A stretch of 64,000 bases of DNA from positions 27,356-91,355 of the forward strand of contig NW_017893380.1 of assembly GCF_001540865.1 (NCBI RefSeq). Reading direction: 5' to 3'. The notes beneath the pieces are model-generated. The model was not told the origin of the DNA, ran no database searches, and saw only the letters and a list, made by a program, of their open reading frames with translations. The translations under genes were made by a program, and so were the position numbers. Every line of letters starts with the position of its first letter. Positions within the stretch are counted from its first letter, which is position 1. Below, piece by piece: positions 1 to 64,000 of this stretch. Source of the DNA: Ananas comosus. Lineage: Eukaryota > Streptophyta > Magnoliopsida > Poales > Bromeliaceae.

Positions 1-2341
1 TACATTTTGGTGCCGCCCGGGTGTATACTATAAGGGGGTTGGTGCGCCTCTTGCATGATCGCCCTGCGGATGTCCTTATTCTTAGGCACACACCAACGGT
101 TTCTAAACCGGAGTGCGCCGTCGGTCCCAATGCCAAAATCATCGGCACTACCGCTCTCAACTTCCCCACGCACCTTTTGTAGATATTCATCTGAAGCTTG
201 CAACTCTTTAATCTTCTCCAATAGCGTCGGTTGAACAACCAACGCAGCAAGTGTCGCCGGTACTCCCGGTGCTACCACCTCCAATCCAAGCCGTTGCATC
301 TCCTTTTGTAGTAATGGTTGGGGTGTAATTGCCGAAGCCAAATTTTCCCCCGATTTTCTACTAAGTGCATCGGCTACGACATTCGCCTTCCCGGGGTGGT
401 ATAGAATAGTAACATCATAGTCTTTCAACAATTCTAACCACCGCCGCTGTCACATATTCAACTCCTTTTGGGTGAACAGATACTTAAGGCTTTTGTGATC
501 CATATAGATCTCACAATGTTCCCCATATAGGTAATGCCTCCATAGTTTTAGCGCGAAAATAACCGCCGCTAGCTCAAGATCGTGAATCGGGTAGTTCTTC
601 TCATAAGTCTTCAGTTGGCGTGAAGCATAAGCTATAACCCGCCCGTTTTGCATCAAGACACACCCGAGTCCCACGTAGGAAGCATCACCATATACCACAA
701 AGGTCTCCCCCGGCGTCGGTAGAGCAAGCACCGGGGTCGTGGTCAACCTTTTCTTTAACTCCTCAAAGCTTCGCTCGCATTCGGGGCTCCAAACATACTT
801 CACCCCTTTGTGTGTAAGGCGCGTTAGTGGAGTAGTTATTTTAGCGAACCCCTCCACGAACCGCCGATAGTAGCCCGCAAGTCCAAGAAAACTACGGACC
901 TCCGATACGCTCGTCGGGCGAGGCCAATCTTTAATTGCCTCCACTTTCTTCGGATCTACCGAAATACCATCTCCGGAAATAACGTGGCCCAAGAAAGTGA
1001 CCTCCGATAGCCAAAAGTCACATTTCTTTAGCTTGACATACAACTTTTCTTTTCGGAGTATTTCCAACACTGTCCTCAAGTGCTCCTCGTGTTCTTCCTC
1101 GGTCCGAGAATATACCAATACATCGTCAATGAATACCACGACGCACCGGTCCAATAGCTGACGGAAGACTCTCTATTCATTAAGTCCATGAACGCCGCCG
1201 GGGCGTTAGTAAGCCCAAACGGCATCACCGTGAACTCGTAATGGCCATACCGCGTACGGTACGCCGTCTTGTGCACATCTTCGGGCCGTATCTTCAACTG
1301 ATGATACCCCGATTGAAGATCAATCTTTGAATATACCCTTGACCCCTGCAACTGGTCGAATAAGTCATCAATCCTCGGCAACGGGTACTTATTCTTCACT
1401 GTGACCTTGTTCAACTCGCGGTAATCCACGCAGAGTCGAAGTGTGCCGTCCTTCTTCTTAACGAATAGCACCGGAGCTCCCCAAGGTGACACACTAGGCC
1501 GTACAAAGCCTTTGTCGAGCAAGTCTTGCAATTGCGCCTTAAGCTCCTTTAGCTCCGCCGGTGCCATTCTATATGGGTCCTTCGAGATCGGCGCCGCCCC
1601 CGGGACCAAGTCAATAACGAACTCGATCTCCCTGTCCGGTGGCAATCCCGGTAACTCCGCCGGAAATACATCCAGAAATTCGCACACCACCCGAATGCCT
1701 CCCAAATCCGGGTGCTCTTTTTGGGTTTCCACCATTGTCGCCAAGTAGGCCACACAACCACCTTTTATCATTTTCCTCGCCCGTGCCGCCGACACGGTCG
1801 CCGCGAAAAGCGAGCTTTTAGCTGCCTGATACACTAGCTCCTCTCGATTAGGCTCGCGAAACGTGATCACCTTACTTTCGCAATCTATCACGGCATAATA
1901 CTTGGAGAGCCAGTTGGTCCCCAAGATCACGTCGAAACCCCACATTCGGTTTAGCACCAACAGATCAATCGGCATGACCCAGTCACCTATCTGCACTGGG
2001 CACGCTACACATTCCTCGTGAACGTGAAAGGTATGCTTGACCGAATTTACCGTCCAATAGTCATAATGGTGCACGATCTTGATGCCATGAGCCCTAGCGA
2101 ATGATGCATCTATGAATGAATGCGATGCACCTGTGTCGAATAAAGCTCTAGCTCTGGTGCCTCTTATTGAAATAATACCTGCCACAATGTCGTCGGGAAC
2201 AGGAATCGGCTCCTCCTGCACCTGAGTGGAAAAAACCCGCCCACTCGGTGCCTTCGATGCCTTCGGCTGACGCGATGAGGATGAGCGCCCAGCCGACATC
2301 GCCGGTGGTGATCCCGCCTGCTGTCTCGGGGTATAAGGAAC
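1..2341 (-). pseudogene. pol: Element A pol: protease, RT, RNase H, start of integrase (broken)
   Basis: Aspartic protease motif DTGAS lies near 2110-2145. The RT follows with a VDYRELN block near 1410 and the catalytic FIDD near 1119-1136. RNase H carries the DHKSL motif near 480-505. The left edge reads the start of the integrase zinc domain (HPGGTKM). Two breaks are visible. About 1165-1176 holds an extra GA relative to B and H that shifts the frame just before the RT catalytic motif. A TGA at 450-452 interrupts the RNase H-integrase linker where Arg is expected. A TAA at 2342-2344 separates this block from gag in the same frame. The protein would make cDNA and integrate the element; as it stands it cannot be translated through. 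Confidence 0.88.
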
Positions 2342-3546
2342 TTATGCCGAGGTCGGTGCAGATGAACCCCAGCTCGGGCACTCCCGAGACATGTGGCCCG
2401 GTTGGCCACACTTGAAGCACTTTCCCTCGCGCTGCGGCCACACCGGCGGTTGATGGTTACCGCCGCAAATAACGGAATGGGAGGGTCTCCAACTCCTCGA
2501 CTGCTGTCGGGGATACCGGGGGGGTTTCTTTGCACTCGGCCAGCCCCCGGTGCCACCCGCCGCCCGCTTCTTGCTCTTATCCTTTGCCTCAGCTGCGGCT
2601 TCGCGTTCCTCACGCTCGTGGGCATAGCCTTGCTCCGCCCACAGTGCTCGATCAAAGGCCTCGGCGAAGGTCGGGAGCTTGAGGATTTGCACAGCCCGAT
2701 GAATCCCTGGCCGAAGCCCACGCACAACCAATCAGCCCGGTCCCGATCATCACGGACTATATCCGGGACACAGTCGATAATGTGGGAGAACTCCCGCTCG
2801 TACTCCCCCACCGATCGGTCGCCCTGCTTCAACTTGCGGAATTTTTCTTACAACTTCCGCTTCTCCGTGTTGGGAAAGTAGTTGGCGAATAACGCCCTCT
2901 TAAACTCCTCCCAGAGCATAGGCGGGAGGTCAGAAGGTCGATCCCGCCTCACCCGCTTCTACCACACCTTGGCCGCCTTCTCGAGACAGTGTGTGGCGAG
3001 AGGTACTTTGTCTTTCTTCAAGGAATAGATGTCCTCGAAGAGCATCTCCATTGAGTCGACCCACACCTCGACTACCGCCGGATCCATCTTCTCCCCGTCG
3101 AAGATAGGTGGGTTGAACTTCTTGAACAAAACGAGAGCCTCTAACGCACGCTCCCGCTCCGCCTCTACCGCCGCACTATCGGGATTTGAGGTTCCCGATC
3201 CGGCCGGTATCGCCGTCACTGGTACGGCTGCGACCGGCGTCGCCGCCGCTGCTACTCCCTCGGCCACCGTCGGCACCACAACGGGGGGCGCAGGGGGTTC
3301 GACCCCCGCCTGAGTCGCCGTCGTCTGCTGCCGCTCCAACGCCTCTTGGAGCCTTTGAATTTGCTCCCCTTGGCGCTGGACCGACTCCGCCTGTTGCCGC
3401 ACCACGCCAATGAGCGTGGCCAACTGCTCCCGAAACTCCCCGTCGCCTCCCGCTTCGGGCTGCACGGGAGCCGCACTCGGCTCCTCGGCCATCGACCTCG
3501 TCCGCGGTCGTCCACGAGGCAACTTAGGTCGCCCACGAGGCGGCAT
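2342..3546 (-). pseudogene. gag: Element A gag (broken)
   Basis: The ATG at 3546 opens a capsid-type protein with a basic Pro/Arg-rich start, a Gln-rich coiled-coil-like segment near residues 40-75, and the retrotransposon gag domain (FDGEKMDP..VVEVW..SMEMLFED). A stop at 2959-2961 replaces the second Trp of a conserved WW pair. A second in-frame stop (TAA) follows just after the conserved TEKRKL segment, at about 2829-2831. A frameshift near 2735 then moves the frame into the conserved GLRPGI segment. The 3' part carries one CCHC zinc knuckle, CFKCGQPGHMSREC, near 2385-2428. The gag of D aligns well in the first half. Start choice: the ATG follows the PBS leader and matches the MPPRGR/MAPRRR start seen in D. 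Confidence 0.87.
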
Positions 3547-3864
3547 CGCTTCCTGAAATGAAGCAATTCACGTTAGTTGCTTAGACAGTATACTCGATTG
3601 TACCCAAACCGGCGAAAGCATACAAGTGCATTTATTCTCCTCCCTATGCATCATGTCGTCGGCCGCCGATCACAACATAAAGGTAAGAAAACAAATAACA
3701 ACTTTAAGTTAGTCTCTAACCACCTTAGAGACTTATAAGCATTAACCCAATCATAAGCTTTCGCTATACTTTGTTCAACGTCACTCACGTTTCCTAGATC
3801 CTTAAGGTCTTTCCATTCCTAAGGGTCTCTAGGTCCATCCTATGCTTTCACCTTTGGCTCTTTT
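3547..3864 (-). other. Element A untranslated leader
   Basis: AT-rich leader between the primer-binding site and the gag ATG. No coding potential is seen. It resembles the leader of element D at 23707-24049, including a CCTTAGAG..TTATAA stretch. Confidence 0.6.
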
Positions 3865-3878
3865 ACGCTCTGATACCA
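3865..3878 (-). other. Element A primer-binding site
   Basis: On the minus strand this reads TGGTATCAGAGCGT, complementary to the 3' end of initiator-Met tRNA. It begins seven bases after the LTR end (GGGGCGTGACA). It identifies 3886-6414 as the 5' LTR. Confidence 0.9.
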
Positions 3879-3885
3879 TCTTATC

Positions 3886-6414
3886 TGTCACGCCCCGAAC
3901 CCGATCCTATTTGGCCAGTTCGAGAGCGTGATACAGACGCCGAACGGACAGAGCCTCCCCTGTCCGCCCAAGGCTCAACAACAGGTACAAATAGAGTATA
4001 GAAATTTCGTAAGCGAAAGCATACACAATGGCTTGCACGAGGGCAAGCAATAGCCAAGAGTGAAAGTAAACAACTACACGTAAGGAATCGATTACATTTT
4101 TCATCATTTATTTTCTTTTACATCACAAGATCTCAAAATATCATTCTCGCATTTAAATATAAAGGTCTTTCACAACATACATGTTCTTTTCTTTAACAAC
4201 TAAATCATCAAGCACAAAAGATGACATATAACAAAAGGGGTATGCAACTAAATAGATAAATGTCCCGGGCGGTCTCTACCTAGGGCGCGATGCCCTTACC
4301 GCGATCGTCTGCCGGCTCGCTGGGTCCCGGCTCTGTGGAAATAGGGGTGTGAGAACTACAACAAAGTTCCCAGTGGCTTCGGCAACCAACCACGCCGACT
4401 ATCCCACTAGGTCTAATCAGGCATAATAGAATAAAGGAAAGTAAGTAACCAACTAGCAAATGCACTAATATGCCTGAACAATATAAAATGATATGCACAA
4501 TATAATGCTCATGATGAATGCAAGGTCATAGTGTCAATACCCAATCTCTTGGCTAACCCGTAGGTTTCGCCCTCAAGAAACTCACCAACTCAAAATCCCA
4601 ATAATCGGGGAGATACCCGCGACAACCCGATGGGACCGTCCTCTGGGGAGATACCCGCTACAACCCAGTGATGTCGATTCCGGAGCACATCGCCGGAGGG
4701 GGAGCTACCACAACCTCGAGCAAGTACTAAAGTGAGTACGATCAATCCTACATTCGAGGATTCCAAGTTCAATCCATTCCTTAACTTTAAGGAAGACTAT
4801 GCTCAAATGACTCTTAACACTAAGGTTGAATGTCATAATATCTCGGTCGTTCTTGTTCTTACATTCTTTTCTATCACCAATGTCATATACACTATCAAGT
4901 TCTTGTACTCATGCCACACTTGTTTACTAAGTGTTCTATATTCTTGTTCTCATGATCAATGCCACACTTGTTTACTAAAGTGTTTAGACTCGTCGATGTC
5001 ACTTGCTAAATCTATGTCAAAGTGTTACTTTTCGTTACTAACCCTTCTAGGTTCTTGTCACAATCATGCATACATAGGATCATCATTCTCACATTCTTAC
5101 ATACATTTAACATGCATTGAATTTATATTAGACTATATAAAAGAACTCACAATTAACCCTATTATGCAGGATGCTCAAAACGCATAAATGCTCAAAGTAT
5201 GACACTTAGACATAGGGAGATTTTCGATGTCCGTGGAATACACCCACCTTAGAGGGTTACAGGATGCTTCGGTGAATTTCTTGAATTTTGAAGCCCTAAT
5301 CCGCGTGCTGCGGCTATCTTACGGAAAACGACGTTTTTTCAATAACTTTGCATACACTCGTCGCATTGTCGAACGAGCGTTCCAACGCGTTTAAAATCCT
5401 CAATTATGTTTCTACATGATCAAAATAGATCAAAACCTAACTTGGGCAAAACCCCTCTTTGGGATGCCCTAACATGCCATTTTTGCATTTTTCTAGATTG
5501 ATCCCATTACTAAGCAAGAAAGCTTAGAATCACTTGGGAAGCTCTCTAATAAGGTTCTAAACTTCTAGAAACCATCTCTAGGGCATCTACTTTGAGCCTA
5601 GTGATCCACCATGAGAGGGGCCCAAGAATTTCATGTTTTTCATGGAGTCATGGTCCGTAGAGGATTTCCTCACTTGTAGAGAAGATCAAACCCAAAAACT
5701 ATGGTCTAACCCAAACCCTAAACTCATTTTTGTATTAAGGACTCACCTTTGCCCAAGCTCCCACAAAGCCCTACTTGTTGGAGAGCTTTAGGCCACCAAA
5801 GCACCAAAGTCCACTTCCTCCAAGCTCTTCTCCACCTTCTCAAGCTTTAGGGCTTGCTTTCTAGAGAGAGAAAGAGAGGAAAATGAGAAAGGGGGATGTG
5901 TGTGGCTGTGGGGAGAGAGAGAGAGAGGTGTTGGGGAGTAACATGTTGCTACAATTGCAACTAGGCCCCCACAAAGTCTTATTGCATCAGACTTCGAAAT
6001 GCTGTCTGGGGCTCTTGTACCGGTACAAGGGTTCTTGTACCGGTACAAGGCCAGGCAGTAAGCCAAACCCGAGAGCTGCCTCTCGGTGCGCAGGGTTTGT
6101 ACCGTACAAGAGTCTTGTACCGGTACAAGTCTGGACTGCACCAAACCGAGAGCTACTAAGCTCTGGTCGCTGCTTGTACCGGTACAAACCATCACCCTTG
6201 TACCGGTACAAGAGTCCAGAGATGCAGTTTTGACTTCGATTCAGCTCTACTTCGCGCCGTCGTTGACGCCAAAACCATTTTAACACTTCTCTAACTCATT
6301 TTTCGCCCCTTTCAACTTGTCGGGCAGCAAGAGGAACTTGTCCATCGCTTTCCTTCGACACTTTAACCATTTGGTTAAAGTTCGAATATCGTTTTCGGGT
6401 TTCGATACGTTACA
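3886..6414 (-). repeat. Element A 5' LTR (2529 bp)
   Basis: Minus-strand LTR beginning TGTAACGTATCG at 6414 and ending GGGGCGTGACA at 3886, next to the PBS. It belongs to the same family as solo LTRs F and G, sharing the start, the GGGAGATACCCGCTACAACCC segment (4607-4690) and the end. The U3 carries the palindrome array at 6014-6212, followed by a GA-rich leader near 5860-5930. Open frames inside it (for example 4732-5187) have no protein similarity I recognise and are chance. Confidence 0.92.
6014..6212. promoter_or_regulatory. ACCGGT palindrome array in LTR A U3
   Basis: Five copies of CTTGTACCGGTACAAG (one with a terminal mismatch) and one copy lacking a base lie in 200 bp. The first two start exactly 20 bp apart. 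A second inverted repeat, CCGAGAG-ctgc-CTCTCGG, lies between copies near 6069-6086. A role as a transcription-factor binding array is inference from its U3 position. Confidence 0.75.
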
Positions 6415-7897
6415 CCTGGGAGTAGGACGTTGCGGCACCACCAGCTCAGGTGCCTTGGGAGGGGACAGTTTTCCCCGTGATGATTGAGGGACCGAGAGGA
6501 TCGACTCATGGATCGCCTCAACGAATTCAGGAGGTGCAATCCGCGATTTTGACGGAGAGAAGTTCTGACCCACTGGATAGTAGAGAAGTGGCTTATGCGT
6601 ATGGAGAAGTTATTACGACACTTCGTGGAGGAGAGGGACAGAGTTTGGCTCGCCACACATCATCTTGACGGCGGAGCCTACCGTTCGTGGTGTTGGATAT
6701 TCGGGATAACCCGAACACGGATTTGTCGGCGATCTCGTGGAAGAGATTAAGGAGCTTATGATGGCTAAGTACTTTCCAGAGGTGTCAAGAGAAAGATGGA
6801 GCAGAATCTGCGGTGGCTTGCGCCAGGAGGAGCGACGATGGCGAGTACGAGAGGAGTTCTCTTGGCTTTTGCATTGTGTGCCTTTTGTCGTGCGATGATC
6901 GAGGACAAGGCCCGCATTTTCGAGCATAGATTGCGGCCCTCGATCTTTTGGTTGGTGCAGTCCTCAACCTTCAGACTATCGTGATGTGGTGAACGCGGTT
7001 CATCATAGAGAGCAACGGTGGAGTTGCAGAGCGCCGCGAGGGCATAGACTAGGGAAGGACAAGAGACCCGTGCTGAGGGTGCGAGTCAGACGCACTCACC
7101 GAGGCCCCGAGGCACCCCAGAGCCGGAGCCAATCGCGAGGACGTGGCTCATTTACTCAGCGAGGATGACCTGATCATCGCCAGGTTCCGTGCTGCGTGAT
7201 CTACGGAGGTCCTCATTTCCCACGGCAGTGTTCATACAGTCGGGCAGGTACTACTTGTGTGGCCAGGAGGGCCACTTCACAGTCGGACTGCCCGACGGGT
7301 CCAGCACCAGCGCCATCTTCGGCGTCTGCACCAGCTTTACCAGGCCCTAGCCAGGGACACTTTCTGCTCACCACCAGGCTAGGCGGCCACCAGTTCAGCG
7401 GCAGATGGAGGGTCATGACAAGCCCGAGCGGGCGTATGTTACGCGCCCAGACTGAGGAGCGGCGGTAGCCAAGAATGTGGTCGCAGGTATCATTTTACTT
7501 ATGGTATTCAAGTACGAGCATTATTTGATACCGGTGCATCGCATTCTTCATAGATCGGCCTATTTGCCGAGTTCATGGCATCCCCTTTGTTTCCTTATTG
7601 CATCCGGGACGTGTTGTTGTCCGACCACTCTTTGGATATTAGGGAGTTTTGCCCCAGTTGCCTGTTCGGGTAGGAGATTGGATCATGCCATGGATTTGCT
7701 AGTTTTGCATAAACTCGGAGAGTTTGATGTTGTTTTGGACATGGATTGGTTGATCAAGTACTTCGCCACTATCGATTGCAAGATCGAACGGTGACCGTTT
7801 AGAGACCGTGGCAGGCGGAGGTTGTGTACCATGGATGCCAGAGTTCGCTATTTGCGATGACGATTAGCTTCTCTCGAGCTAGACAGTTGATTAGCAG
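6415..7897 (+). pseudogene. gag: Element B gag-protease remnant
   Basis: This stretch aligns with gag and protease of element H (roughly 60340-61800) but is broken by many small frameshifts. Recognisable pieces are the FPVM segment near 6465, DKARIF..LRPSIF near 6905-6960, degenerate zinc knuckles near 7190-7300, and protease FDTGASHS near 7522-7545, which is followed by a frameshift or stop. The 5' end is cut by the LTR of element A. The 3' end is cut at the CACTA terminus, and the sequence resumes in register at 34779. H gives the uninterrupted order, so the assignment is firm. Confidence 0.88.
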
Positions 7898-10800
7898 AAC
7901 TACAGAAAATGATTTATAGGTGACAGTAAAAATTTGTCACTAAAAATAAAAAATTTGTCAAATAGTTTTAGTGACGATAAATCGTCTCTATAAGTTGTCA
8001 TGGTAGGTCCCGTGGCAATAGATTTTGTCACGGAAAAAAAAATATTGTCACGGAAAATAGTATTAATGACAAGTTAATTTTGTCACTAAATATTACTTAT
8101 TTTCACCAAATAATATTTACGAAATGGTTGAACATTAAAAATAGTAATCTTAGGTGAACAACATATGCCATCACTAATAGTTAGTGACATCATTATCTGT
8201 CACTAAATTTACATTTATGACGATGATTATTCACTACACACTAATATTTAGTGATAATAAAGCTTGTTACAGAATATTGCATTTATAACGATAATATTCA
8301 TCACCGACATATTGTCACTAATATTAGTGACAACAAAACCATTATTTATGATACAGTTCCAAACAATCAATTGATATTTATGATAAACAAATCGACGAGA
8401 TTTTTAAGCTCTAATAATGAAAAGGCATTAATATTCTCCATTCGTCATACAAAATAATCCCAATATCTCCAATTTTTAAGTACATAACAAGAGTTTTCAA
8501 ATTCAAACTAAATGATTCAATCTAAAATAAGTACATTTGATATACATGGTCCACATCAAATAAAGGATTGTCGAATACTAACACTACACTGCGTAAAAAT
8601 TGCACCACTCATCCTTACCTGCAATGAATAAAAAATAAATATAATTAGACAAAATTAAAATATGAAAGAAGATAAAATAAAAAATATTAATGTTAAGATA
8701 AGTATGATCCAAGTGGGGCTACATTTCTTTTTCTCAATGTATGCTCTTTCCTCATCTTCTAATGATTTTAATTTAATTTAACAAAATAAAGCTAGAAACT
8801 AACTGAAAAATAAAGCTAGAAATAGATGTCTAGAGTGGCAAATGATAGATAGATCAAGAAATGCTGCAGAGTTTGCAATCAACTCAAAGGTCAAACGATG
8901 AAGACCAGTTTTCTAGGCCGACGAAATAGCAAAGCAATCCTGTAAATATTCGATCTCCTCTTTAATCTTAATTTGTTGGAGTATGACAAACTCTCTTTAA
9001 GCCCGATGAGGACATCAGGGCATGTTCAGATAACCCAGCTATTTATTATCAATTTGATATTGGTTTCAGAAAATCAAACCATGAAAACAATTTTTGTGGA
9101 TTAGGAGAGAAATATAATGATAAGTAAATGAGCATTTTAAAGTCTTTATATACATTTACAAGTCGAGAATAACAAAAATGTACTTAACACATATCTAAAC
9201 CCAAAGTCAAACAGCATTGAAGACACTAATTAACCTACACGAGCTAGCTAGTCATAATTTTTTTTGCCAGTAGAGTCTCTCTATTACAAAGAATTAATTG
9301 ATACAGACCAACTGAGGAGATTGCCAACCATACAATTGTTCTCATTGCTATGTTTAGGACATGAGTCATTGTTTAGACCAATCAATAAAACTGATGACTC
9401 TAAATATTCCATCAACCACTCCAGGAGCATAGGCTCACCTTCATATGTGGTCCAAGCAACAATGATCAAGTAAACAATAAAATACATGTAAAAATGATAG
9501 AAAACTTATCTGAACTAGAACATTTTGAATCTACTAGCTTATCTGAACTAGAACATTTTGAATCTACTAGCTATATAGATTTCCTCTTGTGGTTGTAGGA
9601 GTTTGATTTTACTCCCTAACAGGGTATTTACAATCATGAGTCTTCAGTATAATGCAATCACCAACAAGGAGATTTATCATATTATGAGAAATAAGGTCTG
9701 AAGGTCTGTCTATTATAGATTTTAGAATCATTTTATACTCCACTAACTAGTCATCATAAGCTCCATAAGGAAATGAAGTTCTAAGACTAAATATAACCTT
9801 TTAGAGTACCAAACATAATGCCACATCAAAACTACACAGAATGATTATTGGAGGAAGCACAACTATAGTAGAAGTCCTCCAACAGCTATTCTGCTATATT
9901 AAAGCAGAAACTTCACTTTGGAGCTTCCGCTTATGAGTCTCGAAAGCTCATTTTAGCTTCCCACAACAAACACAGTCTCTTATTGCCAAACACTTGGTTG
10001 TGCTCCTCCGATCAGATAACATTCTCTATAATTCGCGCCAAATAATCACTTAAGTAATTTTAGAGCACAGGGGCAAATCGATTTTACACTTACAGGATCT
10101 CAAGTGAGCCCACAAGTCCAACCGACTTTGGAATCCCCCTATTACTTGGTTTCTATCAAGAAGCCTGTTTTCAAGGGACGATTAGACAGAATAAAAAGAG
10201 ATGTAGCAGAATAAAACAAGTGCATAATAAATATTAACTTCAGGTGTCTAGTGTCATACTAGCATTGAAAAAAATTTTTGGTATCGAACACGATAACTGG
10301 TTCTTGTTTAAATGGCTGCAGGAGCACACCATGAAACTAATTATAGCTCTCCAAGCAATGAAAATAAGCCACACTAGTTTATTATAGGGCTTTACATGTA
10401 TAACCTGCGAAAGCATTTGTTACATACATACCCTGGTACTCACATCCAATTTTGGGAAGTTTGGTTTCTTATCTTTTCGTAGATAAAAGATATAGATCAA
10501 ATTTTACACGTGCGTATATATAAATACAATTTTTTCAGGGTTACATATGTAGAAACATCTTTACAACATTCTGTGTATGGACGGGTGAATGAGAAGAAAA
10601 GATACTCACAAATGTTGTGCATTGAGGAGTTGATCCAAGCCGGAGACGCATTCATCGACACTGGAGAGTTCCATTCAACTGATTATCAGCAAGGTCTAGC
10701 CAAGAGAGGTTCGAAAGCTTTCCCAATGTAGCAGGTATCCTTCTATGAACTTGTTGAGTTCAGCGTCCTGCAGCAGAAATTTAAGAACTAATTATATGCA

Positions 10801-11959
10801 TCAATTGGTCATCAATTTGCTATTTACATGATAAAAAACTAGAGAGCTATATGATATCGTAACCTTACAAGAAGTGAGTTGCCGTAGATTGCCTAGTTCA
10901 TCTAGGATGGTACGGTGAAGCTACACTTAAACAGGATCCTATATAATAGTTCAGATAGAGTAGTAAATTAATTAAATGAGTTACTTAAGAGCAAAAAGTT
11001 ATCATAACAAAAGGCATGGATTGTATTATAATAGTAGCTGGAAAAACATACAGGTGAGTTAGCTGTGTCAAGTTCCAAGTGCTGGTGTGAGTGACATCCA
11101 AGTTTTGATTATAGACAAGTCCCTGCAGTTAAAATTGTTAGTATCCTAATTTTTTGCTAGTGAATATTTGATTGTTATCAGGATAGGAGAGCTGAATTCA
11201 TAACCGCATTGATCAACAAATGGAAAATTACTAATTTATCCCTGAAATTTGTTCTGTGCCGCAAAGTAAGTCCTTATGTTAGATCAGAGAGATGTCTCGT
11301 ATCAGCACTGTCGGTAAACTCTTATTTGGATAAAGTTGAAAATGAGAGAAAAATTGAAATCAAGGTTAAACTTCAGGTTCAATTTGCAATCTATGCAAAA
11401 TTTAGGTACTAGATTGAAACTCTTGAGAATCAAAATGAAATGGAATCATTTCACATATACAGATGAAACTCAAATAACGAATTTTAAACGGAGGTCACAA
11501 GGACTACAGAGTATCTTGTGATGAAAAACTTACAAGGTTTGCAGTTGATCAAACTTCCTTATTGTCGCTTATGTACCTTCAAGCCCATGCTAATAATTTC
11601 CTGAAAACATCGAAACTGGGTCAAGAAAATGGCAGCTGTTATTAGACATATGACAACTGAAAAGTACTAAAACTCACAGTGTGGTCACCTCGACTTGGTG
11701 CAGATCACTCCATCCCAGCGTTCGCTGCAGGGATCTTTCGACTGCTGCCAACTCGGTGGCGTGTTTTTCCATTGCTTCATCAACGACTTCAGAGCCGAAA
11801 CTGCACGTGTATTTCATTGGTTTAATCGGCTATCTTACGAGCCGAAACTGCCGTTGAAGCCTTGGTGTGAATGGAAAATAGCGAAGTATTTTGTGAGGAA
11901 TGTTTTTACTCTTCCATTAAAATAAAAAGAGTAGAATGTAACCAAGTTTTGCACAGCAA
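7898..11959. mobile_element. CACTA transposon copy 1, left portion
   Basis: It starts AACTACAGAAAATG, one base off the CACTACA terminus of copy 2 at 26544. About 450 bp of subterminal DNA follows, dense in GTCACTAA and TAGTGAC motifs in both orientations, which is typical of plant CACTA (En/Spm) ends where transposase binds. The left flank is element B gag-protease. Most of the length aligns with 26544-29217. Copy 1 has two segments that copy 2 lacks (about 9634-10530 and 11276-11808). No transposase frame is visible. The copia element at 11960 interrupts it. Confidence 0.8.
10610..11800 (-). pseudogene. Captured LRR receptor-kinase fragment (HPCA1/LRR-VIII-1-like), copy 1
   Basis: Four exon-like blocks sit on the minus strand with GT..AG borders. 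11689-11800 encodes an LRR N-terminal cap (LKSLMKQW..TPPSW..DPCSERWDGVIC). 11052-11122 and 10869-10937 are about 70 bp blocks, each one LRR. 10610-10767 encodes GRIPATLGKLSNLSWLDLADNQLNGTLPV and the start of the next segment. Order, one-repeat-per-exon structure and wording match plant LRR-VIII-1 receptor kinases such as HPCA1 (family knowledge). No kinase domain is present. Frame changes and a stop show it is not functional. Introns are retained, so capture was at the DNA level. Confidence 0.82.
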
Positions 11960-12612
11960 TGAAAGTTTGAGGAGCCACAGTCTATCTAGATTGTATCTAT
12001 CACCTAGAGCGTGGTGAATAGGTGAACGCCAAAAAACCACAAATCTCGATGCAATAAAAAATAAATGCGGAAAATAAAAGCACACCGAGATTTACGTGGG
12101 AAAACTCCAACTTGGAGAAAAACCCACGGACCGAACACGCGAAAAAATAATTCACTAGAGAAAGATTACAAGTGATTACGACTCCACGGACTCAACTCTC
12201 TTAACCTCCTATGAATCTTCGCGCTACCCCTCCGGGTTGTCCACGCCCTCATGTTCGAGTCCAACGCCTCCACTCCGAATCCACGAAGCTTCAATCACGC
12301 CAATCCACGAGCCCACTCGAATCCATGAGCCCACGATCGAATCCACGAACCGCCGTCAAATACGCCGAATCCACGACGCCACCATGACGAATATCATGAA
12401 TATGGTGATCCTTCGCTTTGGAGTATTGTAGAAAACCAGGGAATAGAACTCAAGCTAAGCGGAGATCAAATCGACATATTAATATCAAATTTCAATATCT
12501 CGATTTGATCTAAAAGAGGCTTTTGTAGAAAATAGGTTTTGATGAAATCGAGCCTCTAGGGTTTCTCAATATGTATTCTTATGATGCTTGATCAGTTAGA
12601 GAAGCCCAATAG

Positions 12613-12623
12613 CTTATTTATAG
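12613..12623 (-). promoter_or_regulatory. TATA box of copia I LTR
   Basis: The minus strand reads CTATAAATAAG. It lies about 470 bp into the LTR and about 51 bp downstream of the palindrome array, the position expected for the U3 promoter. Confidence 0.65.
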
Positions 12624-12673
12624 ACTTTAGAATCAATTGGAGTCGGATTAGAAAGATTTCACGATTTTACACT

Positions 12674-12816
12674 GTGTACCGGTACACTTTAGGCTGTCAC
12701 CGGTTACACAATGACGGAACGAAAAACCTGACGAAACAGTGAAATCGGTTACATCCTTGATGGTCGTACCGGTACACATTTTGTACCGGTACACTTCTGA
12801 TGCTGTACCGGTACAC
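12674..12816. promoter_or_regulatory. ACCGGT palindrome array in copia I LTR
   Basis: Four copies of GTACCGGTAC plus one degenerate copy (TCACCGGTTACA). The segment CCTTGATGG-tcGTACCGGTACAC followed by TTTGTACCGGTACAC is nearly the same as in the gypsy LTR of element H at 57212-57253. Confidence 0.75.
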
Positions 12817-13092
12817 TTTGCAAATTTTCGCCGTTTCGGATTTTGCAAAGTTCCGATGCACTTTCTAATCTGTTAGACAATGATATTATGATTCTAATGT
12901 CTACAACTAAGTATGAATCACCACAATCATGAATTAACACTTTACCTAGACATCGTGATTCACGGTGTGAGTTATTGTGAGTTATTTTCCAACTTCTTCG
13001 AAATCTTGAATTCTTCGATCTTCGACAACACGCACTGATTCTTCAAGACTCCGACTCACTTCACGAAACTTGCCAACACACAAGACTTAACA

Positions 13093-14640
13093 ATCTCCCC
13101 CTTTGGCAATTTCGTGACAAAACTCACACAAACTCAAAAATTACAATTTAAAGAAAAAACAAAGTTCAATGTCATCACCAAAACATCGAACCCCTCGCAT
13201 GTAGTCCAAATACAATTCGAAACTCAAAAGTACATCATAAACTCCTAAAACAGACTCTATGACTTAGACGCAACTAGGAGTCTTGAAGTCTTGATTTCCT
13301 GCAAAACAATTTATCCAAAAACACTGTAGAACCTTAACAACATTAGATTCTTATACCTTCTCCACCTTTGTTCTCGATGATCACGTCTCCCCCTTTGTTC
13401 TTGAATTCATCCTCTTCTCTTTTGATTTCATTCCTTCTTCTCATTTGTTCTCGATCAACACTTGTTCATCTATACTCTCCCCCTTTTTGTCAAAAATTGC
13501 CAAAGACAAAGCATATAAAGAAAAAACTTACTAGAAAGCATAAGAGAAGTTATGTCATAGTCATAGGCTTAAAAGAGAATGAAAGACAAGCAAAGTACAC
13601 ATCATTTGATTCGTTGCAGCACTCGAGATTGACGTGCTTAAACTTGCCAAGAGGCTATATAATGCGGCCTTCCGATGATCCTCAAAATATATTAATTTCA
13701 TAAAAATTAAAAATTATACTCCAAAAATTATTATGATGAAGATAAAATATTATAGGATTTCAACATGCATCGAATCATCAAAATTATGTTATAAAAAATA
13801 ATCTAATGATTCAAAACTATCAAGATGTAACGGTTCATGAAAAATGATTTTTAGAAATTCAACAAAATTGACACCAATTTATCGCAATATGTTCAAAATA
13901 GAGATTTAACTAATATGGCACCGGGGGTGGCTCTTTGAGCATCTTTTCACCTTACCACCTTATAACTCCGAAAATTCTAAAATATTCAATCAATTTTTTT
14001 TTTCAACCTTTTTCGGTTAATCAATTCAATCTTCATGTGGTAGCTTCACACACTTGCCGGACGACCGGGGTGGTAGCTCTTTCCTACATGTGGTGGTAGT
14101 TTTCACACTCCTTTAGGATGTAACTCTTTCCACATCTTTTAAACATAAGAGTTTTTTCTTTTTCTTTTCCTTTTTTTTTTTAAAAAAAATTTCAAACTCC
14201 CCCTAAATTAGACAATCTCACAATTGAAAATATTTTGACAAATTTTAGTCTATTAGAGAATATCCATCCATCATCTCCAACACACACAACCAAGATGAAT
14301 TAATCACCAAGAGATCAAATTTGATTTCAAAACTTTGATGAATATATGCATTAAGAGATCATATATCAAATTATCATCAAAATAATAAAAAGTGGAGTAA
14401 AACCGATAATTAATATGAATTTAACTTAATATGATTGTGAAGATAAAACCCGTTTACACAATCTTTAAAAACTTTCTCTCCAAAAAAAATGATTCTCAAT
14501 CATCTCCTCTCTCAAAGATTTTGAAATTCCCAAATACCTTTCCTAAAAAAAATGATTTTTAACCGAATAAAAGCCAAAGCACCAAAAATCGTCTAAACAT
14601 GTAATGCAATGATTAAAATTAAACAACAAGCACCAAACAA
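13093..14640. other. Copia I non-coding interior with repeated polypurine-like tracts
   Basis: AT-rich, no coding frame. The true PPT lies at 13093-13104 next to the 3' LTR. Further minus-strand AGGGGGAG tracts occur near 13387, 13481 and 14199. This block stands where protease to RNase H would be in a full copia element. Confidence 0.6.
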
Positions 14641-14955
14641 AGCATTACACTAAAGATAAAAAATGACTAAGACGAGGAGCAAGGAAAGATATCACCTTTC
14701 CGGATCCAAACTTGTCGGATCGTTGGTTTTCTCGACTTGTCGACGTTAGGTGCCGTTTGTTTAGACTTTTGATCAACCGTTGGTGTTTTCTTCGGTTGAG
14801 GCTTAGGTTAAATTTGTCGTTGAGGCTTGTGCACCTGTTTTGCATGAACTTGGCGTTGTGTATTAGAAGTCCGGTTCTTTTGAGGTACTCGACTGACTTG
14901 ATTTTTCTTATGATTCCGCGGGGGAAGTCGAGTTGTAGATAATGCCGCTTGAGGT

Positions 14956-16069
14956 TTAGAGAGTGTTGATCGATTCTTCATTTCCTTGTTTGAGCAATTT
15001 GATCATTCTTTTCTTCGTCACTTGACGATGATTCACTTGATGTTGAATCATCTCACGTCTTTGCTTGCATAGCCTTTTGTCTATACGTCTTCTTTGAAGG
15101 ACAATCTGTCGCAATGTGGCCGTAGCCTTTGCACTTGAAGCATTGGATCTCGCCATCAAATACATCCTTTTCCTTTGATGACTTTGCACGTTTTTTATCC
15201 TTAGACTTTGAAGATGAAGATGATTTAGACAAAGATTGTTGCTTGGACGATGAAGCCTTGTCCAATCTATTCTTGTTCCGGAAATTTCGACGAAACTTCT
15301 TCGTAAGAAGCGCCAATTGTTGTTCGAAGTCTGCAATTGACAAATCATCGTCGGAACTTGAGTCTTCGTCCTTCTCCTTAGTAGATTTCAATGCAACACC
15401 TGTGCTTTTAGAAGAAGACTTGGAAGAAGATTGATTAGTAGAAAAGGTCATTTCGTAGGTTTGTAAAGCACCTACTAATTCCTCGACTTTCATCTCGTCC
15501 GGATGTTTGACCGTTTCGATCGCGGCTACTTTAGCCCGAAAACGTTCCGGAAGAGTTCGAAGAATTTTACGAACAACTTTAGAATCCGGAATTTTCTCTC
15601 CTAAATTAGCACATGTATTAATAATATCTTGAAGCCTAGTGTAGTAATCGGTAAAAGATTCATGCTCCTCCATACGAATAGCATCAAATTGACTAGTCAA
15701 CATTTGGAGCTTTTGAATTTTTACTAAACTAGTACCCTCATGTGTAATTTGTAGAGTATCCCAAATTTCCTTTGCCGTTTCGCATGCCGAAACCCGAGTA
15801 AACTCCGTTTGCGATAAAGCGTTGAATAAAGCATTAATTCCTTTACCGTTAAACGAAGATGACTCGTTTTCATCTTTTGTCCATTTGTTCCGTGGTTTTG
15901 GCTTTTCAACATTATCGATCTTTTCTATCGGATGTTTCCACCCAAATTCAATTGATTGCCAAACCCGCTCATCGATAGCAATTAAAAAAGCTCTCATGCG
16001 AACTTTCCAATAGGCATAATTCGTGCCGTCGAAGAGCGGAGATCGATTAATGTTACCACTTTCGGCCAT
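14956..16069 (-). pseudogene. gag: Copia I gag (UBN2-type) with CCHC knuckle
   Basis: The ATG at 16069 opens a 338-residue frame ending at 15053. It starts with the copia gag hallmark PLFDGTNYAYWKVRMRAFL, continues through the UBN2-type domain (FTRVSACETAKEIWDTLQITHEGT, and QMLTSQFDAIRMEEHESFTDYYTRL), then a Ser/Lys-rich linker, and ends with a zinc knuckle CFKCKGYGHIATDC. The TGA at 15053 is followed in frame by an acidic Ser/Asp/Glu tail and another stop, so the stop may be premature. Further down the minus strand (about 14950-14690) a Lys/Gln/Pro-rich linker resembles the gag-integrase linker of copia polyproteins, after which pol is missing. Gag packages the RNA into virus-like particles. 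Confidence 0.85.
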
Positions 16070-16090
16070 TAGATAACAATTTATCTAGAT

Positions 16091-16105
16091 CCCGCTCTGA
16101 TACCA
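16091..16105 (-). other. Copia I primer-binding site
   Basis: The minus strand reads TGGTATCAGAGCGGG, two bases from the LTR end; complementary to initiator-Met tRNA. Confidence 0.88.
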
Positions 16106-16107
16106 AT

Positions 16108-16647
16108 TGAAAGTTTTGAGGAGCCCAAGGATGTATCTAGATTGTATCTATCACCTAGAGGGGGGTGAATAGGTGAACGGCCAAAAAATCACAAATCTCG
16201 ATGCAATAAAAATAAATGCGGAAAATAAAAAGCACACCGAGATTTACATGGGAAAACTCCAACTTGGAGAAAAAAACCTACGGGACCAACACGCGAAAAA
16301 ATAATTCACTAAGAGAAAAAATTACAAGGTAATTACCGACTCCACGGACTCAACCCCTCTTAACCTCCTATGAATCTTCGCGCTACCCTCCGGGTTGTCC
16401 ACGCCCTCACGTTCGAGTCCACGAACGCCTCCACTTCGAATCCACGAAGCTTCAATCACGCCGAATCCACGACGCCACTCGAATCCACGAGCCCACGATC
16501 CGAATCCACGAACCGCCGTCAAATACGCCGAATCCACGACGCCACCATAAAGAATATCATGAATATGGTGATCCTTCGCTTTGGAGTATTGTAGAAAACC
16601 AGAGAATAGAACTCCAAGTGAAGCGGAGATCAAATCGACATATTAAT
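16108..16647 (-). repeat. Copia I 5' LTR, truncated
   Basis: It matches 11960-12480 and stops at the n at 16648, inside the GACATATTAAT segment. Roughly half the LTR, including the palindrome array and TATA, is missing. Confidence 0.85.
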
Positions 16648-16648
16648 N
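16648..16648. other. Ambiguous base at an abrupt junction
   Basis: A single n marks the point where the copia LTR stops and unrelated sequence starts. It probably stands for a collapsed assembly gap or a join. Other single n bases occur at 33338 and 44664 without an obvious junction. Confidence 0.6.
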
Positions 16649-17101
16649 AATTTTCTGACACTGTGCATTTTCTGTTAAAATAACAGCCTCGATTCACACA
16701 GAAAATTCAAAATCTTCTGTTCTCGCTCCGATTTCCGCACGAGCCGTTCCCGACTTATATTTTACTTCTATAAGTCCAATAAAAATAGTATCTCACACTA
16801 TTTTTATTTATACCCTTATTTTAAAATCCGGTATGCTACACGGTCCCTCCCTGCCAGGGACCGGTTCCATCACGCAACCCCGCTGCGCCCAGCCAGGGGA
16901 ACCGGTCTCTCACCTGCAGAGACCGGTCCCCAAGAGCAACATCAGCCCAATGATGCAGTTTGCCTCATTTACTCTTGCGGACTCAACTCCAAGGCACTTT
17001 TTGTGCTTTGGACATTCTCAACTCCGACAAAGGGTATACTTTCGACAATTAGTCGATCCAGGATGAAGTACAATCCTCATATTTCGAGAATTCACTTCCT
17101 T
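16649..17101. repeat. Orphan LTR-like fragment
   Basis: It contains three to four GGACCGGTCC-type palindromes (16841-16945) like those of LTR C and J, and no coding sequence. It joins directly to the truncated LTR of element D at about 17102. Its parent element is not otherwise present. Confidence 0.5.
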
Positions 17102-18106
17102 ACAATTACACTTTCTCTCCAACATATAATTTGAGTTATTACAATTTATTACACATTTGATACATCTTGTTCTTTCATTTCCCTCTACCCCTAGGCTATG
17201 CCGACTCGGGTACCACTATCTCTGGTCTCTGGGTAGGGCGCTATCTATGAAGCTACGCCTTTGCCTTGTGCCGCCGCGCCGCTCACGTGCAAACCGGTAA
17301 CACCCCAAAACAACGTGTGGTGAGAACCAACTCCATGGTTCCCCGTGGGTACGGCCACCCAAGGGAAAAGATCGACCAATAGGTCCAAGGAGGCACTGCA
17401 ACAAGTTAGTCAAATAACATATAACAGATATATATTCAATATTAAACTAAATGTCATGCCTCGCAAAATGCAATATGCAATACCTGTAACTCTATGCAAC
17501 TAGATTACTTGATTCTACTTCATATTATTAGCCATTCTTTTACTTTATTAGCTATTCTCGATCATTAGCTTTTCTCTAGTCTTTACTTAGTTACATTACG
17601 CTCATCGGCGATTCTTTCCTAAGGTTGCTCATACCTTAGCCATCTATGCCACTCGACTCGGTTTTGAGTCAATCCTCTGCGGATAGTCCGCACACTGGCT
17701 GCTCAACAGCCCATCGCACTCGATGACTGAGCCACCCGGCGGCGAAGTCGTCGCACATGCTCAGCTCTGGCTTAAGTCACCCTGCGGCATAATCCACAAA
17801 TCGGCTCAACCATCCGATGGCGAAATCGTCGCACACGCCACGACGATGGTTCTTTAGCCCTGGGCGGCGAAATCGTCGCACACACCCCGCACCACTCTAG
17901 GTGTTCCACAAGTCCTAGGATTCCGGAATCCATTTCACAGTACTCAAGGGTTGGTCTTAACCCTATGGAATTGACCTATCTAGGTCCAAGCCTTTACTCG
18001 ACCTAAGTTAATGCTTTAGGTTCGTTGCTTTCATACTCTTAGCCTAGGTTTATTAACATTAGGTCCATTATTCTCGTCTACCTAGATTCACTTGACTCTA
18101 GGTTTA

Positions 18107-20624
18107 TGTAGCACACTGGACCTTTGCAAATTGCGAGGTTCGAGTGTTCGATTTGTATTTCGAACTTTTCCACACTTGGTGGAGGGCCGTCGATGGTATA
18201 CCGGCCTAAAAGTTCGATCTCGAGAGTTTTGGCAGAGTCCTGAGAGTTTTTACTCTCGGGGACCGGTCCCTGATAGGAGAGACCGGTCCCCTAGTGAACA
18301 GTGCGCAAGCAGCCGGCGAGGCAACCGGTCCCTGGCTGTCGAGACCGGTCCCCGAGCGCGTCTGCGCGGGGAGAGACCGGTCCCGCGCAGGGAGAGACCG
18401 GTTCCCGAACGTTGGATTTTCGGGGGCAGGCTGAGAGACCGGTCCCAGGTCGGGGAGACCGGTCCCTCTGGGCGAAAACTGCCCAGACCGGGCTGATGTA
18501 AATTTGAGTTTTTGAGGGGCCTAACCGGATTTTGTTACCTTAGAGGCTATAGGCAGCCTCTCCTCCCCTCTGACTCTCATTTTCTCTCCCTCACACTCTT
18601 CCTACACTTCTAGAGAGAGAAAGGGAAGGAGAAGAAGGAGAAGAAGAGGAGAAGGAGCTTGCTTGGAGGCCTTGGAGCACCACCTTCTTCCTCATTTCTT
18701 ACCTTTGGAGGCTTGGAGCTTGCTTTTGGAGCTTTGTGGTGGATCAATCTTCAACCCTTGAAGATTTTGAGCTTGGTTTGGAGCATCCTAGAGGTAGGTG
18801 GCAAGGTTCCTTCCTCTAGATTTTAGTTTTGGAGCTTTTTGCTTGTCTAAACCCTAGATTTTGGATTTTAGGGTTAGATATGGGGATTCTTGATTTGAGG
18901 CTTCTTGATCTCATTTGAATGGTTTGGAACCTTTATATAGGTTAGATTGGGAGACCTCTACCTTCCATTTGAGGATTAAAATAGGGTTTTTCACTTGAGG
19001 TGAGTTTTCTCCAACCCTAGCTTGAGAAGCTTAGTGTTTGAGCTATTTGCTCTTCGTTTCGTTTGGGTGACCCTATTTTTGATGTTTCTAGGGTACTAGG
19101 AAGCTTGTGGATACCTTCGTTCGGCGAAACGAAGAATTCGATTTTGGTGGGTTTGACTTCATGAAAATGGGGCAAAATGGTCCCTTTGCCTTCTAGACTT
19201 TTGTAAAGTATTTTTGAATGCAAATTCATACTAAACATGATTTATATGAATTTTAAAACACTTAACATGCATGCCTCATGTATCGTAAAATTTGTACTCC
19301 ATATAGTAGAGCTATATGTGTAGATTGCATGCATTGTGGATACTGCTTGGTTTTGCAAGTTGAGAACATGTCTCCATGCTAGAATTGAGTGAACTATGCA
19401 TCATGAACATATTAATGCCATGCTTGGGACTCGTTGAACAAAAGTGTCATAAAGGGGCACTTGGAATTAGTAAACTATGAAAATGCAACTTAGAGACATA
19501 ATGATAGGCCATTGTACATCTGCTATATATTCCATGTTAGAGACATGATGACATAGAGATAGGCCTTTGGGACATTCGATACATTCCTTGTTATTAGACC
19601 TGAGGACTTGGTACTTGCGACAGATCGTTTGACTACTTGCCATTGTGCTCATTCGCACATGCTTGTAAGGGTCGCTCCCTACAAGCCGGCACTCTGGAGA
19701 TAGCCATCGCGATTCATATTCGCCGTGCGGGATTGGGCGCCGAAGTGGATTGCCGTGGGACAGGCTCATTCCTAGGGTGGGGATGATGACTACCACGGGG
19801 CCATTAGGCTCGGCACCGGCCAGACAGCCTACGGGTGGGTCTCAGGGCCATAGATAGCCTTCGGGTGGGTCTCTTCAGATTTGACTTTGAGCATTCATTA
19901 TGACATGTGGACAGATGACGACTTAGTGTACTACTTAGACATGGACTAGAATAGTAAACAACGGAACTTTACTATTTCGCATTGTGAACATTATGATAGT
20001 TGGAGACTTTTACTTCATGCATAGTTGCTTCATACTTATGCTAATTATGCTAAGTAGAGATATCATGTTGTAGTAAATTACATTTTTACTTACCTTTCGC
20101 TTTTCTACTTTTATAGTCACTGACATCTTTTGTAGTTTTGGGCCTTGTGGCGCATTCACTGAAGTCAGTAATTGCCCACTGGGAACTATTTTTAATAGTT
20201 CTCACGCCCCTGTTTTATGGTTTACTTTTCAGAGCCTTCGGCACCGGCGGAGGCACGGGATCGCGGCAAGGGGATCGCTTAGCTAGCTAGCGAGGAGCGG
20301 TACTTTGCCTAGGTGGTTTACTCTTTCTTTTTGTAGTTGAGAGAGTGAGAGGTTTTGTCTCCAAGTATAGAGACCACCTATGCATCTACCTATAGCACTT
20401 GTATCTGGGATTTCCTTGTATCACTTTATGTTTTATTTAGTGGATTTACAGTTTTATCCTTATCCCTTGTTGTAGCATTTAGACATTTATTATGCTCTGA
20501 TACTCCTAGATGTCTTTTATTATTGCTTTTATTATTGTTGTTTTTAGACGCCTTATACGTTTTAGACGTATGGCGGGTCAGGGCACGCGCCGGGCGGGCT
20601 TCCGCTGGGTCCCGGGGCGTGACA
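18107..20624 (+). repeat. Solo gypsy LTR C (2518 bp)
   Basis: It begins TGTAGCACACTGGACC, ends GGGGCGTGACA, and is flanked on both sides by the 5 bp duplication GTTTA (18102-18106 and 20625-20629). The D 5' LTR shows the empty site near 25296. Same superfamily of LTRs as B, H and J. Confidence 0.92.
18258..18468. promoter_or_regulatory. GGACCGGTCC palindrome array in LTR C
   Basis: About eight copies of RGACCGGTCCC-type palindromes in 210 bp, spaced about 20-40 bp. They lie in U3 upstream of the GA-rich leader at 18595-18650. This is the G/C variant of the core found as GTACCGGTAC in other LTRs. Confidence 0.72.
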
Positions 20625-22339
20625 GTTTAACACTTTTCATCACATAACCTAGGTTTACTTTAACACTAGGTTCATTACCTTTAACTCACAACCTAGGTTA
20701 ACTTAACTCTAGGTCCAATCTCCACCTATGTTCTCTAACATTAGGTTTAATGCCATTCTTGTTAACCTATGTTCATTAACACTAGGTTCATTATCACTCT
20801 TGTTCAACCTAGGTTCACGACTCTAGGTTCAATGCCACTCGATCTATATGTATACATATGTCCTTTACTTAGCATTCTTACATTAGCATCCCTATAACAT
20901 GCTTATCATACATGTACTTAGCATTTTTACCATGCCATCATCTATATTCTTAGCATTAACCACATGCTTGCATTTATTAATTCTATATAATGCTTATCAT
21001 ACAATTACTTAGCATTCTTTACACTATGTCATTATGCATCGTTTGGTAGCCTAACTTAGCATTCTCATACACATGCTCTATCGATAGTTACCACTACATG
21101 CATCAATGATAAACATTTAACTTAGACATACAGGCGACCTAGTCGCTTCGGTAAACACAACCCACCTTAACTCGCGTTCCGATTGCTTGTCGACACTTGC
21201 AATTGGCCTCCCGCGGCACCGGTATCCGGCACGGCCCAATATTGCAACTGCGCCACAACCGTGCTCCGCTTCGCAGCCCCGGAAATTATAGGTCTTCGGT
21301 TATGTGCCACGGTGCACCAAATCCATTTCCACGATTTTACGACGTCGCCTCGGCCCTCCAGGCGGAAACGAAGCTAAATCGTCAGTTTCTTCAATATCTT
21401 TGTAACGGCTCGACGGATTGCCGAACCGACTTCGCCAACGCGTTCGTTTACCTAGCAATTAGGTTTACGGAGGGTCAAATGAGATCACACTCATCTATTT
21501 ACAAAAATCCCACTTTGGATGCCCTAGATGCTACTATTGCAAAAACCACCAAATCGATCTTCGATTCATGCAATAAACATCTATCTAGCATCAAAGGAGC
21601 CTACTAAGTTCACTTCTAGAGCATTTAGACCCATCTCTAGAGATCTACCATGAGAGGGTAACAAAGCTTACCTCTCCAAGCTTCTCCAAACACAAGGAAG
21701 AGGAAGGAGATGACGAGGATCCCTTTCTTGAACTTCCTCTCCTTCTTCTTCTTCTACTCTCCTTCTTTTTCCTCTTCTTCTTCTCTCATTCTTTTTCGTT
21801 TAGAGAGAGAGATGGATGGATTTGGGGTGATACGGTGAGGGAAAGAGAGATAGAGGTGTTATAACCCGCTCTATACACTTAACCCATGCAACAATTGCAC
21901 GTAAGCCCCTCAACAATGTAAGTGTTGCACAGCCCAAACTGGGCCATTTTCGGGTGCTGGGACTGGTCCTTGGACTTGAGGGACCAGTTCCCGAAGGTCA
22001 AGAAAAACAGCATTCCAGACTTAGCCAAATTTTCAGCTTTTTCAGCTTTCGGGGTCCGTTTTCACTCCGTTTTCGCTCGTTTGACCTCTGATTCTTTTCA
22101 AATCGAACCGAGACTCTCCAAACATGTTTTCGAACATGTTTTCATCATATTTTCATCCACATTGATGCTGGATTTAGCTCACGGACCAACATGGCCTTTC
22201 GGGTTCCGTTTTCGCGCCTACGCGCACTGAAACGCCCGATTGCTCCTGAACTTCACCGAACTTCACCGGGACGATTCAAATGGCTTTCCAACCAAATGTA
22301 CACCGTAACTTCATGATTTTAGAAGTTCAGTATGTTACA

Positions 22340-22978
22340 TTCTCCCCTCCTTTAAAAGAGTTTCGTCCGCGAAACTCAAACCGTGCCTCAATGCGACTTA
22401 TCGAACAATTGAGGGCACTGATGCACTTTCCTAGTTCGGAATGGCTTTACACTTTTTGGAACTATCCAAGAGGCCCAATACGGAGAGTACAATACCAAAT
22501 TCGTACAACTTTGCAAGGTGAATCTCGCAAAGTGCATTACGGTCTTCGTTATTCTTGGTGGTAGCGCAAGTCGAAACTCAACGACTTTATGCGCTCCAAT
22601 ACCATTCACAACCTGGCACGCAAGGACTTTTCTTTGCATTTACCTTCCCCCCCAGGGTATTCCGATTCGATCACCATCATTGCTTAGGAGCAACATTACT
22701 GGTGTATCGCTTCATCATGGGTGCTTCAATCACATTTGGATCTTTGCTCTATTGAGAGATGGCCCACTCCGACGCATCTCAAATCTCAACCCACAAAAGA
22801 GCATTATCCTCAAGTTCTCCAACTTCTCCAACATAACCCAGCCCGCCTTGGCAAAATTCATACTCTGGGACTGGTCTTGCCCTAACTGGGACTGGTTGCC
22901 CCGCACTGCGCAACCCTTCGCCTCGGGGCAACCGGTCCCTCCCTTTTGGGACCGGTCCCCGAGAGCATGCTCGCGCAG
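22340..22978 (-). other. Element D chimeric non-coding spacer and PPT
   Basis: On the minus strand the PPT (AAAGGAGGGGAGAA) lies at 22340-22353, preceded by the hairpin GAGTTTCGCGGACGAAACTC near 22359-22378. The rest has no coding sequence. The part at 22860-22965 contains GGACCGGTCCC and GGGCAACCGGTCCC palindromes like an LTR U3, so an LTR piece seems fused to the cut end of gag. Confidence 0.65.
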
Positions 22979-23706
22979 ACCACGTTCGGAACACAATGCA
23001 CGATACGAAAAAATTCCCGCTCGTATTGCCTAACTGAGCGATCTCCTTGCCGCAGCTTTTGGAATCTTTCCTTAAGCTTTCGCTTTTCACTATCTGGGAA
23101 ATAGGCCGAGAACACCAATCCCCGAAATTCTTTCCAAGTCATAGGAGGGAGACCAGGCGATCGATCTCGCTTAACACCTTTCCACCACACCTTCGCCGAC
23201 TGTTTGAGACAGTGCACGGCTAGGTTTACCTTGTCCCACTCCAACGTGTACAGATCCTCGAAGAGTGTTTCCATAGAATCAATCCACATCTCAACGACCC
23301 ACGGATCTGCATCCTCTCCATCAAAGGTAGGCGGATCAAATTTCTTGAAAGCCTTGAGGGCCGCCAAAGCTCGTTCCCTCTCCGCCTCCACCTTTGGACT
23401 AATAGGGGTTGGGTCACCCAACCCCGATGGAAACGTCTCCGCCGCGGCTCCCGGCCATTCTCGACAAGCCGCAGCCGATGCCGCCACTAGCTGATCCACC
23501 GTTTCTTGGAGTCTTTTCATTCGCTCCTCCTGGCGCATAGCAGCCTCCTGCTGCCGCTGCACCAGATCAGCTTGTTGCCTCATCACTCCCACGAGTGTGG
23601 CCAATTGATCGCGAAGCTCTAAGTCTCCGCTCACGTCGGTTTGCTCAGGGAAACCACTTGCCCCCTCCCGCGCCGATCTGGACGAAGATCGCCTACGCGG
23701 TGCCAT
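22979..23706 (-). pseudogene. gag: Element D gag, 3'-truncated
   Basis: The ATG at 23706 starts MAPRRR, then a Gln-rich coiled-coil-like stretch (about residues 25-75) and the gag domain (KKFDPPTFDGEDADPWVVEMW, and the intact KVWWKGVKRDR motif that is broken in A). It runs in one frame to the conserved QYEREFFRIVHCVPNVV segment and there joins unrelated sequence. The zinc knuckle and everything downstream are missing. The frame continues about 30 residues into the spacer. The open first two thirds could still encode a capsid-like protein; whether it does is unknown. Confidence 0.82.
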
Positions 23707-24049
23707 CGTCTCCTGAACACGACAACTCGATTAGTTCTCGACCAACTTGGGTCGAACACGAGACTACTAACACCGACTCAAAAGCCAATTGGGCGAAAGT
23801 AACACAAGGGCGTCTATTCTCATCACTCAGTTTCATGTTGTATGCATCCAACATGAACACCCTCGGTTGAGAATAAACCACACCTTGAATCTACCTCTAA
23901 TATCCGTCTTAGAGATTTATAACACAACCAAATCCATAATCCTTTCGCCACAAGTCACATGTCCTAGTCTCTCACGAGCCTTAACCTCTATGGTTTCACT
24001 ATCCTAGGGTCTCCTAGGTTCACTTAAGCCATCACATTCTCTACTTTAT
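23707..24049 (-). other. Element D untranslated leader
   Basis: Leader between PBS and gag ATG, similar in layout to that of element A. No coding signal seen. Confidence 0.55.
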
Positions 24050-24061
24050 GCTCTGATACCA
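24050..24061 (-). other. Element D primer-binding site
   Basis: The minus strand reads TGGTATCAGAGC, seven bases from the LTR end GGGGCGTCACA at 24069. Confidence 0.9.
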
Positions 24062-24068
24062 CCTTATC

Positions 24069-26543
24069 TGTGACGCCCCGACACCCGCCTATTTGGTCGG
24101 ATTCGGGCACGCCGACAGACCGTCGAACGGACAGAGTTTCCCCTGTACGTCCTAGGTGTCGCAATCAATACAATTCACGATGTTCCAACTAGGAACAGAA
24201 ATCAACATACAGATTGCATATGGAAAGGTATCAACAAATTAAACACATCCTATGTTATTACAAACATTCACATTGATACATTTGCTTACATCACAATTAC
24301 ACTTTCTCTCCAACATACAATCTGAGTTATTACAATTTATTACACATTTGATACATCTTGTTCTTTTATTTCTCTCTACCCCTAGGCTATGCCGACTCGG
24401 GGTACTATTATCTCTGGTCTCTGGGTAGGGCGCTATCTACGAAGCTATGCCCTTGCCTCGCGCCGCCGCGCCGCTCACGTGCAAACCTGTAACACCCCAA
24501 AACAACGTGGGGTGAGAACCAACTCCATGGTTCCCAGTGGGTACGGCCACCCAAGGGAAAAGCTCGACCAATAGGTCCAAGGAGGCACTGCAACAAGTTA
24601 GTCAAATAACATATAACAGATATATATTCAATATTGAACTAAATGTCATGCCTCGCAAAATGCAATATGCAATACCTGTAACTCTATGCAAGTAGATTAC
24701 TTGATTCTACTTCATATTATTAGCCATTCTTTTACTTTATTAGCTATTCTCGATCATTAGATTTTCTCTAGTCTTTACTTAGTCACATTACGCTCATCGG
24801 CGATTCTTTCCTAAGGTTGCTCATACCTTAGCCATCTATGCCACTCGACTCGGTTTTGAGTCAATCCTCTGCGGATAGTCCGCACACTGGCTGCTCAACA
24901 GCCCATCGCACTCGATGACTGAGCCACCCGGCGGCGAAGTCGTCGCACATGCTCAGCTCTGGCTTAAGTCACCCTGCGGCATAATCCACAAATCGGCTCA
25001 ACCATCCGATGGCGAAATCGTCGCACACGCCACGACGATGGTTCTTTAGCCCTGGGCGGCGAAATCGTCGCACACACCCCGCACCACTCTAGGTGTTCCA
25101 CAAGTCCTAGGATTTCAGAATCCATTTCACAGTACTCAAGGGTTGGTCTTAACCCTATGGAATTGACCTATCTAGGTCCAAGCCTTTACTCGACCTAAGT
25201 TAATGCTTTAGGTTCGTTGCTTTCATACTCTTAGCCTAGGTTTATTAACACTAGGTCCATTATTCTCGTCTACCTAGATTCACTTGACTCTAGGTTTAAC
25301 ACTTTTCATTACATAACCTAGGTTTACTTTAACACTAGGTTCATTACCTTTAACTCACAACCTAGGTTAACTTAACTATAGGTCCAATCTTCACCTATGT
25401 TCTCTAACATTAGGTTTAATGCCATTCTTGTTAACCTATATTCATTAACACTAGGTTCATTATCACTCTTGTTCAACCTAGGTTCACGACTCTAGGTTCA
25501 ATGCGACTCGATCTATATGTATACATATGTCCTTTACTTAGTATTCTTACATTAGCATCCCTATAACATGCTTATTATACATGTACTTAGTATTTTTACC
25601 ATGTCATCATCTATATTCTTAGCATTAACCACATGCTTGCATTTATTAATTCTACATCATGCTTATCATACAATTACTTAGCATTCTTTACACTATGTCA
25701 TTATGCATCATTTGGTAGCCTAACTTAGCATTCTCATACACATGCTCTATCGATAGCTACCACTACATGCATCAATGATAAATATTTAACTTAGACATAC
25801 AGGCGACCTAGTCACTTCGGTAAACACAACCCACCTTAACTCGCGTTCCGATTGCTTGTCGACACTTGCAATCGGCCTCCCGCGGCACCGGTATCCGGCA
25901 CGGCCCAATATTGCAACTGCGCCACAACCGTGCTCAGCTTCGCAGCCTCGGAAATTATAGGTCTTCGGTTATGTGCCACGGTGCACCAAATCCATTTCCA
26001 CGATTTTACGACGTCGCCTCGGCCCTCCAGGCGGAAACGAAGCTAAATCGTCAGTTTCTTCAATATCTTTGTAACGGCTCGACGGATTGCCGAACCGACT
26101 TCGCCAACGCGTTCGTTTACCTAGCAATTAGGTTTACGGAGGGTCAAATGAGATCACACTCATCTATTTACAAAAATCCCACTTTGGATGCCCTAGATGC
26201 TACTATTGCAAAAACCACCAAATCGATCTTCGACTCATGCAATAAACATCTATCTAGCATCAAAGGAGCCTACCAAATTCACTTCTAGAGCATTTAAACC
26301 CATCTCTAGAGATCTACCATGAGAGGGTAACAAAGCGTACCTCTCCAAGCTTCTCTAAACACAAGGAAGAAGAAGGAGATGACGAGGATCCCTTTCTTGA
26401 ACTTCCTCTCCTTTTTCTTCTTCTTCTCTCCTTCTTTTTCCTCTTCTTTTTCTCTCCTTCTTTTTCATTTAGAGAGAGAGAGAGGGATGGATTTGGGGTG
26501 ATACGGTGAGGGAAAGAGAGAGGGAGGTGTTCTAACCCTCTCT
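24069..26543 (-). repeat. Element D 5' LTR, start missing
   Basis: It aligns with 17102-18106 and 20630-21880 of the 3' LTR. It ends at 24069 next to the PBS. Its outer end is replaced at 26544 by the CACTA terminus, removing U3 upstream of the GA-rich leader. It lacks solo LTR C, so C inserted after D. Confidence 0.87.
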
Positions 26544-28377
26544 CACTACAAGAAAATGATTTACAGGTGACATTAAAAATTTGTCACTAAAAATAAAAAA
26601 TTTGTCACTAATAGTTTTAGTGACGATAAATACCATCACTATAAGTTGTCACGGTAGGTCCCGTGGCAAATAGATTTTGTCACGGAAAAAAAAATATTGT
26701 CACTAAAAATAGTATTAATGACAAGTTAATTTTGTCACTAAATATTACTTATTTGTCACCCAATAATATTTATGAAATGGTTGAACATTAAAAATAGTAA
26801 TATTAGGTGACAACATATGCCGTCACTAATAGTTAGTGACATCATTATCCGTCACTAAATATTACATTTATGACGATGATTATTCACTACACACTAATAT
26901 TTAGTGATAATAAAGCTTGTCACAGAATATTACATTTATAACGATAATATTAATCGCCGACATATTGTCACTAATATTTAGTGACAACAAAACCATTATT
27001 TATGATACAGTTCCAAACAACCAACTGATATTTATGATAAAAACAAATCGACGAGATTTTTAAGTTCTAATAACGAAAAGACATTAATATTCTCACATTC
27101 GTCATACAAAATACCTCCTAATATCTCCAATTTTTTAAGTACATAACAAAGAGTTTTCAAATTCAAACTAAATGATTCAATCTAAAATAAGTACATTTGA
27201 TTACATGGTCCACATCCAAAATAAAGGATTGTCGAATAACACTAACACTGCGTAAAAATTGCACCACTCATCCTTACCTGCAATGAATAAAAAATAAATA
27301 TAATTAGACAAAATTAAAATCTGAAAGAAAGATAAAATAAAAAAAAATTGATGTTAAGGGTAAGTATGATCCAAGGGCTACATTCTTTTTCTCAATGTAT
27401 ACTCTTTCCTCATCTTCTAATAATTTCTAATTTAATTTAACAAAATAAAGCTAGAAATTAACTGTAAAATAAAGCTAGAAATAGATGTCTAGAATGGCAA
27501 ATGATAGATAGATCAAGAAATGCTGCAGAGTTTGCAGTCAAACTCAAAGGTCAAACGATGAAGACCAGTTTTTCTAGTCTACGAAATAGCAAAGCAATCC
27601 TGTAAATACTCGATCTCCTCTTTAATGTTAATTTGTTGGAGTATAACAAACTCTCGTTTAAGCCCAGATGAGGACATCGGGGTATGTTCAGATAACCCAG
27701 CCTATTCTATTATCAATTTGATATTGAGTTTCAGAAATTCGAAACCATGAAAACAATTTTGTGGATCAGGAGAGGAAATATAATGATAAGGAAGTAAATG
27801 AGCATTTTAAAGTCTTTATATACATTTACAGTCGAGAATCACAAAAATGTACTTAACACATATCTAAACCCAAAGTCAAACAGCACTGAAGACCAGTAAT
27901 TAACTTACACGAGCTAACTAGCCATAATTTTTTTTGCCAGTAGAGTCTCTCTATTACAAAGAATTAATTGATACAGACCAACTGAGGAGATTGCCAACCA
28001 TACAATTGTTCTCATTGCTATGTTTAGGGCATGAGTCATTGTTTAGGACCAATCAATAGAAAACTGTGACTCTATATATTCCATCAACCACTCTAGGAGC
28101 ATAGTCTCACCTTCATATATGGTCCAAGCAACAATGATCAAGTAAACAATAAAATACATGTAAAAAAGATAGAAAACTTATTTGAACTAGAACATTTTGA
28201 ATCTACTAGCTTATATGAACTAGAACATTTTGAATCTACTAGCTATATAGATTTTCCTCTTGTGGTTGTAGGAGTTTGATTTTACTCCCTAGCAGGGTTT
28301 TTTCAAGGTTACATATGTAGATACATCTTTACAACATTCTGTATATGGACGGAGAATGAAGAAGAAAAGATACTCAC

Positions 28378-28907
28378 AAATGTTGTGCATTGAGGAGTTG
28401 ATCCCAGCCCGGAGACGCATTCATTGACATCAGGAGAGTTCCATTCAACTGATTATCAGCAAGGTCTAGCCAAGAGAGGTTCGAAAGCTTTCCCAATGTA
28501 GCAGGTGTCTTTCCTATGAACTTGTTTGAGTTCAGCACCCTTGCAGCAGAAAATTTAAGAACTAATTATATGCATCCATTGGTCATCAATTTGCTATTTA
28601 CATGATAAAAAAACTAGAGAGCTATATGATGATCGTAATCTTACAAGAAGGTGAGTTGGCGTAGATTGCCTAGCTCATCTGGGATAGTACCGTTGAAGCT
28701 ACACTTAAATAGGATTCTATATAAAAGTTCAGATAGAGTAGTAAATTAATTAAATGAGTTACTTAAGAGCAAAATTGTTATCGTAACAAAAGGCATGGAT
28801 TGTAATTATAGTAGTAAGCTGGAAAATCATACAGGTGAGTTAGCTATGTCAAGTTCCCAAGTGCTGGTGTGAGTGGACCTCCAAGTTTGTGATTGTAGGA
28901 CAAGTCC
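28378..28907 (-). pseudogene. Captured LRR receptor-kinase fragment, copy 2
   Basis: Three minus-strand exon-like blocks with GT..AG borders. 28833-28907 encodes DLSYNHKLGGPLTPALGNLT, then a stop. 28645-28716 (72 bp) encodes CSFNGTIPDELGNLRQLTFL. 28378-28539 encodes NKF..PATLGKLSNLSWLDLADNQLNG and a following Leu-rich stretch. They correspond to blocks in copy 1. The LRR cap exon of copy 1 is missing because about 530 bp is deleted here. Similarity is to LRR-VIII-1 (HPCA1-like) ectodomains. It is a non-functional fragment. Confidence 0.82.
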
Positions 28908-29217
28908 CTGCAGTTAAAATTGTTAGTATCCTAATTTTTTTGCTAGTTGAATACTTGATGTGTATCAGGACAGGAGAGCTGAATTCATAACCGCATTGAT
29001 CAAACAGATGGAAAATTACTAATTTATCCCTGAAATTTGTTCTATGCCACAAAGTAAGTCCTTATGTATTTCATTGGTTTAATCAGCATCTTACGAGCTG
29101 AAACTGCCGTTGAAGCCTTGGTGTAATTGGAAAATAGCGAAGTATTTTGTGAGGAATGTTTTTACTCTTTCCATTAAAATAAAAAGAGTAGAATGTAACC
29201 AAGTTTTTGAACAGCAA

Positions 29218-32200
29218 AGTCTCAAACGCGAGATAGAATCTATCCAACAGATATGACTATTGGAGTGCTTGAGATTTTCTTAGGGCTCATGTAGGAGTTC
29301 AAAAGCTAAACAAAGTATCAAATGTTTCACCTCTAAACTTGATTAATAATGGGTAAGCAACAAAGGTACTAAAAAGGACAAAATCTAAGGATATAGTAAC
29401 AGGCAAGCAGAGCATATCTCTTCTGAAATTTCCTTCAAAGCATCAAATCTGCCATCACATTTAAGTTATCTAACCGACCAAAGAGTTAAAGAAAATATGA
29501 CAAACAACATGTAATCGAATTTCTGTGGAAACCTCGAAAATTGTCCTGTTTTATATCAGTTTCATATTTGATTAGACTGAAACGAGTGCGGAAACATACA
29601 TTCTCCAGCCTGTTTCACTAAAGGCCAATTTCAATCGGTAGTGGTTGAGACTGGTTGAACTATGGAAGCCAGCACATGCGGAGCTAGAATTATTAAATCA
29701 CGAAATTCCAAATCTACTCACTGTGAAAATCTTGGTGCTCAATACCTTTAGACCATGTTTTCCAACTCTACTCTTCTATTCTGCCAACATTTTATTTTGG
29801 TGAAAATGTACTGTGACCACCTCAGCCATAGGACTTCGTAAAATAGAAACCAATCCACGACCACTCCCTAGAACTTTGATACTTTCTTTTATTCACATTT
29901 TACTATTCTAGTCTTATGCGTTTTGCATGTCATGCACAAGGAGATTGTTTAGAAGAGATGAGGATCAGGAAAGGACCTATGATTCTAATTTCTTTTGCTT
30001 CAATTATGGGGAGAAGGCGGAGAGGAAAAACAAGGGCAGTGTGGAAGGTTTATAGTCGAAGAGAAAGGATGTCATAAATTATGAGAACTCGATTTCGCGT
30101 GTTATCTAGCTGGAGTCGATTAGCCAATTACTGTATAATTGCAAGTGGGAAATCTCATGATCTCACAACTTTCATGCCAAACCAAATACAGATTCTGTTA
30201 ACGTTATTTAGAATCACATGTTCCATCAAAAGAGAAATTTATGCATGAAACATAAGAAGTAACAAAAAAATTAAAAATAATAAAAAAATAGCATGGGAAT
30301 TTGCAACCTACTCACTTGTTAAGCTTCTTCAGATGGACTGGGAGATGTTGAAGAAACGTATGCCGAGGTCGGTGGTCGAAGATGTGGCCTAGAGGGGAGG
30401 CTATAATGCGGAGCCCCAAGCTCGTGTTGCGGAGCTCGTCCACCTCAATCGCCGGAGATCTTTCCGGTGGCGATCGCCCGAGATCTTGACACCCTTTCCA
30501 ATCTTACAAGGTCTTTTTTATAGGCTTACCACCATAGTGTATGCAGGAGGACAAAGGTGTCAAGATTGAAGCAGTTTTCAGCAAAGAACCAACATATATG
30601 TTTAGAAAACTAACTCAAAACTCAAAAGTAGATGCCCAACATAGTAAACTAAATGAAGAGAGAGGAAATAAGATACTAGCAAAGAACCGACATACATACT
30701 AAACAAACAAACTAAAAACTAATATCTAGAATGGCGTACAGAAGGACAGCATAGTTAAGATTAGACAAACAATTGGTTAAAATAATCATCCATCTAACTA
30801 AATTAGAGATGTCTATTATGCAAGGTGAGATATCAAGAGAGCAACACAAGAATAGCAAACAATCGGCACATATATTCATCAAACTAACACAAAAATAGAC
30901 ATGCAAGAAGGCAAACAAAACTAGTAGCTTTTAGCATATAGGCAGGATATTGGCTCATCAATTGAATTCCAAAATGATGTTTATGATAGCAAAATGAACA
31001 AGCAAGGGAGCAAAACAAAATTCAACAAATATAATTATCAAACTGAACTAATTGTAATTCTGAAAATAACCATGTCACATTGTCATCAATCTAACTCAAA
31101 AAATGGATATCTAGGATGGCAAACTAAACTGGCAACTGTATAATAAGATTCAATGAAGTAAGTGTCATATGAGTTGAATATAGCAGCAACAACTTTAACC
31201 ATTATATGGACCATCAAATTCTAACTAAATAATGATAGAATATGAGATATGATAAGCCAAATTAACCCTCAAATGCTACACAAAAAGATGATAAAATAAT
31301 TACCAAACTAATCATCAACTTAAGCACCAAACTGACCATAAAAATCCCCAAAAACCTTAGATCGTGGGAAGCTCCAATTCCGACAATGGATCCAAAGAGA
31401 TCACCATAGATCCTGGTACAATCCTTGATTCATCTTCATAATTCACCACCTGTAAAGGAGTTTTACGAAGTATCCCTTGATTTATAGCAACGTTCGAAGA
31501 TTATCTGGTTGTGTTTATGGCAACTTATTTGATTTTGACCTCATGGTTTCAGTAGTGAAAGCATGTAAAAGTGCGGTGATTCCTCAGATTTTGTCCTTAT
31601 TTGATTATATTTTTGGTAAATTTATTTCATTAGGTAAGTAGTTTGTTCCAGATATGGCTAGAGAATTTTGATATAAGAAAATGCCTAATCTCTTGTTTAA
31701 AGCACTGAGCTGCTTAGAAATAAGAAGTTAAACTACAACACTACAAGGCAAGAAATTCTTTTATTCATGAGATAAGGGAGAAAACTCATTTGCAACATTT
31801 ATCATATCATGTATCATAAACATGATGGTTGGTAATCAGATAAGCCATAATAGTTTAATTTATGACACTATTGAAACATTTGCATGCCATGTGACAGAGG
31901 AAATTTAGTTGATAAATAAATGATTTGTTTATCAAAATTTCTCACCAATTTTCACTGAGCCCCATTAAAGAAGGAATAAAACCGGCGCCTCCTCTATGGA
32001 ATCAACAAGCAAAACCCTGTATCTGTTGCTCTTCATCTATAAATAGTTTTAAGTAAATATTTTTTGTCAGAACACATTATTTTACTAAAATTATTCTCGA
32101 AACTAATGGTGCAAGAAGGAATAAGATGAATATCCATCTATCATCATAGTCTATAAAGTTGATTGTCATTATCAATTTACTATTGATCATATATAAAATA

Positions 32201-34099
32201 CTTAAGATTTATGGTCATTCCCTATCAGGTATAGGCTAATAGATGCCTTTTTATAGTCTTGTAATTTACAGAGTATGCAGTTGAAAAAATAGCATTATTG
32301 AGAGATCGACATAAGACTCCTGGGGATAATTTCTTGTTACTAACTAACATATCTACCATTAATTCTATCATCAAATTAGTTCATTAATTATACTTTAATA
32401 TGTTTTTTGTTCTTTTCTCCCAATTTTTTCCATTGGGATGAGTTTGATGTTCAAGAGAAACTGCCATCTACTCATTCACATAATACAGCTTAAGTAAATT
32501 ATTTTTGCAATCTTCTTTTCTAGGTCTTATTCTTGTAGTAAGATTAAAAGTAACGAGTAAAAAAAATAAGGTTTATTGAAAGTCACTCTGATGGGATCGG
32601 GACCCATAGGTCAAGCTAATTTAGTTCATTATGTATTTATTGTAACAGTAACAAAATGACAAAAGCTCTGAAGTCTATTGAGATTCATTTAAAGGACATT
32701 TATTTAATACTGCTACCTACTTGTTTTATAGGTGAAAAATAAAACTTTCAGAGAAGTTTCCTTACAGATGTTAATTCTTATCTATTGCTCTCCGGACAAG
32801 CATCACCTATTGCTAGATTTTGACAACCCTATTAAACAACAACCAGTAACTAATATTATTTGATGTTTGGATGGAAGACTTTTGTCTTCGAAACAACCTA
32901 AAAGCACAAATAATTAATGATTAATGACATCAAATGATCCAAAAAATTAGACACCACAACAAGAGTTTATTGCAATTAGGTCACAAGTTGATAATACAGA
33001 AATACAAAAACATAAGTGGCAATTCTCACCCTATCATCCTTAAACGTTAGGTAGTTCGATCAAAATCGGTGATAGTTGAGATTAGCTCAATATATTTTAC
33101 CATAAACAAATGCATAGTTTATCCTACGAACCATATAATTACTCAATGCATCTTAATCTACTAAACATTATAATCTAAGCTAAATTAATACCTAGACCTC
33201 ATTATAGACCATATGATATGAAATTTTGATCCTTTTATGATATGAAATTTTGATCCTTCTCCATTAAATAGAAAGTAATCACAAAGAAAACAATAATTAG
33301 CAGTAAATTCTGTTTTTAAAAAAAAGATCAGATAATCNTCAATGCTCATAAAAGGCTTCTACAAACATTTTATATAGTTGAGTATACATGAGTATAAATC
33401 ATGCATTAACACGATTCATTTGCATCAATCAGGGTGCTTAATTTATATATTCGATCCATACATCACAAAATGGTGTTTTAATATTTTATATTCAACAGAA
33501 GTTCAGTGAGAACCATTCCAAGTAAACCCAATTCGATTCAACTACGAACCAATATACCCATTACTGCATATTTATGAGTGCCCAAGACTAATCAAGAATT
33601 ATTTGAATAACAAAGTGATCTGCTAAAAGAATAAATGAGTGGGCAGCTTAGCCCTGTCCCATGATGAAGGAAAGCTCATCTTAAACGAATTGTGAGCTTA
33701 GGAGATAGGTAGGATTATCAATTCGCTTCATCATATGCCGAAACTACACAATATTGTCTTGCTTCTCCTACAAACCATTACAGATTCCAACACAGAATTC
33801 TTGAATCATCAGCGGAACATGTAGATCATTTATAGCATTCCGACATAGTTTATCACTTTCCTCACAATTTTTTTGCAATTATTGCAAAAACTAACAATTT
33901 CCTGATCAAAATTTAAGCAGGATAGGTCAAATTCTTGATCCAAATTTTGAGCGTTCTCAATGAAATGAAAAGAAAAATATATCTAAAGTCCGAAATCTAT
34001 GCCTACAAAAACTCCACATAGAAGAACACAAGTAAAACAGGTGATCAATAAAGAAGTACTTTGTTTCCAAATTGAGAAACGAAATAGCAAAAATCTCAC
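29218..34099. other. CACTA copy 2 interior, no recognisable gene
   Basis: AT-rich DNA with only short chance frames. A GC-richer island at about 30340-30500 and a possible coding-like minus-strand patch at 31370-31445 could be further captured exons, but I do not recognise them. A single n lies at 33338. Confidence 0.5.
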
Positions 34100-34442
34100 C
34101 AGTTACGCTGCCCCCCTTCCTTGAACTCCTCCTCAAGTAACCGCTTCTTCTCCTGGCCAATCTTCGTGAGCTTCGAGGAAAGAACACGAGAAGCAGCGCT
34201 CTGAACCTTTTTACGACGAAAACAATGATCAAACGGGCGAAGACGAGCCCTAATCGGCGAAGAACGACCCGAGAATGGCCGAAAAGAGGAAAACGAACGA
34301 ATCGAGAAGGGGACGGAGAGGGATCCGACCTGTACCTAGCTGCGATATGGATCGCCGTCACCAGGAACCCTAGAATCACCCCGGAGAGGTCCAGGGAGAG
34401 GCGCTTGTACGCCCTCGTCGCGATCGCGCTGGAGAGCGCCAC
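34100..34442 (-). pseudogene. Captured TMEM19/PGR-like (DUF92) gene fragment
   Basis: Two exon-like blocks on the minus strand. 34336-34442 encodes ALSSAIATRAYKRLSLDLSG followed by a hydrophobic helix ending HIAAR, with a GTACAG donor. 34100-34200 encodes KLTKIGQEKKRLLEEEFKEG followed by GQRNW, with CAG acceptor and GTGAG donor. The wording matches the N-terminal part of plant TMEM19-like proteins (DUF92), membrane proteins with several helices. A small indel shifts the frame at the start of the second block and no ATG is in frame upstream. It lies about 340-680 bp from the CACTA right end, so it was probably carried by the transposon. Confidence 0.72.
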
Positions 34443-34616
34443 CGCCGGCGATCACCGGAGATCTCGGTAGGAACGAGAGCTAGATACAAATGGGAAGGGT
34501 TTGGGAGAAAATAAATGTCGGGGTATGCCAACAATAGGTGAGGTTTGGAACTTAAAATATAACATGCTAATACGAATAAAGAAAAAAGTTATTGATATTT
34601 TAAAAAACATTAGTTG

Positions 34617-34670
34617 TGGTATAGTGGTTAAGAGGGATAGAAGAGATGTATAGGTTGCGGGTTTAAGCCC
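34617..34670 (+). other. tRNA-like A/B-box pair (Pol III promoter-like)
   Basis: TGGTATAGTGG at 34617-34627 fits the A-box consensus at all fixed positions. GGTTTAAGCCC at 34660-34670 fits the B-box with CG changed to TA. Spacing is 32 bp. The sequence between does not fold as a clear tRNA, so this is a decayed tRNA-derived piece or SINE head rather than a tRNA gene. Confidence 0.45.
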
Positions 34671-34760
34671 CAATCCTTAATTTTTTGTGACAGTTTTTTT
34701 TTTTGTTTTGTAACTAAAAATATCTTTGGTGACATACGAAATTCAAATCCGTAGCAAATG

Positions 34761-34778
34761 CACTACTTTTTTGTAGTG
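34761..34778. other. Terminal hairpin at CACTA right end
   Basis: CACTAC-TTTTTT-GTAGTG is a perfect 6 bp inverted repeat with a T6 loop. It abuts element B sequence. Confidence 0.65.
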
Positions 34779-37753
34779 AGAGGCTGCGTAGCCTATTTGG
34801 CTACTGTGGTGTTGAGGGGTGACGTCGACACTCCTAGGATTGAGGATATCCCCGTAGTGCGGGAGTTTGGAGATGTGTTTCTAGCGGAGCTACCATGCAT
34901 GCCACCTGATAGCGAGATTGAGTTTGTGGTAGATCTCGTCCCCGGGACTACTCCAATCTCAAAAGTGCCCTATAGGATGGTACCAGCTGAGTTGAAAGAG
35001 CTGAAGGCATAGTTGTAAGATCTTCTGGATAAGGGTTTTGTGCGACCGAGTGTGTCACCTTGGGGAGCACCGGTCCTATTTGTTAAGAAGAAGGACGGAT
35101 CACTTCGCTTGTGTGTGGACTATCGTGAACTTAATAAAGTCACGATTAAGAACAAGTATTCGTTGCCGAGGATCGATGACCTATTTGATCAGCTTCAGGG
35201 ATCTAGTGTGTACTCCAAGATCGACTTGCAGTCGGAATACCACCAGTTGAAGATCAAGCCTGAGGATGTGTCGAAGACGGCTTTTAGAACACGGTATGGG
35301 CATTATGAGTTTACTGTTATGCCGTTTGGGCTTACTAATGCCCCAGCAGCCTTTATGAATATGATGAACCGTGTTTTCAAGCCTTATCTAGACAGGTTCG
35401 TCGTGGTGTTCATCGACGACATTTTGGTCTATTCTCGGAGTGATGCGGATCACGAGGAGCATTTGAGGCTAGTACTTCAAGTGCTTCGGGAAAAGAAGCT
35501 CTATGCCAAATTGAAAATGTGTGAGTTTTGGCTTAGAGAGGTGGCATTTTTGGGCCATTTGATTTCAGGATCAGGTATAGCTGTAGATCCTAGGAAAATT
35601 AAAGCAATTAAGGATTGGCCGAGGCCGACAAGTGTTACCGAGATACGGAGTTTCATTGGTTTGGCCAGCTACTACCGACGGTTTGTTGAGGGATTTGCAA
35701 AGTTATCCACTCCCCCCACGAGGCTCACGCATAAAAGCACCAAGTTCATTTGGAATGATGCGTGTGAAAGAAGCTTTCAAGAGCTGAAGCAGAGATTGAT
35801 GACTGCCCCGATCTAACCTTGCCTACTGCTGGAGCAGGGTACGTGATTTATAGCGACGCTTCCTTTAATGAATTGGGTTGTGTTTTGATGCAGGACGGGA
35901 AAGTGATCGCGTATGCTTCTCGCCAGTTAAAGGAGTATGAAAGGAATTACCTTACTCACGACTTGGAGTTGGCGGCCGTAGTCTTTGCATTGAAGCTATG
36001 GCGCCATTATTTTTATGGCGAGCGGTGTGAAGTATATACGGATCACAAAAGCTTAAAGTATTTATTCACTCAGAAGGAGTTGAACTTGAGGCAGCGCAGA
36101 TGGTTGGAGCTACTCAAGGATTATGATTTGACTATTTTTTACCACCCGGGCAAGGCTAACATGGTGGCGGATGCGCTAAGTCGGAAATCGGCGAAAAACT
36201 TAGCAATGCCTATGGTTACTCAATCGGCGTTGATCGAGCAGATAAATCGGTTGGAGTTGGAGGTGGTGACTCCTGATACACCTTTGAGGTTGATGGCTTT
36301 GGTGGTGCAACCTACCCTTTTGGAGAGAATCAAAGAAAAGCAAGCTCACGATGTGGAGTTGCAAAGGCTTAAAGCTAAGATTGATGATGGTTGCACCGGT
36401 GACTTCACAGTGGATGGTGTTGGGCTGATGCATTTCGGCGGGCGGTTGTGTGTACCGGCGGATCTCGGTATTAAAGAAGACATTCTTCAAGAAGCACACC
36501 GTGCACCTTATGTGATACATCCGGGAGGCACCAAGATGTACAAGGACTTGAAGTTGCTTTATTGGTGGCCCGGGATGAAAAAGGACGTTGGTGAGTTTGT
36601 TGCTAGATGTCTAACTTGCCAACAGGTGAAAGCTGAGCATCGAGTCCCCGCGGGAAAATTGCAGAGCTTATTGATTCCAGTATGGAAGTGGGAGAAAATC
36701 ACCATGGATTTCGTGATGGGATTGCCTCGCTCACAGGCCGGTCATGATGCTATTTGGGTGATCGTGGATAGGTTGACGAAATTGGCTCATTTCATACCTA
36801 TTCACACGACTTGGACTGGTGAGAGACTCGCACAGGTATATCTTGATGAGATTGTGTGATTGAACGGGGTACCTATTTCTATAGTTTCGGATCGAGATCC
36901 CCGTTTTGTATCCCATTTTTGGAGGAGCTTATAGGATGCCTTGGGCACGCGTTTGGATTTCAGTACAGCTTTCCACCCTCAGAGTGATGGGCAGTCAGAG
37001 CGTACTATACAGACTCTTGAGGATATGCTTCGAGCCTGTGTGATAGACTTATAGGGAGAATGGTCGCAGCATCTACCGATGGCGGAGTTTGCTTATAACA
37101 ATAGTTATCAAGCAAGCATCAAGATGGCACCCTTCGAGGCACTTTATGGACGAAAGTGTAGATCGCCACTTCATTAGAGTGAAGTTGGCGAGAGATTGGC
37201 TTTAGGCCCCGATGTGCTCCAGGAAGTAGAGGACAAGGTTCGTATTGCTCGAGAGCGACTATTGATAGCCCAGAGTAGGCAAAAGAGTTATGCTGACCAG
37301 CGTCGACGAGACTTGGAGTTTCAGATTGGAGATCATGTCTTTTTGAAAGTCTCGCCGACCAAGGGAATTAAAAGATTTGGTATCCGGGGAAAGTTGAGTC
37401 CCCGATACATTGGACCGTATGAGATTTTGGAGCGTGTAGGCTCGGTAGCGTATCGACTTGCTCTACCACCAAACCTATCGGGTGTATACAATGTATTTTA
37501 TGTATCAGTCCTTCGAAAATATATCCATGATCCGGCTCATGTGTTGGATGCTCTACCAGTGGAGCTGAGGGATGACTTGAGCTTTGAAGAGCAGCCTCTG
37601 AGGATTTTGGCTCGCGAGGTGAAGAGGCTACAGAACCGTGAGATTCCCTTTGTGAGGGTGCTTTGGAGCAACCACGATGAACGCGAGGCCACTTGGGAGT
37701 TGGAGAGCGCACTGCATGAGCACTATCCCCATCTTTTTCAGATGGAGGCTTGA
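34779..37753 (+). pseudogene. pol: Element B pol: RT, RNase H, integrase, chromodomain-like tail
   Basis: It resumes B at the RGCVAYLA block. RT has VDYRELN near 35120 and an intact FIDD near 35410-35421. RNase H follows, with SDAS and TDHKSL motifs. The integrase has the HHCC domain (HPGGTKM, CLTC), the MDF and SDRD aspartates and the QSERT glutamate. The tail (QPLRILAREVKRLQNREIPF, then WELES) is chromodomain-like. Damage: stops at 35010, 35016, 36857, 36932, 37052 and 37175, and a one-base deletion near 35814. All catalytic residues checked are otherwise present. The final stop at 37751-37753 lies 53 bp before the 3' LTR. Confidence 0.92.
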
Positions 37754-37768
37754 GGTACTTTGCTTTTT

Positions 37769-37806
37769 GAGTTTCGCGGACGAAACTCCTTTTTAGGAGG
37801 GGTGAA
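37769..37806 (+). other. Element B pre-PPT hairpin and polypurine tract
   Basis: GAGTTTCGCGGACGAAACTC at 37769-37788 is an 8 bp stem with a 4-base loop. The PPT AGGAGGGGTGAA follows and touches the LTR start TGTAAC at 37807. The same hairpin occurs in element D. Confidence 0.8.
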
Positions 37807-38007
37807 TGTAACACACTGGACCTTTGCAAATTGCGAGGTTCGAGTGTTTGATCTGTATTCTGAGCCTTTCCACAGTTTTTGGAGGGTCGTAGATAGAGTT
37901 CTGACCCATGGCTCACATTCCGAGAATTGAGGTTTTAAACTTGGCACCGAAATCCAAAAGATTGGATTAGTTGGTCAGCTCTCGGGTTGCCTCTGCAGGG
38001 TTGTATA

Positions 38008-38124
38008 CCGGTACAACCTTGATGGTTGTACCGATACAGATGTGGATTATAGCCAATCCGAGGCTCGGGTTTGCTGTCTCGCAGGATTTGTACCAGTACA
38101 CTTTTTCGTGTACCGGTACACTTT
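38008..38124. promoter_or_regulatory. ACCGGT palindrome array in LTR B
   Basis: Four copies of TGTACCGGTACA-type palindromes, two of them with one mismatch, including the phrase CTTGATGGTTGTACC. A TATA-like TTATCTATTTA lies at 38173-38183, about 49 bp downstream. Confidence 0.7.
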
Positions 38125-39026
38125 GGCAGAACTGCAAAACTGTAATTTTTCAGGGGTATTTTTGCATTGTTGCTTATCTATTTAGCCCCCATGCCCCTAG
38201 GGCTGTTCCTTGAGCTTGGAACAGCAGGGATTGAGGTAAAGGAGCTCTCCCCTCCTTCTCCTTGGCTTTGTCTTGCCTTTTGCTTGAATTTTGGTGTTTA
38301 ATCACCTCTTTTTGCTCCTTGGTGGCATTTCCTCCGTGATGAAGGCTTGAAGCTTGGATTTGGAGCTTGATTGAGGGAAGATCATCACACCTTGTGGACT
38401 TTGAGCCTTGATTGAAGCTTCTAAGAGGTAGGCAACTTGTTCTTTCCTCTAGATTTCTTGTTTTATTGGTTGATTTGAGATGAAACTCTAAAATGGGAAT
38501 TTAGGGTTAATTTTGGGCATTTTGGATTTAGGGCTTTTGGAGCTTAATCTTTTGGATTAGAACCTTCCTCTAGGTTGGATTGGAAGGGTTCTAACTTCCT
38601 TTTGAGGATTAATAGAGATTATCACCATTGTAGGTGAGTTTTTACCCCCTTGCTAGAATTGCTTAATGTTTGAGCTTAGGGTTGTTCGTAACGTATGAGT
38701 ATCTCTTCTCTTGTAACCTTTAGGGTATTAGGAGAATTGTGGACAACTCCGTTCGGCGAAACGAAGGAGTTTTAGCGAAGCTTCGGTAGGTTTGACCTCT
38801 CCAAGAATGAGAAAATCTCATTTTTGTTGATTTGAGTATCGTAAAATGAAAAATTATTTATTTTCATGTTAGATGCATTATTTATGAATTTTAGAATGCT
38901 TAAAATGCTTATGTTGTATACAATGCATTTTTGAACCTCTATGTAGTAGAGAACTTGCATGTGGGATTTATGCATGAGTTAGCATTCGCATTCGGGACTT
39001 GAAATTATGTTTCATATAGTGGAAAT

Positions 39027-41000
39027 GAGTTAGCATGCGCCACTAGACCCAAAAACTACAAAAGGGGTTAGTAAACAAGTATAAGTACGAGCGATGAGTG
39101 CAACAAGTAAATAAACAAGAATACTTGCTACCACAAGATATCACTACTTAGCATGATTCTACTCAAGTAATAAAATGCTACACTAGCATGAATGTACCAA
39201 AGTATCACTAGTATGATGTCCACAAGCTAAATAGTAAAGATATCATTGTTTACTATTCTAGTCAATGTCCACATGGCATGATGAATGCTCAAAGTCAAAT
39301 CTGAAGAGACCCGTCCGTAGGCTGTCTGGCTCTGAGACCCACCCGTAGGCTGTCTGACTGGTGCCGAGCCTAATGGCCCCGTGGTAGTCAACATCCTCAC
39401 TCTAGGAATGAGCCTTTTCCACGGCAATCCACTTCGGCGCCCAACCCCGCATGGCAAATAGATATCGCGATGGCCATCTCCGGAGTGCCGGCTTGTAGGG
39501 AGCGACCCTCACAAGCATGTGCAAATGAGCACAATGACAAGTAACCAAAAGATCCGTCTCAAGTACCAAGTCTTCATGTCTAACAACATGGAATACGTCA
39601 CATCTCTCGTAGGCCTATCTCTATGCCATCATGTCTCTAACATGGAATATAAAAGATGTCAATGGCCTATCACTAAGTCTCAAATAACAGTTTCATAGTT
39701 TGCTAGTCCAAGTGCCCCTTTATGACACTTTTGGTCTCTATGTCCAAGTATGATAATTATGTTCATGAATGCATAATTCTAATCATTTTCATCGTACGAG
39801 ACAAGTACCCAACTAGCAAAGAGAACCACTTCTCACATGCATGCTAAAAAAAACCCAGAATACCCTACTACATAGAGTGAAAAGTTTATGATACATAAGG
39901 CATGCATTTTAAGTATTCTAAAATTCACATAAATTCTATTTAGCATGTATTTGATGTCAAATTGAGATTACGATAAGTACAATATGCATAGGGGCTATTT
40001 TGCCCTGTTTTCATGAAGTCAAACCCACCACAACTCTTGCAACTCTTCGTAAGCTTCGACGAAGATGCCCACTAGTCTCCTAGCACCCTAAAGATGTAGG
40101 AACAAGAGTCAAACGGACCTTACGAACAATACAAAGCTCAATCATTAACCATCTCAAGCTAAGGTGGAGAAAAACTGACCAAGTGTGAAGGAAGCTCTCT
40201 CGATCTCCAAATGGGAGTTAGAGTCCTTCAAATTCAACCTAAACCAAGATTCTAAACCCATCAATTAGGTCTCAAAGCCCTCAAATCGAAAATCCCCAAA
40301 ATAAGCCATAAAATCCAAATTTAGAGTTTCATCTAATAAAAATCTCCAAAACTAGGATCTAGAGGAGAGAAACTAGCCACATACCTCTAGGATGCTCCAA
40401 ACTAAGCTCAAAATCCTCAAGGATTGGAGTTTGATCCTCCACAAAGCTCCAAGTCCAAGCTCCAAGCCTCTAATGGTGAAGAAAGAGAGAAAGGGTTGAT
40501 GCTCCAAGCTCCCTCAAGCAAGCTCTTCCTCTCCTCCTTCTTCATCTTCTTCTCTTCTTCTCTTTCTAGAGGTGTGAGAGAGTGAGAAGTGAGGGGAAAT
40601 GGCTTTAAAAGCCCTCTAAAGCAATAAAATCCAGTTAGGTCCCTCAACAATCAAACCTGTGCACTGTCCGGGTCTGGGCAATTTTCGCCCAGAGGGACCG
40701 GTCTCTCCCAACTGGGACCGGTCCCTCAGAACCCTCCCGCAAAACATGCTCTCGGGGACCAGTCTCTCCCTGCCAGGGACCGGTTGTCTCAGGTTTTGCC
40801 GCGACACTATTCCGTGGGGACCGGTCTCTCCTACCAGGGACCGGTCCCCGAGGGTGAAAACTCTCAGGACTTAGCCAAAATCCAGGAATTCGAACTCTTA
40901 GGTCGTAATACCATCTACGACCCTCCACCAAGTGTGGAAAAGCTCGGAATCCAAGTCAAGCACTCGAACCTCGCAATTTGCACAGGTCCAGTGTGTTATA
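39027..41000 (-). repeat. Truncated minus-strand LTR J (C family)
   Basis: It aligns in reverse with LTR C from its start (41000, TATAACACACTGGAC) to the TAGTTTTGGGCCTTGTGGCG region, and lacks the last roughly 450 bp. No clean target-site duplication is visible. It carries its own palindrome array at 40693-40851. Confidence 0.8.
40693..40851. promoter_or_regulatory. GGACCGGTCC palindrome array in LTR J
   Basis: Six GGGACCGGTCYC-type palindromes, two of them with mismatches. A TATA-like GGCTTTTAAAGCC palindrome lies at 40601-40613, about 80 bp downstream on the minus strand. Confidence 0.7.
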
Positions 41001-41884
41001 AGGATAGACTCATTCCTAGAGTAGGAATGTTGGAACTACCACCGGCACTTAGGTGGCATAAGCTGGACTACACTTGTGTAGGTCCTAAAACAAGATTGAA
41101 CAATGACATCTATCCATAATGATAATCACTACTAGATAGAGTGTAGTAGTTGGATTAGCTTGACATGCTTAATGCATAGCTTTGGACATTTATGACATGT
41201 AGTATACTTAGTAATATCGCTCATTGTATTATGGTATACTTGCTTGCCGCGTGGGATTATACTAGTTGAGTATTGGACACACTTGATCATGATAGAATGA
41301 ATGTACTACTTATTGACATCATGTTATTCATGGCATAGTAGTTTAGCATTTATACATGCTTTTATATCTGCAGCTTATTTCTATTGCTTTTCGTATCTAC
41401 CTTACTCTTTTAGGCCTAGTGGTGCATTGTGCTGAGGTCAGTAATTGCCCACTGGAAACTATAAATTATAGTTCTCACGCCCCTTGTTTCTTGTTTCCTT
41501 TCAAAGCCTTCCACATCGGGCGAGGCTAGGGACCGCGGAAAGGGCATCGTCTCAAGCTAGCCCTTTGGCAAGGGACGTATCGATAGATGGTCTACCTCTC
41601 ATTGGTTTTATTTTGGAGAGGTTGAGAGTTGTACCATGTATAGAGACCACCCATTTTGTATTTTGAGACAATTGATGTATTTACCTTATGTTTTACATTA
41701 GTGGATTAGTTTTCTTTTCTTCTATTTGTTATTAGAATTTAGCTGATGGCTGCTCTGATATCTCTAGTTGTCTTACTTTTCTTGCTTTCATATCTCTATT
41801 ATTGTAGACGCCTTATATGTGCAGGCATATGGCGGGTCTAGGCGCGCACCGGACGGGCCTATGCCAGGTCCCGGGGCGTGACAG

Positions 41885-42262
41885 TTCTAGGGCATTTTAA
41901 CCTTCAAAACCATTCGTCTGATGATTTAGGTCATTGCAACCTTCAAAACTATTCTTCAACAATTAGCACGATGTTTTAGGGCACTGTAACCTTCAAAACC
42001 ATTTTTCAACAACTAGCACGACGATCTAGGGCATTGTCACCTTCAAAACCATTCTTCCACAACTAGCATGATGTTCTAGGGCATCGTAACCTTTAAATCC
42101 ATTCTTTGACAATTAGCATGATGTTTTAGGGCAACTATGAACTTCACAACGATTCTTAACAATTACTATGATGTCGCAAAAGGGTGTTGTAAGCTTGTAA
42201 TCCATTCTTTGCCAGTCAACGTGATGTTTAGGGCAATATAAACTTCAAAACCATTCATAGAT
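41885..42262. repeat. Degenerate 50 bp tandem repeat, about 7.5 copies
   Basis: The phrase TAGGGCATTGTAACC followed by TTCAAAACCATTCTTC and ACAACTAGCACGATG recurs with starts near 41888, 41927, 41977, 42027, 42077, 42127, 42180 and 42229. Unit length is mostly 50 bp with substitutions. It lies between LTR B and the pBrp-like fragment and may once have been intron sequence. Confidence 0.8.
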
Positions 42263-42360
42263 GGATGGATCTTAACAATAACGAAATCTATGCAATCAGA
42301 GCATCCGGTTATTAATCCTCATAAATAGATTAGAAATATTAGGGAACGGATCGGAACCTA

Positions 42361-42753
42361 CAGAGTCCTCGGCTCCTGCGCCTCCCGGATCGCCTGCATG
42401 AGGGCGGAGGTAGCGAGGGCCTTAACACTGCGATTCTTGAGGCAAATGGCGGAGGAGCAGTCCTTGAAGAGCTCAAAGGCGTGGTCGGCGATGTCGTGAT
42501 CGAACCCTAGAATGGAGGCGACGTCGATGATTTGCAGGTAGGCTCGGAGGCTGTCGACGGAGATTAGTGGAGCAGCCTTGAGGGATCGGCGCCGCCGCCG
42601 CCGAGGAGGGCCCGCTCGAGCTCGGCGAAGTGGCCGGAGAAGGAGAGGGCGGATCGGGCAAAGACAGGGGCAGGCTCGATGGAACAGGCGGAGAAGGCGG
42701 TGACGAAGCCGGTTGGGAGGCGCTCCTCCACGACGCGGCCGCACGAGGCCTCC
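42361..42753 (-). pseudogene. PBRP: pBrp-like (plant-specific TFIIB-related) gene fragment
   Basis: On the minus strand one frame reads the end of a TFIIB-type zinc ribbon (SCGRVVEER) and then PTGFVTAFSACSIEPAPVFA, SALSFSGHFAELERALL. After a frame change near 42575 a second frame reads LRAYLQIIDVASILGFDHDI and CSSAICLKNRSVKALATSAL up to QEPRTL. This matches the ribbon-linker-first cyclin fold of pBrp, a plant TFIIB-related factor reported at plastid envelopes and in Pol I-linked transcription (family knowledge). Compared with the family, the stretch between the ribbon and PTGF is missing. After PRTL comes TAG, or a GTAGGT splice donor. It is broken at both ends. Confidence 0.78.
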
Positions 42754-42761
42754 TTTTATTA

Positions 42762-43588
42762 AGGGTAAATTGCACTTTTGGTCCTCAAACTTTGAGGACT
42801 TTGACACAGTGGTTCTCAAAGGGTTCTTTTTTTCTTTTTTTCTTTTTTTCTTTTTTTTTTTTTTTGAGAGAGAGAGAGAGAGAGAGAGAGATCGCAGCAC
42901 GCTACCCGCTTCGTTCATATAGAAAATAAATTCAGCTTCAAAAGTTGAGACAACTTGGCCTCGAATAAGTTACAGGCCACCAAAACAAAAACTAAAAAAA
43001 ATAAATAAATAAAATTTAGAAACTAAAATAAAATAAAGAAAGTAAATAAAAATAATAATAATAATAATAAAATAAAGAGACAGACAAATGTCAAAGGTTA
43101 ATGAGTAAACAAGCAATGTTACTAGTGCGCACACAACACACAAGAGAGTGTATGACCTATACTTCTTTATTCAAGAATTTATATTTGGCTGTTATCTTGT
43201 CCTTTTTTAATTTTATACTAATTTATTTTTATGAATACACTCATTTTTTATATACGTATAACATTTTTTTAGTTTATTTTAATTTTCCGTTCAAACATTC
43301 TATGTTATTGTATTCAAGTCTTATAATCTAATTATAACTGACTAGATAATGATGTTTTAATAATATGGAAGTGATGTGGCAACTTAATAATTGGACTAGG
43401 CCATAAATTATAGCACTACAACATCACCATCAAATTAACAAAATATTATTATTTTACTAATTAAATGGGATTATGAAATTTATTGTGACAATTCAAAAAG
43501 TTTGGCCTAAAATGATTACAAAATAAAGTTTGAGGATCAAAATGTCACGCGCATCAATGTTTGAGAATTGAAAGTGCAATTAGCATTG
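42762..43588. mobile_element. Inverted-repeat-bounded non-coding element
   Basis: The left end GGTAAATTGCACTTTTGGTC followed by CTCAAACTTTG is matched in reverse near 43535-43585 (TTTGAGGATCAAAATG; TTGAGAATTGAAAGTGCAAT). The interior is AT-rich, with a T-run plus (GA)n at 42828-42891 and an (AAT)n patch near 43049-43068. It resembles a MITE or a Mutator-like non-autonomous element. No coding frame is supported. Confidence 0.55.
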
Positions 43589-45549
43589 TGTAACGACTGA
43601 GATTTTGGCAGTGTAGCTAAACTCTCTGTTGATGATGTTTTTGTGTGCAATTTAATTACATAAGCACTCGATAAGTTTTAGGAGAAAGGAGTTAGAATAG
43701 AAAAGTTACGCGATAAATACTAATCACTTAAAATGAATAGTAACTCCGATTTTCCGGAGAGACTGATGTGTGGAGTTGGCTTCTGGCGCATATCTGACTC
43801 CGTTCATAGCGATCCAATAGCTCGTTTTGAACGGTTCAGCTATTCTAGAATCAATGGCACTGACGAATTTTAAATTTGATGCACGGATCTCGAGAAAACT
43901 GATGATACATACGTTATATGTATTTGTGCGTCGTTTTGCCTTTTGGAGAGAGAACGGATTTTGTCGCAAATCCGTGACTAAACGAGGTGAAACAAAGTTG
44001 GGAGTTTGTTGTCTCTGTCGTGCTGATCGCACTGGTGTAGCAGTCCTTTCGCAAATCTAACGGACGGATCTCCTGATATTGCACGTTGATCGAGGAGGGG
44101 TCATTTATGGCAAAACGGTAATTTTGCGAAAAGCACGATATTTTATGTACCGTTTTGCGTGAAATCGAACGTGGAGGTGCGTACACATGATTTACTTGCG
44201 CTGTGAAGGACTCAGATGCAAATAATCTGTTTCGGAGGACTTTTGTGCAAAAATGCCATATGCATAAAATGATTACTTTGGGTTCTCCATGGGAAACCCT
44301 AACCCTAAGCCTCCATCTTCCCCTACCGAGCCCCCAGCCATCTCTTCTCTGCCGGGGGGATGTGCCGCGTGCTTCCCGGCCGCCGACGAGGGTGCTCTGG
44401 CTAGCCGAGTGCTGCCAGCACCATCACTATCTTCCTCTTCATCACTCCCCCCCCACCAACACCTCCCTCTCCTTCTGTCGAGGTCAGGCTAGTGAGCCCC
44501 CTCCATGCGAGCCATCTCCGGCAACATCCCCGCACCTCCGACGAGCCTCCCCACCGGTCGTGGCTGCCCTGAGTGCCGCCGCCGCGGCTGCTGCCTGGTT
44601 GGAGTCTCCTGGGGCTTGGCGGCCGAGTCGCACTTGGGCACCACCATCGCCGTCAATCGGAGCNCGAGCTCTGCCGTCACGGAACCTGCGGTTTGCTGCA
44701 AGCTCGGGCTGATGCGGCTGAGCCTGATAGTGCTGCATTCTTGGTTGCTTGCCGCCGGCTCCACCTCCTTCTCTGGGCTCCAGGCGAAGGTCGCGCCCCT
44801 TCCTTGCCCGCTCCGGCCATCGCTGTGGCCGGAGATGCATTCTTTGCCCGAGATAGGGCCGTGTAGGCTCGGTTCCTTCCTGCACAGCCAACGCCGCCTC
44901 CCGCCGCTGGCCCGCGTGAGCACCGGCCCTCCCTTGCCGTCTGCACTCGTCCACCGTCGGCGCCCTGCCGTTAGAGTTCCCTGTCGGCCAGACCTGGCCC
45001 GTGACCTCTACGGGTTAGTGTGGCTAGGACATCATTGCCCGTCGCTGCCGCCGCCTTCTATCACTGGCCGACGCGCGCCCCGGCCTCCCTCCATCGCCCG
45101 CACTCGCCTGACGCCGGCGCGCCCACCGCCCTGCCACCGCCGGCCGTGCCCTAGCTCCACCAAGCTCCAGTAAGCTTAGTTCAGATTTCTGCGCATTGGT
45201 TAGGGTTCGGATCGCGGTTCCGAGGATTCGAGGGCACCCCGAGGCTTCCGAAGGTGAGCACGATGATCCTTGATCAGTGACGATTATCGTGGCCACCTTC
45301 GTTGGGGTTAGCGAGCCCCTGGTTTGTGAGTTAAGCATGTTTTCATGCTGTGCGCGGAGTTCGCAGACTTTCGTGTCACTCCCGCGCTCTCCACAGTGGC
45401 AGGCAGTGCTCCGAAGTGCGAGCATAGCCTCCAGCACGCCGAAACCTGTCAGCAGGTATCTCGTCTTGACTGAATGATCATCGGTTTGCGCTGTCGGGCC
45501 ATAAACGGACATTCAGAAGGGCCGGCGAAAAGTATCTGATCTTGAGCTG
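43589..45549 (+). repeat. LTR-like block with GC-rich segment (origin unclear)
   Basis: It starts TGTAACGACTGAG like a gypsy LTR and continues about 700 bp as AT-balanced U3-like sequence. A very GC-rich, Pro/Ser/Arg-coding low-complexity stretch follows at about 44290-45175 (n at 44664), then 370 bp more. Open frames in the GC-rich part run on both strands and match nothing I know. It may be the 5' leader of another LTR family or a captured gene piece. No duplication flanks it. Confidence 0.45.
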
Positions 45550-48104
45550 CTAAATTGAAAGTTGTAATAGTGTTATATGAGGGGTTTTGTGCAATTGTTA
45601 CAGCACCTATTAGAGGAAGTGGCTTGGCTGAATGCATCATACGCACACACACATTCTCTCCCTCTCCTTCACACTTGCAACCAAAGAAAGCCCTCTCTCT
45701 CTCTCTCTCATAACGTTGGAACCAAGAGAAGGAGTTGGTGGAGATTGGAGCTTGAAGATGGATTATCATCTTCTTCTTCTTCCTTAGCTTGGAAAGGAAA
45801 AGCTTGTTGAGGTAAGCTTAAGCTCCTCTCATGGTAGATTGCTAAGGAATGAATTGTATGCCTTAGAAATGAATTTAGTAGAATCCTTAGATGCTAAATG
45901 GATGACTATTGCATGAATTAAGAGGTTATATGATAATTTCTTACAATAGTGCATCTTAGGGCTCAAAAATGAGGGTTTGAAAATTAGAGGGTTTTGATCT
46001 AAATCAACCCTATACAAACCAAATTGTTAGGTTTCCTGACGCGTTGGCGAAGTCGGTTCGGCAATCCGTCGAGGTACGCGAAGATATGGGGAAAAAGGAC
46101 GTTTTGGCTTCGTTTCCGCCTGGAGGGCCGAGGCGGCGTCCAAAAATGACGAAAACGGATTCCTAGCATCGCGGCATCAAGTTATAGACCTTTAAAATCT
46201 GAGGCCATGAATTGACACACGGTTGGTGATCATTTGCAAGATCGGGCTGAACCGGACAACGAATACCGCAGGAGGCCGATTGCAAGTGACTACAAGCAAT
46301 CGGAAAGCGATTTGAGGTGGGTTGTGCTCATCGAAATGTTTAGCTCGCTTCCATGTCGAAGCGTAGTGATGTTTATTATTGATGCATATAATAGTAGTTG
46401 GTTTTAGAATATATGAATGCATAAGTCAAATGCTATGTTAGGCTACCATTTGAGTACATGATGATGTGTTGTAAAAATACTAGATGGAATGCATGATTAC
46501 ATAATGCTAAATGAATGCATGATGACATATATGAATTATGTTAGAAGAACTATGCATGTTGACATATATGGATTATGTTAGATAAATATGCATGTTGACG
46601 TATCTTGAGATGCTAGATGAACTATGCATGTTTACATATATGGATTATGTTAGAAGAACTATGCATGTTGGACTTGGGTCGATAACTCTAGGTGGATTAG
46701 AGAATTCAACATTGGAAAACAAGAATATGAAAACTATAATACTCGATGTGGACAAGTAGAGTGTCAAGTAGATCGAGTGGCATTTGGACTAGTGTAGTAT
46801 AGACACTATGACATGAACATAGGGATAGATGATTTTCCGAGTCGTGGATATGTGCCACGTGAAACTAGTGTAGTAGAGACACTTGTGACATTATTGTTGG
46901 GATTAGTAAATTTCCCGTGTCGTTGTTAAACCTAGTAGACAGGGTATCCTCGAGTGAGAGGATTGGATCATACTCACTTAGTCTGTTTTTACTTGGTGTG
47001 GTCGCTCCACCCAAGCAGTGGTCTCCGGAGTACTTCACGATAGGGGCAGACGTAGTTGTCCCGGGGCAGACATAGTTGTCCCGCAGACCGTCTCGGTGTG
47101 CGAGTGCAGATTCCCCTCACCTATGAGATTGAAAAGTGAGTCGGGGTTTAACCTTTTGGTTAGCTAGTGAGATTGGGTGACATTCTTGTGAGCTATGGAT
47201 GAATCCCAGCAGAGTGGATTGGCATCCCAGTTGGTATCCCAGTTGAGTGGATTTAAGGCTAAGGTGCAAGTGAGATGTCCTTCACCTTGAGTCTGGCTTT
47301 GCGCGGTATTCGACGGATGATTGACTCAAGACCGAGTCGAGTGGATAGCTTTGGAAAGGTAGATAAAACCTTAGGAGCAGAATTGTAACTGACATGAATC
47401 TAAAATAGAGGAAAACTTAGATGTCATTTGGATAAGCTATAGATAGCGAGTAGAACTAGTAGATCTACTTACCTCATTGCATATTGAGTTGCATGATTTG
47501 TATTGTTGCATGTTGCGAGGTATGAACATGATAAATGTTAGTTGCATAAAATATTTGATGAAATATATATATTTGTGGATACTTGTTGGACTAACATGTT
47601 GCAGTGCCTCCTTCGAACCTGGTGGGTCGAGCTTTTTCCTTGGGTGGCCGTACCCACTAGGAACTATGGATAATAGTTCTCACCCCCGTGTTGTTTTTGG
47701 GGGTACAGGTTCACACGTGAGCGGCGCGGCGGCACGAGGAAAGGGCGTAGCTCCGTAGATAGCGCCCTACCACAGAGACTAGAGATAGCATTACCCCGAG
47801 TCGGCCTAGCTAGGGGTTGTAGAAAAGAAGAATGCAATGTTGTAATACTATTGATTGTATTTGGAAGAAAAGAAAACAAAAATGTAATATGTAAAAAGCA
47901 TGTGATGTTAATGCTTGTAATAGCTTAGTTGTTTATATTGTTTGATACCTTCCTTATGCAATCGTTGTATGAATACTGTTCCTATTTGGAACCTCTTGTA
48001 TTGTACTGTTTGCGACGCCTAGGACGTACAGGGGAAACTCTGTCCGTTCGGCGGTCTGTTGACGACCCGAATCCGACCAAATAGGCGAGTCACGGGGCGT
48101 GACA
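45550..48104 (+). repeat. LTR E (element D family), plus strand
   Basis: Aligns in reverse with the D LTRs: the TGCAATTGTTRCA leader near 45585, the GTTGGCGAAGTCGGTTCGGC block near 46045, the GTCGGGGTTTAACC-type block and the end GGGGCGTGACA at 48104. The expected LTR start is replaced by the block at 43589. The downstream flank GTTTA is Helitron DNA, so E sits in the Helitron. Confidence 0.78.
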
Positions 48105-48109
48105 GTTTA

Positions 48110-49176
48110 TTCCTGGACAGCGAGCAGAAGATCGACCTGATATTGTCAGTAGGATTTTCAAAATGAAAGTTGAAGCATTGATGTCAGATATTAAGAAAGG
48201 GGACTATTTTGGCAAAACGGGTGCTAGTATGCGTGTATATTCTTTATTACAAAATTCTATTATGTTGCAACTTTGAGTTTTAAATTCTCCCTCTCTTGCT
48301 TTTTGTAGATTTGTACACTATTGAATTTCAGAAAAGAGGTCTTCCCCATGTACATATCTTGGTATGGCTGCATTCAGATCACAAATTGCTAACAACTACA
48401 GACATAGATTCCACTATTTCGTCCGAAATACCCAATAAAGGTGTTAACCCACTTGGATACGTAGCAGTTTCAAAATTTATGATACATGGTCCATGTGGCA
48501 TGGCCAATTCTAAAGCGCCATGCATGTCTAGAGGCAGATGCTCAAAATATTTTCCAAAAGAATATAGAAACGAAACTATTTTGGATGAAAACGGCTTTGC
48601 TATTTATAGGAGGAGAAATAATAAAAGATTCATTACAAAGAATGGTATTGAGCTTGACAATAGGTTTGTTGTACCGCATAATTTGTTTAGTTGTTGAATA
48701 TCAAGCTCATATTAATGTTGAGTCGTGCAACAAAACGAGACTCATCAAATATTTGTTTAAGTATATAAATAAAGGCCCAGATAGAGCAAGAGCTATACTT
48801 GAGGATAATTATTCGAATGCCAATTGTAATTCTGATGACCAGTATAGGCAGATTGATGAGATTAAGAGATATTTAGACTGTAGATATTTATCTGCATACG
48901 AAGCTATTTGGAGACTATTTCAGTTTGATATACATTATAGGGAACCTACAGTTGAACGCTTGATTGTTCACTTGCCTCTAATGAATAACGTAGCATATCA
49001 TGGGAGTCAAAGTTTACTTGAAGTTAAGTCGACCTAACTTTGAGAAAACAATGTTTACTGAGTGGATGCAGATGAATGCAACCTATGATGATGCCCGTGA
49101 ATTAACTGATGATGAATTTCCAACTAAATGGGTATGGCATTCGTGTGACAAAATGTGGACAAGACGAAAGCAAGGG
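48110..49176 (+). pseudogene. Helitron Rep (HUH endonuclease) region
   Basis: A frame from 48111 reads PGQRAEDRPDIVSRIFKMK and runs to a probable 88 bp GT-AG intron (48221-48308). It continues LYTIEFQKRGLPHVHILVWL, with the HUH motif H-V-H at 48347-48355. After a frameshift near 48695 the two-tyrosine motif KYLFKYINKG is found, tyrosines at 48750 and 48762. DEIKRYLDCRYLSAYEAIWR follows. A second frameshift near 49025 leads to TEWMQMN..ARELTYxxFP-type sequence, which ends at the LTR F insertion. The HUH and Y2 motifs are those of the rolling-circle nuclease. Two frameshifts make it a pseudogene. Confidence 0.9.
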
Positions 49177-49385
49177 TGTAATATATCGAAACTCCGGTAG
49201 AGTATATTGAACTTTAGTCAAATTGACCAAAGTGTGCGAGAGAAATAGTTGGACAAAGTCCATTTAACATTCCAATAAGGTTGGAAGGGTTAAAGTTGAG
49301 TTCCAAAAGAGTAAGAAAGGTTTTAGCATTGCTCGGCGCAAAACGGAATCGAAACAATACAAAACTGAAATTCTGGAGCATTGGT

Positions 49386-49595
49386 AACCGGTGACAGCCT
49401 TGGATGGTACCGGTACCATACTGCTGACTGAGAGCAGTAGCTCTCGGGTTAGCCTCTGCACGACGGTGTAACCGATGACACCCTTAGCTTGTACCGGTAC
49501 CAAGTCAGCTACCCGAGAAGGCAGCTCTCGGGTTTGGCTGTTGCTCAATCGTGTAACCAGTGACAAAATCAGTAGTACCGATACGCAGTGTCCCT
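49386..49595. promoter_or_regulatory. Degenerate ACCGGT array in LTR F
   Basis: Two clear palindromes (GGTACCGGTACC, TTGTACCGGTACCAA) and four decayed ones of the form GTAACCGGTGAC. They alternate with inverted repeats such as CCCGAGAaggcagcTCTCGGG. Confidence 0.6.
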
Positions 49596-50055
49596 CGCAG
49601 CAGACTTTGGTCTGCTACAAATATGAAAAGAGGGAGTGCTTATTTGCAATTGTGGCGTCCTGTAAAGGCCCCACCTGTCACGCCCCGAACCCGGTCCAAT
49701 TTGGCCGGTTCGGACCCGTCGAACAGACGCCGAATGGACAGAGACTCCCATGTCCGCCCAAGGCCCAACAACAAGTATCAATAGAGTAAAATTTACACAT
49801 GCGGAAGCAAACATAATGGCTTGCACGAGGGCAAGCAATAGCCAAAGTGAAAGTACTAAACTAAACATCAACAAGTAATATGATTAAATTTAAATCACAT
49901 ACATGCATTCAACTTCGAAGTTCTTTTACAATCTTTGCATCATTTTTTTTATACATCTCAAATCTCCAAAATAAACCTTTGCATTTAACGTCATAAAGTA
50001 TCTTTAATACACTTGCTCTAAACATCCCTAATCATCATCAAGATGTACAAGATTG

Positions 50056-50058
<3 letters not shown>

Positions 50059-50103
<45 letters not shown>
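50059..50103. repeat. (TA)n microsatellite
   Basis: About 22 TA units within LTR G, absent from the matching place in LTR A. Confidence 0.95.
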
Positions 50104-50106
<3 letters not shown>

Positions 50107-50236
50107 GGTATGTAACTACAAAATGTAAAGTATCTCGGGCGGTCTTTGTCTAGGACGCGATACCCTTACCGTGATCGTCTGCCGGCCCGCTAGGTCCGGG
50201 CTCTGTGGAAATAGTGGAGTGAGAACTACAACAAAG

Positions 50237-52013
50237 TGTAAGAAAATTGCGTATGGTGGAAACGCAGCGGAAAAAGAAATCAAACAAATTTGATTTTTGA
50301 AAACTCTCGAGATCCAATCTCAAAAACCAAACAATTAGGATCCCTCATGTTCTTTAAGATTAAAGGAGAAAAGTTCGAATCTTTACCTTATTCGCGGATA
50401 AATCTTCACCTCAATTTGATGATCGTGGAATTCGGTTCTCTTGAAGCCGCACACGCGTCCGGCCTCTATAGGTATCCACACGAGGTTCTTGATTTGATCG
50501 ATGTCCTCACCGGGGTGCTAGCTCCCTTGCAAAAGGACGTCTTTCTTGCTAGAAGATGGAAGAGAGAAGAGAGGATAGATGACGGCTAGGGTTTTCTAAA
50601 AACTCCCATATATTATATATAGGAATATAATCCTATTCCTAATAATATAATGACAATTAAGGATAAGTATAAATCTAGATTTAAATTTATCCTTTCCTTA
50701 ATTAGTTAGATCGATCAAATCCAAATTTGATTCGACTTGAATTTTATATTAATTTGATCTTATCAAATTAATAATGCAACAATTGCACATAAGTCCTCTT
50801 ATAATTTACTAACTATTAGTAAGTCCTCTCCTATAACATTTACACTTTAATACCACTAATTTGTAACAATTACAAATTAGTCCAATTATCAACATATTGA
50901 CAATTAGTTCCTCCGGCGATTCAATAATCGCGATCTAGCTATCCGATCAATCACAACCTCTTATGTGTGTGACCCCGTAGGTTCTAATCTATCTGGTAGT
51001 GAGATATATTTTGATCACTATCAACAATATCACTGAAACTCCTTTCAATGGATCAGAACAATTCCAACTCAGCCCAATGAGAATTATTGATCATCTAGAT
51101 AATTCTCATGAGTCTCACAATCCACCAGTGACGCCTAGCAGCATATCGTGGCATTCTAGTAGAATGGAATACTGAACCTCTTGGTGCAGTTACCGTGTGA
51201 TACAATCCTTCTATCATGAGTCCCGACTAGATGGAGGTTATGGAATAACTCGTCAAAACCCCATCGTCTGTCATATGTTAAATTTATTCGACTCGAGTTT
51301 CTAATATCGGAAATCCTTTTCCGCTTTTTATTCTGCCCTGGCCAAGGTCTTCTAAGCTCGGTCTCATAAATCACATAGGACTAACACCCCTATCTACCAA
51401 GGGAGATAGATTCCATCTGAGTGCGCACCCTATTCTTACAATGAACCTACTGCAGTCAACATACACTGCAAGGACCCGAATGGGTAGGGACCAAGTGTAT
51501 GTACAGTCAAACTACAGTAACCTCATTGTGAATAGCCGAGGCACCACAGGTCAAAGGACCAGTCACACTACTGCAACAATTGAGTAAGTCACTGACGAGT
51601 GAGTAGACATCCAAGTGACTTCTCGGGTTGGTCACGCTCGGTACCCTTGTTCTCTAACAACTACCTGTATATTTGCTTCAGTGTCCCCACACTGTTGACT
51701 CGAGACTTGTCTACCCAGAAAAAGAAGCGACCTATGCACCAATCTCATCGGATCAATCACCGTCCCTGTGATAATCCATTGATCGGGAGTATTTAGGAAT
51801 TAACCACCAATGACACATGTCTCAAAATTCTCAACACTTGAGAATATATGTCATCATCTTATTAATTCCCTGGACGATTCAGGGACACATACACAATATG
51901 AATGGAAATAAAAACCCAAAGTTATTCATAATATTTAAAAGTCAAATACAAATTTATGTCCTAGAAAGAATATATGTGTCGGCCTGGTTGGCTTCTAGGG
52001 CATACATCTAACA
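50237..52013 (-). repeat. Solo copia LTR K inside LTR G
   Basis: The minus strand begins TGTTAGATGTATGCCCTAGA at 52013, a start widespread in monocot copia LTRs, and ends TTTTCTTACA at 50237. The flanks CAAAG and AAAAG are a 5 bp duplication with one mismatch. LTR A shows the empty site (ACAACAAAGTTCCCAG). No internal genes. Confidence 0.85.
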
Positions 52014-53584
52014 AAAAGTTCCCAGTGGGTTCGGCAATCAACCACGCCGACTTTCCCATTAGGTCTAAATCAGGTATAATAGAAGAAAGGAGATATAGAT
52101 AGTAACCAAACTATACAAATGCAGCTAATATGCCTGAACAATAATCAATGCAATGCTCAATAGTATGCTCATGATGAATGCAAGATCACAATCTCATTGC
52201 CCAATCTCTTGGCTAACTCGTAAGCTTCGCCCTTAACAAACTCATCAACCCAAATCCCTACTATCGGGGAGATACCCGCTACAACCCGAAGGGACCGTCC
52301 TCTAAGGAGATACTCGCTACGACCCAGTGATGAAAACTCTGGAGCACACGCCCGAGGGGGAGCTACAGCCCTCGAGCCAGGACTATGGGTTAGTACGATC
52401 AATCCTTAACTTTAAGGATTCCAAGTTCAATCCATTCCTTTACTTTAAGGAAAATCTTGCTCATATGACCCTTAGCTCAAAGGTTGTTATGTCATAATGT
52501 CACTATCACACATTTGCTTGCATTCTTTATTTTCACTAGTGTCATATACATTACTTGTTCATGTACCCACACACTCATGTCACACTTATTTTCTAAGTGT
52601 TCAACTCTAGTGTTCTTGACTCATCCATGTCACTTACTATCTTTATGTTAATTATGTCACATTTGTTCTCTAAATCTACTAAGTTCCTGTTATTTATCAT
52701 GCATACATAGGGTTTGTTAATTCTCACTTTCGTACTAGTATTTCACATACATTTGAACTCACAATATGCAAGAAAGCTCACAAGTAATCCCTACTATGCA
52801 TTTATGCTCAATACATACATATGCTCAAATATGACACTTCAGACATAAAAGAAAGTTCAAGGTTGTCAGAATGCACCACCCACCTTAGATGGTTGAGAGG
52901 ATGCTACGGTTCAATTCTTGAGATTTTAGGGCGCCTATTTTCTCGCCTGCGGCAAAACGAAGCCAAATCAGGCTTTTTCACAATAACTTTATCTAGACCT
53001 TTTCGTAACGTCGAACCAAGTTGCCCAGCGTGTCGGAAATACCCCTAATTAGGTTTCCAAGAGGTCAATTTACCTCTGAAACGATAAGAGGCAAAAGCCC
53101 CAAATTATATGCCCTAACAATGTCACTTTGCTAGATTTCTTGGTTTGATCTTGAAGCTAAGCAAAAACAAGTTTAGAACCTTCCAAGAAGCTCTCTAATA
53201 CCATTCTTAACTCATTTGAACCATTCCTAGGGCATCTACTATGAACCCTAGATGTTCACCGTGGGAGCACTTGAAGAAACCATGGATTTTCATGGGTTCA
53301 AGGTCTCAAGAGGGTTTATAACCTTGAAATAAGATCAAAACACAAAGATCTAAGATAAAACCCAAACCCTATAACTTACTCTTGCATAAAAACTCACCTT
53401 AGCCCAAGCTCTTCCAAATCCACCTTGATGGAGAGCTTCCCAAGCCTTCAACTCCACCAAAATCTCCTTCAATCACCTTCTTCTCCTTCTCCTCCTTGCT
53501 CTAGGGTGTGCTTTCTAGAGAGAGAGGGAAATGAGAGAGGGAGAGAGTTGGGGTGTTTGCTGTGAAGGGGAGAGGGGTTGTGTT

Positions 53585-53595
53585 CATTTATAGTG
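53585..53595 (-). promoter_or_regulatory. TATA box of LTR G
   Basis: The minus strand reads CACTATAAATG, 73 bp downstream of the palindrome array and just upstream of a GA-rich leader. Confidence 0.6.
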
Positions 53596-53667
53596 TGCAA
53601 CAATTGCAACTAGGACCCCCAAAAATTTTTATTTACAGCAGACCAATTTGGTGCTACCAGACCAAAG

Positions 53668-53869
53668 TGTACCGGTACACGGCATTTTGTACCGGTACAG
53701 GCCTGCGCAGAGGCCAATGCGAGAGCAACCCTCTCGGGTTAACACATTTTGTACCGGTACACACCAGGGGTTGTACCGGTACACTTTCGCGCAGAACTCA
53801 AACCCGAGAGCTGCTATCTCTTGGTCTGCTGGTTGTACCGGTACAACTCGATGGTTGTACTGATACACT
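53668..53869. promoter_or_regulatory. ACCGGT palindrome array in LTR G
   Basis: Six TGTACCGGTACA-type palindromes, five with an intact core, in pairs 19-25 bp apart. Between pairs lie CGAGAGcaacccTCTCG and a decayed CCGAGAG..CTCT repeat. Confidence 0.75.
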
Positions 53870-56195
53870 TTGCCCAGATTACAGTTTTTGCACTGTTTCG
53901 ACTCTATTTCGCGCCGGTCGATGCTAAAACTCTTCTAACCTCTCTTAAACTCACTTTTAACCCTTCCAACATTATTGGAAGGTTAATTGAAACTTGTCCA
54001 ATCAATCCTTTCGCACACTTTAGTCAATTTGGCTAAAGTTTGATATTTTTCTACCGAGTTTCGGTACGTTACACCACCACCCCTCTTTCTCTTGTTCTCA
54101 GCTGAGAACTCATCTTCTCTCTAATTTTCTCCCCCTCTCTCTCTAGAAACTCTCTCCCAAGGTTAAAAGGAGGAGATCAAGAGGTGGATTTGGAGGAGAT
54201 TTGGAATTTAGAAGGCTTGGGAGCTCTCCTACAAGGTGGACCTTGGTAAGCTAGTGGGCTAAGGTGAGGTTTCTTGTAAGAACTAGGCTAGGGTTTGGTT
54301 TTATACCCTAGAACACTTGGTTTTGATCTTCTTACATGTATAGAAACCTTATTGAGGCCATGGAATCGATGAAAACCCATGGTTCTTCATGTACTCTCAT
54401 GGTGGATTTCTAGGGTTTGCTTTAGATGCCCTATGGATGGTTCAAATGATCTAGAAATAGTTCTAGATTAGTTTCTAGATGATGAACAAACTTGCTTTTG
54501 CTTGTTTTAGAGATCAAACCAAGGTATTGGGCAAATGACATTGTTAGGGCACCAAAATTGGAGTTTTGGCCCTTTGTTGATTTAAAGGCAAATTGACCTT
54601 ATAGAAACCAAATTGGGGATATTTCTAACTCGTTGGTGGACTCGGTTCGCTAATCCGACGAGTCTATGTAATGATATTGGGGAAAAGGCCTAATTTGGCT
54701 TCGTTTTGCCGTAGGCGAGAGAATAGGAGCCCAAAAATCACGAGATTTGAACTGTAGCACCTTTACAACCATACGAGATGGATGGTGCTTTCCGAAATCG
54801 ATGAATTTTCTTTTATGTCTAAAGTATCATTTTTGAGCATTTGTGTATATTGAGCATCTTGCATAGTAGGGTTGATTTGAGAGCATGTGTTGCATGTTGT
54901 GAGTACAAATGCATATGAGATGATTGTAAACTAATGAGAACTTGTAAACCCTATGTATGCATGTATGATGACAAGAATCTAGAAAAGGTAAAGGACTTAG
55001 TGACATTGAGAACAAATGACATTATGACATAAATGTAGAGTGTGGCATCAATGAGTTTGAATGCTAGAGTTGAACACTTAGAGTGCGGCATTGATGAGAA
55101 TAATGAATGCATGAAAATGAGTTAAAGAACACTTAGTGTGTGTGACATCATGAAAGTTAAAGAATGCAAGTAAAGTGACATAGTTGACATTATGATATAA
55201 CAACCTTATAGTTAAGAGTCATATGAGCATTGGAATCCTTAAAGTTAAGGATTGATTATACTTACCTAAAAGTCTTGGCTTGAGGGCGGTCGCGCCCCCT
55301 CGAGCGATGAGCTTCGGAGTTGTCATCACTAGGAAGGTGTTTGCCCCAGAAGACGGTCCCGTCGGGAGGAAGCTGAGGGCTTGATAATAGGGATTTGAGC
55401 TAGTGAGTTTATTAGTCCTGTCGGGAGGAAACTGAGGGCCCGATAGTAGGGACTTGGAACTGATGTCCTATCGAGGGCGAAACCTACGGGTTAGCTAAGA
55501 GAATTGAGAATTGGAAAGTAATCTTGCATTCATCATGACCATTCTATTTTAGCATAATCAGTGATTATATCTTTTTCAGGCATATTAGCTGCATTTGTTT
55601 AGTTGGTTACTATCTATCTATTCTTCTATTATGCCTAATTTGGACCTAGTGGAAAAGTCGGCAAGGTCGGCGGCAGAACCTACTGGAAACTTTGTTGTAG
55701 TTCTCATCCCCCTTTTTCCACAGAGTCGGGACTGAGTGAGCCGGCCGACGATCGCGGTAAAGATATCGCGCCATAGACAGAGACCACCCGAGTTGGTTAC
55801 ATTTTGTTTAGTTGCATACCCTTTATGTATTATCTTTTGTACTTGATGATTATAGATGTATTAAATGATGTTAATTGTAAAGGGTTTATTTTGGTGATCT
55901 TGTGATGTAAAAAGAAATTATGCAAAGAATGTAAAAGAATCTACAAGTTGAATGCATGCATGTGATTAAAAGTTAATTATTTTACTTATATGGATATTTA
56001 GTTTAGTACTTTCACTTTGGCTATTGTTTGCCCTCGTGCAAGCCAATTTTGTATGTTTCTGTTTGTGCAAATTTCTCTACTTGATTTGTACTTGTTGTTG
56101 AGCCTTGGGCGGACATGGGAGGTGTTGTCCGTTCGGCGTCTGTTCGACGTGCCCAAACCGACCAAATAGGACCGGTTCCGGGGCGTGACAAAGGG

Positions 56196-57003
56196 AATTG
56201 TATAGGACGAATTATTTATATTCATCCAAATGCCAGGGAACTTTACTTTCTACGCTTTCTCCTAAATAAGATTAAAGGGCCGAGAAATTATACAGAAATT
56301 CGAACTGTTCATGGTATTACATATGAAACGTTTCAAGCTGCATGTCATGCACTAGGATTGCTTGGTGATGACATTGAATGGTGTCAAGCATTAGAAGAAG
56401 CATCTTATTGGTCTTCTGCTGTCAATCTTAGGCGACTATTTGTCACTTTGGTTATGTTCTGTGAGGTAACTGATCCAGCAAAATTGTGGAATGATTACTG
56501 AGAATTACTAGCAGATAATATATTATATAGATTAAAACAAGTTCTAGGTGTTCATGAGCTACAGCTGCCTAAGGTAGAACTTCAAAATTATGTTCTTCTC
56601 GAATTGGAAAAACTATTTAGCAAAAATTGTAGCTCATTTTCCCAATTCAAACTTCCAATTCCTAATAGATTGATCTTAGAAGATATGAGCAACAAATTTT
56701 TGAGAGAAGAACTGGATTATGATGTTGATGTTTTAAAACATTAGCATGCGCTGTTATTTAAAGGATTAAATGATCAGCAAAGGATTGTATATTCTGCAGT
56801 TTTGACTTCTATTTATGAAAACAAAGGTGATGTCATTTTGTATATGGTCATGGTGTAATAGGAAAAACTTACCTTTGGCGGACAATAATTTCAAATTTCA
56901 AAACTACGTTCTGAAGGGAAGATAGTATTGGCGGTTGCTTCATCCGGAATTGCGTCACTTTTGCTTCCTGGTGGACAAACAGCGCATTCAAGGTTTAAGT
57001 AAG
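56196..57003 (+). pseudogene. Helitron helicase region (PIF1-like, broken)
   Basis: It resumes with GRIIYIHPNARELYFLRFLL, continues through YETFQAACHALGLLGDD to a stop near 56500, then further in-frame remnants. The helicase domain starts LNDQQRIVYSAVL near 56770. The Walker A motif GHGVIGKT lies at 56846-56869, reached only by a frameshift. A short duplication near 56890 shifts the frame again before [20 protein letters not shown]. Element H cuts it after TAHSRFK. Confidence 0.88.
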
Positions 57004-59618
57004 TGTGACGCACTGGACCTGTGCAAATTGCGAGGTTCGAGTGTTTGGACAGTGTCCCGAGTTTTCCCAGACTTTCTGGTGGGTCGTTGACAGTGTTCCG
57101 ACCTATGGCTCGCATCCCGAGAATTGTAGTATTTTTTGTAGCGCTAAGGTCACTAAAGAGTTGGACATAGGCTACCCTCGGATTGCACTCTGTACAAGGT
57201 GTACCGGTACACCCTTGATGGCTGCACCGGTACATACTTTGTACCGGTACACTTTTGATGGTTGTACCGGTACACTTGTGGCAGATAGCGAAACCGAGCC
57301 TCGGGTTTGCATTTTCGTAGGATGTGTACCGGTACACTTTCCCGTGTACCGGTACACTTTGGCAGAATCTGAGCATTTGGAACTGCAGGGGGTTTTTTGC
57401 GATTGTGGACCCTTATAACAGCACCCACGCCCCATAGGGCCTCTCTTGTGCTGGAACCTGAGGAGGAGCAAGGTAGGGAGCCCCTCTTTTCCCTATTTGG
57501 ATTTGATCTCTAATTTCTTGAATTTTGATGGATTTCCCTCTCTTTTTCCCTATTGAAGCTATTTCCACCATTGTTGGAGCTTGGAGCTTGGACTTGGAGT
57601 TTGATTGAGGAAGATACTTGAAGTTTGAGGACTTTGAGATGGTTTTGAGGTTTTAAGAGGTAAGTGGCAAGATCCTTTCCTCTAGTTTTGGATTTTAGAG
57701 CTTTCTTTGGAGATGAAACCCTAGTTTTGGGACTTAGGGTTTATTTTGGGCTTTTTGAACCTAGGGCTTTTGAGGCTTGATTGGGTTGGTTTAGGACCTT
57801 CTAGGGCATGGATTGGACGGGTTCTAGCTCTCTTTTGGATTAGGAGAAGATTTCTACTCTTGAGGTGAGTTTTGGCCCTTTTTGCTTCTAGGTTAATGTT
57901 TGATTTATATAAGATGGTCGTAATGCCTCGTATCTCTTCGCTGATTACTTTTAGGGTATTTTGAGATCCGGGGGACAACTTTGTTCGGCGAATCGAGACC
58001 CTACGCGACGGTTCGGTGGGTTTCACCTAGCCACACAATGAGAAATTTTCATTTGGCTTAATACGGTATCGTTAAATGGAAAAACATGCAAATTCTTATT
58101 GTATGTATTTATTGTGAATTTTAGAATGCTTAAAAGGCCTATGTTATATATGATGAAATTTTGGACCTCTATGTAGTAGAGAGTAGCTTGGTTGGCCTAT
58201 GGTTGCACTTAGCATTCTATACGAGATGTGGTTTCATGCTCCTATAATGTAAATAAGATTGGATTCATGCATTTAAACATAAGTTTAATTGAGACATGAA
58301 AGATGACGGTTGCTATATATATAGGCATCGAATTTGATATCATGTGAATTAGAGAGTTAATGTCATCAAGCGGCATTGAGCTCAGGACATGTGTGAACCT
58401 AGTGGATAGGGCCATTGAGGGATTTGGAAAACATGTTGAACATCAAATTGCCTAAGTGTCATCAAGGGGCACTAGGCGTAGCAAATGTTGAAACTTCACA
58501 TTGTGACTTAAACTAGATTTTCGGGATGCTAGTGACTATCCCATGTTAGAGTCATGAGGGTTGGATACTTGAGACTTGGACTATGCTTGCTTGCCATTTG
58601 TGCTCATTCGCACATGCTTGTGAGGGTCGCTCCCTACAAGCCGGCACTCCGGAGTTAGCCTACGCGACCTATGTTCGCCGTGCGGTATCGAGAAGCCTAC
58701 GGGGTCGGGAGGGATAGACTCATTCCTAGAGTGGGAATGTTGGGGCTACCATCGACACTTAGGTGGCACAAGCTGGATTACAATTTGTAGATCCTAAAAC
58801 ATGTTTGATTAATGACATTGAACCGGGAATGGATAATCACTACTAGATAGGTTTAGTAGTTGAATTACATTTATATGCTTTTAGCATAGGGTTGAGACAT
58901 GTAGTATACTTGATAGTCTCCTTTTGCATTAAAGCATACTTGGTTGCCATGACATAACTTATGCATAAGGTATTCATAAAGGTTAATGATTTACCATTTG
59001 ATATCATAGTTGTACATCACCATGACATCGGTTATACTTGAGTTGGTAATTTAGCATTTTTAATTATGCCTTTATATCGCAGTCATTATTGCTATTATTA
59101 TTGTACTTACCCTTTTCTTTTGGGGCCTAGTGGTGCATTGAGCTGAGGTCAGTAATTGCCCACTGGGAACTATAAATTATAGTTCTCACGCCCTCTTTTT
59201 CTTGATGTTTTTCAGAGCCTTCCACGCAGGGAGAGGCCAGGGATCGCGGAAAGGATATCGCCTCGGGCTAGCGTGCTTACCGAGGGATCGTTCGATAGGT
59301 GGTCTACCTCTCGTGTTTTCTTTTTGTGAGAGGTTGAGAGTTGTACCCGTATTTGTATAGAGACCACCATTTTTGTACTTGAGGCAGGTTTTGTACTACT
59401 TATTGTTCCTTTTATTGTCTAGCTTTATTTCTATACTTTAGTGTAGATGTTAGAACTTTACTCGCTTTGATATCGTTCGTTGCTCGTTATTTCACTTCTT
59501 TTATTCGTTCTATCTCTTGCTTTACTTCCGCTTTTGTTCTAGACGCCTTATATGTATAGACATATGGCGGGTCTGGGCACGCTACCGGGAGGGCCTCCGC
59601 CGGTCCCGGGGCGTGACA
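57004..59618 (+). repeat. Element H 5' LTR (2615 bp)
   Basis: It starts TGTGACGCACTGGACC and ends GGGGCGTGACA next to the PBS. It shares long stretches with LTRs B and C. U3 carries the palindrome array, and a TATA-like CTTATAAC lies at 57412-57419. Confidence 0.92.
57200..57357. promoter_or_regulatory. ACCGGT palindrome array in LTR H
   Basis: Six copies of TGTACCGGTACA-type palindromes (one GCACCGGTAC variant) in 160 bp. They carry the spacer phrase CTTGATGGCTG/TTTTGATGGTTG and a CCGAGcCTCGG inverted repeat between copies 4 and 5. TATA is about 55 bp downstream. Confidence 0.78.
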
Positions 59619-59626
59619 GATTAATT

Positions 59627-59639
59627 TGGTATCAGAGCC
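59627..59639 (+). other. Element H primer-binding site
   Basis: TGGTATCAGAGCC, eight bases after the LTR end; complementary to initiator-Met tRNA. Confidence 0.92.
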
Positions 59640-59957
59640 TAGGGTTGAGTCTTAGTGGACCTAGCGAACCTTAGGCCGGTTGGACTATAGGAATTAGGCT
59701 CGTGAGAGACGAGGTCTAATTGACTTGTGAGCGAAAGTATTATGATTGGGTTTATGACAACTCTAAAAAGTTAGAGTTTGATCGGAGTGTATGGCTTCTA
59801 ACTTCGCGGAGGGTTACGTTGGCGGCCGACAACGTAACATCGGGAGTTAGTAGTGAAGGACACTTCCTTACTTTCGCATGATTTGGGGTTTTATCTATTT
59901 GAGCGGGGATGCGATAGCGTGGGTTACTAACTTGCGCTTTTATGTTTTGTAGTGACG
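59640..59957 (+). other. Element H untranslated leader
   Basis: 318 bp without coding signal, ending in TTTTGTAGTGACG before the gag ATG. Confidence 0.6.
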
Positions 59958-61730
59958 ATGCCGATTACACGCTCCCAGTCTGCCGGGGCGGATGATGCGG
60001 CACACCCCGAGGAGGTCGAGACCTCCGCTACTTCCGGATCTAGTGAGGTCCGTGACTTGAGGGCCCAGCTTGCGGTTCTCACTGATCTGTTGGCGCAGCA
60101 GACGGCAGCGGCGCAGCGACAGGCTGAGGTGGCTCAGCGGCAGGAGGCGCGGATGAAGCATCTTGAGGACCTCCTACTTCAGCAGGCGGCAGCTTCGAGG
60201 GAGACCCAGGGTCCCACACCGCCAGCACCCGTGGTGGACGTCGCACCGAGGGCGCAGTCCCCCGCGCCCAGTTCTTCACGTGCGGCACCGGCGACCGCAC
60301 CTCGGGAGGAGGTGGTTGCGGCACTACCAGTTCAGAGACCGGCCACGGGAGCAGCTTTCCCCGTGATGGCCGAGGGAGCCGAGCGGGATCGGCTTATGGA
60401 GCGCCTCAGTGAGTTCAGGAGGTGCAGCCCGAGGACGTTTGATGGCGAGAACGTCGACCACTGGATTGTTGAGAAGTGGTTGCTGCACATGGAGAAGCTG
60501 TTTCGAGACACCTTTGTGGAGGAGCGGGACAGAGTTTGGCTCGCCACTCACTTTCTGGACGGCGAGGCCTACCGTTGGTGGTTGGATATCCAGGACAACC
60601 CCAACACCGACTTGGCAGCGATTACTTGGACTAGGTTCAAGGAGCTTCTTCTGGCGCACCACTTTCCTACCAGCGTCAAGAGGAAGATGGAGCAGGATTT
60701 GCGCAGCTTGCGCCAGGATGAGCGGTCAGTGGCTGAGTACGAGAGGGAGTTCTCCCGGATACTACACTGTGTACCGTTTGTTGTGAGGGACGACGAGGAC
60801 AAGGCCCGCATCTTTGAGCGCGGTTTGCGGCCTTCTATCTTCCGGTTGGTGCAGTCTTCCAACCTCCAGACCTACCGGGAGGTTGTGGATCGAGCTTTGA
60901 TAGTGGAGGCAGGAGCGGCGGATCTGCAGGAGCGTCGCGAGAGCTTGGAGAAAGGGAAGGGCAAGAGGCCCGCGGCTGAGGGTGCGAGTCAGACGCACTC
61001 ACGGAGGCCGCCGAGGCACCCCAGGAGCCGGAGCCAGTCGCGAGGACGTGGCCAGTCTACTCAGCGAGGAGGACCCGATCGTCGTCAGGCCCCCCGCTGC
61101 GTGATCTGTGGCGGTCCTCATTACCCGCGGCAGTGTTCACGCAGCCGGGGCAGGTGCTTCTTGTGTGGCCAGGAGGGCCACTTCCAGTCGGACTGCCCGA
61201 GGAGTCCATTGCCAGCGCCATCTTCGGCATCTGCACCAGCATCGCCAGGTCCCAGTCAGGGGACATCCTCTGCGCATCACCAGGCAGGACGGCCGCCAGT
61301 TCTGCGACAGGCGGAGGGGTCACGACAGGCCCCGAGCGGGCGCATGTACGCGGCCCAGACTGACGAGGCGGCGGCAGCCGAGAATGTGGTCGCAGGTATC
61401 ATTTTACTTCATGGTATTCGAGTTAGAGCTTTGTTTGATACCGGTGCATCGCATTCATTCATTGATCGGCTGTTTGTCGAGCTGCATGGCATCCCACTTG
61501 TATCCTTGTTACATCCGGGCCGAGTCGTTGTACCCGACCATTCTTTGGACATTCGGGAGTTTTGTCCCAGTTGCCCTATTCGGGTTGGAGATTGGATCAT
61601 GCCCGTGGACTTATTAGCGTTGCATAAACTCGGGGAGTTTGACGTTGTGTTGGGCATGGATTGGTTGACGATGTACTACGCCACTATCGATTGCAAAGAT
61701 CGAACGGTGATCTTTAGAGAGCCAGGGTAG
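59958..61730 (+). CDS. gag: Element H gag-protease
   Basis: The ATG at 59958 (MPITRSQSAG) is the first after the leader; a GTG six bases upstream is not needed. About residues 30-80 form an Ala/Gln-rich coiled-coil-like segment. A Pro/Ala-rich linker follows, then the gag domain (CSPRTFDGENVDHWIVEKWL; YRWWLD; EYEREFSRILHCVPF). A Ser/Arg-rich stretch precedes two zinc knuckles (CVICGGPHYPRQC from residue 381, CFLCGQEGHFQSDC from residue 400). Protease DTGASHSF starts at residue 494. The frame ends with TAG at 61728-61730, where B has CAG, so this stop is probably a mutation rather than the natural end. Confidence 0.9.
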   Translation: MPITRSQSAGADDAAHPEEVETSATSGSSEVRDLRAQLAVLTDLLAQQTAAAQRQAEVAQRQEARMKHLEDLLLQQAAASRETQGPTPPAPVVDVAPRAQSPAPSSSRAAPATAPREEVVAALPVQRPATGAAFPVMAEGAERDRLMERLSEFRRCSPRTFDGENVDHWIVEKWLLHMEKLFRDTFVEERDRVWLATHFLDGEAYRWWLDIQDNPNTDLAAITWTRFKELLLAHHFPTSVKRKMEQDLRSLRQDERSVAEYEREFSRILHCVPFVVRDDEDKARIFERGLRPSIFRLVQSSNLQTYREVVDRALIVEAGAADLQERRESLEKGKGKRPAAEGASQTHSRRPPRHPRSRSQSRGRGQSTQRGGPDRRQAPRCVICGGPHYPRQCSRSRGRCFLCGQEGHFQSDCPRSPLPAPSSASAPASPGPSQGTSSAHHQAGRPPVLRQAEGSRQAPSGRMYAAQTDEAAAAENVVAGIILLHGIRVRALFDTGASHSFIDRLFVELHGIPLVSLLHPGRVVVPDHSLDIREFCPSCPIRVGDWIMPVDLLALHKLGEFDVVLGMDWLTMYYATIDCKDRTVIFREPG

Positions 61731-64000
61731 GCGGAGGTTGTGTACCGAGGATGCCAGAGTTCGCTGTTTGCGATGACGATTAGCTCCTCTTGAGCTCGGC
61801 AGTTGATTAGTAGAGGCTGCGTAGCCTATTTGGCTACTGTCGTGTTGCGGGGTGATGCGGACGCCCCTAGAATTGAGGATATTCCCGTAGTGCGGGAGTT
61901 TGGAGATGTGTTTCCAGCGGAGCTTCCAGGCATGCCTCCTGATAGGGAGATTGAGTTTGTGGTAGATCTCGTCCCCGAAACTACCCCAATCTCGAAGGCA
62001 CCCTATAGGATAGCACCAGCGGAGTTGAAGAAACTGAAGGCACAGTTGCAGGATCTTCTGGATAAGGGTTTTGTGCGACCGAGTGTGTCACCTTGGGGAG
62101 CACCGGTCCTATTTGTGAAGAAGAATGATGGATCACTTCGCTTATGCGTGGACTATCGTGAACTCAATAAAGTCACGATTAAGAATAAGTATCCATTGCG
62201 CAGGATTGATGATCTATTTGATCAACTCCAGGGATCTTGTGTATATTCCAAGATTGACTTGCAGTCGGGATATCACCAGTTGAGAATCAGACCTGAGGAT
62301 GTATCGAAAACGGCTTTTAGAACACGGTATGGACATTATGAGTTTACGGTTATGCCGTTTGGGCTTACTAATGCCCCGGCAGCTTTTATGGATCTGATGA
62401 ACCGTGTTTTCAAGCCTTATTTAGACAGGTTCGTTGTGGTGTTTATCGACGGCATCTTAGTGTATTCCCGGAGTGATGCGGATCACGAGGAACACTTAAG
62501 ACTTGTACTTCAAGTGCTTCGGGAAAAGAAGCTCTACGCCAAGTTGAAAAAGTGTGAATTTTGGCTTAGAGAGGTGGCGTTTTTGGGCCATGTGATTTCA
62601 GGATCAGGCATAGCCGTGGACCCGAGGAAAATCGAAGCTATCAAGGATTGGCCGAGGCCGACGAGCGTGATCGAGATACGGAGCTTCATTGGTTTGGCCG
62701 GCTATTACCGACGGTTCGTCGAGGGATTTGCGAAGTTATCTACTCCCCTCACGAGGCTCACGCATAAGGGAACTAAGTTCGTTTGGAACGACGCGTGTGA
62801 AAGGAGCTTCCAAGAGTTGAAGCAGAGGTTGACCACCGCCCCAATCCTTACGTTGCCGACTGCTGGAGCAGGGTATGTGATTTATAGTGATGATTCCTTT
62901 AATGGATTGGGCTATGTTTTGATGCAGGACGAGAAAGTGATCGAGTATGCTTCTCGCTAATTGAAGGAATATGAAAGAAACTATCCTACCCATGATTTGG
63001 AATTGGCGGCTGTAGTCTTTGCATTGAAGCTATGGCGCCACTATCTTTATGGCGAGCGATGCGAAGTATATACGTATCACAAGAGCTTAAATTATCTATT
63101 CACTCAGAAGGAGTTGAACTTGAGGCAACGCAGATGGTTGGAGCTACTCAAGGATTATGACTTGACTATTCTTTACCACCCGGGCAAGGCTAACATGGTG
63201 GCAGATGCACTAAGTCGGAAATCGACTGAGAACTTGGCGATGCTTGTGGTTACTCAACCGCCGTTGATCGAGCAGATGAAGCGGCTGGAGTTGGAGGTGG
63301 TGACTCCTGACACGCCTTTGAGGTTGATGACGTTGGTGGTGCAATCTACATTACTCGACAGAATTAAAGAAAAGCAAGCTTCCGATGTGGAGTTGCAAAA
63401 GATTAAAGGTAAAATGGTTAATGGTTGCACTGGTGACTTTACTTTTGACGGCGAAGGATTGATGCGTTTCCGCGGACGACTTTGTGTACCGGCGGACTTG
63501 GGCGTTAAAGAGGACATTCTTCAAGAAGCACACCGAGCATGGTATGCTATACATCCGGGAGGCACCAAGATGTATAAGGACTTGAAGTTGCTTTACTGGT
63601 GGCCCGGGATGAAAAAGGATGTTGGTAAGTTTGTTGCTAAATGTTTAACTTGCCAACAGGTGAAGGCTGAGCACCGAGTTCCTGCGGGGAAATTACAGAG
63701 CCTACCGATTCCAGTGTGGAAGTGGGAAAAGATCACCATGGACTTCGTGATGGGATTGCCTCGCTCACAGGCCGGGCATGACGCTATTTGGGTGATTGTG
63801 TATAGATTGACGAAATCGGCATATTTCATACCTATCCACACTACTTGGACTGGTGAGAGACTCGCACAGGTATACTTGGATGAGATTGTACGATTGCACG
63901 GGGTACCTACTTCTATCCTCTTCTTATAGTCTCAGATCGGACCTCCGTTTCTGATCTATCCACACTTTTTTGGAATGAGCTTACAGAGCAATCTCTCTCC
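61731..64000 (+). pseudogene. pol: Element H pol: RT, RNase H, integrase (broken, partial)
   Basis: Same frame as gag. Further stops are TGA at 61791 (B has CGA) and TAA at 62958 (B has CAG). The RT is otherwise open, but the catalytic FIDD reads FIDG (Gly codon at 62451-62453). RNase H has SDD in place of SDA, and YHKSL for DHKSL (Tyr codon at 63075-63077). The integrase has HPGGTKM and CLTC zinc-domain residues and MDF near 63740. A conserved Asp is Tyr at 63801-63803. An insertion of about 8 bp near 63917 breaks the frame before the second integrase aspartate, and the last 80 bases are diverged. RT and RNase H activity are unlikely. Confidence 0.9.

Follow-up and report, generated by a model that had tools for sequence, protein, structure and literature searches.

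Arrays of a palindrome built on the core ACCGGT lie in the U3 of pineapple (Ananas comosus) LTRs, in elements of both the Ty3/gypsy and the copia superfamily. Judged from sequence, we consider it fairly probable that these arrays are enhancers read by a dimeric host protein, used by gypsy and copia elements alike and acquired repeatedly, perhaps with exchange. We infer protein binding, a host origin of the protein, activation rather than repression, and exchange between elements.

In the window, the whole 64,000-nt stretch of pineapple DNA analysed here, ACCGGT is the commonest 6-nt palindrome, with 55 copies. Ten arrays (Table 1) totalling 1,556 bp hold 44 of these, where the density outside predicts 0.3 (array limits drawn around the motif itself). 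The longer form CTTGTACCGGTACAAG matches the window 5 times with at most one mismatch and 16 times with at most three, against means of 0.0 and 0.1 in 20 Markov shuffles, and TTGTACCGGTACAA occurs 3,486 times in the pineapple genome, its reversed control only 81 times. An earlier note had described shared arrays of 4-8 palindromes at nine sites; the arrays are real, far above chance and genome-wide, while the intact cores number 2 to 8 per array, with five single-change copies scored on top, and a tenth array (J), around which we found no recognisable LTR, had been overlooked. The symmetry extends beyond the core: at the first, second and third flanking positions, complementary bases occur at 35/44, 30/44 and 41/44 of the array copies and at 1/11, 5/11 and 4/11 of the ACCGGT sites outside arrays. 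The core stays constant while the outer dyad switches by family, reading TGT-ACCGGT-ACA or GRG-ACCGGT-CYC, yet the dyad remains largely symmetric; it is uniform inside one LTR group and different from group to group. A CCGAG...CTCGG dyad, considered as a second array component, was rejected, its 5-mers (67 and 54 in the window) being at about chance frequency.

Table 1. Coordinates of arrays, carrier LTRs, coding domains, TATA boxes and CG/CHG-free stretches in the window
Feature	Position	Strand	Description
Protease/RT, Ty3/gypsy element of LTR A	453-2341	-
LTR A	3886..6414	-	2,529 bp, TG...CA; 5' LTR of Ty3/gypsy element; primer-binding site 3878, minus
Array A	6014..6212	-	5 intact CTTGTACCGGTACAAG-type palindromes and one shortened copy; in LTR A
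LTR B	11960..13086	-	copia element, Sirevirus-like
TATA box, LTR B	12615..12623	-	CTATAAATA; 51 bp beyond array B
Array B	12674..12816	-	5 intact TGTACCGGTACA-type palindromes; copia LTR
Copia-type gag, element B	15056-16084		primer-binding site 16105, minus
TATA box next to array C	16805..16812	-	TATAAATA
Array C	16841..16945	-	3 intact GGGACCGGTCCC-type palindromes; LTR of no assigned family near N at 16648; strand taken solely from its TATA box
Solo LTR D	18107..20624	+	2,518 bp; 5-bp target duplication GTTTA; inside another repeat
Array D	18258..18468	+	8 intact palindromes of the GRGACCGGTCYC type, spaced 20, 42, 20, 32, 21, 41, 20
CG/CHG-free stretch, LTR D	18570..19055	+	485 bp, downstream of promoter; longest in window
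Array J	22927..22960	- (uncertain)	2 intact GGGACCGGTCCC-type palindromes, changed copies beyond
Integrase SH3-like domain and weak chromodomain	37178-37750		directly before LTR E
LTR E, first part	37809..38952	+	3' LTR; remainder ~41006-41883, past inserted LTR F
Array E	38004..38121	+	TGTACCGGTACA-type palindromes, 2 of them intact, 2 with a single change
CG/CHG-free stretch, LTR E	38335..38687	+	352 bp
LTR F, truncated	38953..41000	-	inserted in LTR E; far end placed from break in E
CG/CHG-free stretch, LTR F	40287..40632	-	345 bp
Array F	40693..40851	-	GRGACCGGTCYC-type palindromes, 5 of them intact, 1 with a single change
LTR G, truncated	starts 49177	+	carries array G
Array G	49386..49595	+	3 intact palindromes, plus 1 scored with a single change
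LTR H	52011..54073	-	far end truncated; gypsy through similarity to LTR A
TATA box, LTR H	53586..53593	-	CTATAAAT; 75 bp beyond array H
Array H	53668..53869	-	5 intact palindromes and one with two core bases changed; spacings 20-22 and 62
LTR I	57004..59618	+	2,615 bp; 5' LTR of Ty3/gypsy element; primer-binding site 59627
Array I	57200..57357	+	6 intact palindromes of the TGTACCGGTACA type, spaced 23, 17, 23, 62, 20
CG/CHG-free stretch, LTR I	57458..57818	+	360 bp
Gag-protease-RT-RNaseH-integrase zinc domain, element I	59931-63926

Within the arrays, palindrome spacings concentrate near 20-24, 40-42, 59-63 and 84 bp, with 15, 17 and 91 bp off phase, and the best-fitting period is 10.2-10.4 bp (about 10.3; P 0.001-0.002 for 25 distinct values, which are not independent since the arrays share ancestry). 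Past the array on the LTR strand, a TATA-like box starts within 32-84 bp in 7/10 cases (B, C, D, E, F, H and I; canonical TATAAAT in B, C and H only), or in 6/8 when only arrays of independently known orientation are taken (C and J excluded), compared with 2/10 on the opposite strand, all by a loose pattern searched without a chance control. The downstream box, placed at 49-80 bp by the earlier note, thus follows most arrays over a wider range, and that pattern finds none at A, G or J. Symmetric sites, a core held constant in unrelated LTRs, the downstream box in most of them and spacing by helical steps make an enhancer occupied by a dimeric protein the best-fitting reading. In such a mechanism, each ACCGGT palindrome would be read by a host DNA-binding protein, or family of proteins, acting as a dimer; palindromes on one helical face, often two turns apart, would hold several dimers side by side; and these dimers, standing upstream of the TATA-like box, would drive transcription. 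Del/Tekay-like Ty3/gypsy and Sirevirus-like copia elements would have gained the arrays by repeated capture and perhaps also by swapping array blocks.

Several carriers had been called copia, a label that holds for element B; by domains and LTR similarity, most are Ty3/gypsy elements with LTRs of about 2.5 kb. This assignment comes from domains for A, E and I (gag-protease-RT-RNaseH-integrase order after LTR I; before LTR E a chromodomain with E 0.0003, weaker than Pfam's cut-off) and from LTR similarity for D, F, G and H. The gypsy carriers look Del/Tekay-like: long LTRs, a trait of that lineage, measure 2,518-2,615 bp in the three with both ends visible (D, A and I), and elements I and A carry, at 59627 (plus) and 3878 (minus), an exact TGGTATCAGAGC, which we take to be the tRNA-Met-type primer-binding site linked to Del/Tekay. 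Del is the dominant lineage in pineapple (PMC6022998). Element B resembles a Sirevirus-like copia, with four AGGGGGAG tracts in its internal region, and has five palindromes in its LTR and none in its internal part. Of the 51 stop-to-stop frames spanning 120 codons or more, 30 were scanned with Pfam, and the domains in these comprised gag, zinc knuckle, protease, RT, RNaseH, integrase-type domains and the one weak chromodomain. The same scan also returned TFIIB-, Helitron- and Rep-like fragments.

The palindromes had also been said to be better conserved than the flanking U3, and this stands for half of the LTR pairs. Cores outlast the remaining sequence in D-F (35/36 vs 273/368, Fisher P 0.0005) and E-I (22/24 vs 273/424, P 0.003), as well as in A-H (32/36 vs 323/534, P 0.0003) and H-G (29/36 vs 288/447, P 0.03). 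All counts exclude columns with the palindrome missing from one LTR (in D-F and in E-I, 12 core columns per pair). In the other four of the eight pairs the arrays fail to align (A-G 17/33, D-I 31/65, F-I 21/52, D-E 30/53). A further copy of copia B, at locus L011, has two intact and two changed cores in the same array slot and the same TATA box, its cores being no better kept (25/30) than the rest (376/460). In the related LTRs D/F and E/I, the ACCGGT arrays stay in the same slot, the arrays themselves being no longer alignable. Arrays B and I align in inverted orientation over 74 columns with a spacer identity of 27/30, matched by only 1 of 2,000 spacer shuffles, so that this block of copia B and gypsy I looks related by descent across superfamilies. 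With a strict mask, arrays E, H and A have no match to B beyond the palindromes; a B-E block homology suggested by a looser mask was discarded, 538 of 2,000 shuffles being equally good. Besides the enhancer, the earlier note had offered homogenisation, which also appears visible in the dyad that is uniform per LTR group and in the 74-bp block common to a copia and a gypsy LTR; the core conservation advantage is confined to 4/8 pairs.

That same limit bears on a reading without present function, in which a palindrome-rich block moved through LTRs by tandem duplication and gene conversion and owes its uniformity to shared ancestry. Array blocks are indeed alike beyond the palindromes in several pairs, the copia pair and half of the LTR pairs show no better conservation of cores, and decay is chiefly C-to-T at methylatable sites (10/12 single-base variants); however, cores outlast spacers in the other four pairs, the array slot persists after block replacement, and the position ahead of the promoter recurs in two superfamilies, leaving this account unlikely. 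A small but appreciable chance goes to the palindromes acting as RNA: the genomic RNA has U3 at its 3' end, where neighbours would pair into long hairpins that are useful to the element or cut by the host into small RNAs. Predicted folds fall below 100 dinucleotide shuffles for each array (z: A -12.0, H -9.6, I -8.5, B -6.3, E -5.2, J -4.1, F -3.9, D -2.9, G -2.4, C -2.1), small RNAs accumulate on Sirevirus palindrome clusters (Bousios 2016, through PMC10760457), and a hairpin origin of small RNAs has been proposed for the maize Sirevirus palindromes. However, repeating any self-complementary motif yields folding automatically, hairpins between neighbours require neither symmetry within the motif nor a constant core, both of which unrelated families show, and small-RNA targeting can follow from an enhancer instead of explaining it.

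The arrays could instead be targets of an element-encoded factor, such as a VANC-like anti-silencing protein co-evolved with the outer dyad, and the wholesale switch of that dyad between related LTRs recalls VANC target motifs, which change via tandem repeats (PMC5735166). We regard this as very improbable: no added DNA-binding gene was found in the 30 of 51 window frames scanned with Pfam (21 lay outside the scan and many elements are broken), and a single factor would need to serve both gypsy and copia. For the enhancer model, the binding protein is probably host-encoded; we know of no plant factor fitting both dyad classes. SPL proteins bind GTAC and TCP proteins GGGACC; as sole explanations both were set aside, the former suiting the TGTACC class only and the latter the GGGACC class only. 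Among the matches listed in literature searches with the motif letters, titles looked unrelated (probably primers), the sole lead being OsMYB4P; of those listed for ACCGGT with factor terms, none contained ACCGGT. A search of viral contigs for two consecutive TGTACCGGTACA gave no match.

Downstream of the promoter, about 300-480 bp are nearly devoid of CG and CHG in 6/6 window gypsy LTRs having both array and leader; CG and CHG are many in the array and upstream U3, and the near-free zone comes only after the promoter. In a genome sample taken at fixed positions, the poor leader accompanies 5/8 evaluable arrays (L009 was too short for scoring), and among motif-picked rows it was seen in 0/4, L002 and L003 being one array and L004, ~7.4 kb off, perhaps being the second LTR of that element. 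We therefore dropped the idea that the leader always goes with the array; recent deamination was likewise rejected as its origin, TpG/CpA being mostly not elevated there. Tentatively, the two parts could form a silencing-escape promoter: with symmetric methylation sites near the promoter concentrated in the array and the next 300-480 bp purged of CG/CHG, heritable methylation would act only through the array, host-factor occupancy would set the epigenetic state, and the module would be traded between gypsy and copia in either orientation. We think this unlikely; weighing against it, CHG is low further along the LTR too and other triplets are likewise scarce in the leader.

If the enhancer reading is right, one host regulatory input has been captured by two retrotransposon superfamilies within one genome, convergent or exchanged enhancer capture becomes directly testable, and a single binding site is represented by natural variants in the thousands. 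A device reported as Sirevirus-specific would extend to Ty3/gypsy elements, and the CG/CHG-poor leader beside a CG/CHG-rich array would offer a test case for plant elements shaping their sequence against maintenance methylation.

VANDAL elements are DNA transposons. They encode VANC, and a short motif whose type varies by subfamily is amplified in their non-coding parts (PMC5735166), much as in pineapple; as described there, the VANC motif is not palindromic, and a VANC-type gene was not seen in the scanned pineapple frames. Rice OsMYB4P, an R2R3-MYB, self-interacts and binds an ACCGGT-containing probe in EMSA (PMC12483970), but the site described is a single promoter site with no tie to LTRs, which makes it a lead only. 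ONSEN/COPIA78 has clustered sites for the host factor HSF in its LTR, and such sites have been acquired repeatedly, in different LTR families (PMC3907296, PMC5059998). The pineapple arrays would likewise be clustered LTR sites for a (putative) host factor, whereas the ONSEN sites are HSF sites instead of ACCGGT and belong to copia only in the passages concerned; the ONSEN promoter is CG/CHG-free, while the pineapple array is CG/CHG-rich, with its poor stretch after the promoter.

The closest known system is the Sirevirus palindromic motif upstream of TATA. These repeated motifs are palindromes with a CG-containing core in the upper LTR half, upstream of a TATA box that follows the motif-bounded CpG island by 37 bp on average; they are kept while flanks diverge, and their binding factor was not known in that study (Bousios 2010, PMC2829016). 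Pineapple palindromes also cluster upstream of a TATA-like box (7/10 arrays), and the AGGGGGAG tracts of copia B are a Sirevirus trait. Described as Sirevirus-specific and absent from classic Ty1/copia, the motifs bear the signature CGG...CCG (PMC2829016), whereas in pineapple ACCGGT CCG and CGG overlap in the opposite order, as CCGG. The Sirevirus count is at least eight copies per element, 3-14 in the LTR (PMC2829016), against 2-8 intact cores per LTR array here, eight in D only. Pineapple carriers are mostly Ty3/gypsy, a superfamily absent from that paper's passages on the motifs, and one core is common to two superfamilies in a single genome. A similar device, with its order reversed, is here common to gypsy and copia elements.

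Arrays of a palindrome with the core ACCGGT are real and widespread in pineapple. No other 6-nt palindrome is as frequent in the window as ACCGGT, which has 55 copies. Ten arrays (A-J, 1,556 bp in total), with bounds drawn around the motif, contain 44 of them, where the density in the rest of the window predicts 0.3. All nine arrays named in an earlier note, which likened them to an enhancer upstream of LTR promoters, are present; a tenth, J (22927-22960), had been overlooked, and the four to eight palindromes proposed per array become two to eight when intact cores are counted. Five further copies with one altered core base were scored in the window arrays. Single-base variants were scored in the window and in the fixed-position sample of the genome; of the 12, 10 are C-to-T or G-to-A changes at one of the four methylatable positions, which matches expectation for methylated copies. 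Genome-wide, TTGTACCGGTACAA occurs at 3,486 sites, compared with 81 for the reversed control. Two reading frames derived from LTRs led to seven predicted proteins of pineapple in which the translated motif is repeated; YRY, VPV, CTGT, DRS or GPVP is present in each, and we infer that all seven are mispredictions of LTRs.

The palindrome core is fixed, while the outer bases take two forms, TGT-ACCGGT-ACA in arrays A, B, E, G, H and I (26 cores) and GRG-ACCGGT-CYC in C, D, F and J (18 cores). Flank complementarity among the 44 array cores is highest at the third position (41), followed by the first (35) and the second (30). Read in its own orientation, each of the LTRs A, B, D, E, F, H and I reaches its first core after 155 to 274 bp. 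The TATA-like box reported downstream of the arrays was recovered 32-84 bp past seven of the ten and is missing from the rest, with a loose pattern and without a chance control. Canonical TATAAAT follows only B, C and H, the strand of C resting on its own box, and an opposite-strand TATA-like box occurs in 2/10; where the strand is independently known, six of eight arrays have a box, A having none and G being truncated.

Neighbour spacings in the window (n=39) fall into groups of 20-24 bp (21), 40-42 (6), 59-62 (5) and 80-84 (3), with 17, 17, 32 and 69 bp off-group. Nine arrays with three or more intact cores occur in the fixed-position sample of 200 kb, spread over 5 of its 20 stretches. The 41 spacings measured there point to the same period; values of 15, 17 and 91 are out of phase, and 70-75 forms an extra group. 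The best period is 10.2-10.4 bp. Counting each of 25 distinct spacing values once gives P 0.001-0.002 against random distinct values; larger spacing tests are not independent, because the arrays share ancestry. CCGAG...CTCGG pairs also lie between palindromes of some TGTACC-class arrays (6069-6086, 49513-49531, 57294-57304), and may be due to chance, since the window has many copies of both 5-mers.

Most carriers are Ty3/gypsy elements. LTR I (LTRs are named after their arrays) is followed by an RVP_2 protease, RT, RNaseH and an integrase zinc domain, LTR A by protease and RT, and an integrase SH3-like domain with a weak chromodomain lies upstream of LTR E; D, F, G and H group with these by LTR similarity. 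Where both ends are visible, the LTRs measure 2,518 bp (D), 2,529 bp (A) and 2,615 bp (I) and terminate in GGGGCGTGACA. For the gag-protease frame at 59931-61727, all 52 protein matches among 7,993 candidates scored are from Ananas comosus, the first with 71% identity over 98% and the second with 97% over 62%. The gypsy carriers appear to belong to the Del/Tekay lineage, given as dominant in pineapple in the available text of PMC6022998. LTR B is copia, with Retrotran_gag_2 found within the element and four AGGGGGAG tracts in its internal region; multiple AGGGGGAG tracts are described for Sireviruses in the accessible part of PMC2829016. The genome sample contains another member of the B family, in L011. 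One of its LTRs matches that of B almost entirely, shares its TATA box, CTATAAATAAGC, and has two intact and two altered cores at the corresponding place; a second LTR piece there matches B over the first 286 bp only and has altered copies. Arrays C and J have no assigned carrier. The match between the 5' and 3' LTRs of copia element B breaks off at a single N (16648), which is probably an assembly join, so the surroundings of array C may be misplaced.

Copia array B can be aligned with gypsy array I on the plus strand across 74 columns, with nearly equal spacings and a spacer identity of 27/30, which was equalled by 1 of 2,000 palindrome-keeping shuffles for a pair chosen out of 45 in both orientations; relative to the LTRs, the block runs in opposite directions in the two. 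Under a strict mask, E, H and A gave no similarity signal of this kind against B. BLAST recovers the block, partly inverted, in four sample stretches (L002, L004, L009, L017), with E-values that include the palindromes. The simplest reading, resting mainly on one pair, would be exchange of the block between elements in either orientation.

The view that cores are better conserved than the rest of the LTR holds in four of eight aligned pairs, the only ones covered by Fisher tests. With gapped columns omitted (12 core columns in D-F and another 12 in E-I), core identity was 35/36 vs 273/368 elsewhere in D-F (P 0.0005), 22/24 vs 273/424 in E-I (P 0.003), 32/36 vs 323/534 in A-H (P 0.0003) and 29/36 vs 288/447 in H-G (P 0.03). 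In the other four the arrays are not alignable (A-G 17/33, D-I 31/65, F-I 21/52, D-E 30/53), and between the two copia copies, B and L011, cores do not differ from the rest (25/30 vs 376/460). The D/F and E/I LTRs have about 100 bp before the array in common (76-80% in D-I and F-I) and carry an ACCGGT array in the same slot, which argues that the array was replaced or rebuilt with its core kept.

The symmetry of the sites, their fixed core, helical phasing and position upstream of TATA make it fairly probable that a putative dimeric DNA-binding protein acts on the arrays as an activator. Such a protein would read each symmetric ACCGGT site, and helically phased sites upstream of TATA would activate transcription. 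Folding scores are strong (z -2.1 to -12.0) and might instead suggest that the arrays matter as RNA hairpins, but repetition of any palindrome yields such scores, and we regard this as unlikely. Passive spread by duplication, which we rank just behind it, accounts for the block similarity but leaves unexplained why cores persist longer than spacers in four of the eight pairs. Binding by an element-encoded factor is very improbable, no candidate having emerged from a scan of 30 of the 51 frames. As to the dimeric activator, binding to an ACCGGT probe has been reported for OsMYB4P of rice (PMC12483970, in the part available), which serves as a lead only.

A leader poor in CG and CHG, lying after the promoter, is a mark of some subfamilies rather than of the array itself. 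Six gypsy LTRs have both array and leader, and their LTR positions 470-890 contain few CG and CHG sites (CG/CHG: D 0/0, I 1/0, E 3/1, F 4/2, A 1/1, H 1/1), against means of 15-21 CG in mononucleotide and 10-18 CHG in dinucleotide shuffles. CTG is absent from the leaders (38 expected from base composition), and the window's four longest CG/CHG-free stretches are those of D (485 bp), I (360), E (352) and F (345); a seventh leader at 54102-54640, which is truncated, contains 2 CG and 1 CHG. TpG/CpA is mostly not elevated. Drift, simulated as unbiased whereas real plant mutation is C-to-T biased, would give 21-39 sites against 1-6 seen (7 comparisons). A special role for the leader is weakened because CTG and CAG are scarce in the rest of these LTRs too (0.38 and 0.50 of expectation), GTC, TGT, ATA, TAC and GTA are likewise scarce in the leader, and CHG is still low at 950-1400 (D 1, I 2, F 3 vs 11-13). 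In the fixed-position sample, such a stretch flanks 5 of 8 evaluable arrays (excluding L009, too short for scoring) on one of the two sides; among 1,904 background windows these stretches would rank at the 1.2 percentile or lower. It is missing at L017 7880, where the LTR match ends beside the array, at L020 4558 (C-like) and 3991 (unassigned), in all four motif-picked rows, and in copia LTR B (26 CG). A 5' splice site-like sequence (AGAGGTAAGT, AAGGTGAGT) recurs in leaders about 600-700 bp into the LTR, which suggests an intron beginning within the LTR.

Among the remaining features, the second repeat copy starts near CACTACAAGAAAA, resembling a CACTA transposon end. The short gag element is perhaps a non-autonomous TR-GAG element, and solo LTR D sits inserted in one of its LTR copies.

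Further features located in the window
Feature	Position	Strand	Details
Repeat pair	7899-11959 and 26545-29217		92-95% identical in pieces
Short element	about 21873-24061	minus	gag 22885-23730, between two LTR copies
LTR pieces flanking the short gag element	17102-21872 and 24068-26543		
TFIIB-repeat-like fragment	42361-42969	minus	
Helitron-like fragment	48284-48694	plus	
Splice-like sequence carriers	LTR 57004-59618 and homologous LTRs		

Among the matches listed from open-licence literature, titles and abstract openings mention neither ACCGGT arrays nor arrays of this type in Ty3/gypsy LTRs. ONSEN likewise has a region without CG and CHG, but in the promoter itself rather than after it (PMC3907296, as far as accessible). 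The nearest relative of the pineapple arrays is the Sirevirus repeated motif, for which the accessible part of PMC2829016 describes palindromes clustered upstream of TATA. They are stated to be specific to Sireviruses, and every element but one has a CGG...CCG signature. The same paper gives at least eight copies per element and 3-14 in the LTR; the pineapple LTR arrays have 2 to 8 intact cores, eight in D only, and element B has five in its LTR with none in its internal region. In pineapple the arrays fail the order of the signature and, whereas the Sirevirus motif belongs to copia, lie mostly in the other superfamily, Ty3/gypsy; they would work in a like manner.
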